In this document: positions 1 to 64,000 of the stretch, in pieces | How the letters are laid out: each line of letters starts with the position of its first letter | How positions within the stretch are numbered: the first letter of the stretch is position 1 | Assembly (NCBI RefSeq): GCF_002153425.1 | Contig: NZ_KZ119600.1 | Span: 4,076,095-4,140,094 of the forward strand | Length of the DNA: 64,000 nucleotides | Source: Litchfieldia alkalitelluris | Lineage (GTDB): Bacteria > Bacillota > Bacilli > Bacillales > Salisediminibacteriaceae | Direction of reading: 5' to 3' | Notes under the pieces: generated by a model | Database searches by the model: none | The model's input: only the letters and a program-made list of their open reading frames with translations | Told to the model about the DNA's origin: nothing | Made by a program: the position numbers and the translations under genes

Positions 1-370
1 CAAAATACCCTGCGATCAAGCCAATTACGACACCTATAGAAGCAGCTAAGGATACAGAAATAATACCAACTATTAAAGATGTCCTAGCTCCAAAGATTAC
101 CCGACTTAAAACATCTCTACCGAGGGAATCTGTTCCTAAAAGGTTTTCTGCAGAAGGTGGTTGTAATGCATTTCCTAGATTTTGTGCGTAAGGATCATAT
201 GGAGCTACTTGTTCAGCAAAGATCGCAGTGAAAATGACAGCAAGTAAAATGAGGCCAAAGAATATGACAATTTTTCTACCAAGGAACACTTTTAAGAATC
301 GTTTAAGTTCTTTTCTTTGAGGCGGAGAATCAATTACCTCATTTTTGCCTAAAGACGTATCTGTCCTCAT
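1..370 (-). CDS. dppC: Dipeptide/oligopeptide ABC transporter permease, DppC/OppC type (partial)
   Basis: Membrane permease subunit of a family 5 peptide-type importer; only the N-terminal 123 residues are inside the window, the 3' part runs off the left edge. It starts at ATG 368-370. A charged cytoplasmic N-terminus is followed by a membrane helix (residues about 30-50, IVIFFGLILLAVIF) and the DSLGRDVLSRVIFGARTS segment typical of DppC/OppC, then the start of the transmembrane domain. It lies 13 bp downstream of the dppB-like gene, in the same operon behind capA. A matching solute-binding protein is encoded at 19856-21496; ATPase genes are not visible and may lie left of the window. Family assignment is firm; the substrate is unknown. 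Confidence 0.88.
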   Translation of the reverse strand, partial: MRTDTSLGKNEVIDSPPQRKELKRFLKVFLGRKIVIFFGLILLAVIFTAIFAEQVAPYDPYAQNLGNALQPPSAENLLGTDSLGRDVLSRVIFGARTSLIVGIISVSLAASIGVVIGLIAGYF

Positions 371-383
371 AAGTTACACTCCT

Positions 384-1328
384 TTATTTATACCGGATCC
401 TCGGATCAAAGTATCCATATGATAAGTCTACAAGCAGGTTGGCTGCGGCAACTGCTATCGCTAGTACAATTAAACAACCTTGAACAACAACAATATCTTG
501 ATTAAAAACTGACTGTAGAACAAGGCGCCCAATCCCATTCACATTGAATACCTGTTCTATGATTACCGATCCTCCAACTATATTAGGTAACATTAAGCCT
601 GCAATAGTAACAACTGGGATAATTGCATTTTTTAAAGCATGCTTTCTAATGACCACTCTTGTCTTTATTCCTTTAGATATTGCAGTTCGAATATAATCTT
701 GACGAATCACTTCCAACATGGAAGATCTAGCCTGCCTTGCTAATATAGCCATGGTTGATAAACCTAACACTAGAGAAGGCATAATGACATACCTTTGGCT
801 TGCCCAGAAATCCTCTGTCGGTGAAACATAGCCTTGTACTGGTAACCAACCTAAATTTAATGCGAACAAATAAATCCCTAGAATTCCTAGCCAAAAATTT
901 GGTATTGCCATACTAAAGTTGGATGAAGTAGTAATAAAGCCATCTATCCACCCACCTCTTTTTACTGCAGCTATTACCCCTAAAGGAACACCTGCAACGA
1001 TGCTGATAATAAAAGACGTAATTCCAATATGAACGGTCGGAGGTAATCTCTTGAGAATCAGATCCTTAACATCCTCTCGATAAATAATCGATGTTCCAAG
1101 ATCCCCTTGAACGACGCCACCGAGCCAAGATAAATACTGCATAGGTAAAGGGCGATCAAGTCCTAACTCTTCCGTTAACATCCTAATTTCCTCGGGTGTA
1201 GCTTCGTCCCCCAGAATCGTTAACACGGGATTTCCGGGAATCATGTGTATTAGTAAGAAACAGAACAAACTCAAAATAAACAAGACGATAACTGTCTGAT
1301 AGATTCTTTGAATGATAAATTGAGTCAT
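384..1328 (-). CDS. dppB: Dipeptide/oligopeptide ABC transporter permease, DppB type
   Basis: Inner-membrane permease of a peptide/nickel-family ABC importer, 314 aa, full family length. The N-terminal helix (residues 10-30) and the following LIHMIPGNPV segment are the usual DppB signature. Five further hydrophobic segments follow, with a cytoplasmic coupling loop around residues 210-235 (ISKGIKTRVVIRKHALKNA). The start is ATG 1326-1328, preceded by AGAGGGG at suitable distance. It pairs with the dppC-like gene 13 bp downstream and follows capA at 1578 after a 249-bp gap. In this position the importer may take up the substrate of the catabolic genes, which is inference; a true dipeptide permease is the alternative. 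Confidence 0.9.
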   Translation of the reverse strand: MTQFIIQRIYQTVIVLFILSLFCFLLIHMIPGNPVLTILGDEATPEEIRMLTEELGLDRPLPMQYLSWLGGVVQGDLGTSIIYREDVKDLILKRLPPTVHIGITSFIISIVAGVPLGVIAAVKRGGWIDGFITTSSNFSMAIPNFWLGILGIYLFALNLGWLPVQGYVSPTEDFWASQRYVIMPSLVLGLSTMAILARQARSSMLEVIRQDYIRTAISKGIKTRVVIRKHALKNAIIPVVTIAGLMLPNIVGGSVIIEQVFNVNGIGRLVLQSVFNQDIVVVQGCLIVLAIAVAAANLLVDLSYGYFDPRIRYK

Positions 1329-1577
1329 ATAGATTATTCCCCTCTTTTCTTGCGACTTTACGACTTGCTTCAGTCATCCCAAGCTTTATAAAACTAAGCT
1401 TGTGTTTGTGTTCAGGTTCGTGTTCGATACGGTCAATTCGCTTTCACGCAAGGTACACGCTGTACATCTGTTCATTCTTCACAGTGTCTTCTTTGCTGTG
1501 GGAGGCTAGTAAACTTTGTTACCGCTTTCAAAATATCAGATATAATAATGGCACATACTCTCAATTATATTGACAAC
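1329..1577. other. Intergenic region between capA and dppB
   Basis: A 249-bp gap with small inverted repeats, for example AAGCTT at both ends of a 21-nt segment near 1380-1400 and CACAG/CTGTG near 1478-1500. I see no clear promoter or T-tract, so read-through from capA into dppBC is possible. No reading frame of interest. Confidence 0.3.
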
Positions 1578-2684
1578 CTACCTCATAATAATCTCATCAC
1601 CGGACCACTCATATTGTGTATCTAATCCTGCCAATTCCGTTATGTTACGCATGTACTCAAGGACTTCTAAACCACCACTCGATCGACCAACAACAACGGG
1701 TTTACCTTCCTTATCCACGATGCACGGAATAAAGCTAGTACTAGTTATTTTTCCATTTTCAATGTTACTCTTTGCCAACATTGTGTAGATAGCCTCTGGG
1801 TGAAATGGATAGGTAGGATATTCTGGATCAGGTGCAAAACCAAATAGTTCTATTCTCTTATTTGCCCATGCCTCCATGTCATCACCTTGTTTTGGAAATA
1901 AACTTGGGACATAAGCAATGAAATTACAAAGCCCGTGAAATATCGTTTTTCCCTTGTATATTTCCACCCCCTTTAATAAATGAGCGTGTTCACCTAGAAT
2001 AAGGTCCGCGCCTGCATCAATGGCAGCATGGGATAACTCCCTTTCATATGCTGCAATCTTTGCTGGTTGGTGAACCAAGCCCTTGTGAAATGAAACGACT
2101 AAAACATCACACTTTTTTCGGAGCTCCTTTATATCATTTTCCATTTCGACCTTAGACTGAGGTTCTGCAAAAGTATAAATAGAAGGGGGACCACCAGGGT
2201 TAGCATGTTGCAGCTCGTAATGGGTTAATACCTTTACATAGGCACAACCTGGCTTATTAGATGTAGCCCAAGTTTCTTCTGGACCAACACAGTTATATTT
2301 CAAAATTCCAATGCGGGTTTTATTTCGCTCCAAAATAACTGGCCTTCTTGCTTCAGATATGTTCATACCTGCTCCAACATACTCAATCTCATGATCCCGT
2401 AACCAGTTAATCGTGTCCTCAATTCCCATATCACCAGCATCTGCTAAATGATTTCCTGCCAATGCCAAAACAGAAAATCCTTCCTTCACTAATGGTTCTA
2501 GATACTCAGGATGACGTTCTAGTTCATCGGACTGTTCATCTCTGCTTGTATACGGAACTTCCAGTTGTCCAAAAATCACATCGGCAGATTCTAAAAAGGG
2601 ATGTACTGAATCAAAATATGGTTGTGCATCTTTTCCTAAAATAATATCTCCTACGCATAACATCGTGAGATTACTATCATTCAT
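1578..2684 (-). CDS. CapA family protein (poly-gamma-glutamate synthesis-type metallophosphoesterase fold)
   Basis: A 368-aa protein of the PGA_cap/CapA family. Visible family features are the N-terminal MLCVGDIILG strand-loop (residues 8-17), the ALAGNHLADAG motif (residues 76-86) and the later GADLILGEHAHLLKG His motif, which together resemble the metal site of calcineurin-like phosphoesterases. No signal peptide or membrane anchor is visible, unlike capsule-associated CapA, so a cytoplasmic role is likely. The start is ATG with AAAGGGGAG upstream. It is a paralogue of the product at 8550-9665, and both sit among CoA-ester and transport genes. A role as an amide or ester hydrolase in the catabolic pathway is conceivable but unproven. 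Confidence 0.85.
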   Translation of the reverse strand: MNDSNLTMLCVGDIILGKDAQPYFDSVHPFLESADVIFGQLEVPYTSRDEQSDELERHPEYLEPLVKEGFSVLALAGNHLADAGDMGIEDTINWLRDHEIEYVGAGMNISEARRPVILERNKTRIGILKYNCVGPEETWATSNKPGCAYVKVLTHYELQHANPGGPPSIYTFAEPQSKVEMENDIKELRKKCDVLVVSFHKGLVHQPAKIAAYERELSHAAIDAGADLILGEHAHLLKGVEIYKGKTIFHGLCNFIAYVPSLFPKQGDDMEAWANKRIELFGFAPDPEYPTYPFHPEAIYTMLAKSNIENGKITSTSFIPCIVDKEGKPVVVGRSSGGLEVLEYMRNITELAGLDTQYEWSGDEIIMR

Positions 2685-2879
2685 TTAAACGTTTCTCCCC
2701 TTTTTAGATTAATAGCTATACTTTGTTTTTCTAAATAGTTTGGTGATATTCTGGATTTTTTTCAGACTAATCATAAAATTAAGAAATCTTAACTTATAGT
2801 TACTCTATTAGAAATACAATAAAATAATTGTTGCGGAATTCTAAGTTAACGATAGTGTTAGTAGTTTTAATGTAACTTT
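2685..2879 (-). other. 5' untranslated leader of the capA-dppBC transcript
   Basis: An AT-rich stretch of about 195 bp between the predicted -10 hexamer and the capA start codon. No reading frame or clear hairpin is visible; the leader is unusually long for a simple promoter. Confidence 0.35.
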
Positions 2880-2948
2880 ATTATAGAGAGTCAAATTCTA
2901 AATTTAAACGTGCTTAATGTACGAAAAAGTATATGAATATTCCTACAT
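2880..2948 (-). promoter_or_regulatory. Predicted activator-dependent promoter and operator of capA-dppBC
   Basis: On the minus strand there is a perfect TATAAT (2880-2885) with a poor -35. On the plus strand the box ATGTACGAAAAA lies at 2917-2928, 31 bp away, and an inverted half TTCCTACAT at 2940-2948. The same arrangement, base for base in spacing, occurs before the hydrolase operon at 24998-25066, and closely related versions occur at 8469 and 28683. I infer a dimeric activator, perhaps one of the PucR-like proteins. Confidence 0.6.
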
Positions 2949-3003
2949 AGTAAAGAAGAAGTTTTCCTCTCATTAGTTAGCGTGTTGCTCTTTAATTTGA
3001 AAA

Positions 3004-3035
3004 GCCTGGGACAAATAGATTTTATGCTCCCAGAC
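3004..3035. terminator. Hairpin with flanking T tracts
   Basis: GCCTGGGA (3004-3011) pairs with TCCCAGAC (3028-3035) with one mismatch and is followed by seven T on the plus strand. It lies in the gap downstream of the CoA-transferase operon and could act on either strand; no plus-strand gene precedes it. Confidence 0.45.
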
Positions 3036-3078
3036 TTTTTTTAATAGAAAATAAATTTATCTGCCGTTTTCACCTTGC

Positions 3079-3494
3079 TTTATTGACTGATTTCCTTCGT
3101 AAAATCTCAAATCTGTCGATTAAACCTCGCTTTATTGACTGATTTCCTTCGTAAAATCTCAAATCTGTCGATTAAACCTCGTTTTATTGACTGCTTTCCT
3201 TCGTAAAATCTCAAATCTGTCGATTAAACCTCGCTTTATTGACTGCTTTCCTTCGTAAAATCTCAAATCTGTCGATTAAACCTCGTTTTATTGACAGTTT
3301 TCATTCAAAAAAACTCAAATCTGTCGGTTAAACCTTACTTTATTGACTGATTCCCTTCAAAAAAACTCAAATCTGTCGATTAAACCCCGCCTTATTGACA
3401 GTTTCTATTCAAAAAAACTCAAATCTGTCGGTTAAACCCCGCCTTATTGACAGTTTCCCTTGGAAAAATCTCAAATCTGTCGGTATCCCCTACC
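3079..3494. repeat. Tandem array, eight 52-bp hairpin units (family 1)
   Basis: Units begin with TTTATTGACTG at 3079, 3131, 3183, 3235, 3287, 3339, 3391 and 3443, an exact 52-bp step. Each contains TTGACTGATTT and, about 20 bp later, AAATCTGTCGA, which form an imperfect inverted repeat. The word AAATCTGTCG is shared with the larger array at 16401-18220, so the two are probably diverged members of one family. The first four units are nearly identical, the later ones decayed. Confidence 0.9.
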
Positions 3495-3586
3495 CCAGCC
3501 CTGAGCCTAGACCAGACCCAGTCCAGATCCTCACCAAGACCAGTACCTAGATCACACACCTCCTCACCCACACCCAAAAAAACAAT

Positions 3587-3614
3587 AAAAACCGGGCAAA
3601 ATCGCCCGGTTTTT
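3587..3614 (-). terminator. Strong rho-independent terminator of the CoA-transferase operon
   Basis: The stem ACCGGGC/GCCCGGT is flanked by A and T runs on both sides (AAAACCGGGC...GCCCGGTTTTT), so it can act bidirectionally. It lies 106 bp beyond the CoA-transferase stop codon. Confidence 0.85.
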
Positions 3615-3719
3615 ATCATTTTCCATTTTCTAACAACCAACCACTCAACCACGCAACCACTCAACCGCTCCCGACAAAAAACAAAACTAACTAATCTATA
3701 TACTACACCTCAAAAGAAG

Positions 3720-4940
3720 TTATATAACTCCATTAGTACGAAGCTCCTCAATTTCCTCCTGCGTTAGCCCAAACATATCTACATATATTTCTTCAATATG
3801 CTGCCCTAACAATGGTGCAGGCTCAACAACAACTTTTGAGTCAGAGAGTCGTATTGAATTACCTGGCATCTCAATATCGCCCCTGACCGGGTGTTTGACA
3901 TTAACAATCATGCCCCGCTCCCGCAAATATGGGTCATTTGTAAGGTCGGTTGTTGATAATATTGCACCAGCTGGAACACCAGCTTCACCTAATATCTTCA
4001 TTGCTTCATGTTTCGTCCTTGTTTTTGTCCAATTACTTATAAGGGAATCCACTTCCTCACGGTTTTCATACCTTGATTCAGGAGTAGCAAAGCGAGGATC
4101 GTTTTCAAGATCGCTTCTTCCAAGTACTTTCAATAAACGGCTCCACTGTGGGCTTCCTGGCCAACGTGAAGTATAAACAAAGACATAGTCATTTTTCCCG
4201 CCAGGCTTACAAGGATAGACATTACAAGGTGCAACACCAGCCATTGGCATCGAATTCCCCACCCTTGGTGCTTCCTTCCCAGTAATTAACTGCCGTACCC
4301 AGGATGAGCGGCTAAAATTAATCATGACATCCTGCATAGCAACTTCTACTTTTTGCCCTTCTCCCGTTTGAGTACGGCTGTATAAAGCAGCTAAAATACC
4401 GATTGCACAATGATAACCAGCACCACTATCTGCTAGATTACATCCTGCATGAAGTGGTGGACCATCTTCTTCACCTGTAATACTCATGACAGCTCCAGTT
4501 GCTTGACCAATTGCGTCAAAGGCAGGGAAATCTGCGTATGGTCCGTCTTGACCAAAACCCTTTATTTGTGCATAAATGATTCCTTTGTTGATGTCACGTA
4601 AAGTATCGTAGTCAAACCCTAATCTCTCAATTACTCCAGGTGAAAAATTTTCAACAAAAACATCGGCAGTCTTTACCATTCTATAAACAAGTTCTCTACC
4701 TTCAGGCTTCTTTACATCAACAGTAACTGACTTTTTGTTAGAATTCAGTGTAATAAATCCATATGAATCCTCTCCTGGTTTATCAACAGAAGCACCACGA
4801 CCTTGCTCACCAACACCTGGTCGTTCTAGTTTAATCACTGTTGCCCCCAACCACGCTAGGGTTTGTGTACATACAGTTCCTGACTCAAATTGTGTAAAAT
4901 CTAAAACAACTACACCATCTAATGCACCTTTTCTTAACAT
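3720..4940 (-). CDS. Family III CoA-transferase (CaiB/BaiF type)
   Basis: A 406-aa formyl-CoA/carnitine-CoA transferase-type enzyme that moves CoA between acids through an aspartyl-CoA intermediate. The N-terminal LDGVVVLDFTQFESG and the LERPGVGEQGR segment are family marks; the catalytic Asp is most likely in NLADSGAGYH (about residue 170). Its ATG overlaps the stop of the dehydratase gene by 7 bp (ATGTTAA), indicating translational coupling. A family III transferase next to two dehydratase subunits is the layout of hadABC and fldABC of amino-acid-fermenting clostridia, where it makes the 2-hydroxyacyl-CoA substrate. That parallel is the best guess for its role; the acid itself is unknown. 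Confidence 0.9.
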   Translation of the reverse strand: MLRKGALDGVVVLDFTQFESGTVCTQTLAWLGATVIKLERPGVGEQGRGASVDKPGEDSYGFITLNSNKKSVTVDVKKPEGRELVYRMVKTADVFVENFSPGVIERLGFDYDTLRDINKGIIYAQIKGFGQDGPYADFPAFDAIGQATGAVMSITGEEDGPPLHAGCNLADSGAGYHCAIGILAALYSRTQTGEGQKVEVAMQDVMINFSRSSWVRQLITGKEAPRVGNSMPMAGVAPCNVYPCKPGGKNDYVFVYTSRWPGSPQWSRLLKVLGRSDLENDPRFATPESRYENREEVDSLISNWTKTRTKHEAMKILGEAGVPAGAILSTTDLTNDPYLRERGMIVNVKHPVRGDIEMPGNSIRLSDSKVVVEPAPLLGQHIEEIYVDMFGLTQEEIEELRTNGVI

Positions 4941-6259
4941 GGTTTCACCCCAATCTCATTCTCAATAAAATCCTCTATTTTAGCAGTCATAACGTCATTA
5001 TCCCAACCCCTTGAGTCAACAGGATCGGCATGCAATTGAAGTAATGGAATATTGGCTTCCTCAAATGCTTTTTTCACAAAATAGGTTCCACCGGCACTCA
5101 TGGTGCAGCTATCAGAAATAATATGAACCGCGCCTTGGATATTATTGTTTTTGGCTTCCTTTACGTACCAATCGCTATTCCAAGGGGGCATATGCAACAT
5201 ATCTTCCATCCCTACAAATCTACTAGCTAGAGTCCGTAAAGGGTCCTCACCGTATCTCGCATACGCATCAGATGCAAGTGCGAGATATATTGACCACATA
5301 AATGAGGCATCATATTTTTTTTCAAAATGTTGATAAAATCCAAGGTTGAACCATAAGCCTCTACCTAGCCACATTAGCCTTACGCGCTCATTTTTACACA
5401 CTGCTTCTCCCGCTTCAATCAAACCTTTAACCTCTTCATAAAGGTGTTTGGCAATATCAACAGCCCATTGTGTTCCCCTTTGCCATTGGGGAACCATTAC
5501 TGCTGGTACAGTATCTGTAATACTAACTGGTGAAGGTTTTGTTTTAGAGATTAAATCCCTTGTTTTCCGATTGTATTCTGCTTGCTCATTAACTAATTGC
5601 AAGACCTTTTTAAACTTCGTCTCACTGAACACTTTCCCAGTATTTATTTCTAAAAATCGAATTAGTCCTTTAAAGTCCTCTAACATATGATCTAGACGAT
5701 GAGGTTCAAATAACTGTTCCCATTTATCAGGAGCTAACTCCCACCAATTATTAGGAATTTCCCTTGGAACTGTGTTTTCCAATGCATAGAAATTCACCCC
5801 AAACTTTTTTGACCACAATTCAAATATCTTCGATTGGGAATCACAAGTTAGGCGTGTTACCGCGACTGTCGGTTTCGGTAAGCCACCCCAAGGACCTTTC
5901 TCGGGTTCTGTATCGAATGCTGAAGCAAGTGATAATGAACAATAGCGACAAAGATCTTGCCGATAGCCGTGTTCGTTCAACAAATCTAGATAATACGGGG
6001 ACATTTGTTTTGCAGAACAAACTGATGACCACCACTGGTTAACCACGTATGGGATATCCATCGCACGAAAGATTTCCTGTGGTACATCAGCATTAACAAA
6101 AGCAAGTGGTTCTCCAGCCTCAACCTTTTCCCTTAGACTCAAAAACCATTCTTTCTGATACGCTGTTGCTAATTTGGGTGTATTCAAACGTTTAACACTA
6201 GCTGTTCCTCTTTGCGTACCACGAGTATCTTTTTTCGCTGATGTATGAGGTTCAGTCAT
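4934..6259 (-). CDS. 2-hydroxyacyl-CoA dehydratase / benzoyl-CoA reductase-type subunit (HgdB/BcrC-like), FeS-bearing
   Basis: About 441 aa. Related enzymes are oxygen-sensitive [4Fe-4S] dehydratases or reductases. Cysteines that can ligate the cluster are visible at SSVCSAK, DLCRYCSLS, RLTCDSQS and SDSCTMS, spaced as in this family. I place the start at ATG 6257-6259, with GAGGG upstream; an in-frame GTG at 6268 has no spaced ribosome binding site. The ATG overlaps the upstream partner's stop (ATGACTGA), so the two subunits are translationally coupled. No initiator ATPase (HgdC/HadI type) lies nearby. The product name follows the family; the exact substrate cannot be read from sequence. Confidence 0.85.
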   Translation of the reverse strand: MTEPHTSAKKDTRGTQRGTASVKRLNTPKLATAYQKEWFLSLREKVEAGEPLAFVNADVPQEIFRAMDIPYVVNQWWSSVCSAKQMSPYYLDLLNEHGYRQDLCRYCSLSLASAFDTEPEKGPWGGLPKPTVAVTRLTCDSQSKIFELWSKKFGVNFYALENTVPREIPNNWWELAPDKWEQLFEPHRLDHMLEDFKGLIRFLEINTGKVFSETKFKKVLQLVNEQAEYNRKTRDLISKTKPSPVSITDTVPAVMVPQWQRGTQWAVDIAKHLYEEVKGLIEAGEAVCKNERVRLMWLGRGLWFNLGFYQHFEKKYDASFMWSIYLALASDAYARYGEDPLRTLASRFVGMEDMLHMPPWNSDWYVKEAKNNNIQGAVHIISDSCTMSAGGTYFVKKAFEEANIPLLQLHADPVDSRGWDNDVMTAKIEDFIENEIGVKPC

Positions 6260-7439
6260 TCCTTTCACCCTCTATGTTTATATTTTTACTGCTATTACGT
6301 TTTATTTCATCGATAAATTGGTTAAGCTTCTTCCTTAAGCCTTTTTCATCAGCCACTTTATAGTCTTGTTTATCTAAAAGGAGTACTGGTATTCCCAATT
6401 TATCTAATATTTTTTTCTGTTCTGGAAAATCCCAAGACGGGGCATCATCAGATCGGTAAATAAAAGAAATTACGCCTTGTGCTTTTGCTGCTACTACATT
6501 TTCTGATAGTGATGCTACCCTTTCTGAAACCGTTGCTTGACTGGAAGGGTTAAAACGATAGTGATAACGGTCTACAATGCCATCTATCGGATCTACCTCT
6601 TGATCTACCAATCCTTCATAGTACCTTGATCCATTCTCATGGTCTTCACCGACAATAACTGCTTGTTCCCTTTCAATAGCCTCATAAAATTGTGTATGCT
6701 CATGAGAACTCCCCGTTACAAATAGTCTCACACCTTTAATAACAGGCATTTCTGAAACTTTATCAAGATATTGTTTTAATAAATTGTTAAATTCTACCTT
6801 CTCCATAAACATGGACGCACCAATAATTTTTAACGCATGTACACCACTAATCCTAGGCTGTTCACACCTTCGAAATGAATCCATCTTTTTGAGTAACGTA
6901 CGAGTTTCATTACACGTTTTTATCGCTTCTACTATTCTCTCTTCCCTCAGGGGCTCCCCAGTCCAGACTTCGATTTGATTAATTAAATCTTTCGTTCTGT
7001 CACGGTTATATAGTGCACTACTGTGGAATTTGGTGTGCAAGAAATCATGGAAGAAAGGTTTAGGAAACAATACTTCTCTCTCTACATGGTGTAACGCCCT
7101 TAAGTAGTAGTAGCTTCTAATCAGTGCATCAGATGAATTAGACACTATCAGATGATCTAAATAAGAATAAGATCCCTCTACTAATCTCGTAAACTGGGCA
7201 TGGATCATTGGATCGAAACCACTCTCCAAGTAAACGCTTCCAATTCTAGTGTCTGTCTTTTCCGTTCCAGCCACTTTTATCGGTAAAAATCCTGCAGCAA
7301 TCAATAATTCCTCGGGGACTTCACTTCCTAAAAACCCTACAGTTTGTCCTTGATTTTCACTCCACTGAATTGCCGCTAGATCTCGCTTATCATATGCTTC
7401 TATCAATTTACTTAAGGAGGACCTACTTTCTTTTTCCAA
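6252..7439 (-). CDS. 2-hydroxyacyl-CoA dehydratase-type partner subunit lacking the usual cluster cysteines
   Basis: A 395-aa homologue of HgdA/HadC-type subunits (ELLIAAGFLPIKVAGT near the N-terminus is a family mark). Where relatives carry a cysteine for the [4Fe-4S] cluster, this protein reads IVSNSSDALIRS and FIYRSDDAPSWDFPEQ; only two Cys remain (KTCNE, RRCEQ), outside those motifs. It may be a structural subunit with no cluster of its own. The listed start is TTG at 7437-7439 with no clear ribosome binding site; a GGGAGGT with good spacing instead points to a rare ATT codon at 7464-7466, adding about nine residues. It is coupled by an 8-bp overlap to the next subunit. Confidence 0.78.
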   Translation of the reverse strand: MEKESRSSLSKLIEAYDKRDLAAIQWSENQGQTVGFLGSEVPEELLIAAGFLPIKVAGTEKTDTRIGSVYLESGFDPMIHAQFTRLVEGSYSYLDHLIVSNSSDALIRSYYYLRALHHVEREVLFPKPFFHDFLHTKFHSSALYNRDRTKDLINQIEVWTGEPLREERIVEAIKTCNETRTLLKKMDSFRRCEQPRISGVHALKIIGASMFMEKVEFNNLLKQYLDKVSEMPVIKGVRLFVTGSSHEHTQFYEAIEREQAVIVGEDHENGSRYYEGLVDQEVDPIDGIVDRYHYRFNPSSQATVSERVASLSENVVAAKAQGVISFIYRSDDAPSWDFPEQKKILDKLGIPVLLLDKQDYKVADEKGLRKKLNQFIDEIKRNSSKNINIEGERND

Positions 7440-7568
7440 AACATTTATTTCTTCTGAATCAATAATAGTACATACCTCCCTTCCAAATGAGAAACAGAAA
7501 CATTACTATCCTCATTTTTTTAAAATACTTATTTATTGATAAAAATCCGTTTAATCCGTTAATTTCGT

Positions 7569-8426
7569 TTATTTTTCGTAATCATACCACCCTGCTCCTG
7601 TTTTCCTACCAAGCCTTCCTGCCCTAATAAGACGTTTTAAAGCCATTGGTGGTGCATAGCGTTCACTCTTATATTCGTCATGGAAATATTCCATCACGTG
7701 GAGTCCAATATCCACACCGGCGAAATCTTGTAATTCAAATGGCCCCATTGGATAATTCAACCCTAATTTAACAGCCTTATCCACATCTTCTGGTGACGCC
7801 ACTCCTTCTTCCACTAAGCGAATGGCCTCAATGAATTGAGGAAGCATAACTCTATTCACTATAAATCCTGGTGTATCCTTCTTTACTTCTATTGCTTCTT
7901 TGCCCATTTGCTTTGCTAAATCCATTAAAGTGGAAACCGTCTCATCACTAGTTTTGTAGCCCCTTACAACTTCTACAAGCTTCATAACTGGAGCTGGGTT
8001 AAAGAAATGCATTCCTGCAACACGTTCTTGCCTTCCAGTCGCTTCTGCAATACTAGTAATAGATAATGACGATGTATTCGTTGCAATGATCGCTTCAGGA
8101 GCTAAAATATTATCTAATTGTCGGAACACGTCCTGCTTCACTTCTAAATTTTCAACAATTGCTTCAATCACAACACTTACGTTTTGAAGATCCTCTAGTT
8201 TAGATGTGGTTTTAATGTTACTTAACATCTCTTCTTTTTGTGCATCTGTTATCTTCTCTCGCTTAACTAGTTTACTTAACGTTGCACTTATTCTATCGAA
8301 TCCTTTACTAACTAATTCCTCATTCATGTCCCACAAAATTACTTTCATACCTTTTTGAGCACCTAACTGAGCAATACCATTACCCATTGTACCTGCACCA
8401 ATTACTCCTAATGTAAATTTTTCCAT
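7569..8426 (-). CDS. 3-hydroxyacyl-CoA (3-hydroxybutyryl-CoA) dehydrogenase
   Basis: A 285-aa NAD-dependent enzyme of the Hbd/PaaH family that oxidises 3-hydroxyacyl-CoA to 3-oxoacyl-CoA. The Rossmann motif GVIGAGTMGNGIAQ is at residues 7-20, the catalytic His is in HFFNPAPVMKLVEVV, followed by NRVMLPQFIEA and the C-terminal GPFELQDFAG dimer region. Full family length. It lies 130 bp before the dehydratase genes and has its own predicted promoter with the shared operator. With the thiolase at 27359 and the acyl-CoA synthetase at 11929 it gives a beta-oxidation-like end section. The name is well supported; chain length is not. Confidence 0.93.
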   Translation of the reverse strand: MEKFTLGVIGAGTMGNGIAQLGAQKGMKVILWDMNEELVSKGFDRISATLSKLVKREKITDAQKEEMLSNIKTTSKLEDLQNVSVVIEAIVENLEVKQDVFRQLDNILAPEAIIATNTSSLSITSIAEATGRQERVAGMHFFNPAPVMKLVEVVRGYKTSDETVSTLMDLAKQMGKEAIEVKKDTPGFIVNRVMLPQFIEAIRLVEEGVASPEDVDKAVKLGLNYPMGPFELQDFAGVDIGLHVMEYFHDEYKSERYAPPMALKRLIRAGRLGRKTGAGWYDYEK

Positions 8427-8468
8427 ATTGGCTAGTCATCCCTTTCCTGGTCATATATTATAATGTTT

Positions 8469-8538
8469 ATTATAGTTTTATTTTGATGAACCATTAAACC
8501 TTCACAGTGAATGAAAAATATCGTGTTTTTTCACACAT
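8469..8538 (-). promoter_or_regulatory. Predicted promoter/operator of the hydroxyacyl-CoA dehydrogenase-dehydratase operon
   Basis: Minus-strand TATAAT at 8469-8474, box GTGAATGAAAAA at 8507-8518 (10 of 12 match to ATGTAYGAAAAA, spacing 32 bp) and inverted half TTCACACAT at 8530-8538, 23 bp from the box start as at the other sites. The -10 lies only 42 bp from the start codon. Confidence 0.5.
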
Positions 8539-8549
8539 CATGATGGAGT

Positions 8550-9665
8550 TCATTCCCCTTCTGTAATACCAATGAATGTATCACTTTCCCAATAAAATGT
8601 TGTTTTTAATTCTGCTTCTCTAGTAATCTCTGACATATAGTCCAACACTTCTTGCCCTCCATCATGTCTGGAAACAACTACAGGATGCCCTTTTTTATTT
8701 ATAATACATGGATAAAACCCAGTATTTACGATGGTCCCACTTTCTATTTGACATGAGGCAATAATGGTATATCTGGCTTCTGGATGAAATGGATACGTTG
8801 GATATTCAGGATCAGGTTCAAAACCAAATAGCTTCTTTCTTTTTTCAGCCCACCCCTTAGGTAAATGACCTGAATCAAAGGCATTCGGTGGAATATACGT
8901 AGCAAAATTACAAAGCCCATGATAAATAGTTTTGCCTTTATATACTTCTATCCCTTTCAGTATGTGAGCGTGGTGTGAGAATATCGTGTCAGCCCCAGCA
9001 TCTATTGCTGCATGAGTGATTTCAAATTCATAGTCTGCTATTTTTGCTCGAGTATGTCCAACGCCTTTATGAAGGTTTACTACTAGTACATCACATTGCG
9101 GTCTTAGGAGTTGGATATCCTGCAACATCCCCTTAAGGGTATGATGATCTGCCCATGTTTTAACGACAGGACTAGATCCAGGAGAAGCAAACAAAGGTTC
9201 ATAGTGTTCTTGAATTCCGACGTAGGCACAACCTGGTTTTTCCATTGTTGCCCACGTCTCCATTGGCCCTACACAATTGTAGTCAAGAAAGCCATACTTC
9301 AACCCATTTCTTTCAATGACAACGGACCTTCTTGCTTCTTGGATATTCATTCCTGCCCCTACTGTGTTTATGCCTTTATCCTTTAACCAGCTCATCGTAT
9401 CTTCAATGCCTTCTACACCTGCATCAACGATATGATTGCCTGCTAATGTTAGTACGTCAAAGTCACACTTAACAAGAGTTTGAAGAATATTGGGATCACG
9501 TCCAAGATTAGCTGCTTGGGGGTGCCTTAATGTGTAAGGTACTTCTAATTGTCCGACACGAACATCAGCGGAATGAAGCAATGGGAGGACATGTTGAAAA
9601 TAATCGTCTGGATCAGGTCCAAGAGCAATGTCTCCAACTCCCAGCATTTCTTGTTTATCTACCAA
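8550..9665 (-). CDS. CapA family protein, paralogue of the product at 1578
   Basis: About 371 aa. It shares with the first CapA the GVGDIALGPDPDDYF N-terminus, LEVPYTLRHP, TLAGNHIVDAG and DTIFSHHAHILKG His motif. I choose the TTG at 9663-9665 because AAGGAGG lies 8 bp upstream; an ATG at 9690-9692 sits on the other side of that site and would overlap the regulator gene. No signal peptide. It is located between the regulator and the hydroxyacyl-CoA dehydrogenase, so it belongs with the CoA-pathway genes. Family membership is clear; the reaction is not known. Confidence 0.83.
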   Translation of the reverse strand: MVDKQEMLGVGDIALGPDPDDYFQHVLPLLHSADVRVGQLEVPYTLRHPQAANLGRDPNILQTLVKCDFDVLTLAGNHIVDAGVEGIEDTMSWLKDKGINTVGAGMNIQEARRSVVIERNGLKYGFLDYNCVGPMETWATMEKPGCAYVGIQEHYEPLFASPGSSPVVKTWADHHTLKGMLQDIQLLRPQCDVLVVNLHKGVGHTRAKIADYEFEITHAAIDAGADTIFSHHAHILKGIEVYKGKTIYHGLCNFATYIPPNAFDSGHLPKGWAEKRKKLFGFEPDPEYPTYPFHPEARYTIIASCQIESGTIVNTGFYPCIINKKGHPVVVSRHDGGQEVLDYMSEITREAELKTTFYWESDTFIGITEGE

Positions 9666-9678
9666 TCTGGAAACCTCC

Positions 9679-11886
9679 TTAGTTAAAATCATACAGTTTA
9701 TATGCCAGCATTAAATTAAAGCGTTGTTCTGCATCATCGATATCTAAATCTAACACTTCTCTTATTTTTTCAAGCCTGTACTTCAATGAACTGCGGTGAA
9801 TATAAAGCTCCTCAGACGTTTCTTTGATATTCCCTTTACAATTCAAGTAAACCCGGAGCGTATTAAATAAATCTGTATTCCTTTCCCTACGATAATTAAT
9901 TAAGGGCTTTAAATACTTTTTCAGAAAAAGATCTGCTGCTGTCTGGTCATTTAAATTGTAAAGTATCGTATAACTTCCTAAATCATCAAAGGTTAAAAAT
10001 CCTTTATCTGGAAAGCGATTAAACGTGATGTGTAATGCCTGTAAGGCTTGTTTATAGCAAACATAATAGTCTTCCAATTTAGCTGCAGTCTGACTAACTC
10101 CCAAAAAAGGTTTGACTTGATGGCTATTAATACTCACCAATTTCTTTACCTTTTCGTATAACTTTTTCCAATAATCAGCCCGACGACTGACAAGTTCCAC
10201 TGGGACAATGACGATAAAATAGTTTTCTTTTCGAGTAAATATGATGTCTGGCTCTGATTTAGATAAGTTCTCTCTTACATAATCCCAAATCCATGTCTTT
10301 TTCGCTTCACTTTCTAACAGATTGATATGATCTTCAGCTCCAGTGATTATTTCAAAAGAAAACACGCCTATATGATGCGGCTCAAATAAGTTCCAATTAA
10401 GAATTGTAGCGTATTCAATAATCTCTTCTTTTCTCTCTACTTCACGTTCAAATAAGTTAGAAACAAAGTTATCTTTCACTTGCTCCCTTACATCGATGAC
10501 TAATTTCTGCTTAATAAACTGAACGGCATACACGTTAAGGACATAATTCAGGGTCATCTGCAAAACCATATCCAAATCCTTTTTCTGTATGATTAAACCC
10601 ATATACCCCAACACTTCACCGCCTGCAACAATCTTCCAAATCCCTACTTGCTTGTAGTTATCTAATGATAACCAATACTCCATAGCCTTCTCTTTTAATA
10701 GGAGTTTCTTCTCCTGATTAACCTTGGTCCTAGCTTCCTTCACAAGTAACTCTTCTTGTTCAGTTATACATGTAGAAATTGGTCGCAAAAATCGATCGTA
10801 TATTAAAACGGAATAGCCAATCACTTGAGTGAGGTAAGAGGATATTTGATTGAATCCGTCCTCTTCTATCGTTTGTTTTAACAAGTCCTGTTGATGATTC
10901 ATAAACGTTTCCAATCGGAATTTTTGATCCTTTTCATTTTTATACAAACGAGCATTTTCTACTAATGCACTGACGTGGGAAGATAAAAATCGAAGTAAAT
11001 GCATGTTCTCTTCAGTAAAAGTTTGTGCATCCTGTTCTACTTTTTCCACCTGTAGAATTCCAATCGTTTTTAAATTTACCACTAAAGGAATAGTTACCTG
11101 TGAACCACCTGGCTGTTCAAAAAAAGGGAAGATCTCTTTCAAATCGTATTGTTCTTCCAGAGGGATGATCTCTGGTGCCTTTATATTTCCATAGGAAGGT
11201 CTTTGAAAAACTAAATGGTTTGTTGCATCATCATACAGGTAAACATAAGCTAAATTTGAATTTGTACCTTTTCCTGCACGTTCCACTATGTTTCCTACAA
11301 TCTGTTCAAGGGCTGCACCCTCGTAATATGCACTTTCCTTCAGCCATTCTAGACCTTTAATTTTGTTCATTTCGTTTTCTTTGGATTGCGCTAAATCTAT
11401 CGCTGTCGCAATATCCTTTCCGTACTCTTCGAACAATTTTTCAGCATCCATCAGTAAAGGAATATGTGTACGAAACCCAATAACACATAACCCCATACTC
11501 TCCTCATCATCTTGTCTAATTGGTACGGTGAACCAAGATTCAAAATTTTCAGATATTAAACCCTCTAGAAAGGCACAATCATTAATATCTATCAGATCTA
11601 ATGAACTATAGGACTGAACAAAAAGACTTTTACTGCAATCATCTTCAGATAAAGGAAATATTCGATCGAAGTAGTCCGCAGTACCATTCTTAATGTTTGT
11701 TGTCAGACTACCAGTTTCTCGCAAAATAATACTCACATAATCACATGAAAACTGTTTTTTAAACGAATCAACAAGATATTGCAATGTTTCATCTAGTGTA
11801 TTAAATTGTAGTAACTGCCTGGCTGTTTTTCGTAGATGGTTATTAATTTTATTAACTAAAATTTTATCTTTATCTACTTTTAACAT
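9679..11886 (-). CDS. GAF-domain, PucR-type transcriptional regulator (paralogue 1)
   Basis: About 735 aa. The N-terminal half carries two GAF-like sensory regions (roughly residues 20-180 and 190-340). After a linker helix comes a GGDEF-like/PucR middle region, and the C-terminus is a PucR helix-turn-helix (TLRVYLNCKGNIKETSEELYIHRSSLKYRLEKI split over the last 70 residues). I start at the ATG preceded by GCAGGAGGAAATCTG, which aligns with the start of the paralogue at 13874-16087. It sits between the acyl-CoA synthetase and capA genes. Proteins of this type usually activate nearby catabolic operons; the shared operator found at four promoters is a plausible target (inference). Confidence 0.85.
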   Translation of the reverse strand: MLKVDKDKILVNKINNHLRKTARQLLQFNTLDETLQYLVDSFKKQFSCDYVSIILRETGSLTTNIKNGTADYFDRIFPLSEDDCSKSLFVQSYSSLDLIDINDCAFLEGLISENFESWFTVPIRQDDEESMGLCVIGFRTHIPLLMDAEKLFEEYGKDIATAIDLAQSKENEMNKIKGLEWLKESAYYEGAALEQIVGNIVERAGKGTNSNLAYVYLYDDATNHLVFQRPSYGNIKAPEIIPLEEQYDLKEIFPFFEQPGGSQVTIPLVVNLKTIGILQVEKVEQDAQTFTEENMHLLRFLSSHVSALVENARLYKNEKDQKFRLETFMNHQQDLLKQTIEEDGFNQISSYLTQVIGYSVLIYDRFLRPISTCITEQEELLVKEARTKVNQEKKLLLKEKAMEYWLSLDNYKQVGIWKIVAGGEVLGYMGLIIQKKDLDMVLQMTLNYVLNVYAVQFIKQKLVIDVREQVKDNFVSNLFEREVERKEEIIEYATILNWNLFEPHHIGVFSFEIITGAEDHINLLESEAKKTWIWDYVRENLSKSEPDIIFTRKENYFIVIVPVELVSRRADYWKKLYEKVKKLVSINSHQVKPFLGVSQTAAKLEDYYVCYKQALQALHITFNRFPDKGFLTFDDLGSYTILYNLNDQTAADLFLKKYLKPLINYRRERNTDLFNTLRVYLNCKGNIKETSEELYIHRSSLKYRLEKIREVLDLDIDDAEQRFNLMLAYKLYDFN

Positions 11887-11928
11887 CAGATTTCCTCCTG
11901 CAGAATTAGAAAACTTTCTTATCATATT

Positions 11929-13497
11929 TTAAGTTTGATTCTGCTTAACCCATTCCTTAATCCTATACTTTGTAATTTTTCCACTTGCAGTTTTTGGCAA
12001 ATCATCAGCAAAAATGATCCTATCAGGAACTTTATAGTCCGCTATTCTAGGTTTAACAAATTCATATAGCTCATTATCCGTTATGCTATCCTTATTTTTA
12101 AGAGTTACAACTGCGACTGATAACTCTCCTAAAACATCATTTGGAATACCGATCACAACAACTTCTAGTACCTCTGGATGCTGATAAAATAGTTCTTCTA
12201 CTTCTCTAGGGTAAATATTATATCCACCCCTAATAATCATCTCTTTCTTTCTTCCTTCAAAATAAATGTATCCTTTCTCATCGATTCTCCCAATATCTCC
12301 AGTATAATACCAGCCTTTATCGTCCAGTACTTCCTTTGTTGCCTCTGGCATTCCATAATACCCTTTCATTACTCCTGGACCTTTAACAGCAATCTCTCCA
12401 ATACTTCCACCTTCTATTTCTTCTCTTTGATCATTGACGATTTTTATCTCTACATGCGGAATCGGCTTACCTAGTGTTTCTGAACGAACTTTATCATCGT
12501 CGTCGAAGGCCGTCATCGTTAAAGATGATGTTTCCGTTGCACCATATCCAACACATATATTACATTTCATCTCTTCCCTAATTCGTCGAACGATCTCCAC
12601 TGGACAAGGCGCACCACCAACTATTCCAGTTCTTAAGGAAGTAACATCTCGGGAAGCAAATGTAGGATCATTTAACTCTAAGATAAACATGGTTGGAACC
12701 CCATGGTGTATCGTTACCTTTTCTTGTTCAATGATTTCTAATGCTTTCCTTGCTTTGAAAACATCGGTTAAAACCATCCTTCCACAAGTGGCAATACAAC
12801 TAAATACATTAATCCCCATCCCAATAACATGAAATAATGGCGCCGCTACAAAAAACACATCTTGATCCGTACATTCCATCTCTTCAGCCAGGATACTAGG
12901 AGGTCTAATGGCATTAGCATGTGTAATCATTGCCCCTTTAGGTAAACCCGTTGTTCCAGAGGTAAATAGAATACAAAATAAATCGTGCTCTATATTAATA
13001 TCAATATTAGGTATAATTTTGTTCTTTCCTAGTAACATTAATTGTTCGTAAGATTCAAGATCATCTGTTTCATAGCGAACGGTAATAATAGATTTTAAAG
13101 TAGGTACTTTCTCCTTTACTGCTCTAAATTGTTCATCATGTGATACCTTATCAAACTCATTTGTAATAAATACCATAGATACGCCAGAAGAATTTAAGAT
13201 GTGCTCTACTTCATGTTGCCGGTATCTAGTATTTAATGGTACTAATACTGCACCGATTCTAGCCAATGCAAAGTAAAGAACTACAAATTCATGCCAGTTT
13301 GGCAAACAGACTCCAATTCGGTCACCCTTCTGGACACCTGACTGATAAAGACCAGCTGCAAGCCACTCTGCCTCTTGTTGAAGTTCAGCATATGACATAC
13401 GTCTCTTCAGATCATACATAACTTCCTTTTCGGGATGTAATGATTCTGCTCTTTTGAGTAGTTGCCATACTGATAAATCAAAGACGTTATTCGTCAT
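11929..13497 (-). CDS. Acyl-CoA synthetase (AMP-forming)
   Basis: A 522-aa member of the ANL superfamily that activates a carboxylic acid to its CoA thioester through an acyl-adenylate. Motifs visible in order: P-loop-like LFTSGTTGLPKGAMITH, VGYGATETS, YTGDIGRIDEKGY, and GGYNIYPREVEE, with the catalytic Lys in the C-terminal PKTASGKITKYRI. The start is the ATG at 13495-13497, spaced from AAAGGGG; an upstream GTG overlaps that site. It lies 42 bp upstream of the first regulator gene. Long-chain or aromatic specificity cannot be told apart. It provides the entry reaction of the pathway, an alternative to the CoA-transferase. Confidence 0.92.
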   Translation of the reverse strand: MTNNVFDLSVWQLLKRAESLHPEKEVMYDLKRRMSYAELQQEAEWLAAGLYQSGVQKGDRIGVCLPNWHEFVVLYFALARIGAVLVPLNTRYRQHEVEHILNSSGVSMVFITNEFDKVSHDEQFRAVKEKVPTLKSIITVRYETDDLESYEQLMLLGKNKIIPNIDINIEHDLFCILFTSGTTGLPKGAMITHANAIRPPSILAEEMECTDQDVFFVAAPLFHVIGMGINVFSCIATCGRMVLTDVFKARKALEIIEQEKVTIHHGVPTMFILELNDPTFASRDVTSLRTGIVGGAPCPVEIVRRIREEMKCNICVGYGATETSSLTMTAFDDDDKVRSETLGKPIPHVEIKIVNDQREEIEGGSIGEIAVKGPGVMKGYYGMPEATKEVLDDKGWYYTGDIGRIDEKGYIYFEGRKKEMIIRGGYNIYPREVEELFYQHPEVLEVVVIGIPNDVLGELSVAVVTLKNKDSITDNELYEFVKPRIADYKVPDRIIFADDLPKTASGKITKYRIKEWVKQNQT

Positions 13498-13873
13498 TAT
13501 AATCACCCCTTTTTTTATTCACTCTCAACTAACTAATAAGATTATTCTGAAAAATAAAGCCACACTTTGTGACTATGATTAGAGAATGCGCTTACATTTT
13601 TAGCAAATCAAATCTATTACAGAATGAAATACTCCCCTCCCTTGTATTTCAATAGTACTTTCTATTGAATTTCTAGGTGGAATGAAAATACCGTACTTTT
13701 ATTATAGTTACAAAAAAGACGCGATGAAACGTCCACCGCGTACTAAATACTACTCTGTTATTAGTTTGTCCTGTAGGTATGATGCTAATGATGTTAATAG
13801 TGGTTAATGGTGCTGACGTTGTTTTAGATGATGTTAATGATGATAATGTTGGTTGATGGTTTTTTAAATAGTG
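13498..13873. other. Intergenic region with low-complexity GAT/AAT-rich stretch and a weak operator-like site
   Basis: From about 13775 to 13880 the plus strand is a degenerate run of GATGATGTTAATG-like words. On the minus strand TATAAT occurs at 13701-13706, and at the same 31-bp distance GCGTACTAAATA (8 of 12 to the shared box) is found, so a weak version of the common promoter may drive the acyl-CoA synthetase. No gene visible. Confidence 0.35.
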
Positions 13874-16087
13874 CTAATGATGTAAATCGTACAATTTATA
13901 TGCGAGCATTAAATTAAAGCGTTGTTCCGCATCATCGATGTCAATGTCTAATACTTCCCTTACTTTTTCTAGTCTGTACTTCAACGAACTACGGTGAATG
14001 TAGAGTTCTTCTGAAGTTTCTTTGATATTTCCTTTACAATTCAAATAAACCCGGAGCGTATTGAATAAATCCGTATTCCTTTCCCTTCGATAATTTAATA
14101 AAGGATTCAAATATTTCTTCAGAAAGAGGTCTGCTGCCGTTTGATCATTTAAATTGTAAAGTACGGTGTAGCTTCCTAAGTCATCAAAGGTTAAGTATCC
14201 CTTTTCAGGAAAGCGGTTACATGTTATTTGTAGGGCTTGCAACGCTTGTTTATAACAAACAAAATAGTCTTCTAGATTTTCTGCAGTCTGACTAACACCC
14301 AAATACGTTTTTACAAGACTACTGTTAACTTTCACCAATTTTATTACTTTTCGATACAGACGTGACCAATAGTCCGCTTGACGACTTGCCAGTTCCGTTG
14401 GGACAATGACAATAAAATAGTTTTCTTTACGAGTAAATATGATATTGGGTTCCGATTTAGATAAGTTATCTCTTACATAATCCCAAATCCAAGTCTTCTT
14501 CGCTTCACTTTCTAACAGATTAATAGGCTCATCATTCCCATTTCCTATTACAAAGGAAAAAATCCCTATACGATGCGGCTCAAATAAATCCCAGTTAAGA
14601 ATGGTTGCATATTCAATAATTTCCTCTTTTCTTTCAATTTCTCTCTCAAATAAATTAGAGATAAAGCTATCCTTTACTTGCTCCCGAACATCAATGACCA
14701 ATTTTTGCTTAATAAACTGTACTGCGTAGACATTAAGTACATAATTGAGGGTCATTTGTAAAACCATATCCACGTCCTTCTTTTGTATGATTAAACCCAT
14801 ATACCCTAATACTTCCCCGCCACCAACAATTTTCCATATCCCAAATTGCTTGTAGTTGTCTAATGCTAACCAGTATTCCATAGACTTCTCTTTTAATAGA
14901 CTCTTTTTTTCTTGATTAACTTTGGCAAAAACCTCATCTGATTGTGTTTCTTCTAGGTCTGATAAGCAATGAGATATTGGTCGTAGAAACCGGTCAAACA
15001 TAAATACTGAGTAACCAATTACACTAGAAAGGTAGGTTGAAATACGATTAAAGCCTTCCTCTTCAATCGTTTGCTTTAATAAGTCTTGCTGATGATTCAT
15101 AAACGTCTCTAGACGTACCTTTTGATCTTTTTCATTTTTATACAAACGAGCATTTTCTACTAGGGCACTCACATGAGATGATAAAAAATGTAGTAACTGC
15201 ATGTTCTCTTCAGTAAACGTTTGTGCACCATGATTAACTTTTTCTACCTGTAGGATTCCAATCGTTTTTAAGTTTACTACTAGAGGAATGGTGATTTGAG
15301 ATCCTCCAGGTTGTTCAAAATATGGAAATATCTCTTTGAGATCATATTGTTCTTCTAAAGGAATAATATCTGGTACCCTTACTTCTCCGTACGATGGCGT
15401 TTGAAAAACCAATTGATTTGCAGCATCATCATACAGGTATACATACGCTAAATCAGAATTCGTACCTTTTCCTGCACGTTCCACAATGTTACCGACGATC
15501 TGTTCAAGGGCTACACCTTCAAAATACGCGCTTTCCTTCAACCACTCTAACCCTTTAATTTTATTTATTTCATTTTCTTTTGATTGTGCTAAATCGATAG
15601 CGGTGGCAATGTCCTTTCCATACTCCTCGAACAATTTTTCAGCGTCCATCAATAAAGGGATGTGTGTTCGAAATCCAATTACACATAACCCCATAATCTC
15701 ATCATAATCTTGTCTAATCGGTACGGTAAACCAAGTTTGAAAGTTCTCTGCCTCTATCCCTTTAAATAATGAACAGTGGTCTTGTACTGCCAAATGATCA
15801 TCTGATGAGAATGATTCTGTAAACAAGCTCGGTATACATTCGTTTTCATCAAGAGGAAAAATCTGTTCAAGTCGAGGTGCTTCTCCACTTTTAATTTTTA
15901 TGGATAATCTTTCGTTAGTTTTTAGGATTATGGAGACGTAGTCACAAGTCAATTGCTTACTAAATGCATCTACAAGATAGTGCAGTGTTTCATCAAGAGT
16001 ATTAAACCGCAGTAACTGTCTAGCAGTTGTTCTTAGATGTAAATCAATCCTTTCCAAAAGCTCGTCTTGCTTTTGTACCTTGTACAT
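13874..16087 (-). CDS. GAF-domain, PucR-type transcriptional regulator (paralogue 2)
   Basis: A 737-aa protein of the same architecture as the product at 9679-11886: GAF-like N-terminal sensor regions, central region and PucR HTH at the C-terminus. Similarity is very high from about residue 115 onward and falls sharply between residues 60 and 110 (the first GAF core), suggesting different ligands with the same DNA target. The ATG is used; the upstream sequence has GGTAGGGGGTGGAAGT as ribosome binding site. It is monocistronic by position, with a 52-bp tandem array 0.3 kb upstream. Function as ligand-responsive activator is inferred from the family. Confidence 0.85.
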   Translation of the reverse strand: MYKVQKQDELLERIDLHLRTTARQLLRFNTLDETLHYLVDAFSKQLTCDYVSIILKTNERLSIKIKSGEAPRLEQIFPLDENECIPSLFTESFSSDDHLAVQDHCSLFKGIEAENFQTWFTVPIRQDYDEIMGLCVIGFRTHIPLLMDAEKLFEEYGKDIATAIDLAQSKENEINKIKGLEWLKESAYFEGVALEQIVGNIVERAGKGTNSDLAYVYLYDDAANQLVFQTPSYGEVRVPDIIPLEEQYDLKEIFPYFEQPGGSQITIPLVVNLKTIGILQVEKVNHGAQTFTEENMQLLHFLSSHVSALVENARLYKNEKDQKVRLETFMNHQQDLLKQTIEEEGFNRISTYLSSVIGYSVFMFDRFLRPISHCLSDLEETQSDEVFAKVNQEKKSLLKEKSMEYWLALDNYKQFGIWKIVGGGEVLGYMGLIIQKKDVDMVLQMTLNYVLNVYAVQFIKQKLVIDVREQVKDSFISNLFEREIERKEEIIEYATILNWDLFEPHRIGIFSFVIGNGNDEPINLLESEAKKTWIWDYVRDNLSKSEPNIIFTRKENYFIVIVPTELASRQADYWSRLYRKVIKLVKVNSSLVKTYLGVSQTAENLEDYFVCYKQALQALQITCNRFPEKGYLTFDDLGSYTVLYNLNDQTAADLFLKKYLNPLLNYRRERNTDLFNTLRVYLNCKGNIKETSEELYIHRSSLKYRLEKVREVLDIDIDDAEQRFNLMLAYKLYDLHH

Positions 16088-16231
16088 ACTTCCACCCCCT
16101 ACCGATCATTTTAACAAAAGATTCAGAAAAAAGTGATTATTATGCTTGTACTTTCTATTACAATTTTGTCTAGTTAACTAGAATATGGCAAGTGCCATTG
16201 GTCATGGGCGTAGGAAAGTGGAGGGTTGAAG

Positions 16232-16343
16232 ATTTAGGTTGGATTATTGGAAAATGCGGACTAGATTCTGGGGGCGGCAGTTTCTTGGCCGCATTATTGG
16301 AAAATGCGGACTAGATTCTTCGGGGCGGTGATTTCTTGGCCGC
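16232..16343. repeat. Direct repeat, two copies of about 54 bp
   Basis: ATTATTGGAAAATGCGGACT is followed by AGATTCT, a GGGGCGG stretch and TTTCTTGGCCGC, present twice back to back with small differences. It lies between regulator 2 and the hairpin array; no gene in this stretch. Confidence 0.75.
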
Positions 16344-16400
16344 AAAAATAGAACTAATGCAAATAAATGTGAAATTGAAGACTCGAATCGCTCCACTTCT

Positions 16401-18220
16401 ATTACCGACAGATTTGATACTACAAAACGAAAATCTGTCGATAAGAGCTGGGATTACCGACAGATTCGATACTCCAAAAGGTAAATCTGTCGATAAGAGC
16501 TAGGATTACAGACAGATTTGATACTACAAAACGAAAATCTGTCGATAAGAGCTAGGATTACAGACAGATTTGATACTCCAAAACGCAAATCTGCCGATAA
16601 GAGCTGGGATTACAGACAGATTTGATCCTACAAAACGAAAATCTGTCGATAAGAGTTAGGATTACCGACAGATTTGATACTACAAAACGAAAATCTGTCG
16701 ATAAGAGCTGGGATTACAGACAGATTTGATACTCCAAAACGAAAATCTGTCGATAAGAGCTGGGATTACCGACAGTTTTGACACTCCAAAACGAAAATCT
16801 GTCGAGAAGAGCTGTGATTACAGACAGATTTGATCCTACAAAACGCAAATCTGTCGATAAGAGCTGGGATTACCGACAGTTTTGACACTCCAAAACGAAA
16901 ATCTGTCGAGAAGAGCTGTGATTACAGACAGATTTGATCCTACAAAACGCAAATCTGTCGATAAGAGCTGGGATTACCGACAGTTTTGACACTCCAAAAC
17001 GAAAATCTGTCGAGAAGAGCTGTGATTACAGACAGATTTGATCCTACAAAACGCAAATCTGTCGATAAGAGCTGGGATTACCGACAGTTTTGACACTCCA
17101 AAACGAAAATCTGTCGAGAAGAGCTGTGATTACAGACAGATTTGATCCTACAAAACGCAAATCTGTCGATAAGAGCTGGGATTACCGACAGTTTTGACAC
17201 TCCAAAACGAAAATCTGTCGAGAAGAGCTGTGATTACAGACAGATTTGATCCTACAAAACGCAAATCTGTCGATAAGAGCTGGGATTACCGACAGTTTTG
17301 ACACTCCAAAACGAAAATCTGTCGAGAAGAGCTGTGATTACAGACAGATTTGATCCTACAAAACGCAAATCTGTCGATAAGAGCTGGGATTACCGACAGT
17401 TTTGACACTCCAAAACGAAAATCTGTCGAGAAGAGCTGTGATTACAGACAGATTTGATCCTACAAAACGCAAATCTGTCGATAAGAGCTGGGATTACCGA
17501 CAGTTTTGACACTCCAAAACGAAAATCTGTCGAGAAGAGCTGTGATTACAGACAGATTTGATCCTACAAAACGCAAATCTGTCGATAAGAGCTGGGATTA
17601 CCGACAGTTTTGACACTCCAAAACGAAAATCTGTCGAGAAGAGCTGTGATTACAGACAGATTTGATCCTACAAAACGCAAATCTGTCGATAAGAGCTGGG
17701 ATTACCGACAGTTTTGACACTCCAAAACGAAAATCTGTCGAGAAGAGCTGTGATTACAGACAGATTTGATCCTACAAAACGCAAATCTGTCGATAAGAGC
17801 TGGGATTACCGACAGTTTTGACACTCCAAAACGAAAATCTGTCGATAAGTAAGAGCTAGGATTACCGACAGTTTTGATACTCCAAAACGAAAATCTGTCG
17901 ATAAGAGCTAGGATTACCGACAGTTTTGATACTCCAAAACGAAAATCTGTCGATAAGTAAGAGCTAGGATTACCGACAGTTTTGATACTCCAAAACGAAA
18001 ATCTGTCGATAAGAGTTAGGATTACCGACAGTTTTGATACTCCAAAACGAAAATCTGTCGATAAGAGCTGGGATTACAGACAGATTTGATACTCCAAAAC
18101 GAAAATCTGTCGATAAGAGCTGGGATTACAGACAGATTTGATACTCCAAAACGAAAATCTGTCGATAAGAGTTAGGATTACCGACAGATTTGATACTCCA
18201 AAACGAAAATCTGTCGATAG
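16401..18220. repeat. Tandem array of thirty-five 52-bp hairpin units (family 2), with 104-bp higher-order repeat
   Basis: Units start with ATTACCGAC or ATTACAGAC every 52 bp from 16401; the last begins at 18177, and two 4-bp insertions (GTAA) account for the offset, giving 35 units. Each unit has CGACAGATTT and, 14-15 bp later, AAATCTGTCG, a nearly perfect 10-bp stem. Between about 16767 and 17858 two unit types alternate, so the true period there is 104 bp, repeated ten times with almost no change. No reading frame crosses it sensibly, and there are no unique spacers, so it is not a CRISPR. Confidence 0.95.
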
Positions 18221-18224
18221 AAAT

Positions 18225-18362
18225 CACTTCCATAACTCATTTCAGTCTCTATTTAGTAAAAATTGAAGACTCAAATCGCTTCCCTTCCTCATTTCAGTCC
18301 GCATTCTAGAAAAATGAACACTCAAATCGCTCCCCTTCCTCATTTCAATCCCTATTCTAAAT
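18225..18362. repeat. Imperfect repeats next to the MFS gene
   Basis: Two to three copies of a unit containing ACTCAAATCGCTCCCCTTCC, TCATTTCAGTCC and a following CTATTCT segment. The word AATTGAAGACTC-AATCGCT here also occurs just before the hairpin array (16371-16392), so the array is bracketed by the same sequence. Confidence 0.7.
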
Positions 18363-18373
18363 TAGAAAGCATG

Positions 18374-19588
18374 TCAACCTTCCTCCGACACAACATCAAC
18401 ATCAACATTAGCATTTTTAGAGTAAGGAGCTTGATAGAAGAAATGTATAGTAAAAGCGACGAACACTGGAATAAGCAACAACAAGTACATGATCCTATAT
18501 CCTGTAAAATCAGCTACTAGTCCCCATAAAATTGCACCAATTCCAAACCCGAAATCTGAACTAAGTAGCAATGTACTATTCGCAGCACCTCGACGTTCAG
18601 GAAGAGATCTTGCTACAACCATAGCCTGTAAACTTGGATGCATGGAGCCATACCCTAACCCGTAAAAGACGGCAGCAACGATAAAAAACGCTAATGATTG
18701 TGCAAAAAATAGTAAAATAATCCCTATTGCTATAGAAATGAGACCTGGTATCATAACAACACGAAATCCTTTTAAATCAATCCATTTACCTGATATAGGA
18801 CGAATGACTAACAAGGTGATAGCAAAAGTTGTGAAGAATATTCCAATGTTTTCAATTTGATTTTGTAAGGCATAGATAGCAATGAACGTAATGATTGCAC
18901 TAAAAGTGAGTGAAATACAGAAATTTACTAAGGATGGCTTCAAAGCTGTTTTTTCCAATAAACCATTCACCATATGGGGAAGGTTAATTTTAGTTTTCAA
19001 AGGAGTATGATGTAATTTAATCGTTCCCCCTAGTACTGCCCCTATAAAAACAAGTGTTGAGGTTATGATGAATAGCTCCGTGAACCCCCAAAGGTCAACA
19101 ATATATAATCCTAGTGCTGGAGCCAGTGCAATGGAAAAGACTGTGCTCAGGCCATAATAGCCCATCCCTTCTCCCAGTCGTTCTTTTGGTATTGTAATAG
19201 AAGCAATAGTTACAGTAGCTGTTGTTATCATAGCCCAGCCAATCCCATGTAGTAATCGTAGCATTATTAAGGCACTCATTTGCTGTGGAAATTGGTATAA
19301 AAAAATAGAGACTGAACATATCATCATACCTGCAACGCATAAGTTCCTACGATTCCATATATCGATTGCTTTTCCTGTGAATGGACGTACCAAAATAGTT
19401 GTCAAAGTTAGTATTCCAACAACAATCCCTATTGCCCTTTCCGGTTGCCCTAAGTGCTGCTCAACATAAATAGGAAGTGTTGGTGTCAATATTTGAAAAC
19501 TAATGGAGGAACAAAAATTTACTATGAGTATCAAAACGAAGTTTCGGTTAAATAACTTGTTATTACCTACTACAGTTGGCTGCTCCAC
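18374..19588 (-). CDS. Major facilitator superfamily transporter
   Basis: A 404-aa membrane protein with about twelve hydrophobic segments. The loop between helices 2 and 3 reads RPFTGKAIDIWNRR, the MFS motif A region, echoed in the second half by RPISGKWIDLKGFR. The GTG start has GGGGGA upstream. The gene follows the SBP/hydrolase operon with a hairpin between, so it is probably expressed separately. It resembles drug/sugar efflux MFS proteins of Bacillus; the substrate is unknown. Confidence 0.88.
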   Translation of the reverse strand: MEQPTVVGNNKLFNRNFVLILIVNFCSSISFQILTPTLPIYVEQHLGQPERAIGIVVGILTLTTILVRPFTGKAIDIWNRRNLCVAGMMICSVSIFLYQFPQQMSALIMLRLLHGIGWAMITTATVTIASITIPKERLGEGMGYYGLSTVFSIALAPALGLYIVDLWGFTELFIITSTLVFIGAVLGGTIKLHHTPLKTKINLPHMVNGLLEKTALKPSLVNFCISLTFSAIITFIAIYALQNQIENIGIFFTTFAITLLVIRPISGKWIDLKGFRVVMIPGLISIAIGIILLFFAQSLAFFIVAAVFYGLGYGSMHPSLQAMVVARSLPERRGAANSTLLLSSDFGFGIGAILWGLVADFTGYRIMYLLLLIPVFVAFTIHFFYQAPYSKNANVDVDVVSEEG

Positions 19589-19664
19589 TTATTAATCCCC
19601 CACTCGGCTTCATTCGTACTTTCAACTTCTTTCCTCTAGTTACTGTTAATCACCTTCAATGTAA

Positions 19665-19701
19665 AACAGACCTATTTTTTTAAAAAAATCAAAGGTCTGT
19701 T
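19665..19701 (-). terminator. Hairpin after the solute-binding protein gene
   Basis: AACAGACCT (19665-19673) and AGGTCTGTT (19693-19701) form a perfect 9-bp stem around an A/T-rich loop, followed on the minus strand by TTTTAC. Probable terminator of the hydrolase-esterase-SBP operon. Confidence 0.6.
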
Positions 19702-19855
19702 CTACAACGATAGTTTTTAATTCTAAATACTGCTAGTCTAAGATGTTGGTATTACCAACAACAAACAGCGCTTATTTGGCTCTTCCCTATTTTGTATGGA
19801 ATATTTCATATTAAATAGCGAAGAAGCAGCATATTTTTTTACCAACAACTCATTA

Positions 19856-21496
19856 TTACTCCATCCAAATCGATTCTGGCGTCCAAGTAGTTATTTGCGT
19901 TTTCATTAAACCATGATCGTGTACCTTGCCTGTTTGAGCCAACACCTGACCCTCGACCATGATTGGAATGACCGTTTGATAATCATCAAAAATCATTCTC
20001 TGTAGTTCATGGGAGATGTCCATATACTCCTCAGAATCAGTAATTTGTGCTGATTCTGCAATTAAATCTTCTGCCTCAGCACTCAACATTGTATGTCTAT
20101 AATGAGAGCTATCTGAAGTCATACTTCTGTTAAAATCAAAGATGACATCATTCGAAACTCTGAAAGTAGTATGAATCAGGCCTTCCCACGATCCTTCACT
20201 ACCAGTCATTTCTGCCCATTGTGAATCTTGTACAGGATTCAAATGAACATCTACTCCCACATCATTTAGGTAAGCTTGAATAGATGTGTACATCAAACTG
20301 AGATTCGGTGAATCAGCATACGTAAGGGTAATTTCCAATCCCTCTCCGTAACCTGCCTCTTCCAGTAATTCCGCTGCTTTTTCAGGATCAAATGGGGTAC
20401 CCTCGACACTAGGACTAAATGTCATGCCGGCCTCCACAGAATACTGATCAGTAGCTTCACCATAACCATAATAGATGGTATCCACAATAGCTTGTTTATC
20501 TATTGCATAAGAAATGGCTTTTCTCACTATAGGGTCTGCCAAAGGCGAATCAGGATTTTCACTGTCAGGTGATAGACTGTATCCAATTGCACCAAATCCA
20601 TTTTCAAGCATTTCAATTTGGAAATCGCCCTCTAAATTACTTGCCGATTGTGGAGATAGATACAGGTATAGATCAAAATCTCCCGCAATCATTGACGCTT
20701 CTGCGGTTGCAGGTTCTGTAACAGAATGAATCTCTATTCCATCTAAATATGGTTTATCTTCCATCCAATAATTATCATTGCGTTCAAAAACAATTTTTTC
20801 GTCCTTGATCCATTCCTTAAAAACGTATGGTCCAGTTCCTACGGGGTTATCCCTCAACCACTCTTCACCGTGCTCTTGAAAAGCTGTAGGAGAAGTAATG
20901 CCCATAAATCCAAATAAATTATCTTGAATACTTTGATCCCATCTTGATAGATTAATTTGCAAGCGATACTCATCTAATACTTCAACTGAATCTATTACAG
21001 CTGCTTCTACACGTCCTGCATCACGAAAATTCTCTAAATTCCATTTAACTGCTTCCGCGTCTAAATCTGTCCCATCATGGAATTGTACGCCTTGTTTCAC
21101 TTCAACTGTAACTGTGTTTTGTTCCGCATCCTTTTCCCAACCTTCCGCCAACCAAGGAATTGCCTCACCTGCTTCATTAAACTTAGCAAGCGTCTCCGTT
21201 GCTGGTTGCATTGCGACTACACTAGTCATAGAACGAACGGCTGGGGGATACCCTAATTCCGCAATAGCCCCACCAAAGACAATCCGTAAAGTTCCTCCAT
21301 GCTTGGAGGATGGATCATCACTTATTTCATCACTGCTATCATCTGTGTCTGTACTACTTTCATTTGTTGTAGAATCTCCATCTTCAACGTCACTTTCAGC
21401 CGGCTCTTCAGAGGAACATGCAATAAGTAAAATCCCTAACAAAATAGCTATTGCCGCCACCTTAATTAACTGACCAATTTTAAAGTCACTCTTCAT
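19856..21496 (-). CDS. Peptide/nickel-type ABC transporter substrate-binding lipoprotein (SBP family 5)
   Basis: About 546 aa. A type II signal peptide with lipobox LLIAC gives a Cys-anchored lipoprotein, followed by a Ser/Asp/Glu-rich linker (residues 30-65) and a family 5 SBP domain (VEVKQGVQFHDGTDLDAEAVKWNLEN and DNPVGTGPYVFKEW split along the chain). I use the ATG at 21494-21496, 8 bp after AGGGG; an in-frame GTG at 21505 overlaps that site. It is the third gene of an operon with a CocE-type hydrolase and a carboxylesterase. No permease is next to it; the dppBC-like genes at 1-1328 share its promoter type and are the likely partners (inference). Confidence 0.9.
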   Translation of the reverse strand: MKSDFKIGQLIKVAAIAILLGILLIACSSEEPAESDVEDGDSTTNESSTDTDDSSDEISDDPSSKHGGTLRIVFGGAIAELGYPPAVRSMTSVVAMQPATETLAKFNEAGEAIPWLAEGWEKDAEQNTVTVEVKQGVQFHDGTDLDAEAVKWNLENFRDAGRVEAAVIDSVEVLDEYRLQINLSRWDQSIQDNLFGFMGITSPTAFQEHGEEWLRDNPVGTGPYVFKEWIKDEKIVFERNDNYWMEDKPYLDGIEIHSVTEPATAEASMIAGDFDLYLYLSPQSASNLEGDFQIEMLENGFGAIGYSLSPDSENPDSPLADPIVRKAISYAIDKQAIVDTIYYGYGEATDQYSVEAGMTFSPSVEGTPFDPEKAAELLEEAGYGEGLEITLTYADSPNLSLMYTSIQAYLNDVGVDVHLNPVQDSQWAEMTGSEGSWEGLIHTTFRVSNDVIFDFNRSMTSDSSHYRHTMLSAEAEDLIAESAQITDSEEYMDISHELQRMIFDDYQTVIPIMVEGQVLAQTGKVHDHGLMKTQITTWTPESIWME

Positions 21497-21523
21497 TCCA
21501 TTCACCCCTACTTTTTTTTACAA

Positions 21524-23044
21524 CTAAATGATTAGTGCAGGTCTATGCACAGTTTTCAAAGATTTAGCTGCTTCTTCCCAAACGATATGTTCCTGTCCAA
21601 AAGGATTCTCCACTTCTCTGCTATTTACGTCAAAAATCATAGTAGGCATATTTGTTGAACGGTATGGACTCCATTTCGTAATAGTCTTTGCATTAGGACT
21701 AGGGCTTGGATCACTGTGATGAGCAAAGTTAATCCATGCCTGATGCATCGCTTCTGCAACGAGTTTTCTCTCTTCCCCCTTTCCAGTTAATCTCCATGCA
21801 CTCTGACAATCTAAGTTATTCCAAACAAACGGAATTTCCATTGCATGACTAGCCCCTAGTTGCCCTTCAAATTGTGGAGATGACCAGTCAAAGCGATATA
21901 GCCATGTTGGCGCATCATGTCTTTCACGAACATTACAAAACTCTATGGCACTGTAAGTAAAAGCGTTGAAAGTCATGGCAGGAATAAGCCTTTCTAGCAT
22001 TGTTTTCCCACCTTGGTGATGATTCAAATAATAGGGAGAGACTTCTGACCAGTAATTACCTACCATCCTCGATACTTTATCAACAATTTCGTCGTCCTTT
22101 AACTTCTTCCAGCTTTCTTCAAAAACAAGGTTGAAGTTACATTCATCGCGATTTGTACCAATAATTACTGGAACGTCTCTAGAAAAACCTGATTCAAATT
22201 GCTTCATCGGGTAGTCTGGAATGAGTTCTCCATCTATTGTAGGTGCAAAGCTTATCCCAAGCTTTAAATTTCTCACCGCCTCTAGAAAACGTTGTGGAGG
22301 TATTGTTTTCAATTTATCTAACTCATTTGAGTTTACATTTAAGTAATGAAGCACTTTCTCGCTAATAGCTGTAGCATCGGAAGATTTCGAAAAAGTCGTT
22401 AAGGCGCCACTTTGAATAATCGCTTTTTGAAATAACCCTTGTGCTCGCGGCATAGCCAACAGTAAACTAACACTTCTTCCCCCAGCCGATTCTCCAAAAA
22501 TAGTGACCTGGGACGGGTCTCCTCCGAAAACTTCAATATTTTCATTGATCCATTGTAAAGCAGCGACTTGATCTAGAATCCCATTATTTCCTGAGCTGCC
22601 ATATTCCTCTCCACCGAACTCATCTAATTGTAAAAAACCAAAAGGACCTAATCGATAGTTAAAGGTTACGACGACAACATCGCCTCTTGTGACAAAGGAC
22701 GTCCCATGAAAGAGGTCCTCCTTACCTGAGCCAAAATTGAATCCTCCCCCGTGAATCCAAACCATTACAGGGCGAAGAGTATCATCTGGAGGTTTTGCCC
22801 ATATATTTAAAGTCAAGCAGTCTTCACTTACCTCTTCCTCATTAGACCTCTTCTCTTGGTATGCAGATGGACCAAATTGAGTTGCCTGTCGCACGCCACT
22901 CCACGGCATTGGAGGTTTAGCCGCTTGAAATCTTAAGTCCCCTATTGGTGGTTGTGCATAGGGGATTCCCTTCCAAATACATACATGATCCTTTATCATT
23001 CCTTCGACTTTGCCATATTTCGTTTCGACCAACGTTGGGTTCAT
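21524..23044 (-). CDS. Carboxylesterase type B
   Basis: A 506-aa alpha/beta hydrolase of the carboxylesterase/para-nitrobenzyl esterase family. Visible elements: oxyanion hole HGGGFNFGSG, nucleophile elbow TIFGESAGGRS (Ser), acidic residue in GTNRDECNFN, and catalytic His in GASHAMEIPFVW. No signal peptide, so it acts in the cytosol. The start ATG has AGAAGGAGGACTGAA. It sits 58 bp after the CocE hydrolase and 27 bp before the solute-binding protein, in one operon. It probably hydrolyses an imported ester; the natural substrate is unknown. Confidence 0.93.
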   Translation of the reverse strand: MNPTLVETKYGKVEGMIKDHVCIWKGIPYAQPPIGDLRFQAAKPPMPWSGVRQATQFGPSAYQEKRSNEEEVSEDCLTLNIWAKPPDDTLRPVMVWIHGGGFNFGSGKEDLFHGTSFVTRGDVVVVTFNYRLGPFGFLQLDEFGGEEYGSSGNNGILDQVAALQWINENIEVFGGDPSQVTIFGESAGGRSVSLLLAMPRAQGLFQKAIIQSGALTTFSKSSDATAISEKVLHYLNVNSNELDKLKTIPPQRFLEAVRNLKLGISFAPTIDGELIPDYPMKQFESGFSRDVPVIIGTNRDECNFNLVFEESWKKLKDDEIVDKVSRMVGNYWSEVSPYYLNHHQGGKTMLERLIPAMTFNAFTYSAIEFCNVRERHDAPTWLYRFDWSSPQFEGQLGASHAMEIPFVWNNLDCQSAWRLTGKGEERKLVAEAMHQAWINFAHHSDPSPSPNAKTITKWSPYRSTNMPTMIFDVNSREVENPFGQEHIVWEEAAKSLKTVHRPALII

Positions 23045-23102
23045 TTCAGTCCTCCTTCTACAGTCTAATTAAATATGGAGCTTTCACTTGTTTTGTCATT
23101 TA

Positions 23103-24833
23103 TCAACTGCCACTCGATGGGACAATAGGTAAATCTATATAAGAAGCAAAGTTCTGTTCATGAAAAATTGTCTGTTCTGCCTTCATACCAATGGCATCTT
23201 CTCCAATTGGATTACCTGTATTCATATTTCGATCATATAAAGGGAAATTACTACTGGACACCTCTAGCCTTATACGATGTCCTTTACGAAATAACACACT
23301 AATATTCCCTAGTAAAACAACAAACTTATATACTTCACCAGGTACAACTGGCTTCACCTCTGTCTCACAGTCTCTGAAACTAGCTCGTTGAATACCATCA
23401 ATCATGTTTAAAGCTCTACCATTTGGCTGAACGTCCACTAGTTTTGCTGTAAAATCAGTATCTACAGCTGTTGTTTTCGCATATAAATGCAACGAAACTG
23501 GCCCAGTTACTTCAATGTCATCATCAAGTTCCTTTGATGTATAACAGAGAACATCTTCCCGCTGTTCAATAGACGTTTGATCGAAGGGTCCAGGAGAAAA
23601 ACCGGGCGCTGGAACAAACTTCCCACCAATGGATGGAACAGGATGTAAAGGATCATATATAAATGTATCAGTCGGTTCTGTCTCTGGCGGCTCATCACTT
23701 AACCAACCGTCCCCCGACAAGGTGTTTGCATTCCCATTACTGTGTAAGTAATACTTTTGCCATTGCATGTTCGGTAAAGGCCACTGTTCCGCCTCTTCCC
23801 ATTCGTTTCTACCAATTACAAAATACCTAACCTTAGGAATATCAACTTCGAAGCCCCTTAAGTATTTATTGAAAAAATCAAGCGTTCTTTGGTGAATATC
23901 CAAACCACCTCCACCAGATGCAGAACCGAACCCCATTTCTCCTAAAAAGCCGAGTGGTGGCCCATGCATCCAAGGTCCGACTTGTAGGTATTGACCTTCC
24001 CGTGCAAGGGAGCTCCCGCCTTTTTCTGTCATCCCTTGATAATTTTCAAAGACTGCCCACTCCAACTGGTCAAACCAACCACCAATATGGAATGTAGGTA
24101 TCTTAATTTTGTCAAACTTCTTCCTTTCATATTGTAAAGCTAACGGAGTAGGGTTTAAGCGGGCATCCCACATTTCTTTGATAGGTTCGTATTGAGCCAG
24201 GGGTAAGTCTTTTAGTGGTAAAAATTGAATCACTTCATCTGGATTAGCAAATACCTTACTAATATATTGATGCATGTCACTCACATCTTCCCCTTGCTCC
24301 TCTAGTTTTTTCAAATAATCCAGGGACGTTAAAGGGAGGGCACTAGCTGCAGTATAAAAATTGACTGTTCCACTTCGAGGGTTAGGTTGCATATTCATCC
24401 CAATATCACCGATCCAAGGAGAGATTGCCTTCAGATGCGGTGGGTTTTCCATCGCCGTAATCCATGTCATAGCTGCTAAGTAAGAGCCCCCTGCCATTCC
24501 GACATTGCCATCACACCAATCTTGTTCAGCAATCCATTCCACCGTATCATAGCCATCAGGACCCTCTACCTCAAACATTTTAAGGCGTTCCCATTTCCCA
24601 TCAGAAGCAAATCTTCCCCTTATGTCCTGTAGAATAACTGCATAACCTGCATGGGCAGCTTCTACATAATTAAGAAATTCTCCGTTTCCCATAAACTCCT
24701 TATTGTAAGCTGTTCGTGATAGAATTGCAGGGTGTTTCCCTTTATCATCTGGTCGATATATATCCGCTCGCAATATCGTTCCATCCCTCATTGGTATCGA
24801 AACATTTCTATCCATTCTAATAGAAGTAGCCAA
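23103..24833 (-). CDS. CocE/NonD family hydrolase (X-Pro dipeptidyl-peptidase-like), copy 1
   Basis: About 576 aa. The N-terminal VSIPMRDGTILRADIYRP, the nucleophile elbow VGMAGGSYLAAMTW (Ser in GGSYL) and the C-terminal jelly-roll (EVTGPVSLHLYAKTTAVDTD) define the cocaine-esterase/Xaa-Pro family. The preferred start is TTG at 24831-24833, 7 bp after GGAGGG; the upstream TTG at 24849 lies before that site. It is the first gene of the hydrolase-esterase-SBP operon behind the shared operator. A paralogue lies at 36992. It cleaves an ester or amide of unknown identity. Confidence 0.9.
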   Translation of the reverse strand: MATSIRMDRNVSIPMRDGTILRADIYRPDDKGKHPAILSRTAYNKEFMGNGEFLNYVEAAHAGYAVILQDIRGRFASDGKWERLKMFEVEGPDGYDTVEWIAEQDWCDGNVGMAGGSYLAAMTWITAMENPPHLKAISPWIGDIGMNMQPNPRSGTVNFYTAASALPLTSLDYLKKLEEQGEDVSDMHQYISKVFANPDEVIQFLPLKDLPLAQYEPIKEMWDARLNPTPLALQYERKKFDKIKIPTFHIGGWFDQLEWAVFENYQGMTEKGGSSLAREGQYLQVGPWMHGPPLGFLGEMGFGSASGGGGLDIHQRTLDFFNKYLRGFEVDIPKVRYFVIGRNEWEEAEQWPLPNMQWQKYYLHSNGNANTLSGDGWLSDEPPETEPTDTFIYDPLHPVPSIGGKFVPAPGFSPGPFDQTSIEQREDVLCYTSKELDDDIEVTGPVSLHLYAKTTAVDTDFTAKLVDVQPNGRALNMIDGIQRASFRDCETEVKPVVPGEVYKFVVLLGNISVLFRKGHRIRLEVSSSNFPLYDRNMNTGNPIGEDAIGMKAEQTIFHEQNFASYIDLPIVPSSGS

Positions 24834-24997
24834 AGAAGATCCCTCCTTCAAGGTAATAACATACGATTTATACTATTCAGTTAAACGTTACTCTCCAGAC
24901 TATGTTAACGTTTTCATAAATGGGTGTGATTGTTTATCCCAAAGTAACCGACTGTTAAGTACATTTAGATAGATTTAATTCATATTAAATTTAGTCC
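24834..24997 (-). other. Leader of the hydrolase operon
   Basis: AT-rich sequence of about 165 bp between the predicted -10 hexamer and the start codon; it contains GTTAACG and TTAAACGTTA words but no clear hairpin or reading frame. Confidence 0.3.
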
Positions 24998-25066
24998 ATT
25001 ATACTAATGTCATAGAATTAATTTAACGTTCCTTATGTATGAAAAAACAAATTTAGATTCATACAG
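24998..25066 (-). promoter_or_regulatory. Predicted activator-dependent promoter and operator of the CocE-esterase-SBP operon
   Basis: Minus-strand TATAAT (24998-25003), 31-bp spacer, box ATGTATGAAAAA (25035-25046) and inverted half TTCATACA (25058-25065). Spacing between all three parts is identical to the capA-dppBC promoter at 2880-2948, and flanking bases (CGTT, AAATT) also agree. The -35 region is poor, which suits an activated promoter. Confidence 0.62.
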
Positions 25067-25155
25067 CATAGAGGTGTTTGAATTGGTAAGTGACTTCTGA
25101 GGTGTTGGCGAGCCATCCGCAAGGAATATTAAGGGAGGGTCCTTTAATCTGAAAA

Positions 25156-27118
25156 ATAAGAGGAGTTTTGAGACTGTCGATTAACTCATAATAATCCCCT
25201 ATTTCACATACTTTTTTCATTAACTCATCACTTTTCCTCCATATCTAAGGTAAAATTAAGACAAATCTTATATATGGAGTGATCGTGATGGCTCATATTC
25301 AATATAAAACATTTGGTCAGTTGTCTTTCGCAGATTATGAAGTTTTCTCTTCAGTCCCTTCCCATCCTTTTTGGAGCCGAGTAGAACAAGTGATTGACTT
25401 TTCCTTTGCAGATGAACTCTGTGCATCCTTGTATTCCTCTAAAGGACAACGTCCTTATGCCCCTTCTCTTAAATTAAAGATTCATTTTGCTCAACGCTAT
25501 CACAATTACTCTGATCGTGAAATGGAAGTGGCCATTCTTTATCATCTACATATAAAACGTTTTTTGGGAGTGCCCGTTGCTTTTAACGGTTTCGACCATA
25601 GTACCTTAGGGCTCGATCGAGATCGCATGGGTTCTGCCCTATTTGATGCGTGTCACCACCACATTCTTTCCCAAGCTTTAGACAAAGGGCTGTGGGGGAA
25701 AGAAGATGATCGTTGGCTTATTGATTCCTTTCATACGTATGCTAACATTGCCAAAGTAGGGTCGTATCGCTTAATCCAACAAGGAATCCTTCAAATTATT
25801 CATCACATCGAACGTACATATCCAAAGCTGTATACCTATCTTCAAAAGGATTGTGCACTCAAAAGCTTTATGAAGCCACTCTCGGATCAAATACCTGAAA
25901 AGCGACGATTGGTATTATTTAGTCGCCTGGTGGTGGAAGCCTATAGCCTGTTACATTGGCTAGAAAATGAAAAAGTAAAACCTATATTCTGGACATGGAA
26001 GAAATCAAAACAACAACTTCGTTGTTTGGAACTTCAAGCCATTCTCTATCAAATTTTACAGGAAAACACTAAATCAATTGATCAGGATAAGCACGAAGGG
26101 GCCGAACAGGGACAACCCCAGTACCAAGAATTATCAAAAAAAGAAAAACCAAAAGATCGAATTCGAAGTGCCTATGATCCAGAAATTCGGAGTGGATATA
26201 AATCGAAATCCTTGAAGTTTACCGGAGATAAAATCCAAGTCTTAGAGTCGAGGGAGAACGGATTAGTCTTGAATATTGAACCCATTCCAGGCAATGAGTG
26301 GGACGGAGAGCGTCTTGGTCCAATGGTGAAAGAAATGATAGGTAGTTACGGAATTGCACCGAAACAGCTCATAGGTGATACGGCCTATGGCACAGGTGAA
26401 AATCGTCAGAAAATACAAGGAATGAAAATTTTAATGACAGCTCCTATACAAAAATATAAAAATCCAACGGGGTTATTAGAAAGCGATTGGTTTGTTTATG
26501 ATGCCAATTTGGATGAGGTCATCTGTCCTCAAGGGTATTCGACTTCTAAGAAAGTGCGAAATAACGTAAATCAAGGGAATCAATTCAAATTCGAAGCGAA
26601 AACTTGTCAAGTTTGTCCACTATTTGAACAATGTACAACCAATGAAAAAGGTCGTACCGTTTTTATCAGTGATTACTATGAAATAATGGAACAAGGAAAA
26701 TCCTATAATTTAACTGAAGTTGGAAAAGATGCATTAAGGGATCGGTACGATGTGGAAAGAACGAATAATGAAGCAGCCAACCATCATGGACTCAGGAAAC
26801 CAAGAACAAGAGGGAGAGAATCATTAAGGATAACATCTAAATTGACGGCAATGGTTATCAACTTGAAAATAATGGTGAAGAAATTAGCTGAACCTATAAA
26901 GCCTTTTTACCGTTATAAAAAATGCGAAAATCGGATAAAGGCCCCCGTCTGCCCAAATTAGGTAAATTAGGACAATATCGAAGGCCTTAAAAAGGGCAGA
27001 AAGCATTAAAATAGTGAAACTTTGTGAAAAAAACTCAATAAAAGCCAAGAAGTTTGTGAAATAAGGGATAGAAGTGAAATAAACTACAATAAATCGACAG
27101 TCTCATTTCTCCCCTTAT
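25156..27118 (+). mobile_element. IS1182-family insertion sequence
   Basis: About 1.96 kb holding one transposase gene. The ends (25156-25182 and 27092-27118) are inverted repeats matching at 23 of 27 positions, with an identical 13-bp inner core GAGACTGTCGATT. I could not find a clear target-site duplication. It lies between the hydrolase operon promoter and the thiolase terminator, and it does not interrupt a recognisable gene. The intact frame and good end match suggest a recent or still functional copy. Confidence 0.85.
25279..26961 (+). CDS. IS1182-family DDE transposase
   Basis: A 560-aa transposase. The N-terminal DUF772-like region contains LKIHFAQRYHNYSDREME; the catalytic acids are probably in WLIDSFHTYANIAKVG, IGDTAYGTGENR and the ERTNNEAANHHGLRKPRTRG motif of the DDE_Tnp_1 domain. 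A CPQGYS...CQVCPLFEQC stretch gives the Cys cluster seen in this family. Length is normal and the frame is undamaged. The start may be ATG 25288 (MAHIQYKTFG) after GGAGTGATCGTG, three codons inside the listed frame. It is the only gene in the element. Confidence 0.93.
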   Translation: MIVMAHIQYKTFGQLSFADYEVFSSVPSHPFWSRVEQVIDFSFADELCASLYSSKGQRPYAPSLKLKIHFAQRYHNYSDREMEVAILYHLHIKRFLGVPVAFNGFDHSTLGLDRDRMGSALFDACHHHILSQALDKGLWGKEDDRWLIDSFHTYANIAKVGSYRLIQQGILQIIHHIERTYPKLYTYLQKDCALKSFMKPLSDQIPEKRRLVLFSRLVVEAYSLLHWLENEKVKPIFWTWKKSKQQLRCLELQAILYQILQENTKSIDQDKHEGAEQGQPQYQELSKKEKPKDRIRSAYDPEIRSGYKSKSLKFTGDKIQVLESRENGLVLNIEPIPGNEWDGERLGPMVKEMIGSYGIAPKQLIGDTAYGTGENRQKIQGMKILMTAPIQKYKNPTGLLESDWFVYDANLDEVICPQGYSTSKKVRNNVNQGNQFKFEAKTCQVCPLFEQCTTNEKGRTVFISDYYEIMEQGKSYNLTEVGKDALRDRYDVERTNNEAANHHGLRKPRTRGRESLRITSKLTAMVINLKIMVKKLAEPIKPFYRYKKCENRIKAPVCPN

Positions 27119-27266
27119 CATTTCAACCGATTGTAGGGCTGATTCCCTCATTGCTCCGAGCAGAGGAGTGCCCACTATTTTATGGTTGGGTTGGCTAGAG
27201 ACGACTCATGAATAAAAAGTAGCTTATAAAACAATCCTTCAAGCGAAAATAGGAGAAATAGGAGAA

Positions 27267-27304
27267 AAAGCACGAAGACCCCCACATCGGCTCTTCATGC
27301 TTTT
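27267..27304 (-). terminator. Terminator of the thiolase gene
   Basis: AAAGCACGAAGA and TCTTCATGCTTT form a 12-bp stem with one mismatch, flanked by A and T runs, so it works on both strands. It lies 55 bp past the thiolase stop. Confidence 0.75.
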
Positions 27305-27358
27305 TACTATACAAATTATATTGTGAGTTTAGTTGTGAAAGGTGTGACACGTGATTTT

Positions 27359-28540
27359 TTATAATCGCTCCCAGATTGCAGCAATTCCTTGCCCACCGCC
27401 AATACAAGCAGAAGACACACCATATTTTTTCCCTCTTCGCCCTAGCTCGTAAGCTAAAGCCAGGGTGATCCGTGCCCCTGAAGCTGCAAGTGGGTGACCT
27501 AATGCAACGGCACCACCATTGACATTCCCAATAGATAAGTCAAAACCTAGTTCCTTCTGACAGGCTAAATATTGAGCTGAAAACGCCTCATTTATTTCAA
27601 CTAAATCGAGGTCACCGATTGTCATTCCTGCAAGTTTCAAAGCCTTTTGGATAGCGGGAACTGGCCCTATTCCCATGATTGTTGGATCCACTCCCACTAC
27701 AGCATGGGATACTAACCGCGCAATTGGTTTTAATCCTCTTTTTTCGGCATATTCACCTGAAGCAATCATCACAGCAGCGCCACCATCATTGATTCCACTT
27801 GCATTTCCTGGTGTGACGACTCCATCTTCAGCAAATCGCGCCTTTAATTTACCTAGTTTTTCTACACTTGTTTCTCTTGGGTGTTCATCTGTATCTATTA
27901 CTTTCCGTTCTCTCCCTACCTTTACCTCCACAGGCACAATCTCTTCTGAAAGATAACCTTTACTCATTGCAGCAAGGGCTCTTTCATGACTCGATAAGGC
28001 ATGCTCATCCACTTCTTCACGAGTGATCTCATATTTTTTTGCCAGATTCTCAGCAGTATGTGCCATTTTGCAGTCGGCCGCAGAATCGTGAAATGACTCC
28101 CATAACCAGTCTTCCATCGGGGCAGCACCTAGTGGCAGGCCAGCACGTAAACCTCTGATGACATGTGGAACTTGAGTAAGATTTTCTGCTCCACCACATA
28201 AAACCACATTTGCTTCACCTGTCTGAATAAAACGAGATCCTGTTAAAATAGACTCAAGCCCTGATCCGCATAAACGATTGATCGTTAATGCTGGTACTTC
28301 GATTGGTAACCCCGATTTTAAACCTACATGCCTTGCAAAAACATGGGCGTCATTATGGGATTGCATGACATTTCCAAACACAACGTGGTCAATTTCATCT
28401 ACTTCAACATTAGACCTTTTAATAGCTTCCTTAGCAGCAAAACTCCCTAATTCAGCAGACGTAGTATTTGAGAACGATCCACAATATTCACCAAAAGCCG
28501 TACGCGCTCCATCTATTAAGACAATATCTTTGGCATTCAT
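27359..28540 (-). CDS. Thiolase (acetyl-CoA C-acyltransferase)
   Basis: A 393-aa thiolase of the AtoB/FadA type that cleaves 3-oxoacyl-CoA to acetyl-CoA plus a shortened acyl-CoA, or runs in reverse. The nucleophile Cys is in NRLCGSGLES, the His in GGAVALGHPLAASGAR, and the second Cys in SSACIGGGQG. Full length with ATG after AGAGGTGG. It stands alone between its own operator-bearing promoter and a terminator. It completes the set synthetase, dehydratase, dehydrogenase, thiolase of the left region. Confidence 0.94.
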   Translation of the reverse strand: MNAKDIVLIDGARTAFGEYCGSFSNTTSAELGSFAAKEAIKRSNVEVDEIDHVVFGNVMQSHNDAHVFARHVGLKSGLPIEVPALTINRLCGSGLESILTGSRFIQTGEANVVLCGGAENLTQVPHVIRGLRAGLPLGAAPMEDWLWESFHDSAADCKMAHTAENLAKKYEITREEVDEHALSSHERALAAMSKGYLSEEIVPVEVKVGRERKVIDTDEHPRETSVEKLGKLKARFAEDGVVTPGNASGINDGGAAVMIASGEYAEKRGLKPIARLVSHAVVGVDPTIMGIGPVPAIQKALKLAGMTIGDLDLVEINEAFSAQYLACQKELGFDLSIGNVNGGAVALGHPLAASGARITLALAYELGRRGKKYGVSSACIGGGQGIAAIWERL

Positions 28541-28682
28541 ATACTAACCACCTCTTCTTATAAATTTTTATTTGAGCCTATTTCAAAAATAAATGATTGC
28601 TGTTAAAAAAACATGATCGTCGATTGAAGCAGATGTCGTTGTAGCTGATTCATTTATTTAGGAAAGCTCACTTCTTACATTA

Positions 28683-28731
28683 ATTATAAATTGATAGATT
28701 CGATAACATCACAATCATGATGTAGGAAAAA
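28683..28731 (-). promoter_or_regulatory. Predicted promoter of the thiolase gene with the shared box
   Basis: Minus-strand TATAAT (28683-28688), exactly 31 bp, then ATGTAGGAAAAA (28720-28731, 11 of 12 to ATGTAYGAAAAA). The second inverted half-site expected at 28743 is degenerate, unlike the other three promoters. Confidence 0.5.
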
Positions 28732-28829
28732 AGCTATCATTATTAGTTTTCACTGAAGGAATACTTCATTACGATTAGGGTATCCCAGCTAGGAGGCTCA
28801 TGTCTCCCGCTCACCCGATTACAATAAAA

Positions 28830-28859
28830 ACAAGCGACTAATAGATACTGGTCGCTTGT
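28830..28859 (-). terminator. Terminator of the cytochrome P450 gene
   Basis: ACAAGCGAC (28830-28838) pairs with GTCGCTTGT (28851-28859), and on the minus strand the stem is followed by TTTTTATTG. It lies 111 bp beyond the P450 stop codon. Confidence 0.8.
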
Positions 28860-28969
28860 AAGTTGTGATATTAGTAATATTTCATTGAGTAAGATCAGCT
28901 TCTATATCAGTGGCACAGTTCATACCCCAATATTTCTAACCTTCACTGCGTGACCACTTCCCATTTACA

Positions 28970-30259
28970 TCAAACTTTCTCTACCTTTAGTGGGACAGAC
29001 ACAGGTCCCCACTCTGGAAATGGTGTCATTTTCACTTCACCAGCAAGCTCTATGTTTTTTGTCCGCTCAAGAAGTTCTTTCAGTGTAATTCTTAGCATTA
29101 GCCGTGCAAGTGGCGCACCTGGACATTGGTGTGGTCCCATTCCAAATGCGATATGATCTTTGATATTTGGACGATTTAAGATGAATTTATCTCCGTTAGG
29201 GAAAACCTCTTCATCCCTATTGGCCGATGCAAACACCACAGCGATTGGTTCATCTTGTTTTATTTTACGGCCCCCTAACTCCACATCTTTGTTAGGTGTG
29301 CGGGCAAAACCTCGATACGGAGTAAATAATCGTAAATATTCTTCAATCGCTGCCGGAATTAAAGAAGGGTCTTTTCGCAACTGGTCCTGAATTTTTGGAT
29401 TTTGAGCAAGGTGCACGGACATACTCCCAATAAATACAACAGGCGCAATCATTCCAACTACGATTAATTGTCTAATCGTCCCCAGGACCAATTCATCAGG
29501 TAAAGGCTCCCCTTTATAAGTTTTGGCCAAAAACGCACTAGTCACGTCTTCCGTAGGATCAAGTGGATTGTCTTTCCTCATCTGTATGATGGTTCTGGCA
29601 ATATCATAAAGCTCTAAGCTCTTTTGCTGGATTGCTGGCTTATCTACCTTATTCAGCGCTTGTACATAGAGCTTCGTTACTTCACGAATTTCCATTGATA
29701 ATTCCGTTGGCAAATTAAAAAACTTTGCAAAAACGTAACCTGGTAAGTGATGAGAAAAGTTAGTGCAAATGTCACCTCCACCAGCATCAATATAATCTTG
29801 CAATAACTGAACTGTCGTTTCCCTAACTAACGGTTCAATTTGAGACATTTTTTCATCTGTAAAAAACGGGTCTAGAGTCCTTCGATATGGAGTGTGTTCT
29901 GGTGGATCTAAATGTAGAGGAGGTCTCCTTCCTGTTGTAGACACTTTAGGAACGACATTTTGTACAGAAGTCACAAATGTTGCTGGCTCTTTTAACACGC
30001 TTACGATATCTTGATACTTAAAAAGTGCCCAAAATCCATCATATGCTTCACTATATGCCACAGGACATTTTTGTCTTAACTCTTTGTATTCTTCATGTGC
30101 ACTCGCGAATGTTTCCTTTTTTACTGGGTCAAAATCACTTGATAAATTTTGCTCCTTACTTTCTGGTTGCAAAAACATATCGTTATTTCCTTCACTAAAT
30201 GGGCACTTCATTTCACTGCCCTTATCGAGTGGATTGCCACCATCACTTTGATTATTCAT
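28970..30259 (-). CDS. Cytochrome P450
   Basis: About 429 aa, bacterial soluble class. The heme-binding loop FGMGPHQCPGAPLAR carries the Cys thiolate ligand near the C-terminus; the ExxR helix is probably EEYLRLF and the PER-like region contains FARTPNKDVELGGRKI. The I-helix segment (GMIAPVVFIGSMSVHL) lacks the usual acidic-Thr pair, which could affect oxygen activation. I start at the ATG (30257-30259) after AAAGGAGATGA; upstream codons to TTG 30316 have no ribosome binding site. Redox partners are not nearby. It probably hydroxylates a substrate of this catabolic region, but that is only a context guess. Confidence 0.9.
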   Translation of the reverse strand: MNNQSDGGNPLDKGSEMKCPFSEGNNDMFLQPESKEQNLSSDFDPVKKETFASAHEEYKELRQKCPVAYSEAYDGFWALFKYQDIVSVLKEPATFVTSVQNVVPKVSTTGRRPPLHLDPPEHTPYRRTLDPFFTDEKMSQIEPLVRETTVQLLQDYIDAGGGDICTNFSHHLPGYVFAKFFNLPTELSMEIREVTKLYVQALNKVDKPAIQQKSLELYDIARTIIQMRKDNPLDPTEDVTSAFLAKTYKGEPLPDELVLGTIRQLIVVGMIAPVVFIGSMSVHLAQNPKIQDQLRKDPSLIPAAIEEYLRLFTPYRGFARTPNKDVELGGRKIKQDEPIAVVFASANRDEEVFPNGDKFILNRPNIKDHIAFGMGPHQCPGAPLARLMLRITLKELLERTKNIELAGEVKMTPFPEWGPVSVPLKVEKV

Positions 30260-30481
30260 ATTTGATGTGTCATCTCCTTTATCATTACTTTCGCCTTCTG
30301 AACCAAACCATTGCAATCAAGTGCCAACACGAAAAATGTAAGCGTTTTATAAAAACTGTATGTGCAAAATTTCAGAATTGAGCAATAATAATGTGTCAAT
30401 TTTAGTTTATTATGCCTTATCAGTACTTACAACCGTCATACATTAGTAAAAGTGCTTATCACTTTCATCAACTAGGTCGGA
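30260..30481. other. Intergenic region upstream of the P450 gene
   Basis: An AT-rich gap of about 220 bp. I see no copy of the shared operator here and no reading frame. It is the last stretch before the REP-like repeats begin. Confidence 0.3.
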
Positions 30482-30660
30482 AACGCGGGGACGGTTCTCG
30501 CGTTCACGATTACATGAATTTTGTCGAATTCTATTTATTTCGCTTTTTTGTATCGTTTCACAATCTTTTTTTCACGTTCCCGCCCGTTTTTGTCCCATAT
30601 TCACAAACAGAGGCAGACCTTATTCCCAAAGCGAAGAAAGGTCTGCCTCTATTTTTTCCA
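30482..30660. repeat. Composite REP-like element with internal terminator hairpin
   Basis: It opens with AACGCGGGGACGGTTCTCGCGTTCAC (shown here only as its REP core), continues with the TTTTGTCGAATTC word and several CGTTTCAC-like words, as in composites at 36578, 41166, 42118, 43144 and 46132. Its right part is a strong hairpin, AGAGGCAGACCTT (30609-30621) with AAGGTCTGCCTCT (30638-30650), followed by ATTTTTT on the plus strand. It is the first element of this type seen from the left. Confidence 0.75.
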
Positions 30661-30734
30661 TTCAACTAAATTGACCGACAACAATGTTTCCTACCTCTCT
30701 ACATAATGAAAAGACTATATTGTCTCAAATTTAC

Positions 30735-31697
30735 TTATATTATATGCCCGGGAACAGTTGATAAATTACGTTTTATAGTATCTTCTCTCTCAACGTAAAT
30801 TTTATCTGCTATGCTCCTAACCTTTTCTGTTATCCAATGATATGTTAGAGTACCTTCTCTATAATCCGCTTCGCCGTACATATCAATTCTATTTTCCTCT
30901 CTTAAGTTTTCTACTTGTTTCATAAAAGCAACTTCACCTTTTGGATATACTGCGAATGTTTTACCTTTATTCTTTTTCACGATTGAAAATGCCGGTACAT
31001 CACTAGGTCCGTCAGCGATATATATCATGTTTTCAAATGGAATTCTTCGAGAGTTGTGTGGCAATGTAACATTCACATCAATATCTTTATGTTTATTTGC
31101 CCCCTTGTTTATTTCAAACAATGCTTTTGTTTTCGATGTATTATCTAATGCATAAGCAACTTGTTTAATTTCTCTGACTTTAGTTTTAGCCGAATTATCA
31201 TATTCTTTAACAACTAAATTAGATTTAATTGGTTCTTCGATAAATTCACATCCCCAGACATCATCAACAAAATCTATTATTTTAGATCCCTTTATCATTT
31301 CAACCAATCCTGTACTCACTATATAATGTTCAACTGTTATGTGATATTTTTTATACTTTTCATCATTTTCAATCATAGATTTGACTCTACTAAAAAAAGA
31401 AGGTAATCCCTCATAAAATTGAATTTCCTTACCTAAGTTTCTTAACATTTGATTATTTAAGTTAGGAAAAATCCCTTGCTCAACACATGTAAGAAAATGA
31501 TTTAAATATACAGTGTCTTTATTAATTCTAATCCCTTTTTCCTGATATTTCCCTATCAAACTATTGTTTTCTTCCCAGAATTCTTTTTCATTAATATTAT
31601 ATTTATTAAAAATTGGTTTCTGCATATAATCCTTTGCTAATGTTTTATCAAAGTCCCATATTAGAGCGATAATATTCTGATCAAATGCTTTTCCCAT
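30735..31697 (-). CDS. HAD-superfamily phosphatase
   Basis: About 320 aa. All four HAD motifs can be placed: nucleophile IWDFDKTLA (motif I), YIVSTGLVEM (II), a Lys in NTSKTKALFE (III), and YIADGPSDVPAF (IV). A helical cap lies between motifs I and II. The start is ATG 31695-31697 after GAGGTGGAG; an upstream GTG is part of that site. It is the last gene of an AT-rich accessory cluster on the minus strand. It is likely to hydrolyse a phosphate ester, but no substrate can be named. The length and complete motifs argue for a functional enzyme. Confidence 0.82.
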   Translation of the reverse strand: MGKAFDQNIIALIWDFDKTLAKDYMQKPIFNKYNINEKEFWEENNSLIGKYQEKGIRINKDTVYLNHFLTCVEQGIFPNLNNQMLRNLGKEIQFYEGLPSFFSRVKSMIENDEKYKKYHITVEHYIVSTGLVEMIKGSKIIDFVDDVWGCEFIEEPIKSNLVVKEYDNSAKTKVREIKQVAYALDNTSKTKALFEINKGANKHKDIDVNVTLPHNSRRIPFENMIYIADGPSDVPAFSIVKKNKGKTFAVYPKGEVAFMKQVENLREENRIDMYGEADYREGTLTYHWITEKVRSIADKIYVEREDTIKRNLSTVPGHII

Positions 31698-31725
31698 AGT
31701 TTTCTCCACCTCGTTTTATTTTAAT

Positions 31726-32069
31726 TTAAGAGAAAACGCAAAGCTCTTTTACAAGATAAATATCATTCGTACTATCAATAGTCTTCGCATAACCTAAAGG
31801 CTCATAAAACTTCAACAGTTGATCATTTTTTGCAGTTGTTACAAGCTCATCCAGGTTACCTTCTTCATCTAAAACGACTCTGTCAATAGTCCTCCATTCT
31901 AACATGATCTGCTTACCATAACCCTGGCCACGAATATTTTCATAAATCCTATAGCAATGCAAGATTACTACAAAACATTAGCAGTTTCTTCATTATATTC
32001 TTGTATTTTAAACACCTGCCCCTGTGCTAATGCAACTTCTCCGAATAATCTATTAAGACCAGAGGCAGT
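31726..32069 (-). pseudogene. GNAT-like acetyltransferase remnant, frameshifted
   Basis: The C-terminal 78 codons (TTG at 31960-31962 to 31726) encode RGQGYGKQIM, the acetyl-CoA pyrophosphate-binding motif of GNAT enzymes, and KFYEPLGYAKT, the typical last helix-strand. Upstream a second frame reads GEVALAQGQVFKIQEYNEE and ends at a stop next to the T run at 31972-31975. One extra T in that run would join both parts into a continuous protein. I therefore read this as a single gene broken by a one-base deletion; a sequencing error or frameshifting are alternatives. Confidence 0.5.
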
Positions 32070-32381
32070 CTACTCTTCCTCTTCAAAATCTAAGTCATCC
32101 CTCCCCATAGTATTACAAAACTCATTGTCCTCTTTTACCGCTTCATTAAGGAATATCCGTACAGCATTCATTGTCTGATAATTATGTAATATTAATTCAT
32201 CAGACTGATAATGAATTAGCGATGGAGGATAATGCTTTGCGGAAAAACAATTGAAATGTCCACTTCCAATGTCCTTTTCTAACTTCAGACGTTTTGATAC
32301 AAATGAATGAGCTACATATTTTATAGCTTCTTCAACGACAGATCTGACTTCCAGTGTTATATCCCTTAAATTATTTCCCCC
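32070..32381 (-). pseudogene. Open frame without a usable start codon, in frame with the GNAT remnant
   Basis: About 100 codons are open from an AAGGGGG site near 32377-32383 to a TAG at 32070-32072. The frame continues directly beyond the TAG into the GNAT-like remnant. No ATG, GTG or TTG follows the ribosome binding site at proper distance; the first ATG (32169-32171) leaves only 33 residues. I do not recognise the encoded sequence. It may be the N-terminal part of the same decayed gene. Confidence 0.3.
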
Positions 32382-32470
32382 TTAGGACCGTGCAGTTTCG
32401 CATTTTCTGGTTGTTGTAATAATAGTACATATTAGCAAAACTATAAATATCTCACTATTTACTAGATTGG

Positions 32471-33247
32471 TTATATATTTTTAAACTCAAAATGTGTTGA
32501 ATTACTTTTCTTCATTTTATCTGTTATACTATCACGAAAATCTTTATCGACAATCAATTTATGTATAAAATGCTTAAATCCCAAACCTTCCCCATGAACT
32601 TGATTGATCTTTTTAAGAACGTCCTGCGTAGTCATAGACTCATATTTTCTATTATCAGCACGAGTCGCTGTTAATGGTATACACTCATTATTTATAGTTA
32701 AACAACCGTGATTTGAAATGTAACAATAAACAGTTGACAATACATGTCCATTTTCAAATTCTACCTTTACATTTTTTAAATTGACAAGATCATAATTAAC
32801 TCCAACTGATTCAGTTTTATTCATTATTTCTAACAACTCATTTGTTAAATAGGTTACCTTTAAATCTACTTTTGTCCCCTGACTAACTTGAAGAGTTGCT
32901 GGAGCTGCTCCATAACTTGTTATGTGTGCCGAATAAACGACATCGAAATCATATAGTTTAGCTTTTATAACTGGAATGATAGTATTCTCTTTATCTTTAA
33001 ACTTTCTTGCTAATTGCTCCGGAGCACCGTTGGAACCAATTGCCAAAACTGGTGTATAATTTTTCTGTGAAAAATTTGGATATCCTTGTTTTCGCAAAAA
33101 TTCATTAATATGTGCTTTTTCACTTCCAATCTCGATTAGAAGTTTCCTATCAATATTTAGAGTGGTATCGTCATAGTAAATAAATGAGTTTGACTTTTGC
33201 ATATAAGGGTATGTTATTGCCCTATTATATTGTTCATTCATTTCCAT
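32471..33247 (-). CDS. Conserved hypothetical protein with gamma-glutamylcyclotransferase-like features
   Basis: 258 aa, soluble. The centre has LAIGSNGAPEQLARKF, comparable to the YGSN loop at the start of the gamma-glutamylcyclotransferase (BtrG) fold, then SAHITSYGAAPATLQ and a later NYDLVNLKNV strand. The similarity is from memory of family patterns and is not strong; a different beta-barrel is possible. The ATG follows AAGGAGTAG. It is 16 bp downstream of the membrane-protein gene at 33264 in the accessory operon. Function unknown. Confidence 0.6.
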   Translation of the reverse strand: MEMNEQYNRAITYPYMQKSNSFIYYDDTTLNIDRKLLIEIGSEKAHINEFLRKQGYPNFSQKNYTPVLAIGSNGAPEQLARKFKDKENTIIPVIKAKLYDFDVVYSAHITSYGAAPATLQVSQGTKVDLKVTYLTNELLEIMNKTESVGVNYDLVNLKNVKVEFENGHVLSTVYCYISNHGCLTINNECIPLTATRADNRKYESMTTQDVLKKINQVHGEGLGFKHFIHKLIVDKDFRDSITDKMKKSNSTHFEFKNI

Positions 33248-33263
33248 ATATATTTTCTACTCC

Positions 33264-34442
33264 TTATTTTATTCGAGCCCTAATATTCAACATTATCATC
33301 AAAACTGAGAAAACAATTGAAACAATAGGTGCTATTATAATCAAGCTGCTCATCCCAGGAAATACCTGAAACAAGGTCAAGACAGTTGTTAAGAATGTAA
33401 TAGAAAATAACACTCCAAAATCACGCATTTCTTTAAAAAACAAATCACTTAGACTTCTTTTAACCTTAACAACATCTAGACTAGAAACGCCTAATTGTTC
33501 TCTGTCATGTTTGTCCATATATATTGGATGAATATCTGGTTCTACATTAAGTAATTGATCTGGATCAGGGAATCTTACATTCATTCCTTCATTGAGATCT
33601 TGTTTTTTATAAGCTTCTTTTCTCCTAGCTATAATACTATCATGTAATGTATATGTCTTTATTGATTTATTAACAAAGATATACTTGTTATTATCTTTAT
33701 TTTTGTTTAATTTATAGTAATAAATCTTTTCTAAAATCCATGGTAATATTCCTCTTTTAGCTTTGTAATAATTATATTTATTAAAATAATGCTCTTTTAT
33801 TTTAATGGTGCTCTCTACTACAACTTTACTTCCTGAGTGGGTTCCAAGAATTTCAATTGCTTCATCATCAATTCTACAAATTTGTTTTTCTAAATCGTTC
33901 ACATCGGATTTTTGAACTCTTAATATCAAGTACCTCCTTCCAAAGATATAAGATAAGCGGTTCTTTATTTTATCAAATAAAGCTATTTTTAATGGGTAAA
34001 TATTTATACTGTGTATTGAACCTAAATCCAATTCACTTTTAACTTTATCTCTAAATTCACTAACCCCCAGTGAATTCCTTATATTTTGATCTACCAAAAT
34101 TGGAACTAATTCTATGTCCTTACCTTCTGTATGTTTTATATCAACATTAGTATCTATATTACTATCTTCGATGATACTGCAGTGAATTCGAATATCTTTT
34201 ATATTACTCTTGTCTGACTTCTTCCCTTTTTTAAGCTCACTAATTACCTCAATAACAGCCATGTTTTTAATCTTAAGTTCTTCAATTTTCTCTTTAGTTA
34301 ATGCAATGACATAATCGCCTTTAGATTGAATTCTGTGTTTCGTTTCAGTAGGTTTTATAATAAAATTCAATTTTTGTTTTTTATTACCATAATTATTCTT
34401 TTTGTTACTAGCCTCTCTTATATATTCTTTAGCTAGGTTCAT
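33264..34442 (-). CDS. Membrane-anchored protein with repeated barrel-like modules, unknown function
   Basis: 392 aa. I do not recognise a named family. Three segments share one pattern: ALTKEKIEELKIKNMAVIEV (near residue 50), PILVDQNIRNSLGVSEFRDK (about 112) and PIYMDKHDREQLGVSSLDVV (about 305); this hxhxxxxRxxLGVxxxDxVxV layout recalls double-psi beta-barrel repeats of the AbrB/VAT-N kind. The last 60 residues form two membrane helices with a short loop, so the bulk should be cytosolic. The ATG follows AGGGAG and starts one base after the upstream gene's stop. Its AT-rich codon use matches its operon neighbours and differs from the flanking regions. Confidence 0.6.
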   Translation of the reverse strand: MNLAKEYIREASNKKNNYGNKKQKLNFIIKPTETKHRIQSKGDYVIALTKEKIEELKIKNMAVIEVISELKKGKKSDKSNIKDIRIHCSIIEDSNIDTNVDIKHTEGKDIELVPILVDQNIRNSLGVSEFRDKVKSELDLGSIHSINIYPLKIALFDKIKNRLSYIFGRRYLILRVQKSDVNDLEKQICRIDDEAIEILGTHSGSKVVVESTIKIKEHYFNKYNYYKAKRGILPWILEKIYYYKLNKNKDNNKYIFVNKSIKTYTLHDSIIARRKEAYKKQDLNEGMNVRFPDPDQLLNVEPDIHPIYMDKHDREQLGVSSLDVVKVKRSLSDLFFKEMRDFGVLFSITFLTTVLTLFQVFPGMSSLIIIAPIVSIVFSVLMIMLNIRARIK

Positions 34443-34443
34443 C

Positions 34444-35160
34444 TTAATTCTCCCTATCTTGAAAAACGATTATCTTGTTACTAAACCTATGATCCAGTCT
34501 TTCATTAACTGGTTTGTACGCATCTCTATGAGACATATCAATTTTAATGTTTTTTGGATCTACAAAATGATACTCCTTCATTTTTTCACCATTGGTTAAC
34601 CAAAAACATGGTTTCTCCCATTCCCACTGGGCATTCTTGTAATCCCATGCTTTGCAGAAAAGTGTCCCCTCTAATTCCATATTAAATGAGCAGTTATTAC
34701 AACCACTAACTTTTCTCTCTTCTGAGAAGATAGGATATTTTTCCCACAATTGAATATAACCATGTTTTATTAAACTAGCAATGGCAGTGTATGGGTCATA
34801 TCCGTCCAATATGATTGGGTTGTCACGATTTATAAAATTCAAATCCTCAGACCCACTCTCTAGACTATTTTGATTAGAAAGTAAACCATCATAGAAAATT
34901 CCTTTCGCATCATAAACAGTGACCCTTTGTTGATCCATCGATGAAGATAAAGCCATGTTCCTCAAATAATCCATAATCAGCATGAACCAAGTCGCAGGAT
35001 CCTCACAATCTGTGTAATCATTGTGGAAAATTAAATCACACAAATAAAAAGGTGTAGCAGCCTCACCGATTTCTCCATTTGGTAACTTTACTACATAATC
35101 TAAAACAGGATCTTGTGTAGTCTCAATAAATCTTCTTTTCAATTGAATGGAATTCATCAT
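34444..35160 (-). CDS. Hypothetical Cys-containing protein, first gene of the accessory operon
   Basis: 238 aa, soluble, no family recognised. The middle holds GCNNCSFN and, 10-20 residues later, LFCKAWDY and KPCFWLT, four cysteines that could bind a metal. N-terminal half is acidic and rich in aromatic residues. The ATG follows AATAGGAGAGATC. It is separated by one base from the membrane-protein gene, so both are surely co-transcribed. The promoter region with a palindrome lies 150 bp upstream. Confidence 0.6.
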   Translation of the reverse strand: MMNSIQLKRRFIETTQDPVLDYVVKLPNGEIGEAATPFYLCDLIFHNDYTDCEDPATWFMLIMDYLRNMALSSSMDQQRVTVYDAKGIFYDGLLSNQNSLESGSEDLNFINRDNPIILDGYDPYTAIASLIKHGYIQLWEKYPIFSEERKVSGCNNCSFNMELEGTLFCKAWDYKNAQWEWEKPCFWLTNGEKMKEYHFVDPKNIKIDMSHRDAYKPVNERLDHRFSNKIIVFQDREN

Positions 35161-35312
35161 GATCTCTCCTATTCCGTTAAATTAACAGAAATGATTTTTT
35201 CATACCACTTAATCTCCTTGTACCCAATAATCCAATTCAGATACCCCTTACACTTGATAGATTTTTAGCCTTAATCAAAGAATTTTAAAACTATAATAAC
35301 CATATCAACATT

Positions 35313-35329
35313 TTAACAAATATTGTTAA
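35313..35329 (-). promoter_or_regulatory. Palindrome in the promoter region of the accessory operon
   Basis: TTAACAAATATTGTTAA is a perfect inverted repeat with 7-bp arms. On the minus strand TTGTTA within it could serve as -35 with TATAGT about 18 bp downstream, so a repressor bound there would block the promoter. This is inference from position alone. Confidence 0.35.
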
Positions 35330-35743
35330 TATTTGGCGTATTTTATCAAAATGTTTGTTTTTTATTCATAAATTGTAAAATATAGTTATCCATTGTATTA
35401 GGGGAAAATCTTTTCAGTAAGCCATCGTTATACACACAAAAAAAAGACCCCCCCCAGCGAACCTGTAACATAGATTACAAATTCGGCGAATGAGAGCCGT
35501 CCTATCTTATTCCTTCCATGAATGAGAGCGAGCAGTCCTATTTCTTTCAATTTCGTTCATTTCTCTCGATTTCGTTCATTTTGTTCAAGTTCATATCAAC
35601 CTTCCAGCGAGAACTGCACTTCAAATGCGTACCAGCACTAGCAACAGCAACAGCTCCACCAATCAGTACCGCTCTCACCTCGCTCCTCCACCAACCAGAA
35701 TCAACTCCATCATCAGTCGTCTCCCCAGTCAATACATCACTAT
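35330..35743. other. Intergenic region with C-rich and low-complexity stretches
   Basis: It contains an A9/C8 run near 35438-35456 and repeated TTTCGTTCATTT words near 35545-35590. Short open frames on both strands cross here, but none has a ribosome binding site or a family resemblance. A GGCGAATGAGAGCCGTCC word at about 35484 recurs as GGCGAATGAGAACCGTCC at 36954. Confidence 0.3.
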
Positions 35744-36079
35744 TCAAAAATACAAATGATAATGATTTCGGCACCCCTCATTAAAGCTGGCATGGCAGTT
35801 TGGACAGGCAGAGGCAGAACCAGATCTGCTATCCATATATTCGTTGATCGTTAATTCTGTTCCACACCCTCCGCAAAGAATAGCAACCTGATCCCTTTCG
35901 TCCATTCCCCATTGAATCGCCGGGTGATCTGCCATCTCCTCGTGACAGAGGTGACAAGGATAATAAGTATGACAGCATTTAAACTTTATAGCGATGATGT
36001 CCCTATCCGTATTATAATGAGCGCACCTTGTTTTTTCGTCTACTCGAACACCTCTAACATTTACTCCGTTAATTTGCAT
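35744..36079 (-). CDS. CHY zinc-finger protein
   Basis: 111 aa. The pattern GVRVDEKTRCAHY, KFKCCHTYYPCHLCHEE, ADHPAIQW, ILCGGCGTELTINEY and SACPNCHASFNEGC followed by HYHLYF is the CHY zinc-finger set, with at least nine Cys/His ligands. The start is the ATG at 36077-36079 with AAAGGTGG upstream; the frame is open further upstream but has no site there. Eukaryotic relatives (Hot13) act in the mitochondrial intermembrane space; in Bacillus the role is unknown. Transcribed singly, next to a heme-monooxygenase-like gene. Confidence 0.88.
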   Translation of the reverse strand: MQINGVNVRGVRVDEKTRCAHYNTDRDIIAIKFKCCHTYYPCHLCHEEMADHPAIQWGMDERDQVAILCGGCGTELTINEYMDSRSGSASACPNCHASFNEGCRNHYHLYF

Positions 36080-36230
36080 ACTAGATACCACCTTTATTAA
36101 AAGGTTACCTCCCCGCTCACTATGAAACCTCGCTTTGTTACTGATCACATCGACCACCTGTTGCCCGCCTACCCATAGACAGACTACCCACACACGCCTT
36201 AAACGCCCCGACCACACAATTATATCTTTT

Positions 36231-36548
36231 CTACTTTGCTTTTTTAACACCTACAACTTCGTAATGATCCACTTCCATGTTTAATATATGCTCCGGTTTC
36301 GGCTTTCCACGGTTAGCTTTGTGTGTCGCAATATGCGCATCACTTTTTTCCCACTGTTTCCAGTAGTCCTCTGATTCCCACTTAATTAAGATGACTACTT
36401 CTTCCTCCCCACGCTTTACTTTTTTGACCAGGATCGATAAATCTACAAAGCCCTCTTGCTCTTCTATTATTCCCGGTTTGCTAAATCGCTCTACCACTTT
36501 ATCTGAGCTTCCCTCAGTTACTGTTACTTTTCTTAATTGTACAAACAT
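36231..36548 (-). CDS. Antibiotic biosynthesis monooxygenase-fold protein, heme-degrading HmoA/IsdG-like
   Basis: 105 aa with a single ABM ferredoxin-like domain. The IKWESEDYWKQWEKSDAH stretch carries the Trp and His positions used for heme in IsdG/HmoA. The ATG at 36546-36548 follows GGAGATG; upstream in-frame residues come from a REP-like element at 36578 and are not coding. It may release iron from heme; quinone or general ABM activity is the alternative. Confidence 0.8.
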   Translation of the reverse strand: MFVQLRKVTVTEGSSDKVVERFSKPGIIEEQEGFVDLSILVKKVKRGEEEVVILIKWESEDYWKQWEKSDAHIATHKANRGKPKPEHILNMEVDHYEVVGVKKAK

Positions 36549-36577
36549 ATTTGAACATCTCCATTCTATTTTTATAG

Positions 36578-36812
36578 TAAACGCAGGGACGATTCTTGCG
36601 TTCACGGTGCCGGATTTTGTCGAATTCTATTTATTCCACTTCTTTATATCGTTTCACAAAGTTTTTGTCACGTTCCCGCCCATTTTTATATCGTTTCACA
36701 GTCTTTTTATCACGTTTCACAAATTCACAAACAAGGGTCCAGACCAAAATCAGAGGTGCGATTCTACCGTATAAGCGTTACAAATAAACGCGGGGACGGT
36801 TCTCCCGTTTAC
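36578..36812. repeat. Composite REP-like element
   Basis: Bounded by TAAACGCAGGGACGATTCTT (36578) and TAAACGCGGGGACGGTTCTC (36785). Between them are TTTTGTCGAATTC and four CGTTTCAC-type words. It sits just upstream of the monooxygenase start, so its left end may carry that gene's promoter. Confidence 0.75.
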
Positions 36813-36866
36813 AAAAACAAAAACACAAAAACGACGCCCACGCTCTACACATTCCTACCAAAATAG

Positions 36867-36918
36867 AAAAAGGCAAGATAGTCAGATGGCATACATTTCA
36901 GACTATCGTGGCCTTTTT
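36867..36918 (-). terminator. Terminator of the second CocE-type gene
   Basis: AAAAAGGC-AA-GATAGTC and GACTATC-GT-GGCCTTTTT form a long stem with a small internal loop and T runs on both strands. It lies 74 bp past the hydrolase stop codon. Confidence 0.75.
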
Positions 36919-36991
36919 CAGCTACTATCTACTATTACAATAATGACTGATTTGGCGAATGAGAACCGTCCCCATCGACCACCATCGACCA

Positions 36992-38716
36992 TTACCGTGG
37001 AATAATCGGCAATATAATAGAAGAAGGGTGCATCTCATCATGATAAATTGTTTGATTGGCTACCTTCATCTCAGTGGTTACCCCAAGCTCTGCCCCCGTG
37101 TTTAAGTTACGATCATATTTAGGAAAGGCGCTAGACGCCACTTCGACCCGGATTTTATGACCTTTTTTAAAAACATGCGCAGTGTTCCAGCAATCCACCT
37201 CAAACTTATATATTTTCCCCGGTTCTAAAAGCTCCGGTGAATCCATTCCATTACGGAATCGCCCTCTAACCATACCGTCCGTTAACCTTTGGGCATACCC
37301 ATTTGGCCAAACATCAATGAGTTTTACCATAAAATCAGTATCTAGTGCATCTGTAGAACCAAACAACTCAGCCTTCACTGGACCCGTAACTTCCACATCA
37401 TCCGAAAGGGCAGCAGTTGTATAAACAAGCACATCATCGCGCCTTTCAACCGAAGAATAGTCGTCAGGACCACCAATTTGACTAGAAACCATTTCAGTAA
37501 TGAATGGAACAGGATTAGCTGGATCATACAAGTATTGGTCAAAATCAGCTTTGCCCTTAGCCCCTTCTTCAGGAGTGACCCCAGAAGGCGCCTTTTCCAA
37601 CAATACCCCATCGCCAAAACGACTATTTGCCTTTCCAATACTGTGAAAATAAAAACTGGTCCATTTTGTCCTAGCCAACGGCCAATTTGACTCTTGGCGC
37701 CACTCATTATCTCCCATAATAAAAATGTCGACTGGAGGCTCCTCATTCACACCATTTTCAATCCCTTTCAACCAGTGATCAAACCACCTCAGTTGGTATT
37801 GGTTCATATCGATTAACGCGCTTGGACCAAAATCAAGCTGGCCTATTTTCGTTGATCGGTTCAGTTGGTGCGGCCAAGGACCCATTAATAGCCTTTGATA
37901 AGGACGGGCATCCCTTTCCTTGTAGTCTTCACCGTTACCCTTCCCGTTCCCTCTCGTCATACCAATAAAGTTTAGGGGCGTACCAATTTGCTCATCATCG
38001 TACCAGCCTGATATATGTAAAACTGGTAGGTCGATCTGATCAAACTTGTCTTGATAACAAATATGCTTCCACCACTCATCTAAATAAGGATGACTAATTT
38101 CTTCCCGCCATTGTTCAGAGCGGCGGCCTGCTTTTTCATCCATATCAATAAAAGGTAAGTGCTCATAAACCTCATTCCAGTTCACAACATCCACATTTTG
38201 CATCACCCGCCCACTGGTCATGTACGTCCAGCAAATGTGTTGCGTATTCGGAAGCCCAGTCGGCCATTCAACGAAAGGATCAGACGGCGTAACCAACGGG
38301 ACCATTGTTTTTAACGAAGGAGGGTGTGTCAATGCAGTCAGCCACTGGATCCTCCCCAAGTAGGAGCCACCAAGTGTTCCCACCTTGCCTGTTGACCACG
38401 GCTGTGCAGCCATCCACTCGATGGCATCGTAGCCGTCAATCCCATCATTTCGATAAGGGACAAATACACCATCCGAATCCCCGCGCCCCCTGACATCCAT
38501 GTACATAACTGAATAGCCATTTTCGGCAAAAAAGCAGCCATTATTATGGATCACATCAGACGTTTTCCCATACGGGGTACGAACGATAATGCTCGGGAAT
38601 GCCTCCTCCCCTTTCGGACGATAAATATCAGCAGACAACAACACACCATCTCGCATCGGAACTTTCACATCTCTCGTCACCTGAACTTCATACTTGTTTG
38701 ATTCAGCCATTACCAT
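36992..38716 (-). CDS. CocE/NonD family hydrolase, copy 2
   Basis: About 574 aa, same architecture as copy 1: KVPMRDGVLLSADIYRP N-terminus, nucleophile motif VGTLGGSYLGRIQW and C-terminal jelly-roll with EVTGPVKAELFGSTDALDTD. The ATG at 38714-38716 follows GAGGGAGGA; the upstream ATG overlaps that site and is unlikely. It stands alone, outside the catabolic region and without the shared operator, so it seems to be under other control. Codon use is more GC-rich than the AT-rich operon to its left. Confidence 0.9.
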   Translation of the reverse strand: MVMAESNKYEVQVTRDVKVPMRDGVLLSADIYRPKGEEAFPSIIVRTPYGKTSDVIHNNGCFFAENGYSVMYMDVRGRGDSDGVFVPYRNDGIDGYDAIEWMAAQPWSTGKVGTLGGSYLGRIQWLTALTHPPSLKTMVPLVTPSDPFVEWPTGLPNTQHICWTYMTSGRVMQNVDVVNWNEVYEHLPFIDMDEKAGRRSEQWREEISHPYLDEWWKHICYQDKFDQIDLPVLHISGWYDDEQIGTPLNFIGMTRGNGKGNGEDYKERDARPYQRLLMGPWPHQLNRSTKIGQLDFGPSALIDMNQYQLRWFDHWLKGIENGVNEEPPVDIFIMGDNEWRQESNWPLARTKWTSFYFHSIGKANSRFGDGVLLEKAPSGVTPEEGAKGKADFDQYLYDPANPVPFITEMVSSQIGGPDDYSSVERRDDVLVYTTAALSDDVEVTGPVKAELFGSTDALDTDFMVKLIDVWPNGYAQRLTDGMVRGRFRNGMDSPELLEPGKIYKFEVDCWNTAHVFKKGHKIRVEVASSAFPKYDRNLNTGAELGVTTEMKVANQTIYHDEMHPSSIILPIIPR

Positions 38717-39355
38717 TAAAATAGATTCCTCCCTCAAATGGATTGTGAGAACGATCGACTACGTTAATGTTACTTGGAAAACTATGAAACTTATGCGCCC
38801 CCTGTCAAATTAATAATTTAGTGGCGCACCTCTCACTTCCTTCAAGCATACATCGACTTCCAAATACAAAGCAACCAGTGAACGCAGGGACGGTTCTTCC
38901 GTTTTCGCTGTAACACAAGCTCTAAAATCCTCCCCCCACTCTCGTTATACACCTGTCACGTACATCAACCATAACCAGGACAAGAGGTCTACCTCCATAT
39001 ACCTACTACCACTTTTTACCATAGTAAAAATTCCCTATTCATACAGTGGTAACCTAGTATACGTTTGTGACTTTTTCACGAAATTTGAAAAAAAGTGAAT
39101 TCCCATAATGACAACCATAGATTTACAGCTATAATATCTACTTAGTACCATATTTTGTATTTTTACTAGGCACTGTTAAAGGAGAATCGTGTTACATTTT
39201 TGCACGGTTGATTTCTTGTGACTACTGTACCAAACGCGATATTGGGTACTTACCACATAAACAAAGAATCAACATCAATTTTTACAGAACCATAAAAAAA
39301 TGAATTTGGTACTAATTCAAACATTTAATCGAAATAGGGAAAGGGAGTATGGATT
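38717..39355. other. Intergenic region between divergent genes
   Basis: About 640 bp. One REP-like element at 38879-38906; the rest is AT-rich and must contain the promoters of the hydrolase (minus) and of the surface protein (plus). TATAAT occurs at 39130-39135 on the plus strand but I see no convincing -35. No gene visible. Confidence 0.35.
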
Positions 39356-40957
39356 GTGAAAGTGGTCAGAAAAAAGATAGTTTCATTCATGATGGCAAGT
39401 GCTCTTGTCGTTTCTCCACTATTAAGCACACTATTCATTCCAACCAAGACTAGCGCAGAGGACATTATTGTCAACAATGAAGAGATTACTAGTGAGGAAG
39501 ATCATGAAACAGAAAATGAAGAATCGGAGTCTCTAGATGATCTCCCAACTTCAGAGGAAAATGCTGAAGAAGTTGTAGAGGAAGAAGTTTCAGGTGATGA
39601 AGTAGCAGATGAACAAGAAGCACCTGAGGAAGATCCAATTGATGAGGAATCTCAAAATGAGGATCAAGCCGAGGATTCTACTGATGTTGAAAATGATAGT
39701 TTAACAGATTCTGAGACTGGAGAAGATGGAGACGGCAGCAGCGAAAACAACGGTGAAACTCCTCCTTCGACAGAGGACGATGGTTTAACCGTGGAAGAAG
39801 ATAGTGATATCGAGGAAAACGGTAATGATGAAGGAACTAATGAGGAAGAGGAAGATGAGTATGATGAGTATTACTTTGAAGATAGAGTTATACCAACTAC
39901 AATTGAATTGAACGATTCTACTATTAGCTTTGCTCAACCGTTATCCCTCGATGCAAGGACATTGGTGCTAGTAAACTTGGACAATCTTATGAATGATGAG
40001 GATTATAAGGTATATGAATCTCTTTTCGTCAGTGCAGATGATATGGCTAACATGGTAGAAACAGATTCTTATTTAATCCTTATGTTAGGTGAGGAAGTGT
40101 TTTATGACGACGATTTACTAGAAGAGGAATTGGATTCATGGTTTCACTTGTCCTTAATTATTCCTAGCTCTATTTTTAGCGGGGACGAGGATGTTCTCAT
40201 TACTAAAAAATTTCTTGAATCCGGGGTTTCCGAGATGGAGAAAACAAAGGCTACTTTCCAACTGACTATTACAGAAGGGACTGAAACCATTCATTCATTC
40301 GATGAACCAATCTTAGTCGAGTCGTTATTAGTATCCGATCAAGAGATTACAAACTTAAAATACCATTATTATCAAGATGGATATTGGTACGACGAGAATC
40401 AAAATGGCCAGAGTTACACTGGATTTTACTGGGCAGGCGAATATTATGATTATATAGATGAGTCTATGTTTGATGAGGATGAGCTCGTTATATTTTTTGG
40501 TGGAATGGTCTATGGTAGTCTATATCATCCAGGTATTTTCGGCCTTGCTGAGGAAGGCGTATTAACCCTTGGCGACTGGACAGAACCAGAAAACCCTGAA
40601 GATAATGGAGATAATGAAGAGAATGAGGAGAATCCGTCTGGGGATGGTGACGATTCAGCTGGCAATCAGCCAGAAGAAGATCCAGCTGTAGATGAGGAAG
40701 ACGATACAGAGACAGGGGAAACAGGAACTAATGAGGAAAGCGGTTCAAGCGGATCTAGCGGTTCAACAAATGAAGCTGCCACTCCTGTTAACTCAGGCTC
40801 TAATAATAATGACAATGGTGATTCAACGCTACCAAACACTGCAACAAATTCATATAATCAATTACTTATTGGATCCATTCTTATCCTTGTGGGTGGTGTG
40901 GTATTCTTTCTACCTAAGACAGTCAAACGCCGTCAGCGCCCTTACGTACTTTCGTAA
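39356..40957 (+). CDS. LPXTG-like cell-wall-anchored acidic surface protein
   Basis: 533 aa. GTG start after AAAGGGAG. Signal peptide with cleavage near TKTSAED (residue 37), then an about 130-residue Glu/Asp/Ser-rich segment with no Cys, a folded central region (residues 180-410) rich in Tyr and Asp, a second acidic and Ser/Gly-rich linker, and the sorting signal LPNTATNSYN, a hydrophobic helix and the tail KTVKRRQRP. Sortase anchoring to peptidoglycan follows. The central part is not recognised. A sortase is not encoded nearby. The strong acidity suits salt or alkaline surroundings. Confidence 0.85.
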   Translation: MKVVRKKIVSFMMASALVVSPLLSTLFIPTKTSAEDIIVNNEEITSEEDHETENEESESLDDLPTSEENAEEVVEEEVSGDEVADEQEAPEEDPIDEESQNEDQAEDSTDVENDSLTDSETGEDGDGSSENNGETPPSTEDDGLTVEEDSDIEENGNDEGTNEEEEDEYDEYYFEDRVIPTTIELNDSTISFAQPLSLDARTLVLVNLDNLMNDEDYKVYESLFVSADDMANMVETDSYLILMLGEEVFYDDDLLEEELDSWFHLSLIIPSSIFSGDEDVLITKKFLESGVSEMEKTKATFQLTITEGTETIHSFDEPILVESLLVSDQEITNLKYHYYQDGYWYDENQNGQSYTGFYWAGEYYDYIDESMFDEDELVIFFGGMVYGSLYHPGIFGLAEEGVLTLGDWTEPENPEDNGDNEENEENPSGDGDDSAGNQPEEDPAVDEEDDTETGETGTNEESGSSGSSGSTNEAATPVNSGSNNNDNGDSTLPNTATNSYNQLLIGSILILVGGVVFFLPKTVKRRQRPYVLS

Positions 40958-40982
40958 ACGCAGGGACGGTTCTTCCGTTCAC
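40955..40982. repeat. REP-like element starting at the surface-protein stop codon
   Basis: The element TAAACGCAGGGACGGTTCTT and its CCGTTCAC end form a hairpin; its first three bases are the TAA stop of the LPXTG-like gene. Confidence 0.8.
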
Positions 40983-41046
40983 ACAAACTGAAGAACCACG
41001 AAATTTTAATATGTTTTGCATTAGCGGAGCATACTGAAAGTAATAG

Positions 41047-41087
41047 GCCCAGTTAGTCAGATGAGAATCAGACTAACTGGGCTTTTT
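41047..41087 (+). terminator. Terminator of the surface-protein gene
   Basis: Perfect 12-bp stem GCCCAGTTAGTC/GACTAACTGGGC with a 12-nt loop, followed by five T. Confidence 0.9.
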
Positions 41088-41165
41088 GAGTGGAAGAATA
41101 TGTATGCTTTAGTTTCCCCAAACACGCAAATTCCCCCTCCCCCTTCGGTCCACACACGTTTTTTC

Positions 41166-41417
41166 GGAAACGCGGGGAAACGCAGGGACGGTTCTTGCGT
41201 TCACGGCGCACTGGATTTTGTCGAATTCTATTTATTTCGCTTATTTTATAACGTTTCACAAACTTTTTTTACCGTTTTTGCCCAAAGTTGTATCATTTCA
41301 CAAAATTTTTCTCACGTTTCACAAATTCACAAACAAAGGTCCTGTCCAAAATCAGAGGCACGGTCCCCCCCACCGTTCACAATGTATCGTGAACAACAGA
41401 ACCGTCCCCATGTTCAC
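41166..41417. repeat. Composite REP-like element
   Basis: REP core at its left end (AAACGCAGGGACGGTTCTTG near 41178), TTTTGTCGAATTC, several GTTTCAC words, and an inverted REP-like end at 41390-41417. It precedes the CBO0543-type gene; long open frames through it are not genes. Confidence 0.75.
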
Positions 41418-41499
41418 CCCACCACCTCACTCACTTCCCATGTTTATCCCTTCACACAATAGGCAAAACTATATAAAAACTATTGGAGAGAAAGTTCTT

Positions 41500-42012
41500 A
41501 TGTATCTATTATTAGTTTTGCTTGTTTATGTCGGATTCGCCTATTATTTCGTTGATTGGAAGAACTGGAAAGACTATTACCCCACCGTTCAGTACTTTAT
41601 CATCTGCAACTTGTTATACAATTTCCTTTTTTACAATCACACGCTCTGGAAATATAATGCCATCACAACTGACTGGTTAAACCACACGTTCATCGACCTA
41701 GCATTTACCTTTTTTATCGTACCTATCGTTATTATGATTTATTTGAGATACTATCCGAACGGGGCAAAACAATATTTATATATAGGTATATGGATTGCTT
41801 ACTTTTCATTTCTTGAATACCTTTTTTATAAAAAAGACATGTTCCTATACGACAATGGTTGGAATCCTTTATGGTCCACTGTCTTTAACATCATTCTATT
41901 TACGATGGTGAGACTCCATTTCAAACGGCCATTAATGGCACTTGTCGTATCCGTACCAGTCATTGCAATCCTATTAATGATGTTTCACCCACCACTCAAC
42001 AGTCTAAAATAG
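41500..42012 (+). CDS. CBO0543-family integral membrane protein
   Basis: 170 aa with about five to six hydrophobic helices. It begins MYLLLVLLVYVGFAYY; the DWKNWKDYYPTVQY loop after helix 1 is characteristic of this family of unknown function. The ATG at 41500 has GGAGAG upstream; the frame continues upstream only through repeat DNA. It probably forms a pair with the 31-codon gene 12 bp downstream. Confidence 0.75.
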   Translation: MYLLLVLLVYVGFAYYFVDWKNWKDYYPTVQYFIICNLLYNFLFYNHTLWKYNAITTDWLNHTFIDLAFTFFIVPIVIMIYLRYYPNGAKQYLYIGIWIAYFSFLEYLFYKKDMFLYDNGWNPLWSTVFNIILFTMVRLHFKRPLMALVVSVPVIAILLMMFHPPLNSLK

Positions 42013-42024
42013 AAGGTGATTTTT

Positions 42025-42120
42025 ATGATAACTGACAATTTTTCAACACCTACCTTTCTAATACTATTACTAGCAACATACATATCAATGTGGATCTACC
42101 TATCCAAACATAAAAGCTAA
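42025..42120 (+). CDS. Small membrane protein, 31 aa
   Basis: ATG at 42025 after AGAAGGTGA, ending at TAA 42118-42120. One hydrophobic helix (FLILLLATYISMWIYL) with a short charged tail SKHKS. Its stop codon is the first triplet of a REP-like composite. The good ribosome binding site and tight spacing to the CBO0543-type gene suggest it is translated; no family known. Confidence 0.5.
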   Translation: MITDNFSTPTFLILLLATYISMWIYLSKHKS

Positions 42121-42344
42121 ACGCAGGGACGGTTCTTGTGTTCACAACCCTGCGTCGTTTCAATTTACACATGTGAAGTTGTGAAACGGGCAAATATATG
42201 TGTGAAACGGTTAAAACCGTTTGTGAATCGGGCAAAAAGTTTGTGAATCGGGTAAATAATCAGCATATAAAGGGAATTCGACAAAAATCACCAGCCGACC
42301 AACCACATACACACATTGTGAACGCAAGAACCGTCCCTGCGTTT
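42118..42344. repeat. Composite REP-like element
   Basis: REP ends in inverted orientation (TAAACGCAGGGACGGTTCTT at 42118 and its reverse complement form ending 42344). Inside are five GTGAAACGGGTAAA-type words and AATTCGACAAAA. It lies between the 31-aa gene and yhhN-like gene. Confidence 0.78.
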
Positions 42345-42417
42345 TTTTACTTCTTATATATAACAAACTGTTATATAGTAAATATAAGCAGTACGAATTA
42401 CGAAGGAGTTGTTTTTA

Positions 42418-43146
42418 ATGAAACAATACGGGTTGCCTATCGTCACTTTAGTCATGAGTGTCCTTTATATTTTTTTCATTCCTAATGACCCCACCGCGCT
42501 GAAAGTAACCTTCAAGATTATACCCATGCTTTTAATTATCCTTTATGCTTATCAACAATTCCCGTCACCAAACAAAAACAACAGCAACAACAACGAGATC
42601 ACCGACCTCACTAGCGACATCACCGCCGACACCGCTCCTAACACAAAAGACAAAAACACCAAGCTTCAGGCAAAACCTATCCTTTGGTTAGTACTTATTG
42701 GCCTTATTTTTTGCATGTTAGGAGATGGACTTCTAGAGGGTTGGTTCGTCATTGGACTTGCTGCTTTTCTTACAGGACATGTTTTTTACATCGCCGCTTT
42801 CATCACCAAATGGGAGTTTTCAAAGATTCGTATGCTCACGATCCTCCCCATTGGCGTCTACTCTTTCCTCATCGGAAGTGAGCTTATTTCTGCCTTGAGC
42901 CTCTCTGGAGATACTGAACTCATCGTCCCTGTTGCAGCTTATACACTTATCATTTCTCTCATGCTTTGGTTTGCTTTGATGACAAAAAATAAGTGGGCCG
43001 CTATCGGTAGTATTTTGTTTGTTGCTTCCGACTCGATTCTTGCATGGAATATGTTTGTTTCCAATATCAATCATTCTAGCATTTTGATTATGACAACATA
43101 CTACGCAGCTCAATTCCTAATTGCCCATAGCCTCAAAAAGTTTTGA
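42418..43146 (+). CDS. Lysoplasmalogenase, YhhN/TMEM86 family
   Basis: 242 aa with about eight membrane helices. LRIGCMLGDGLLEG-like features are seen as IFCMLGDGLLEGWFVIGLAAFLTGHVFYIAAF, cited here in parts: LGDGLLE and FLTGHVFYI are the family motifs with conserved Asp and His. It hydrolyses or releases the vinyl-ether chain of lysoplasmalogens in relatives; the bacterial role is unclear. ATG at 42418 after AAGGAGT. An acidic/Asn-rich loop follows helix 2 (residues 50-75). Its TGA is the start of a REP-like composite. Confidence 0.82.
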   Translation: MKQYGLPIVTLVMSVLYIFFIPNDPTALKVTFKIIPMLLIILYAYQQFPSPNKNNSNNNEITDLTSDITADTAPNTKDKNTKLQAKPILWLVLIGLIFCMLGDGLLEGWFVIGLAAFLTGHVFYIAAFITKWEFSKIRMLTILPIGVYSFLIGSELISALSLSGDTELIVPVAAYTLIISLMLWFALMTKNKWAAIGSILFVASDSILAWNMFVSNINHSSILIMTTYYAAQFLIAHSLKKF

Positions 43147-43390
43147 ACACGGGGACGGTTCTTGCGTTCACGACCAACGCTGCGTCGTTTCAATTTACAC
43201 ATGTGAAATTGTGAAACGGGTAAAAATGTGTGTGAAACGGGTAAATTTGTGTGTGAAACGGGCAAAAAGTTTGTGAATCGGGCAAATAATCCGCATATAA
43301 AGGGGATTCGACAAAATTCGCAATCCAACCAGCCAACCAACCACACCCACCGTGAACGCAAGAACCGTCCCTCCGTTTACCTCCGTTCAC
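43144..43390. repeat. Composite REP-like element
   Basis: It begins at the TGA of the lysoplasmalogenase gene (TGAACACGGGGACGGTTCTT), contains the GTGAAACGGGTAAA words and AATTCGACAAAA, and ends in an inverted REP near 43352-43390. It is very similar to the element at 42118, which indicates a recent common copy. Confidence 0.78.
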
Positions 43391-43580
43391 GCCCTGAGCA
43401 TTCCACTTGATTAATTTTAGTTACTATTATAAAGTTAGATTTATTCATTAAACCCGACTAAGTACATAAGGTTTATCGAACTTATATACATAGTCAGCCA
43501 CACCGAAATGTCGGACACGAAACGAAACTACCTTCCTGTCCCACCAAAAAAAAAAACAAAACAACTAGGAGGAACGAACA

Positions 43581-44570
43581 ATGTACAAAAAACTATTTTT
43601 ATTTGTCGCAATTATTACTCTTCTTACTCTTGCAGCCTGTGGCAATGGAGACACAGACGCTTCGGGTGAAGCATCTGCATCTGAAACCATTAGAGTTGGA
43701 TTTCAAAAAGGGAATTCCCTACATATCTTAAAGACTACTGGTTATTTAGATGAAGCCTTACAAGAGCAAGGAATTTCAGTAGAATGGCGCGAGCTTGCTA
43801 CTGGTGGCGCACTACTTGAAGCACTAAACGCTGGTAGCATCGATTTCGGCCACGCAGCGGATGCAAATGCAGTTTTCTCCCAAGCAGCTGGTATGCCATT
43901 AGTCTATGTTGCTGCTGCATTACCAAATCCAGAGGGGCTTGGAATTATCGTTCATGGAGACGCAGAGTTTGAAACAGTTGCTGACCTAGCAGGAGAAAGA
44001 GTTGCTATCGGGCAAGGCTGGAACTCTCACTATCTATTATTAAAAGCTTTACAGGAAGTAGGATTATCAGAGGAAGATATTAATTTTGCTTATGTTTCCG
44101 ATGCATCGGAAGGGCGTGCAGCATTCGAATCAGGAGAAGTTTCTGCACTCGGATTTTGGGACCCATTCCTGGCTGCACTTGAGCTAGATATAGACGCTAG
44201 AATTTTGTTAGATGGAGAAGGTTTCACAAATAACCGCACCTACTACTTTGCATCAGAGGACTTTGCAAACGAAAATAGTGAGTTAGTAAGTACGATCTTA
44301 ACAGAGCTAGCCCGTTCTGATGAGTGGGCGAATGAAAACAAAGATGAGCTTGCAGATGTGCTTGCTGCAGAACTTGGGATTGAGCTTGATCCAGTGCAAC
44401 GTCAAGTGAATCGCAAAACTTATGGGGTAGAAAAAATTGATTCGAATATTACTGCAGAGCAGCAGGATATTGCTGATGTCTTTTTCCAAGAAGGGCTGAT
44501 TGATGAGGAAATAACGGTAGCCGACATGGTAACGGAAGATCCTGAATGGATTCCTGAGGATTGGAATTAA
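43581..44570 (+). CDS. ssuA: Sulfonate/taurine-type ABC transporter substrate-binding lipoprotein
   Basis: 329 aa. Signal peptide with lipobox LTLAACG, then an NMT1/SsuA-type periplasmic fold: IRVGFQKGNSLHILKTTGYL, EWRELATGGALLEALNAGSIDFGHA and FWDPFLAALE mark aliphatic-sulfonate binding proteins. It is the first gene of a three-gene operon. ATG after AGGAGG. No SAM riboswitch or other leader is seen in 43391-43580. Taurine and nitrate-type substrates are alternatives to alkanesulfonates. Confidence 0.9.
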   Translation: MYKKLFLFVAIITLLTLAACGNGDTDASGEASASETIRVGFQKGNSLHILKTTGYLDEALQEQGISVEWRELATGGALLEALNAGSIDFGHAADANAVFSQAAGMPLVYVAAALPNPEGLGIIVHGDAEFETVADLAGERVAIGQGWNSHYLLLKALQEVGLSEEDINFAYVSDASEGRAAFESGEVSALGFWDPFLAALELDIDARILLDGEGFTNNRTYYFASEDFANENSELVSTILTELARSDEWANENKDELADVLAAELGIELDPVQRQVNRKTYGVEKIDSNITAEQQDIADVFFQEGLIDEEITVADMVTEDPEWIPEDWN

Positions 44571-44580
44571 GGTCACGATT

Positions 44581-45369
44581 ATGAAAAAAATCCAGTCTTC
44601 CATACTATACGCAAGCTTGCCTTGGATTCTACCCGTTACATTATTGATATGCTGGCAAATATTTTCTACCTATGAAATTATATCATCTCGATTTTTCCCA
44701 CCTCCGACTGCGATTATTACGACAGGCATTAGCCTACTGCAGTCAGGTGAACTTTACTATCATATGATGATAAGTACGTACCGCGCCCTTCTCGGATTAC
44801 TGATTGGGGGTGGAATTGGCTTCCTATTAGGACTTATCAATGGACTTTTTCCGCTCACGGGAAGGTTGTTCGATTCAACCATACAAATGATTCGTAACAT
44901 CCCACACTTGGCTTTAATTCCTATCGTCATTATATGGTTTGGAATTGATGAGACAGCTAAGATATTTCTCGTATCGTTAGGGGTCCTCTTCCCTATCTAT
45001 GTGAATACGTATCACGGGATTCGCACGGTAGATAAAGGTTACATTGAAATGGGGAAAGTTTACGGCTTAAATCCGATGGAGCTGTTTACCCGAATCATTT
45101 TACCAGGCGCACTCCCTTCCATTTTTGTCGGACTAAGGTATTCTTTAGGTCTCATGTGGCTGACTCTGATTGTTGCTGAGACCATTGCTTCCGATTCTGG
45201 AATTGGCTACATGGCGATGAATGCACGTGAGTTTATGAGAACCGATGTCATCATCCTAAGTATTATCATTTATGCCTTACTTGGAAAACTTGCTGATGTG
45301 ATCGCGAAGGTCATTGAGGCGAAAACTTTAAAATGGCATCCAAGCTATATGAAAATACCGAAAAAATAA
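44581..45369 (+). CDS. ssuC: Sulfonate-type ABC transporter permease
   Basis: 262 aa, six membrane helices. The coupling segment EMGKVYGLNPMELFTRIILPGALPS (given here as YGLNPMELFTRIILPGALP) is the EAA loop of the SsuC/TauC family, and IIWFGIDETAKIFLV precedes it. It lies 10 bp after the binding-protein gene, ATG after AAGGTCACG. It transports with the ATPase next door. Confidence 0.92.
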   Translation: MKKIQSSILYASLPWILPVTLLICWQIFSTYEIISSRFFPPPTAIITTGISLLQSGELYYHMMISTYRALLGLLIGGGIGFLLGLINGLFPLTGRLFDSTIQMIRNIPHLALIPIVIIWFGIDETAKIFLVSLGVLFPIYVNTYHGIRTVDKGYIEMGKVYGLNPMELFTRIILPGALPSIFVGLRYSLGLMWLTLIVAETIASDSGIGYMAMNAREFMRTDVIILSIIIYALLGKLADVIAKVIEAKTLKWHPSYMKIPKK

Positions 45370-45384
45370 AGGGTGGTGAAAAGG

Positions 45385-46134
45385 TTGAGTAATCAAGGAA
45401 TTCATATACAAGTATCAGAGTTAAATAAATCCTTCGGGACAGAACAAGTATTGACTGATCTCGATTTAACAGCGAAACAAGGAGAGTTTATATCGATTGT
45501 AGGGCGTAGTGGTTGTGGAAAAAGCACATTTCTCCGCTTGCTCGCAGGTCTAGAGAAACCAACAACTGGTGAAATATTGATTGGTGATGAAAAAATAGTA
45601 GGAATCAGAAATGAAGTTCGAGTCATGTTTCAGGAAGCCCGTTTACTTCCATGGTTAACTGTCCTAGAAAACGTAGTTGTGGGGCTTTCTAAAACGAAGC
45701 AAAAGAAGGATAAAAAGGAGCTACGTGCACTTGCTGCAGAAATGCTAGAACAAGTTGGTTTAAAAGGAAAAGAGAATGAATGGCCTAGTGTCCTGTCTGG
45801 AGGACAAAAGCAGCGAGTCGCCTTGGCCCGCGCATTAATTAGTAAGCCTAAACTCCTCTTACTGGACGAACCATTAGGTGCACTCGATGCCTTTACAAGA
45901 CTTGAAATGCACCAACTCATTCAAAAACTATGGAAGGAACAAGGCTTCACCGCCTTCCTTGTCACTCATGACGTATCTGAAGCGATCGCCCTCGCAGACA
46001 GAGTTGTCCTGTTAGAACGAGGAAACATCGCCATGGACCTTACTGTTCCAATGGAACGCCCAAGGGGTAGAGACGATCACGACGTAACAGAACTAGAACA
46101 AAAAGTAATCGACCGCGTTATGCAAAAAACCTAA
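45385..46134 (+). CDS. ssuB: Sulfonate-type ABC transporter ATP-binding protein
   Basis: About 249 aa. Walker A GRSGCGKSTF, Q-loop MFQEARLLPWL (the RLLPW form is typical for SsuB/TauB), signature LSGGQKQRVALARAL, Walker B LLLLDEPLGALD and switch His in LVTHDVSEA. I prefer TTG at 45385 because AAAGGGTGG lies 8 bp upstream; a GTG at 45373 would overlap that site. Its TAA is followed by degenerate REP-like sequence. It completes the operon; no monooxygenase (ssuD) follows. Confidence 0.92.
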   Translation: MSNQGIHIQVSELNKSFGTEQVLTDLDLTAKQGEFISIVGRSGCGKSTFLRLLAGLEKPTTGEILIGDEKIVGIRNEVRVMFQEARLLPWLTVLENVVVGLSKTKQKKDKKELRALAAEMLEQVGLKGKENEWPSVLSGGQKQRVALARALISKPKLLLLDEPLGALDAFTRLEMHQLIQKLWKEQGFTAFLVTHDVSEAIALADRVVLLERGNIAMDLTVPMERPRGRDDHDVTELEQKVIDRVMQKT

Positions 46135-46400
46135 ACATGGTTGCGGTAAACATGGGGACGGTTCTGCCGTTCACGGGTAAACACAGGGACGGTTCTGCCG
46201 TTCACGACGCTGCGCCGTTTCTATTTACACATGTGAAATTGTGAAACGGGTAAAAATGTGTGCGAAACGGGCAAAAAGTTTGTGAATCGGGTAAAACCGT
46301 GTGGGAATCGGGTAAATAACTCTCACATAAAGGGAATTCGACAAAATCCGACTCACTTACACGCTCCATAAACGCAAGAACCGTCCCTCCGTTTGTTTAC
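46132..46400. repeat. Composite REP-like element
   Basis: Starts at the ssuB stop codon with two partial REP copies (TAAACATGGGGACGGTTCTG), then GTGAAACGGGTAAAA words and AATTCGACAAAA, and an inverted REP at 46368-46400. Confidence 0.75.
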
Positions 46401-46513
46401 CGAGTTTTACCACGTGCGTTAGATTTTGCTTTACCTCTTTGTTGTTCATTTGGTAATTTACGATCTGGATTTGTAGGTTCGAAATTAGGTTTTCTACCAC
46501 TATGTTCAGACAT
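46397..46513 (-). CDS. Small basic hydrophilic protein, 38 aa
   Basis: ATG at 46511-46513 with a strong GGAGGAG 5-6 bp upstream. The product MSEHSGRKPNFEPTNPDRK and the following residues are rich in Lys, Arg, Asn, Pro and Gln, with no hydrophobic core, which is reminiscent of small spore-associated Bacillus proteins. I do not recognise an exact family. The reading frame is open upstream but without a site. Confidence 0.55.
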   Translation of the reverse strand: MSEHSGRKPNFEPTNPDRKLPNEQQRGKAKSNARGKTR

Positions 46514-46652
46514 GTTAACTCCTCCATTATTGAGTGTTGTTTGCCATTTAGGAAATTTTATTTCTAAGCTAGAATTCATTTTTCTTCTTGCTGTATTCAT
46601 TTACTCATGTATTTATTAAGGTACCCACAAGATGATAAACTATGCACCGATC

Positions 46653-46715
46653 GTAAACGCAGGGACGGTTCTCCCGTTCACAAAACTGTGAACGGAAGAA
46701 CCGTCCCTGTGTTTA
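46653..46715. repeat. Inverted pair of REP-like elements at the aldo/keto reductase stop codon
   Basis: GTAAACGCAGGGACGGTTCT (46653) and its inverse form ending at 46715 face each other across AAAACTG. The last three bases are the reductase TAA read on the minus strand. Together they can fold into one long hairpin that may terminate transcription. Confidence 0.8.
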
Positions 46716-47663
46716 CCCTATTTGAGAAATACGTTGATGGTACTCTTTATTACCACTTGGCCACGTTCTGTTATGAATAGGGGCGAGCCTTCTTCGAACT
46801 TCTTCCATTAATTCCTCATTTATACTTTCCTTTAACCAACTTATGTTTTTCAAAATATTCGTTTCACTAGCAGTGCTTACTAGTGTAGTGGGTATTTGGG
46901 GGTTGGAAGTCGAAAATTGAATGGCTAGCTTAGCAATGTCTTCACCACGTCCCTTACAGTACACAGCTGTTTCTTTACATAATTTTATAATTTCCATATC
47001 CGCGGGGTGCCAATCTGCAACAGGTCTATCATTCAGTAGCCCCATCGAAAGTGGAGAAGCATTTATCAGACCAACACCATTTTTTTCTAAGAGAGGTATT
47101 AAATCTAACAGCGAAGTATCATTTAATGAGTAGTGACAATACGAAAGAATAACATCTAAGGGCACATCTTTAATTATTTTTGTAAAAACTGGTAATGGTA
47201 AGGCAGAAACGCCGTAAAATCTGATTTTTCCAGTTTTCTTAAGCTCTTGCAATGCAAGAATGCCTTCCTCAATAATCTGATTATAGTCACCAAACTCGAT
47301 GTCGTGTAAAAATAACATGTCTAAGTAATCCGTATTTAATCTGCTCAAACTTTCCTCGACACTTGTCATTATTTTATTGTAGGAAAAGTCAAAATCATCA
47401 CTACCGTATCTCCCTGCTTTCGAAGATAAGATAATTTCATCCCTTTTTAGCTCAAGTATAGCTTTACCCAACACAGTCTCAGCTTTTGTTAAACCATAAT
47501 AAGGAGAAACATCAATATAATTGATTCCGTTATCTACAGCTGTTCTTACAGTTTTGATGCCTTCTTTTTCATTAACCTCCCTAAACACTGACCCTAGAGA
47601 AGACGCACCAAAACTCAAAGTTGATACAGATAAACCTGTTTTACCTAATTGTCGATACTCCAT
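46713..47663 (-). CDS. Aldo/keto reductase
   Basis: 316 aa TIM-barrel oxidoreductase. Start MEYRQLGKTGLSVSTLSFGA; catalytic residues likely Asp in NYIDVSPYYG (with Tyr of PYYGLT), Lys in ILSSKAGRY and His in LFLHDIE. The closest known types are L-fucose/D-threo-aldose or galactose dehydrogenase-like AKRs. Full length. It stands alone between REP-like elements; substrate unknown. Confidence 0.88.
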   Translation of the reverse strand: MEYRQLGKTGLSVSTLSFGASSLGSVFREVNEKEGIKTVRTAVDNGINYIDVSPYYGLTKAETVLGKAILELKRDEIILSSKAGRYGSDDFDFSYNKIMTSVEESLSRLNTDYLDMLFLHDIEFGDYNQIIEEGILALQELKKTGKIRFYGVSALPLPVFTKIIKDVPLDVILSYCHYSLNDTSLLDLIPLLEKNGVGLINASPLSMGLLNDRPVADWHPADMEIIKLCKETAVYCKGRGEDIAKLAIQFSTSNPQIPTTLVSTASETNILKNISWLKESINEELMEEVRRRLAPIHNRTWPSGNKEYHQRISQIG

Positions 47664-47686
47664 AACTACACCTACTTTTCTGTGTT

Positions 47687-47924
47687 GTAAACATGGGGAC
47701 GGTTCTTGCGTTTACGTTACGACACTGTAATGTTAGTTCACATTGTGTTGTGGATCGTTCACGATGCATCGTTCGATCACACTGCACATTGCTTCGGCTG
47801 CCCGCAAGAACAGCCCCCTGTTTATCATCTACCAATGTTTGATTTTCCTATTTTGTGAACGTGAGAACCGTCCCTGCGTCTACCTCCCGCATCGCGTGAA
47901 CGCAAGAACCGTCCCGCCGTTCAC
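47687..47924. repeat. Three REP-like elements
   Basis: Copies at 47687-47715, 47855-47883 and 47896-47924 (the last two inverted relative to the first). They fill the gap between the reductase and the OmpA-domain lipoprotein; between them 47720-47850 shows nothing I can name. Confidence 0.7.
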
Positions 47925-47949
47925 ACCCATCTTAGCATACACACCACAC

Positions 47950-49419
47950 TCACTGCGGGTTGATCACGATTTCTACTCTTCGGTTTCGGCTCCTTTCACT
48001 TTCGCTGTCGTTAGGCCCTATCGGTGATGTATCGCCGAACCCGAATTTTTCAATCGCCAAGTGGTCCGCCTCTCCACTTGCAACCAGGTATTCAAAAACC
48101 GCAGCTGCCCTGTCTTCAGATAACTTCAAGTTATAATCCGGATCACCCACATTGTCCGTGTGGCCGTTAATATGAATGGCCGTACCTTCAGGAAGGGTTC
48201 CCAACTCGCCAATAATCTCATCTAACGTCTCTTTCGCTTCTTCCTTCAGCACACTTTCGTCGAAATCAAACAGCAAATCATCTGGAACTTGCAACTTAAT
48301 TTCCTCTTCCTCTGCAGTAACGTCCACTTCTTCAGGGGTCGTGACGTCAGGAACATCCAATTGCACTAAGTATTCAATGTATTTTTCCCCGTCATCACCA
48401 ACTTGCACGAGATCCCCCTCGAGTTTTTCGCCAGCCTCACCGTAAGCCTCCTGGACATTATCCCACAGCTCCCAATGGTCACCAAAGCGAATCGGCATAT
48501 ACATTCCTTGCCTCAGACTCGTGTAGCTGACCTTCAGATCAAAGGACCCATCTTGATTTACGTTGGAAAAATCGTGTGCGAATGGCACAATACGGCCATC
48601 TTCAAACCGTAAATTCCCCCCCAAACTAGTTCCTTCCACCAGATTACTGCGCCCGTGAAAGTAGATGTAGGAATGGTCCGTTGTTATGTCCACTTCCATC
48701 CAAACGTTCGGATCGCCATAATCGTCCGGCCGCTCATACCATTCGGGCACTTCGTTTTCAAAACTGTAAGGAACCTCTTTTCCATCATTCGGATCAAATT
48801 CTAATATAGATCTTACACTATAAGTTTGGTTTTGCTGCAAATACACTTGCGGCCCAACTACTTTTTCAAACTCCCTACCATAATGCTCCCTAGTGTCCCC
48901 GCCAATCGGGTGACTGAGACTTAAGCGAAGGGAAAACCATTTATCGTGTGTTGGAAATTCAAAATAGAACGATCCATCGTCCTCCACTTTCGTATTGTCC
49001 ATGTATTTCCCGATATTCATTCCGATCGAACTAGCGCCTGAAGATGTTATTGAAGCACCTGGCAGAATGTTACTCTCCCCGTGTATGATAATGGAATCTT
49101 CAGTGACTTCCACTTCGCCACCAATCCAAACCTTGAGGTTGCCAAGATCTTGTTTGTAGTCCTCATCTGCATTGGAGGCTGCACTCCCATCTTCACTGGT
49201 TGCTTCGGCGTCTCCCAGTTGTTCACCTTCACTATCATTATCTGTACTATTCACAGGCACACTTCCCTCACCCTCGTTCTCTTCCAACTCCTGTCCGCTG
49301 CCATCAGCTTCTTGTCCACCTTCCTCATTTGCTGTGTTGTCACCATCATCATCACTACAAGCTACTGTAAAAAAAAGAAGTACGACAAAAGACCACTTCA
49401 ACCAATTTTTAATGAGCAC
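47950..49419 (-). CDS. Lipoprotein with C-terminal OmpA-like peptidoglycan-binding domain
   Basis: 489 aa. Lipobox FFTVACSDDD anchors it to the membrane, followed by a Glu/Asp/Gly-rich linker to about residue 90, a beta-rich middle region (residues 95-340) with two similar segments (DSIIIHGESNILPGASI and HSYIYFHGRSNLVEGTSL), and an OmpA domain with INGHTDNVGDPDYNLKLSEDR split as NGHTDNVGD and LSEDRAAAV and ending RRVEIVIN. It probably bridges membrane and cell wall. OmpA-type lipoproteins do occur in Bacillaceae but are uncommon. Monocistronic. Confidence 0.85.
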   Translation of the reverse strand: MLIKNWLKWSFVVLLFFTVACSDDDGDNTANEEGGQEADGSGQELEENEGEGSVPVNSTDNDSEGEQLGDAEATSEDGSAASNADEDYKQDLGNLKVWIGGEVEVTEDSIIIHGESNILPGASITSSGASSIGMNIGKYMDNTKVEDDGSFYFEFPTHDKWFSLRLSLSHPIGGDTREHYGREFEKVVGPQVYLQQNQTYSVRSILEFDPNDGKEVPYSFENEVPEWYERPDDYGDPNVWMEVDITTDHSYIYFHGRSNLVEGTSLGGNLRFEDGRIVPFAHDFSNVNQDGSFDLKVSYTSLRQGMYMPIRFGDHWELWDNVQEAYGEAGEKLEGDLVQVGDDGEKYIEYLVQLDVPDVTTPEEVDVTAEEEEIKLQVPDDLLFDFDESVLKEEAKETLDEIIGELGTLPEGTAIHINGHTDNVGDPDYNLKLSEDRAAAVFEYLVASGEADHLAIEKFGFGDTSPIGPNDSESERSRNRRVEIVINPQ

Positions 49420-49562
49420 TTTTTACACCTCACCGTTATTATGTAATCCATATTCATTGTGTAATTGTCAAAAAATTCCGCTTTTTATATGGTACAATAA
49501 GCTGACCCTTTCGAAAATATGAAAAAGGACCTATAAACGCATGTCGGTGTTGCGTTTTTGGT

Positions 49563-49811
49563 GAACGTGGGGTCACAACATTCTTGCGTTTACAGTGTGT
49601 CGCATTTCGTAAACGCAGGGACGGTTCTTCCGTTCACAGTGCATCGCATTTCGCGTTGGGCGGCTTAGGGTTGGGTGGCTTTTGTGATTTGCTAATGCAG
49701 TGCGCGACATAGTGCGCTAGCAGCAAGGCGCAAACACAAGAGCCACCCTTTGTTAATTCCCAATCTACTAATCCAGTGACGTGTAAACGCAAGAACCGTC
49801 CCGCTGTTCAC
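49563..49811. repeat. REP-like elements between lipoprotein and amidase genes
   Basis: A degenerate copy near 49563, full copies at 49609-49638 (GTAAACGCAGGGACGGTTCT) and 49783-49811 (inverted). The remaining sequence, including TGCGCTAGCAGCAAGGCGCA near 49709, shows no gene. Confidence 0.65.
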
Positions 49812-49852
49812 ACTGCTGTTCAAACAAACCCGGTTCACACCTCTGTTCACCG

Positions 49853-50914
49853 TCAACCCCGCTTTTTCACATTCCTTCTATCAATCCACGTCATAATTCC
49901 ATCTGTTTCTACGCCACTTTTTCTATCAATCCTCTTTCCAAGAAGCACACACTCAGCACCACCTCTCATCACTTTTCTTCCCTGAGATGTAACTTGAATA
50001 ACCCGATGGAAACACGATGTCTTCACCCAATTCGGAATGGTTGGCCCACCAGGATAATAGGTTCGCGCTTCCACTAGAACTTCTATCACGTCCCCCACTG
50101 CGATGGACGGAACTTTCGAATTCGTAGATTGAGAGCTTTCTTTGGCAGCTTGTTTCAGGTCTTGTTGGGCAACTGGTTGCTGATCTGGCTGTTTGACTAA
50201 CTTTGTAGCAACAGCAGCAGCTTTGCCCTTGCCCTCAGGTTGAGAAGCAACTGCAACTGCCATTTGAGATGTTGCTCCATCTTGAGCGCCTTCTAACAAT
50301 TGGGTGCCTCCACCTCCAGCGCCACTTCCACCTCCAATGTCACCCGGGTGCCCACTGGCAAGCTCCCTCCTTACCGCCAATCGAAAACGATCCATATTCT
50401 CTCCATGCTTCGGAAACCAGTGCATCACATCGCCATGGTTGCTCGCGATCCCCCGCGCCCGCCCCTCTGAATGACAAAGAATTTCCTTCTCCGTCAGCCC
50501 ATACATGCGACAAAGCATGACGCAGAGGCTCACCGTATTTTTCCAAACCGCTCGAAAGTAACGCTCATGAACCGCTGGCGCATAGCCAACCATCACGCTG
50601 CCCTTCCCGTAAGTGAATCCACCTGGCTCACACATTTCGATGCCAATGTGAGTGTTGTTCGCCGCGCCGCCCGAGTGCCAGCCGCGATGGTTCCATGGCA
50701 AATACTGCCACACCTCGCCATCGTCCACAAACGCATGGACGCAAACCTGCCGACTCATCTCGCCGGCCTGATAGGACTTGTTCCACCTGGAAAACCACGC
50801 GGCGGCCATGACACCAGGCGTTGCCGTCGAATGGATCATGATCCCCCTCGGCTTGATTTTCCTCCCACTTTTGTAACAATCGTTCTTAACCATCATTTTT
50901 TTGGTTAACTTCAT
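49853..50914 (-). CDS. Phage-type N-acetylmuramoyl-L-alanine amidase
   Basis: 353 aa. The N-terminal Amidase_2/PGRP domain has zinc ligands in GIMIHSTATPG (His) and in the SNHGDVMHWFPKHG segment; WNHRGWHSGGAANNTHIGIE is the substrate-groove motif. A Gly- and Gln-rich linker (residues 190-260) leads to a C-terminal SH3-like wall-binding domain (IEVLVEARTYYPGG and ECVLLGKRIDRKSGVE). This is the layout of Bacillus phage endolysins; no signal peptide. ATG after CTGGAGGGG. It lies opposite the DUF1659/DUF2922/YvrJ genes, so a domesticated lysis function is possible. Confidence 0.88.
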   Translation of the reverse strand: MKLTKKMMVKNDCYKSGRKIKPRGIMIHSTATPGVMAAAWFSRWNKSYQAGEMSRQVCVHAFVDDGEVWQYLPWNHRGWHSGGAANNTHIGIEMCEPGGFTYGKGSVMVGYAPAVHERYFRAVWKNTVSLCVMLCRMYGLTEKEILCHSEGRARGIASNHGDVMHWFPKHGENMDRFRLAVRRELASGHPGDIGGGSGAGGGGTQLLEGAQDGATSQMAVAVASQPEGKGKAAAVATKLVKQPDQQPVAQQDLKQAAKESSQSTNSKVPSIAVGDVIEVLVEARTYYPGGPTIPNWVKTSCFHRVIQVTSQGRKVMRGGAECVLLGKRIDRKSGVETDGIMTWIDRRNVKKRG

Positions 50915-50931
50915 TCGTTTTCCCCTCCAGT

Positions 50932-51141
50932 TTAGTTGTTTAGTTGTTTTTTTGAATTGACGAAGCGTTTCTTGTCTGTTTCTTCATTCACAAATTCATT
51001 TTGATGGGCTTTTTGCTGAAAACTTGATGATTCAAGCACTAACGATGACCTAGGTAGGCTGTCTCGGGCTCTTTTTTGGTATTGAATTGGTGAATCTCCC
51101 TCTAATTGGTAAAGAAATGTTACCTCCTTTCTATACTTCAT
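50932..51141 (-). CDS. Small hypothetical protein upstream of the amidase
   Basis: 69 codons from ATG 51139-51141, ending 17 bp before the amidase start. Rich in Gln, Lys and Ser (for example FVNEETDKKRFVNSKKQ). The only good ribosome binding site nearby (AAAGGAGG) lies inside the frame and is followed by no ATG, GTG or TTG, so the start is uncertain. No family recognised; it could be non-coding. Confidence 0.3.
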   Translation of the reverse strand: MKYRKEVTFLYQLEGDSPIQYQKRARDSLPRSSLVLESSSFQQKAHQNEFVNEETDKKRFVNSKKQLNN

Positions 51142-51174
51142 TAGCAAAACCTGTTTCTTGCCGCCTCCACTCGA

Positions 51175-51509
51175 ATGTGAAATTGTGAATCGGGTAAAAA
51201 GTTTGTGAATCGGGCAAAAATCAGTATAGTAAAGGGAATTCGACAAAATCCCCCCTCGTGAACGGGAGAACCGTCCCTGCGTTTACCTGCGTTTACACCT
51301 TCCCCCCCTCTCATTCATATAATAAGTAGGGAAAAACGACCAAAAAATCAGATTTATTTTTGAAAACTGAAAAAATCTTTCCATATGCGTCACATTTCCG
51401 CCACAAACTCCCCACATCTTAGGTTCAAATAGAAGAATAGACCCCCTACCTGAGGTGCAGCAGAAAGATAATTCCCAAACCGTGAACGCAGAACCGTCCC
51501 TGCGTTCAC
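51175..51509. repeat. Partial composite and solo REP-like elements
   Basis: 51175-51296 holds one half of the composite: GTGAATCGGGTAAAA words, AATTCGACAAAA and an inverted REP end. A separate copy is at 51482-51509. Between them the AT-rich stretch 51310-51470 probably includes the promoter of the DUF1659 gene. Confidence 0.65.
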
Positions 51510-51599
51510 CACCCGCGCCCCCACCAGATTGTTCACAAACTTGTCACTGATTTTTCTGCGCAAATTTCCTACTTATAGGGTGAAAGGAGGTGGACAAGC

Positions 51600-51812
51600 A
51601 TGGACAATCTAGTTTTTTCTAGACTGACGTTATTGTTTGTAACTGGCTACGACGAAGAGGAAACTCCAATTTTTAAAACAAAGCATTATCGCAACATCTC
51701 GAACCTAGCTAGTAATGAGGAGCTATTCGCAACAGCCCTCGCACTCTCAACACTTCAGAAGCATTCGTTGGATGCAGTTGAACGTAGCAACACGTACGAC
51801 TTAGTGGAGTAA
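51600..51812 (+). CDS. DUF1659 domain protein
   Basis: 70 aa. ATG after a near-perfect AAAGGAGGTGG. The sequence KTKHYRNISNLASNEELFATALALSTLQ matches the DUF1659 pattern in parts (KHYRNI, LASNEELFATALAL). Function unknown; in Bacillus it is regularly paired with DUF2922, as here. Confidence 0.8.
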   Translation: MDNLVFSRLTLLFVTGYDEEETPIFKTKHYRNISNLASNEELFATALALSTLQKHSLDAVERSNTYDLVE

Positions 51813-51868
51813 TGGCCGGGGCCGGGGTCGGAGGCAGGCGAATCTTAGGAATAAGGAGGTGAATGAAG

Positions 51869-52090
51869 ATGGCCAAAAAGCTAGAATTGCAGTTCATTAA
51901 TGCAGGTGGCAAAAATGTCACTATTTCCATTGATGATCCAATCGAGCCAGTGGACAGCCAAGCTGTTTCACAAGTCATGGACGTGGTGATTGCCAATAGT
52001 GTTTTCACAAGTCGCGAAGGATTGCTCGTCCAGAAACGAGGGGCACGCATCGTAGAACGTAAAGTGGAAGAAGTGCAAATCGAATTGTAA
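51869..52090 (+). CDS. DUF2922 domain protein
   Basis: 73 aa. MAKKLELQFINAGGKNVTIS and DPIEPVDSQAVSQVMDVV are the DUF2922 marks. I use the second ATG (51869), 6 bp after AAGGAGGTGA; the first ATG overlaps that site. Encoded 56 bp after the DUF1659 gene, same transcript. Function unknown. Confidence 0.8.
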   Translation: MAKKLELQFINAGGKNVTISIDDPIEPVDSQAVSQVMDVVIANSVFTSREGLLVQKRGARIVERKVEEVQIEL

Positions 52091-52167
52091 TCTCGAATCA
52101 TAGAATCATGTAATCTCGTAATCATGTAAGCTCGTAATTATGTAATCTCGTAATCATGTAATCATTT
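52088..52167. repeat. 16-bp tandem repeat
   Basis: About five copies of AATCATGTAATCTCGT with single changes (52104, 52120, 52136, 52152 and a partial one before). It begins at the DUF2922 stop codon and runs up to a terminator. Confidence 0.85.
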
Positions 52168-52221
52168 GGGAGAGGGATTGGGACTGGGACTGAACGTCAG
52201 CAGCGCCAACCCTCTCTTTTT
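52168..52221 (+). terminator. Terminator after the DUF1659-DUF2922 genes
   Basis: AGAGGGATTGG pairs with CCAACCCTCT and is followed by CTTTTT. It separates the pair from the yvrJ-like gene, which then needs read-through or its own promoter. Confidence 0.65.
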
Positions 52222-52245
52222 AATTGAAGAAAGGAGGAGAGAAGT

Positions 52246-52440
52246 ATGGAGGCATGGCTAAGTCTTGTGGGTGATTACGGTTTTCCCATTGCCGTCACTT
52301 TCTATTTACTACACCGCGTTGAGAAAAAACTGGATCAGTTGAATCAATCGGTAATGTACTTAGGGAAGCTCGTTCAAATGGGCAACGAGGAGACAAACGC
52401 CTTGAAGCGACAAGTGGCCATAAAACCCGTTGGTAAGTAA
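52246..52440 (+). CDS. YvrJ family protein (holin-like small membrane protein)
   Basis: 64 aa, ATG after AAAGGAGGAGAG. One membrane helix (YGFPIAVTFYLLHRV) followed by an amphipathic charged helix (EKKLDQLNQSVMYL), a layout shared with BhlA/UviB-type holin-like proteins. YvrJ typically accompanies DUF1659 and DUF2922 in Bacillus. Its TAA starts a REP-like element. Function unproven. Confidence 0.8.
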   Translation: MEAWLSLVGDYGFPIAVTFYLLHRVEKKLDQLNQSVMYLGKLVQMGNEETNALKRQVAIKPVGK

Positions 52441-52489
52441 ACAAAGGGACGGTTCTTGCGTTCACAAAAAACAACGCAAGAACCGCCAC
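52438..52489. repeat. REP-like element at the yvrJ stop codon
   Basis: TAAACAAAGGGACGGTTCTT to TTCAC, followed by a truncated inverted copy (GCAAGAACCGCC). The stop TAA of yvrJ is its first triplet. Confidence 0.75.
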
Positions 52490-52499
52490 AATAGTATAA

Positions 52500-53159
52500 T
52501 TATTGATTTCCTTTTTTCACCCATTCTGCCACAGTAACTGTTCGTCTCGCTTGATGTTTCACAGCTTCGTGAACGTCTTCAACCATTTTTCCATCTTGAC
52601 CAACTGTTACACTAACTCCGTATGGATTTCCTCCAGAAGTGAATTGAACAGGATCCGTGTAACCAGGCGATGCAATGAGCGCACCCCAGTGATGCATTGT
52701 CGTGTATAGGTTTAAGATTGTTGCTTCCTGACCACCGTGAGGGTTTTGAGCCGAAGCCATAGCACTCACTACTTTATTGACAAGCTTTCCGTTAAACCAT
52801 AAACCACCTGTTGTATCTAGGAATTGTTTCATTTGTGCTGGCATGTTCCCAAAACGAGTTGGTACACTGAAAATAATCGCATCTGCCCACTCAAGATCAT
52901 CTAAAGTAACTTCAGGTACATCTTTCGTTGCTTCCACATGCGCTTTCCAACCTTCATTTTCATCAATGACTTCCTGTGGAGCAAGCTCAGGCACTTTTAA
53001 TACTCTTACTTCAGCACCGAGTTCAGTTGCACCTTCTTCTGCCCATTTTGACAATTGGTAGTTTGTTCCACCCATACTATAATAAACAACTACTACTTTT
53101 ACGTTTGACATTTCATTCGACTCCTTTGTTTTTCCAAATAGTTTATTGATAATTCCCAT
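52500..53159 (-). CDS. wrbA: NAD(P)H:quinone oxidoreductase, WrbA family
   Basis: 219 aa flavodoxin-like FMN enzyme that reduces quinones by two electrons. VVVVYYSMGGTNYQLSKW binds FMN phosphate (residues 20-37), SVPTRFGNMPAQMKQFLD and ASAQNPHGGQEATILN are the WrbA signatures. A 16-residue N-terminal extension is supported by AAAGGAG before ATG 53159. It is the last gene of the wrbA-doxX-mhqO-mhqR cluster; an array of MhqR-like sites lies 145 bp upstream. Confidence 0.92.
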   Translation of the reverse strand: MGIINKLFGKTKESNEMSNVKVVVVYYSMGGTNYQLSKWAEEGATELGAEVRVLKVPELAPQEVIDENEGWKAHVEATKDVPEVTLDDLEWADAIIFSVPTRFGNMPAQMKQFLDTTGGLWFNGKLVNKVVSAMASAQNPHGGQEATILNLYTTMHHWGALIASPGYTDPVQFTSGGNPYGVSVTVGQDGKMVEDVHEAVKHQARRTVTVAEWVKKGNQ

Positions 53160-53303
53160 TTCAAAATTCTCCTTTATTAATTAATTGCATTTAATCCTAT
53201 TTGATAAGAACCACCTCCATTGAAAATGATTCCCTTTCATGAATTACTTGTTCATGTTCATGTTCGTTTACTTCTCCAACAGCTTCTACTTTTAATTCGT
53301 TTA

Positions 53304-53683
53304 TCTTTAATTCGAGATATCAGTGCTGGTTTTGCAAAAAATAAAGTGTACTGTCTTATATACTTCAGTTTCATTTTTTCTCTATTTCGAGATATTTTCA
53401 CTACTTTTGCCAAAAAACAAGAATACAGTCTTATATACTTCGGATTCATGTTCCTCTATTTCTAGATAACCCCGCTAGTTTTATAAAAACCTAAGTATAC
53501 AGTCTTATATAATTCAGTTTCATTTTTCTTCATTTCGAGATAACCCCGCTAGTTTTGTAAAAAACTAAGTGTACTGTCTTATATACTTCGGTTTCATTTT
53601 TCTCTAATTCGAGATATCTACTCTTTTTTTTCGCCAAATTGACGCTTTAAATATCTCAATTCCATTCATCTTTAATTCGAGAT
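53304..53683. promoter_or_regulatory. Array of six MhqR-like operator sites in 74-bp tandem repeats
   Basis: Sites resembling the MhqR palindrome ATCTCGAATTCGAGAT occur with the conserved CGAGAT start at 53314, 53389, 53463, 53537, 53611 and 53679, that is steps of 75, 74, 74, 74 and 68 bp. The first and last read ATCTTTAATTCGAGAT (two mismatches). The segments between them are also similar (GTACTGTCTTATATACTTCG words), so the whole stretch is a diverged tandem repeat. It lies between doxX and wrbA. Confidence 0.6.
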
Positions 53684-53715
53684 ATCCGCGCTGTTTTTAC
53701 ATAATAAGCATTTAT

Positions 53716-54132
53716 CTACGCAGTTTTCACAAAAGAATCATCGTTGTCTTGGCCTCTAAAAATTAGTTGGCCAATTGACAGCAGCTTGCTACCATTCAAA
53801 ACTAAGTAAACAGCCATGATCAGTAGAACAAGATCGTAGGCATACCCATCTAAAAATCCTGCGGCAAATTGTACAGTCACAATTGCACCAATCATGATCA
53901 ACCCTATCAAAGCAGAAACAATTCGCGTTCCGATACCTAGGATCAAGGCAATTCCCCCAACTAGTTCAATCGTTGCTACAACGTAAGCCAGTGCTCCTGG
54001 TAAGCCGATACTTTCGAACCAGCCTACAATATTTTCAATTCCACCTTGGAATTTAGAAGCACCATGCGCTAGGAACACAATCCCTAACATGACACGCAAT
54101 AATAGTGCCCCAATTTCATTTTTGTCTGACAC
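53716..54132 (-). CDS. mhqP: DoxX family membrane protein, MhqP-like
   Basis: 138 aa, four membrane helices. ALLLRVMLGIVFLAHGASKF is the DoxX N-terminal signature, followed by IVGWFESIGLPG and IELVGGIALILGIGTR. GTG start after GGAGGAGAGCGGT. In B. subtilis a DoxX protein (MhqP) is encoded beside the ring-cleaving dioxygenase MhqO under MhqR, and the same neighbours are present here. The operator-like sequence at 54208 is 76 bp upstream. Confidence 0.85.
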   Translation of the reverse strand: MSDKNEIGALLLRVMLGIVFLAHGASKFQGGIENIVGWFESIGLPGALAYVVATIELVGGIALILGIGTRIVSALIGLIMIGAIVTVQFAAGFLDGYAYDLVLLIMAVYLVLNGSKLLSIGQLIFRGQDNDDSFVKTA

Positions 54133-54207
54133 ACCGCTCTCCTCCTACACAATCAATATTTTTAGCATGAATCAAATATCACTATTTAGTATATTATCAT
54201 TTAATAT

Positions 54208-54223
54208 ATTACGAATTCAAGAT
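54208..54223 (-). promoter_or_regulatory. MhqR-like operator before doxX
   Basis: ATTACGAATTCAAGAT matches ATCTCGAATTCGAGAT at 13 of 16 positions. It lies in the doxX promoter region, next to a TATATTA-type AT-rich stretch. Confidence 0.5.
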
Positions 54224-54293
54224 ATTTGTTTTAGAAAAAAATAGTATCATGGTTTTACCCTTGATTTTACTAACAAATTGCCTAACTTTCTTT

Positions 54294-55223
54294 TCAACGA
54301 ACCTCCAGCTTTCCCAAGTTTTCTTCAATTAATCCTCGATGGGCTTCATACTGCTGAGGTAACATCAAGTTTTTCCCCATCGTTTCATGAGTTTCATCAT
54401 GGGAAAAACCAGGTGGATCCGTCGCAATCTCAAACAATAATTCCCCCTGCTCCCTAAAGTAAATGGCATTGAAATAGTTTCGGTCTTGCACTGGTGTAAC
54501 CCTATAGCCAAAGTTTTCAACAAAAGCCTTCCACGCCAGTTGATCTTCATCATCACTCGCTCTCCATGCAATGTGATGGACTGTCCCAACTCCCATTGAT
54601 CCACGGGCCACAGGAGATCGCTTCAGATCAATGATGTTTCCAATATCTGCAGTTGAGCGGTAGCGAACCATGTCTCCCTCTTCTGCAATCAACTCTAACC
54701 CCATCGTTTCCACTAACAGTTTTGCTGTTTTCTCAGGGCGAGTCGAGAATAGAGTTGCGCCCCCGAATCCTTTAATGGCAACGTCTGAAGTTACCCCTCC
54801 AGAGCTCCACGTATTGATATCCCCCTCTTCCCTTTCCACGATCTCCAGTTGAAGTCCATGGGGGTCATCGAACTGCAAATATTGCTCACCGAACCGCTTT
54901 GTTTTTCTAAAAGAAACGTTATGCCTCTCTAATCGCTCTTCCCAAAACTCCATAGCCCCTCTAGGAACAACATACGATGTGACGCCAACCTGTCCACCTC
55001 CAATTTTGCCTTTGTGAGCACCAGCCCATGGGAAAAATGTGATAATTGTCCCTGGTTTCCCGCCTTCATTCCCAAAATAAAGATGATAAGTCCCAGGGTC
55101 ATCAAAGTTAACAGTTTTTTTAACTAAACGCAGCCCTAATACCCCAGCATAGAAGTCTACATTCTCTTGCGGGTGCCCAACAATCGCCGTGATATGATGA
55201 ATCCCCATCGTTTTTCTACTCAC
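54294..55223 (-). CDS. mhqO: Ring-cleaving dioxygenase, glyoxalase fold (MhqO/MhqA family)
   Basis: 309 aa with two vicinal-oxygen-chelate repeats. GIHHITAIVGHPQENVDFYA opens the first; metal ligands should be the His of IHHITA, the His of VHHIAWR in the second repeat and a Glu in LLFEIATDPPG. It is assigned to hydroquinone or catechol ring cleavage in B. subtilis homologues. The ATG start has AAGGAAGTGAGT upstream. It is encoded between doxX and the MarR regulator, each with its own operator-like site. Confidence 0.9.
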   Translation of the reverse strand: MSRKTMGIHHITAIVGHPQENVDFYAGVLGLRLVKKTVNFDDPGTYHLYFGNEGGKPGTIITFFPWAGAHKGKIGGGQVGVTSYVVPRGAMEFWEERLERHNVSFRKTKRFGEQYLQFDDPHGLQLEIVEREEGDINTWSSGGVTSDVAIKGFGGATLFSTRPEKTAKLLVETMGLELIAEEGDMVRYRSTADIGNIIDLKRSPVARGSMGVGTVHHIAWRASDDEDQLAWKAFVENFGYRVTPVQDRNYFNAIYFREQGELLFEIATDPPGFSHDETHETMGKNLMLPQQYEAHRGLIEENLGKLEVR

Positions 55224-55267
55224 TTCCTTGCACTCCTCTCAATTTAAATTAATTTAGAACAAACCTA

Positions 55268-55351
55268 CTTTTTGAAAAAATGTAGTGTTACGTTTGGGCA
55301 AAAATGTTGTGTTGCGTTTTGAAAAAAATGTTTTGTTACGTTTTGAAGAAA
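55268..55351. repeat. 24-bp tandem repeat in the mhqO leader
   Basis: About three and a half copies of TTTTGAAAAAAATGTTGTGT followed by TACG, with scattered changes. It lies between the mhqO start codon and its operator-like site. Confidence 0.7.
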
Positions 55352-55406
55352 ATTGAGTTCTACTGTTTTTGAAAAACTAAGCTCCGAAGTTGTCTTTAAT
55401 TAATAT

Positions 55407-55422
55407 ATTACTAATTCGAGAT
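55407..55422 (-). promoter_or_regulatory. MhqR-like operator before mhqO
   Basis: ATTACTAATTCGAGAT, 13 of 16 positions identical to ATCTCGAATTCGAGAT. It is about 185 bp upstream of the mhqO start and directly downstream of the mhqR gene. Confidence 0.55.
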
Positions 55423-55437
55423 ATTATTTTAAAAAAA

Positions 55438-55899
55438 TTAGAGTTCTAAGCCTTGAGCATGATACCCTAACTTTTTTAACTGTTCGATCAAGTTCTTCTT
55501 TTCATCCAAATCTAGACCTGCGCAAATTTCTTGAATCGCAGTTTTATGTTTTGGAAAAATCTCATTCATTAGTTCAGTTCCATCTGTCGTTATTGCAGCA
55601 TAGGTAATACGGCGGTCTTTTGGACAAGGCTTTCTCTCTAGGTATTTCTTCTTTTCCAACTTGTCGACCACATATGTTATACTGCTGCTCGCAATCAATA
55701 CTTTATCACCGATTTTCTGAATGGGCTGCTCACCTTTGTTATAAAGCAACTCAAGAACGGCAAATTCCGTTGGATTAAGGTCAAAACTCTTTATATCTTC
55801 TTCCACACGTTTTTTTATTGACTGCAATGATCGGGATAAAACAACAAATAACTTTAATGACAAATCCTCGTCTAATTGTTTATTGTTTTGAATATCCAT
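55438..55899 (-). CDS. mhqR: MarR-family regulator, MhqR-like
   Basis: 153 aa winged-helix repressor. VLELLYNKGEQPIQKIGDKV and SSSITYVVDKLEKKKYLERK form the HTH and recognition helix, CPKDRRITYAAIT the wing. A single Cys (EICAGLD) plus KPCPKD could sense electrophiles. The ATG at 55897-55899 is 9 bp after AAAAGGA; an earlier ATG abuts that site. A perfect operator palindrome precedes it. Homologues repress quinone-detoxifying genes such as the neighbours here. Confidence 0.88.
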   Translation of the reverse strand: MDIQNNKQLDEDLSLKLFVVLSRSLQSIKKRVEEDIKSFDLNPTEFAVLELLYNKGEQPIQKIGDKVLIASSSITYVVDKLEKKKYLERKPCPKDRRITYAAITTDGTELMNEIFPKHKTAIQEICAGLDLDEKKNLIEQLKKLGYHAQGLEL

Positions 55900-55921
55900 A
55901 ACAATCATTCCTTTTTTATTG

Positions 55922-55935
55922 TCTCGAATTCGAGA
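55922..55935 (-). promoter_or_regulatory. Perfect MhqR-like palindrome before mhqR
   Basis: TCTCGAATTCGAGA is a perfect 14-bp palindrome, 22 bp upstream of the chosen mhqR start, and equals the core of the B. subtilis MhqR box as I remember it. Autoregulation is implied. Confidence 0.7.
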
Positions 55936-55973
55936 TAATTATATAACAATTTATTTTCTAGTGTCAACCTAAA

Positions 55974-56018
55974 AACACAGGGACGGTTCTTGCGTTCACA
56001 AAAACGCAAGAACCGTCC
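55974..56018. repeat. Inverted pair of REP-like elements
   Basis: AACACAGGGACGGTTCTTGC to GTTCAC, then AAAACGCAAGAACCGTCC, which can fold into one long hairpin between mhqR and the dihydrouridine synthase gene. Confidence 0.75.
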
Positions 56019-56151
56019 TTTTTCTGTCTCATCTGTGTGTGGTCTTCACTACCATTGCATATCCTGCACTTACTACTTACTACTTATATCGAAGTCCGCC
56101 ACCCATTGGATTCCCTAAGTGATGGACCTCCCCCAATGATTAAGGACCTAC

Positions 56152-56179
56152 GTGAACGGAAGAACCGTCCCTGCGTTCA
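56152..56179. repeat. REP-like element at the dihydrouridine synthase stop codon
   Basis: Inverted copy whose end (GCGTTCA) is the complement of the TGA stop (56177-56179) followed by ACGCAGGG on the minus strand. Confidence 0.8.
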
Positions 56180-57136
56180 CTCTAACAAAAAGCTATCAAG
56201 TAATTCACGCACTTCGTCTGTTGACTCTGTGTTCATTAATTCGTTTCTTAAGCCGCTCGCTCCTCGGAAGCCCTTAACATAAATCTTAAAAAAGCGATGA
56301 AGAGCCTTGAACGGGCGCAGCTCTAAGCCTGCATATTTATCATGGAGATCCATATGCAAACGCAAAAGATCAAGCAACTCCTTACTGGTATGATCTTTCG
56401 GCTCTTTTTCAAAGGCAAATGGATTATGAAAAATTCCGCGGCCAATCATAACTCCATCAACCCCATATTGGTTGGCGAGCTTCAAACCAGTTTGACGATC
56501 AGGAATATCCCCATTGATCGTCAAGAGCGTGTCGGGCGCCACCTCATCGCGAAGTTTTTTAATCTCGGGAATCAATTCCCAATGCGCATCAACCTTGCTC
56601 ATTTCTTCCCTTGTCCGCAAATGAATGGAGAGATTAGCAATATCTTGTTTCAGAATGTGCGTGAGCCATTCACGCCATTCGTCTACTTCTGTAAAACCAA
56701 GCCGAGTTTTTACACTCACAGGAAGCCCTCCAGCCTTTGCTGCCTGTATTAACTCTGCAGCGACATCTGGGCGCTGGATAAGGCCACTTCCCTTCCCGTG
56801 CCGCGCCACATTGGGAACTGGGCACCCCATATTGATATCGATACCCTTAAACCCAAGTTCCGCCATACCAACACTCATCTGCCGAAAATTCTCAGGCTTG
56901 TCCCCCCATATATGGGCCACAATCGGCTGTTCGTCCTCCGTAAATGTCAACCGCCCGCGCACACTTTGGTTCCCCTCTGGGTGACAATAACTCTCACTAT
57001 TTGCAAACTCCGTAAAGTACACGTCTGGCCTCGCTGCTTCACTAACTACATGGCGAAAAACAACATCTGTCACTTCTTCCATTGGTGCTAGTATAAAAAA
57101 TGGTCGTGGTAAATCACGCCAAAAATTTTCTTTCAT
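56177..57136 (-). CDS. tRNA-dihydrouridine synthase
   Basis: About 319 aa FMN enzyme reducing uridine to dihydrouridine in t[21 protein letters not shown] starts the barrel; [20 protein letters not shown] contains the catalytic Cys and the family motif, VKTRLGF and [16 protein letters not shown] follow. The C-terminal helical domain is present. I choose the ATG at 57134-57136; an in-frame TTG at 57148 lies too close to the AGAGGA site. Resembles DusA/DusC-like Bacillus paralogues; which tRNA position is modified is unknown. A 14-bp perfect hairpin lies 117 bp upstream. Confidence 0.92.
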
Positions 57137-57252
57137 ATCTATATTCAAATCCTCTCGTGATGTAAATGTGTTAATTGGGCAGGTTTCACTTAGGTTATTC
57201 TGCTATCCCTTCGCTGGCTTTCTATCTCAGAGAAAAAATCCAAGTAAAGATT

Positions 57253-57289
57253 TATAAGTGTAAAAGTCCCTGCTCCTTTTACACTTATA
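57253..57289. other. Perfect 14-bp inverted repeat upstream of the dihydrouridine synthase gene
   Basis: TATAAGTGTAAAAG (57253-57266) and CTTTTACACTTATA (57276-57289) with a 9-nt loop. It could be an operator, an attenuator hairpin or part of a small RNA. No T run follows. Confidence 0.6.
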
Positions 57290-57330
57290 CCATGCTTAAG
57301 CACCGAGTATCAAGATGAGCGTGACTTTTT

Positions 57331-57360
57331 AGTGAACGCAGGGACGGTTCTTGCGTTTAC
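57331..57360. repeat. REP-like element
   Basis: AGTGAACGCAGGGACGGTTC followed by TTGCGTTTAC, a solo copy between the hairpin at 57253 and the 52-bp array. Confidence 0.75.
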
Positions 57361-57419
57361 ATAAATAGGTGCTCAGCCAACTAATCTCACTTGTTTTATC
57401 TTTGAAGAGAGTGGAGGCT

Positions 57420-58215
57420 AATCGAACGCGAAATCTTGATTTTACATGAAGTTCGCGTGAGATAAGGGTTTAATCGAACGCGAAATCGGGATTTTACATG
57501 AAGTTCGCGTGAGATAGGAGTTTAATCGAACGCGAAATCGAGATTTTACATGAAGTTCGCGTGCGATAGAGGGCCGATCGAACGCGAAATCGGGATTTTT
57601 CCTGAAGTTCGCGTGCGATAAGGTGCTAATCGAACGCGAAATCTTGATTTTTCCTGAAGTTCGCGTGCGATAAGGTGCTAATCGAACGCGAAATTGGGAT
57701 TTCACCTGAAGTTCGCGTGAGATAGGAGGCTAATCGAACGCGAAATCGGGATTTTTCCTGAAGTTCGCGTGAGATAGAGGGCCAATCGAACGCGAAATCG
57801 GGATTTTACCTGAAGTTCGCGTGAGATAGGGGGCTAATCGAACGCGAAATCGGGATTTTTCCTGAAGTTCGCGTGAGATAGAGGGCCAATCGAACGCGAA
57901 ATCGGGATTTTACCTGAAGTTCGCGTGCGATAAGGAGTTAATCGAACGCGAAATCTTGATTTTACTTGAAGTTCGCGTGAGATAGAGGCCCAATCGAACG
58001 CGAAATCGGGATTTTACCTGAAGTTCGCGTGAGATAATGGTCCAATCGAACACGAAATCGGGATTTTACATGAAGTTCGCGTGAGATAGAGGGCCAATCG
58101 AACGCGAAATCGGGATTTTTCCTGAAGTTCGCGTGAGATAGGGAGCTAATCGAACGCGAAATCTTGATATTTCCTGAAATTCGCGTTCGATAGGGATCTA
58201 ATCGAATTCGAACGC
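57420..58215. repeat. Tandem array of fifteen 52-bp hairpin units (family 3, first array)
   Basis: Units start with AATCGAACGCG every 52 bp from 57420 to 58148, with a partial one at 58200. Each has ACGCGAA and, about 19 bp later, TTCGCGT, a 7-bp stem that can also pair with the next unit. The GGGATTTTACCTGAAG middle varies slightly. Sequence is unrelated to families 1 and 2, but the period is the same. Open frames on the minus strand are an effect of the repeat. Confidence 0.95.
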
Positions 58216-58272
58216 GAAATGAGCACCTACGGCCACACCCACTTGCGTTCGTGTTCCCCCACCACCCCACTT

Positions 58273-58302
58273 CGTAAACATCAGAACCGTCCCTACGTTC
58301 AC
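58273..58302. repeat. REP-like element
   Basis: Inverted, slightly degenerate copy (GTAAACATCAGAACCGTCCC then TACGTTCACC) between the array and the riboswitch. Confidence 0.65.
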
Positions 58303-58449
58303 CCACCCCTGCACTCCGCCCCGCCTTTCAAAAAAACAACATTTTTCGATAAAAAGTTCTTGTACTATTTTTCCAAGTATACTAAACTAGTAAATGCGGA
58401 TATATAGTATTGCAGATAAATAAAACAACTACATATTGTGATATACCAG

Positions 58450-58600
58450 TAGAAATGGTGCTGTTACGGCTTAATAGGGAATCTGGTGAAAAACCAGAAC
58501 TGTCCCCGCAACTGTAAGTGCAGACGAAATAAGTAAACCCACTGTCGAGAGACGGGAAGGACTTAAAGTAGAGGAAAGCACGAGTCAGGAGACCTGCCAT
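58450..58600 (+). ncRNA. Cobalamin (AdoCbl) riboswitch
   Basis: Conserved pieces in order: GGTGCTGTTACGGCTTAATA, GGGAATCTGGTG, AACCAGAACTGTCCCCGCAA, CTGTAAGTG, GACGGGAAGG and the B12 box AGTCAGGAGACCTGCC near 58583-58598. It is followed by a stem (AGATAGAAGCAA/TTGCTT with CTATCT) and then a terminator. It lies 580 bp before a class I ribonucleotide reductase, so it should switch the B12-independent enzyme off when cobalamin is present. Such control is known from Streptomyces nrdAB. Confidence 0.93.
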
Positions 58601-58723
58601 TTTTATTTTCTATTATCTTCCTCGGGAGTTGGGAAGGTGGAATGAGGGTATGATGAGATAGAAGCAAGTGCTAGGTCTATATTTGCTTGTCCTATCTAAT
58701 TTATATACTAATTCTACTTTTTA

Positions 58724-58756
58724 AAATCCATCTTCGGAAAGAGATGGATTTTTTTA
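58724..58756 (+). terminator. Terminator of the riboswitch expression platform
   Basis: Perfect stem AAATCCATCT/AGATGGATTT with loop TCGGAAAG and a run of seven T. It lies 125 bp after the aptamer and well before the reductase gene, consistent with transcriptional attenuation. Confidence 0.88.
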
Positions 58757-58854
58757 TATTCCCAAAAGCAAAACTTCAATGCTATTTCACCGCGAAAGCA
58801 AAAAAGTATTAATGGGTAATGAACATTGATCACAAAAGGAACTAACATAATTCC

Positions 58855-59110
58855 CCATCAGCAATCAGCACTATACTATCAACAATCTCTTTAATCAGGA
58901 TTCAGCATTAAAATATCTGCAATCACTTTAGCAAGCAGCACTAAGGATTCAGCACTATACTATCAGCAATCACTTTAACAAGCAGCATTCAGGATTCAGC
59001 ATTAAACTATCAGCAATCACTTTAGCAAGCAGGATTCAGCATTCAGGATTCAGCACTAAATTTATCAGTAATCACCATTCACATTCGCAACCTGTTATTA
59101 CCATTCGCAG
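58855..59110. repeat. Imperfect CAGCAATCAC / GGATTCAGCA repeats in the reductase leader
   Basis: Words such as ATCAGCAATCACTTTA, AAGCAGCATT and AGGATTCAGCACT recur irregularly at least four times each between the terminator and the reductase start codon. No gene or clear hairpin; origin unknown. Confidence 0.65.
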
Positions 59111-59181
59111 TCAGCAACCTGCAATCACCAAATTAGTAATATCCATTAACAATAAACAACTATTCAAGGGAGATGGATTAG

Positions 59182-61476
59182 ATGACTATCGAAATCGAAA
59201 CAAAAACTGAAACTTACGAGTACAACATCATTAAGGAAATTACAACGAAGTACGAACTGGACGATTCATTTTTACAAGAAGAAAAACTGAAAAAGCTAGA
59301 TGGCCCTTCCATGTTTTCAGAAGTGCTGCACTATGCTCTAAATAGAATCTCAATGTCTGAGCCAGACTGGACATATGTGGCTGCACAAGTTCATTTGCAA
59401 CAGTTATATGCAGAAGCAGCAAAGGTACGTGGATATAACCACTATTCCACAGCGTATGGAGATTTCTATTCTCTCATAAAGAGATTGACCGATATCGGCA
59501 TTTATTCTAGCAATCTACTAAATGACTATACAAAAGCAGAAATTAAGGAACTAGGAAGGGCGATTGATCCAGAAAAGGACCACCTATTCCAATACGTTGG
59601 CCTGTTTTTACTGGCAGATCGCTATCTAGCTAAAGATTATGAGGGGAATTATGTGGAGTTGCCTCAGGAACGCTTTATGATTATTGCGATGACATTAATG
59701 AAAGATGAGAAGAAGGAACGACGAATAGAATTGATCCAAGAGGCATATTGGGCACTGAGCAGCTTAAATATGACAGTGGCAACACCAACTTTAGCTAATG
59801 CCGGAAAAAGTTATGGTCAGCTATCTTCCTGCTTTATCGACACCGTCGATGATTCATTAGACAGTATTTATTTGAATAATTGGGATGTTGCGCGGCTGAG
59901 TAAGGATGGCGGTGGCTTAGGAATTTATTACGGGAAAGTCCGTGCTTTAGGCTCTGATATAAAGAAATTTAAGGGGAATTCTTCTGGAGTGGTTCCTTGG
60001 ATTAAGCAAATCAACAATACTGCAGTCAGTGTCGATCAGTTGGGACAAAGGCAAGGTGCGATTGCGGTTTACTTAGATGTTTTTCACAAAGATATTATGA
60101 ATGGCTTCCTTGATTTAAAAACAAATAATGGTGATGAGCGAAGGAAAGCCCATGACATTTTTACTGGCGTTGCTATTCCCGATTTATTTATGAAACAACT
60201 TGAAGAAGTCGATGAAAATGGAAAAAGCATTGGCGAATGGCATACGTTTTGCCCACATCAAGTGAAGCAAATCATGGGTTGGAAGGACAATGACGGGAAC
60301 GCACTTGGATTAGAGGATTTCTATGATGAAACAGACAATGAATTTTTTACGAAAAAATATGAAGAGGCTGTTAATCATCCAATGTTGCCACGAAATACGT
60401 ATCGGGCGATGGACATTATGGCAAGGATCATGGTTTCACAGCTTGAGACAGGGACCCCATATATGTTTTATCGAGATGAAGTCAACCGACAAAACCCGAA
60501 TAAACACATAAACGGCCAAGGGCGAACATCGATCTATTGCAGTAATTTATGTACTGAAATCGCCCAAAATATGTCTCCGACTTCAACGGTGAAAGAGTAT
60601 CAAGATGACGAAGGCAATATCGTTATTGTTAGAAAACCAGGGGATTTCGTCGTATGTAATTTGTCGTCAATTAACCTTTCCAAAGCAGCAGTTTGTGCCG
60701 ACACGTTAAAGCGGGTAATTAAGATTCAAATGAGAATGCTCGACAATGCCATCGACTTAAATACGATTTCTGTTGGACAAGCAGAAATGACAAATAAAAA
60801 GTATCGAGCCGTAGGATTAGGGACATTCGGCTGGCACCACCTTCTTGCACTTCGAGGACTATATTGGGAGACAGAAGAGGCCGTGGATTATGCTGACCAA
60901 CTCTATGAAAACATCGCTTATTACACGATTCACGCATCGATGGAGTTATCCAAGGAAAAGGGAGCCTACTCTTGTTTTGAAGGCTCGGAGTGGGATTCTG
61001 GAAAGTACTTTGATCGTCGAAGCTATGACTCGGAGCGCTGGTCTAAATTACGCCAGGAGGTTCACCAATATGGCGTCCGTAATGGCTGGATGATGGCCGT
61101 TGCTCCGAATTCCTCTACGGCAAAAATCGGTGGTTCAACGGACGGAATTGATCCATTATATGCAGTGGAGTTCGCGGAGGAAAAGAAGAACTTTAAGTTT
61201 AAAGTAACCGCTCCAGATTTAACTTATCAAACCTATGCTTTTTATAGAAAAACAAGGCATGCACTCGATCAACAATGGAGCATTCGTCAAAACGCAGCTC
61301 GACAGCGCCACGTGGACCAGGGAATCAGCTTTAACCTATATGTTCACCATGAAATTCGAGCTAAGGAATTATTGAATTTACATTTGGAAGCTTGGAAGCA
61401 GGGCTTGAAAACGACCTACTATGTTCGAAGCACATCTCAAGGAGAGATCGAAGAGTGCGAGGCTTGCCACAGCTAA
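59182..61476 (+). CDS. nrdA: Class I ribonucleoside-diphosphate reductase, alpha subunit
   Basis: 764 aa. Makes deoxyribonucleotides with the beta subunit. SSCFIDTVDD holds one redox Cys, NLCTEIAQN the thiyl Cys and Glu of the active site, TTYYVR the Tyr pair for radical transfer and the C-terminal CEACHS the CxxC that accepts electrons. The loop APNSSTAKIGG is in place of the usual PTASTSQI. The N-terminus does not show a clear ATP-cone, so overall activity control by dATP may be absent. ATG after AAGGGAG. Operon with nrdB and a flavodoxin, behind a cobalamin riboswitch. A B12-dependent reductase elsewhere in the genome is implied. Confidence 0.92.
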   Translation: MTIEIETKTETYEYNIIKEITTKYELDDSFLQEEKLKKLDGPSMFSEVLHYALNRISMSEPDWTYVAAQVHLQQLYAEAAKVRGYNHYSTAYGDFYSLIKRLTDIGIYSSNLLNDYTKAEIKELGRAIDPEKDHLFQYVGLFLLADRYLAKDYEGNYVELPQERFMIIAMTLMKDEKKERRIELIQEAYWALSSLNMTVATPTLANAGKSYGQLSSCFIDTVDDSLDSIYLNNWDVARLSKDGGGLGIYYGKVRALGSDIKKFKGNSSGVVPWIKQINNTAVSVDQLGQRQGAIAVYLDVFHKDIMNGFLDLKTNNGDERRKAHDIFTGVAIPDLFMKQLEEVDENGKSIGEWHTFCPHQVKQIMGWKDNDGNALGLEDFYDETDNEFFTKKYEEAVNHPMLPRNTYRAMDIMARIMVSQLETGTPYMFYRDEVNRQNPNKHINGQGRTSIYCSNLCTEIAQNMSPTSTVKEYQDDEGNIVIVRKPGDFVVCNLSSINLSKAAVCADTLKRVIKIQMRMLDNAIDLNTISVGQAEMTNKKYRAVGLGTFGWHHLLALRGLYWETEEAVDYADQLYENIAYYTIHASMELSKEKGAYSCFEGSEWDSGKYFDRRSYDSERWSKLRQEVHQYGVRNGWMMAVAPNSSTAKIGGSTDGIDPLYAVEFAEEKKNFKFKVTAPDLTYQTYAFYRKTRHALDQQWSIRQNAARQRHVDQGISFNLYVHHEIRAKELLNLHLEAWKQGLKTTYYVRSTSQGEIEECEACHS

Positions 61477-61541
61477 CTTGTGAAGGCTGGTAGGCTGCAA
61501 ACACACAGCTCAACGATGAAAAAACGGGAGGAAAATTGAAG

Positions 61542-62588
61542 ATGAATGTGAATACACCTATGGAAAAAATAAAGTTGCTGAACCCTGAATACCCAAATAA
61601 ATCAACAGGAATTATCAACGGACAATCATCGGGATTGCTGAATTGGAATGATATTGCCTATCCACAAATGTACACCCTTTATGAAACATTGCTTTCGAAT
61701 TTCTGGAAAGCACAGGAGATTAATATGCAAGATGACATCAAACAGTGGGACAAGCTGAGTGAGGAGGAGCGCGATGTGTTTTTACGGATAAACACGCAGC
61801 TCGCTTCCCTTGACAGCCTACAAACACCAACGATGAGCCAAGCGATGGATTACGTAACCGACTCGAGTTTTAAAGCAATATTTGCAGTCATTTCACAGCA
61901 AGAAGCCGTGCATAATGAGTCTTATTCGTATATATTAAGCTCACTCATTCCACTGCCGGAGCAAAACGATCGCTTTAATCAGGCAAAAAGCGATCCTCTT
62001 ATTCAAAAGAGAAACCAGCTCATTCTAGATGCATATGAGCAATTCAGACAGAAACCATCACCGCAAAATTTACTAGCACTAGCGGTCAACTCCATCGTAC
62101 TGGAGGGAATTTATTTCTATGCCGGTTTTGCGTTTTTCTACCATTTAGCGAGAAAACAGCAGATGTTAAAGACAAGTACGATGATTAGTTACATTCAACG
62201 GGACGAAATGCAGCACGCCTACTTTATGGCACAATTTATTCGCGCACTCTTAACGGAAAACCCAAGTCTCCATACGCAGGAAAACATCGATTACATTTAT
62301 AAAGTGATTGGTGAAGCAACTGCACTCGAAAAAGAATGGGCTCATTATATTTTAAAGAATATCGACGGAATAGATTTACAAGAATTTGACGGTTATGTGG
62401 AGTACCTCGCAAACAAAAGACTGCGTCAGCTTGGGCTATCAAACCTTTACGAGGAAAGGGCGAACCCAATGCCTTGGATTCACGTGTTCAGCGATGAGAT
62501 GATGAATCAAACAAAATCTGATTTTTTCGAGCAAAAGTCCAGAACGTATTCAAAGGTCAGCCAGTCCAATGGATTTGATGAGCTTTAA
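61542..62588 (+). CDS. nrdB: Class I ribonucleoside-diphosphate reductase, beta subunit
   Basis: 348 aa diiron/dimanganese protein. Metal ligands are visible: Asp in ASLDSLQ, Glu and His in QQEAVHNESYS, Glu in VLEGIYFYAG and Glu/His in QRDEMQHAYFM. The Tyr of AVHNESYSYI is at the radical position, so it is of the tyrosyl type. I start at ATG 61542 after GGGAGG; an in-frame TTG lies 6 bp earlier. Its 3' end resembles the 47-bp repeats that follow. Class Ib or a Bacillus subgroup is likely, since a flavodoxin follows. Confidence 0.92.
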   Translation: MNVNTPMEKIKLLNPEYPNKSTGIINGQSSGLLNWNDIAYPQMYTLYETLLSNFWKAQEINMQDDIKQWDKLSEEERDVFLRINTQLASLDSLQTPTMSQAMDYVTDSSFKAIFAVISQQEAVHNESYSYILSSLIPLPEQNDRFNQAKSDPLIQKRNQLILDAYEQFRQKPSPQNLLALAVNSIVLEGIYFYAGFAFFYHLARKQQMLKTSTMISYIQRDEMQHAYFMAQFIRALLTENPSLHTQENIDYIYKVIGEATALEKEWAHYILKNIDGIDLQEFDGYVEYLANKRLRQLGLSNLYEERANPMPWIHVFSDEMMNQTKSDFFEQKSRTYSKVSQSNGFDEL

Positions 62589-62745
62589 GGAAATATTTTG
62601 TGATCAGCTAAATGGAAATTTTTGATCGACAATAAGGAAGTTGGTTCGATGAGTTATAAGGAACAGATTTGGTGAGCGATAAGGAAATTGGTTCAATGAG
62701 TTATAATGAACAGATTTGGTCAGCTTTAAGGAAGTGAATCCGTTG
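62578..62745 (+). repeat. 47-bp tandem repeat carrying ribosome binding site and start codon
   Basis: The sequence TAAGGAA-about 8 bp-ATGAGTTATAA occurs with start codons at 62649, 62696 and, as TTGAGCTATAA, at 62743: steps of exactly 47 bp. A further diverged copy overlaps the nrdB end (TTTGATGAGCTTTAAGGAA at 62572). Upstream copies encode only M-S-Y-K-E-Q-I-W and M-S-Y-N-E-Q-I-W plus a few residues before a stop. Confidence 0.8.
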
Positions 62746-63198
62746 AGCTATAAGAAAATAGATTCTCAGAAAAAAGTGGTGATTGTCTACTCTTCCATCA
62801 CTGGAAATACGGAAAGTTTGGCAACGGAAATCTATCACTATTGCACGCTTTTCCAGCAAAACGTAACGATGAGTAACATCAGCGATTTCACCTATCACCA
62901 GCTAATAAATGCCGATGCTGTTCTAGTCGGGACGTACACATGGGGAGATGGAGAGCTTCCAAAGGAAATGCTTCCTCTCTATCGCGCCTTTGAAACTATG
63001 AAACGAAAGACATTAGTTACTGGGGTTTTCGGTACAGGGGATAGCTTTTACCCTAACTTTTGCGGAGCAGTAAACGAATTTCGCGACATGCTCTACGAAA
63101 AAACAAGTTTAGCCGCTACATTAAAAGTCGAATTACTACCACAGTCAACAGACTCTATTCGATGTGAAAAATTTGTGCAAGCTGTCTTAAGAAAGTAG
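62743..63198 (+). CDS. Flavodoxin, probable electron donor or activator of the reductase (NrdI-like role)
   Basis: 151 aa. FMN phosphate loop VIVYSSITGNTESLA (residues 13-27), then GTYTWGDGELPKE and FGTGDSFYPNFCGA, typical of short-chain flavodoxins rather than classic NrdI. The start is TTG at 62743, 8 bp after AAGGAAG, the last of three repeated initiation regions. Position behind nrdAB suggests that it reduces or activates the beta subunit; general flavodoxin function is the alternative. Confidence 0.85.
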   Translation: MSYKKIDSQKKVVIVYSSITGNTESLATEIYHYCTLFQQNVTMSNISDFTYHQLINADAVLVGTYTWGDGELPKEMLPLYRAFETMKRKTLVTGVFGTGDSFYPNFCGAVNEFRDMLYEKTSLAATLKVELLPQSTDSIRCEKFVQAVLRK

Positions 63199-63220
63199 CT
63201 TGCACATAGGTAAAGGTGGG

Positions 63221-63822
63221 TGAACATGAAGTTCGCGTAAGGTAGGGGGCTGATGTCACGCGAACTTGAGATTTGGCTTGTCATTCGCGTGCGACAAGGG
63301 GTTAATCGAACGCGAATTTGTGATTTTACCTGAAGTTCGTGTGAGATAGGCGTCTAATCGAACGCGAAATCGGGATTTTACCTGAAGTTCGCGTGAGATA
63401 AGGGGTTAATCGAACGCGAATTCTTGATTTTACCTGAAGTTCGCGTGAGATAAGAGGTTAATCGAACGTGAAATCTTAAAATTACCTGAAGTTCGCGTGA
63501 GATAGGAGCTTAATCGAACGCGAATTTGGGATTTTACTTGAAGTTCGCGTGAGATAAGAGGTTAATCGAACGTGAAATCTTAAAATTACCTGAAGTTCGC
63601 GTGAGATAGGAGCTTAATCGAACGCGAATTTGGGATTTTACTTGAAGTTCGCGTGAGATAAGAGACTAATCTCACGCGAATTTGTGATTTTACCTAAAGT
63701 TCGCGTGAGATAAGAGCTTAATCGAACGCGAAATTATGATTTTACAGGAAGTTCGCGTGAGATAGGAGCTTAATCGAACGCGAAATCTTGATTTTACCCA
63801 CAGTTCGCGTGCGATAGGGTCT
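63221..63822. repeat. Tandem array of about eleven 52-bp hairpin units (family 3, second array)
   Basis: Units start at 63252, 63304, 63356 and so on to 63772, with a partial unit before; same AATCGAACGCG...GAAGTTCGCGTG sequence as the array at 57420, 5 kb away. The two arrays flank the nrd operon. Adjacent units near 63460-63650 form an exact 104-bp duplication. Confidence 0.93.
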
Positions 63823-63896
63823 AATCACATGCGGAAAAGAGAAGAACTCTCGACTATAAAAACATAATGCTAGTTATTTCAAAACAACACTAAAAT

Positions 63897-63938
63897 AGTC
63901 GGCAGGATTAAGGTGCATTCCCCTTTATCCTGCCGACT
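63897..63938 (+). terminator. Strong hairpin terminator
   Basis: AGTCGGCAGGATTAAGG pairs with CCTTTATCCTGCCGACT over 17 positions with one mismatch, followed by TTTTC. It may end the nrd operon, or serve a gene right of the window. Confidence 0.8.
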
Positions 63939-63959
63939 TTTCACATTACCATCACCTTG

Positions 63960-63988
63960 TAAACGCAAGAACCGTCCCTGCGTTTACC
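63960..63988. repeat. REP-like element at the right edge
   Basis: GTAAACGCAAGAACCGTCCC then TGCGTTTAC, an inverted full copy. Confidence 0.8.
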
Positions 63989-64000
63989 AGCCCGTGAACA

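Follow-up and report, generated by a model that had tools for sequence, protein, structure and literature searches.

A rigidly spaced promoter-operator shared by catabolic operons of Litchfieldia alkalitelluris and its probable link to PucR-type regulators with GAF domains

In the 64,000 nucleotides of Litchfieldia alkalitelluris DNA analysed here (the window), catabolic operons share a promoter in which a TATAAT hexamer is accompanied, at a fixed distance, by a long conserved box, and the same promoter recurs beside related regulator genes in other families of the order. These are probably activator-dependent promoters of a single regulon, bound at four half-sites by two PucR-type proteins with GAF domains (GAF-PucR) that are encoded in the cluster itself. 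The box is most likely the site of these paired regulators, because the same site and spacing recur in distant bacteria that possess such a regulator.

Promoter sites in the catabolic cluster

A sequence-only reading had placed TATAAT hexamers (ATTATA on the plus strand) at 2880, 8469, 24998 and 28683, and this is borne out by the letters, as are the boxes situated 31 bp from the hexamer at 2917, 25035 and 28720 and 32 bp from it at 8507 (Table 1). An inverted half-site at +23 is present at 2917, 8507 and 25035 and absent at 28720, where TTAGTTTTC is found instead; at the capA1-dppBC promoter the dyad named in that reading corresponds to 2917-2948. The gene calls agree with Pfam for capA, dppB, dppC, 3-hydroxyacyl-CoA dehydrogenase (3HCDH), HGD-D, CoA-transferase, S15 hydrolase, carboxylesterase, solute-binding protein, thiolase and acyl-CoA synthetase.

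The repeated box is real and far above chance. The 4.88-Mb genome has three exact copies of the composite TATAAT-N31-ATGTANGAAAA, all of them in the catabolic cluster and at the three sites read there at first, and in the window the dyad is found four times at up to three mismatches against 0.50 expected, a number that 0 of 100 shuffles reached, one of the four, at 11806 inside pucR1, being probably a chance match. Genome-wide, the bare dyad at three mismatches is not enriched over the backward control, either here (55 vs 53) or in Evansella sp. AB-P1 (70 vs 71), and separation from the background is provided only by the strictest dyad matches or by the TATAAT composite: dyads with 0 or 1 mismatch are confined in the 4.88 Mb to 2917, 25035 and one position 2.9 kb left of the window. 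An iterated profile collected 36 sites, with a reversed-sequence maximum of 16.4; one of them (L099:11466, 16.9) was dropped, leaving 35 for the symmetry and cross-validation work. The full profile reaches a maximum of 6.4 in positions 40001-64000 of the window.

Table 1. Predicted promoter-operators and associated genes (gene borders are those of the open reading frames)
Feature	Position	Strand	Remarks
capA1-dppBC promoter-operator	2880..2958	-	TATAAT 2880-2885, O2 2907-2925, O1 2940-2958
3-hydroxyacyl-CoA dehydrogenase / HGD-D pair / CoA-transferase operon promoter-operator	8469..8548	-	TATAAT 8469-8474 (32-bp gap), O2 8497-8515, O1 8530-8548
acyl-CoA synthetase / pucR1 / capA2 operon promoter-operator (weak)	13701..13779	-	TATAAT 13701-13706, O2 13728-13746, O1 13761-13779
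S15 hydrolase / carboxylesterase / solute-binding protein operon promoter-operator	24998..25076	-	TATAAT 24998-25003, O2 25025-25043, O1 25058-25076
thiolase promoter-operator	28683..28761	-	TATAAT 28683-28688, O2 28710-28728, O1 28743-28761 (degenerate)
capA1 (PGA_cap)	1578..2684	-	first gene after the 2880 promoter
dppB	384-1328	-	next after capA1
CoA-transferase III, two HGD-D subunits, 3-hydroxyacyl-CoA dehydrogenase	3720..8426	-	predicted regulated operon
acyl-CoA synthetase	11929..13506	-	predicted regulated gene
solute-binding protein, carboxylesterase, S15 hydrolase	19856..24851	-	predicted regulated operon
thiolase	27359..28540	-	predicted regulated gene
pucR1	9679..11925	-	GAF, GGDEF-like and HTH_30 domains; proposed regulator
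pucR2	13874..16087	-	paralogue 80% identical to pucR1, HTH nearly identical; proposed regulator
promoter left of the window			before enoyl-CoA hydratase
promoter left of the window, 32-bp gap			before solute-binding protein
promoter elsewhere in the genome	C1:3409483		before DctP-DctQ-DctM
two promoters at the TAXI-TRAP locus	C1:1303657 and L159:5347		

Anatomy of the operator

The operator proposed at the outset was ATGTAYGAA-N14-TTCMTACAT. This inner dyad is present, but the conserved site is larger, as an alignment of 15 sites shows conserved bases outside it. In ten sites picked solely by the dyad and a -10 hexamer at 31 bp, a choice in which the outer bases played no part, and some of which come from one genus, C(-6) is kept in 9/10, A(-2) in 10/10 and T(41) in 10/10.

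Over the 35 sites, dyad symmetry is highest (0.486) at position 33, the centre of the element termed O2, compared to 0.443 at 16.5 (the centre of the dyad first described), likewise 0.443 at 57, in AT-rich DNA, and 0.377 at O1 (positions 0 and 0.5). Matches to TTCNTACA-N3-TGTANGAA average 10.2 of 14 at centre 33, 7.3 at 0, 6.2 at 1 and 2.1-5.6 elsewhere, much of these averages being contributed by the inner arms, which were used in choosing the sites. In the ten-site set the outer arm of O2 matches at 4.2 of 7 positions, the top of 23 places, and that of O1 at 3.1 of 7, the top of 40 places and barely above the rest (background about 2); the inner arms reach 6.1 and 6.7 of 7, though the sites were chosen for these. 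On this basis we read the original dyad as O1's right arm joined with O2's left arm. The preferred description of the operator is a pair of inverted repeats in tandem, 33 bp apart, of which the nearer would cover the -35 region; O2 is well supported as an inverted repeat, and O1 has conserved bases but is a weak palindrome. O2 occupies the place expected for a -35 hexamer, where the sequence is roughly TATTTT, with the first T kept in 36/36 sites. With a transcription start assumed some 7 nt beyond the -10 hexamer, O2 would be centred near -43 and O1 near -76.

Extent of the regulon and its targets

The first description of one regulon comprising four operons and a weak fifth site stands as regards the shared promoter, but the predicted regulon is larger, since the genome holds ten such promoters, five in the window (2917, 8507, 13738, 25035 and 28720) and five outside. 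The 32-bp gap is found in two of the ten, at 8507 and at the solute-binding protein promoter left of the window. The TAXI protein is 88% identical to its counterpart in Evansella sp. AB-P1, where the promoter also bears the site. In other genomes the targets include genes for 3HCDH, acyl-CoA synthetase, enoyl-CoA hydratase and acyl-CoA dehydrogenase as well as TRAP transporter genes, and at one site each in Evansella sp. AB-P1 and locus L081 the next gene is the regulator itself.

Further features of the region may be recorded here. Two tandem arrays with a 52-bp unit, both intergenic and containing AATCTGTCGAT, lie at 3072-3482 (7.9 copies) and at 16401-18219 (about 35 copies, forming 17.4 repeats of 104 bp). 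Two PGA_cap (CapA-like) genes, at 1578-2684 and 8550-9692, are found inside the catabolic regulon, and a DDE transposase gene (25279-26961) separates the S15 hydrolase promoter from the thiolase gene. The two HGD-D subunits (2-hydroxyacyl-CoA dehydratase type) are encoded at 4934-7439; the top NCBIfam match of the small one is the double-cubane reductase, far below cut-off, and PF01869, the usual activator family of HGD-D, gave no match above cut-off in this genome or in Evansella sp. AB-P1.

Regulators and recurrence of the promoter in other genomes

A GGDEF-like domain precedes the helix-turn-helix (HTH) in most studied PucR-type members, and both proteins of the window have this arrangement, with PF17853 at 47.8 and 51.8 bits (cut-off 24.5) ahead of the C-terminal PucR HTH, PF13556 (HTH_30), at 78.3 and 76.6 bits (cut-off 27). 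PF07905, the N-terminal domain of the PucR family in the narrow sense, has no match in them at E 0.001, GAF domains being present in its place, and both proteins stay below the cut-offs of the equivalogs for AdeR (NF058503; 55.8 and 58.0 bits, cut-off 700) and CdaR (NF008550; 37.2 and 35.4 bits, cut-off 612). As the HTH segments of PucR1 and PucR2 are nearly identical, a shared operator is to be expected. Among 60 genomes, the present one included, close homologues were found only in this genome and in G004, whose contig is that of Evansella sp. AB-P1, the next best match having 104.5 bits. When 397 genomes of the order were searched with a profile of four regulators, 18 of them, again including this one, proved to have GAF-PucR homologues (E up to 1e-60), in 24 regions.

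At 19 of these 24 loci the promoter is present, in Evansella as well as in other families of the order, where the adjacent GAF-PucR homologues are about 40% identical; at the remaining 5/24 the iterated profile finds no site. The thiolase orthologue of Evansella sp. AB-P1, for instance, is preceded by GTGTAGGAAAATAAGGGAGGTGTTTCGTACTT with TATAAT at exactly 31 bp, and the site is likewise conserved in other genomes before orthologous 3HCDH, acyl-CoA synthetase, DctP and TAXI-TRAP genes. Its spacing is recovered as well: in 22 loci around the regulators of other genomes, the dyad at two mismatches occurs with a spacing of 14 in four cases, 15 in three and 18 in two, and 0-1 times at each of 17 other spacings, and in the same loci together with genomes G000 and G004 an exact TATAAT is found eight times at a gap of 31, once each at 32 and 44, and never at 47 other gaps.

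Profiles trained without the lineage to be scanned detected a site at every one of the 19 positive loci, with a score exceeding the reversed-sequence maximum for the lineage concerned. Applied to the present genome, a left-out profile picks up 2917, 28720 and the site before enoyl-CoA hydratase; with Evansella left out of training the 2880 promoter scores 40.0 and the thiolase promoter at 28683 scores 23.4, and the sites at 25035 (the 24998 promoter) and 13738 are not recovered, both remaining below 12. The weak fifth form with its -10 at 13701 is thus upheld by the iterated profile (28.7 vs the reversed-sequence maximum of 16.4), but not by the one from whose training Evansella was withheld. 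The left-out profiles do not score sites with a 32-bp gap; for the 8469 promoter a modular score of 37.3 was obtained, with a reversed-sequence maximum of 19.4. Among 40 control loci (168 kb), scored with the full rather than a left-out profile, the maximum was 18.2, at L034. This operator-like match (G051:C41:22724) adjoins another PucR-type gene whose product is only 26% identical, and it may represent chance or a wider family of sites. Loci L100-L129 match the window-derived pattern, and L127 among them carries a true site.

With respect to the co-occurrence of site and regulator, all 16 matches to the refined pattern at up to one mismatch lie in nine of the 18 regulator genomes and none in the 379 genomes without it, a comparison that is partly circular because the pattern was built from loci of the same genomes. 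Four of the 16 (in G150, G157, G207 and G232) are not from training loci; they precede genes for acyl-CoA synthetase, 3HCDH and DctP, and the one in G150, before a DctP gene, has no mismatch. At two mismatches there are 29 sites in 17/397 genomes, 22 of them in 10/18 with the regulator and 7 in 7/379 without, and eight of the 18 regulator genomes lack a site even at this threshold. The backward control of the refined pattern gave 15 matches, none in a regulator genome. A pattern derived from the window only shows a weaker association (8/18 vs 48/379, p = 0.0014; 7/17 with the present genome left out, p = 0.0044). The original suggestion of one regulon under PucR-like control is thus supported by a promoter that stands beside homologues about 40% identical and tracks the regulator in 397 genomes.

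At the five loci lacking the site, the regulators read IHRSTLEYR in the HTH, while K, L, Q or R replaces the E at the other loci examined. In a regulator tree of 25 rows, from which the split L099 regulator was left out, these five form a single clade, which points to one evolutionary event; counting them as five independent cases was rejected on this ground. When the five loci were searched for tandem repeats irrespective of sequence, no convincing candidate emerged. At L091, where the regulator has the IHRSTLEYR helix and the standard operator is lacking, a variant repeat ATGTAAGGAA-N13-TTCCTTACAT precedes the 3HCDH gene (18775-18807) and is possibly the own operator of this clade.

Comparison with known PucR-type systems

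The closest parallel is GabR of Corynebacterium glutamicum, described in the consulted sections of its account as a PucR-type activator of gabTDP whose binding sites are two inverted repeats of 21 bp upstream of -35, between -87 and -23, both of which are needed for strong binding (PMC7652997). The present system may likewise pair a PucR-type activator with two inverted repeats near -35, O2 being well supported and O1 weak as a palindrome, and would work in the same way. According to the same sections, however, GabR has no GGDEF-like domain, a single target operon and a different sequence, in contrast to a GAF and a GGDEF-like domain and at least ten promoters here. These sections also treat three PucR-type proteins of Bacillus subtilis that regulate catabolic genes, namely AdeR, PutR and PucR, the sites of AdeR and PutR being inverted repeats of 24 and 17 bp and that of PucR not being palindromic (PMC7652997). 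AdeR is the best NCBIfam match of the window regulators, though far below cut-off as given above, and all three have other targets. Compared by sequence with PDB entries, the HTH is closest to that of MabR (Rv2242, structure 9f80; E 0.0087), which, in the part of its description consulted, shares the GGDEF-like domain and HTH but, unlike the window regulators, has a globin-like sensor, no GAF domain and other targets (PMC11617747). A description of the operator was not found in the literature searched, which covered few subscription journals.

Proposed mechanism and alternative explanations

From the conserved bases, the rigid spacing and the recurrence with regulator and targets we infer binding by the PucR proteins, activation, the transcription starts, an effector and an oligomeric state. 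PucR1 and PucR2, with their near-identical HTH, would bind the four half-sites, probably as linked dimers, with O2 over the missing -35 element and the weaker O1 33 bp upstream. Their GAF domains would sense the substrate or its CoA ester, whereupon the regulator complex would bring sigma-A polymerase to the good TATAAT hexamer and turn on uptake by ABC and TRAP transporters along with CoA-dependent degradation. Judging from the targets, our guess is that substrate and effector are a carboxylic acid or its CoA ester.

TetR- or GntR-type regulators often control acyl-CoA genes. As the targets are mostly of this kind, the box might instead be the operator of such another regulator of acyl-CoA catabolism that merely co-occurs with the PucR genes; this seems improbable, given that the strict site is absent from the 379 genomes without a GAF-PucR regulator and that dyad and spacing fit the position of an activator and not that of a repressor over the start. 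That the likeness is due to chance, or to recent duplication of one promoter inside the cluster, might be argued from the bare dyad, which at three mismatches is no commoner than its backward control. However, the spacer sequences differ among the sites and the spacing is the same across families, and this explanation, to which hardly any credence can be given, is in our view refuted by exact composites only in the cluster, the preference for gap 31 and strict sites only with the regulator.

A further question is whether the binding unit might be the inner dyad itself (centre near -60, half-sites 23 bp apart), the outer bases being contacted by polymerase or flanking subunits. The inner arms are the best conserved in the ten sites, albeit chosen for that, and symmetry at the inner centre is 0.443. 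On the other hand, symmetry peaks at the O2 centre, a near-perfect O2 is seen in several promoters that the dyad had no part in selecting (e.g., TTTCCTACACGGTGTAGGTA in Evansella sp. AB-P1), the inverted repeats recognised by GabR and other kin measure 17-24 bp, and the recognition helices of MabR suit adjacent major grooves, which makes the inner dyad a rather unlikely unit, and two tandem inverted repeats are retained as the preferred reading.

This kind of system is already known from GabR, from which the present one differs in its operator sequence, in its GAF subfamily and in having a regulon of many promoters. A wider proposal, on which we are evenly divided, is that an undescribed subfamily of GAF-PucR activators governs carboxylic-acid uptake and CoA-dependent degradation in several families through a rigid four-half-site operator replacing the -35 element, and that one clade, its recognition helix altered (E in IHRSTLEYR), abandoned the operator and perhaps took up a variant such as TTCCTTACA, which is seen at a single promoter (L091). 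Operators are known for few PucR-type regulators. The consensus drawn from about 35 aligned sites, together with their fixed spacing and the list of targets, makes it possible to predict the regulon of this subfamily and may point to the substrates of poorly understood catabolic clusters. Such promoters would also allow one to study how a PucR-type oligomer bound at several half-sites takes the place of a -35 element.
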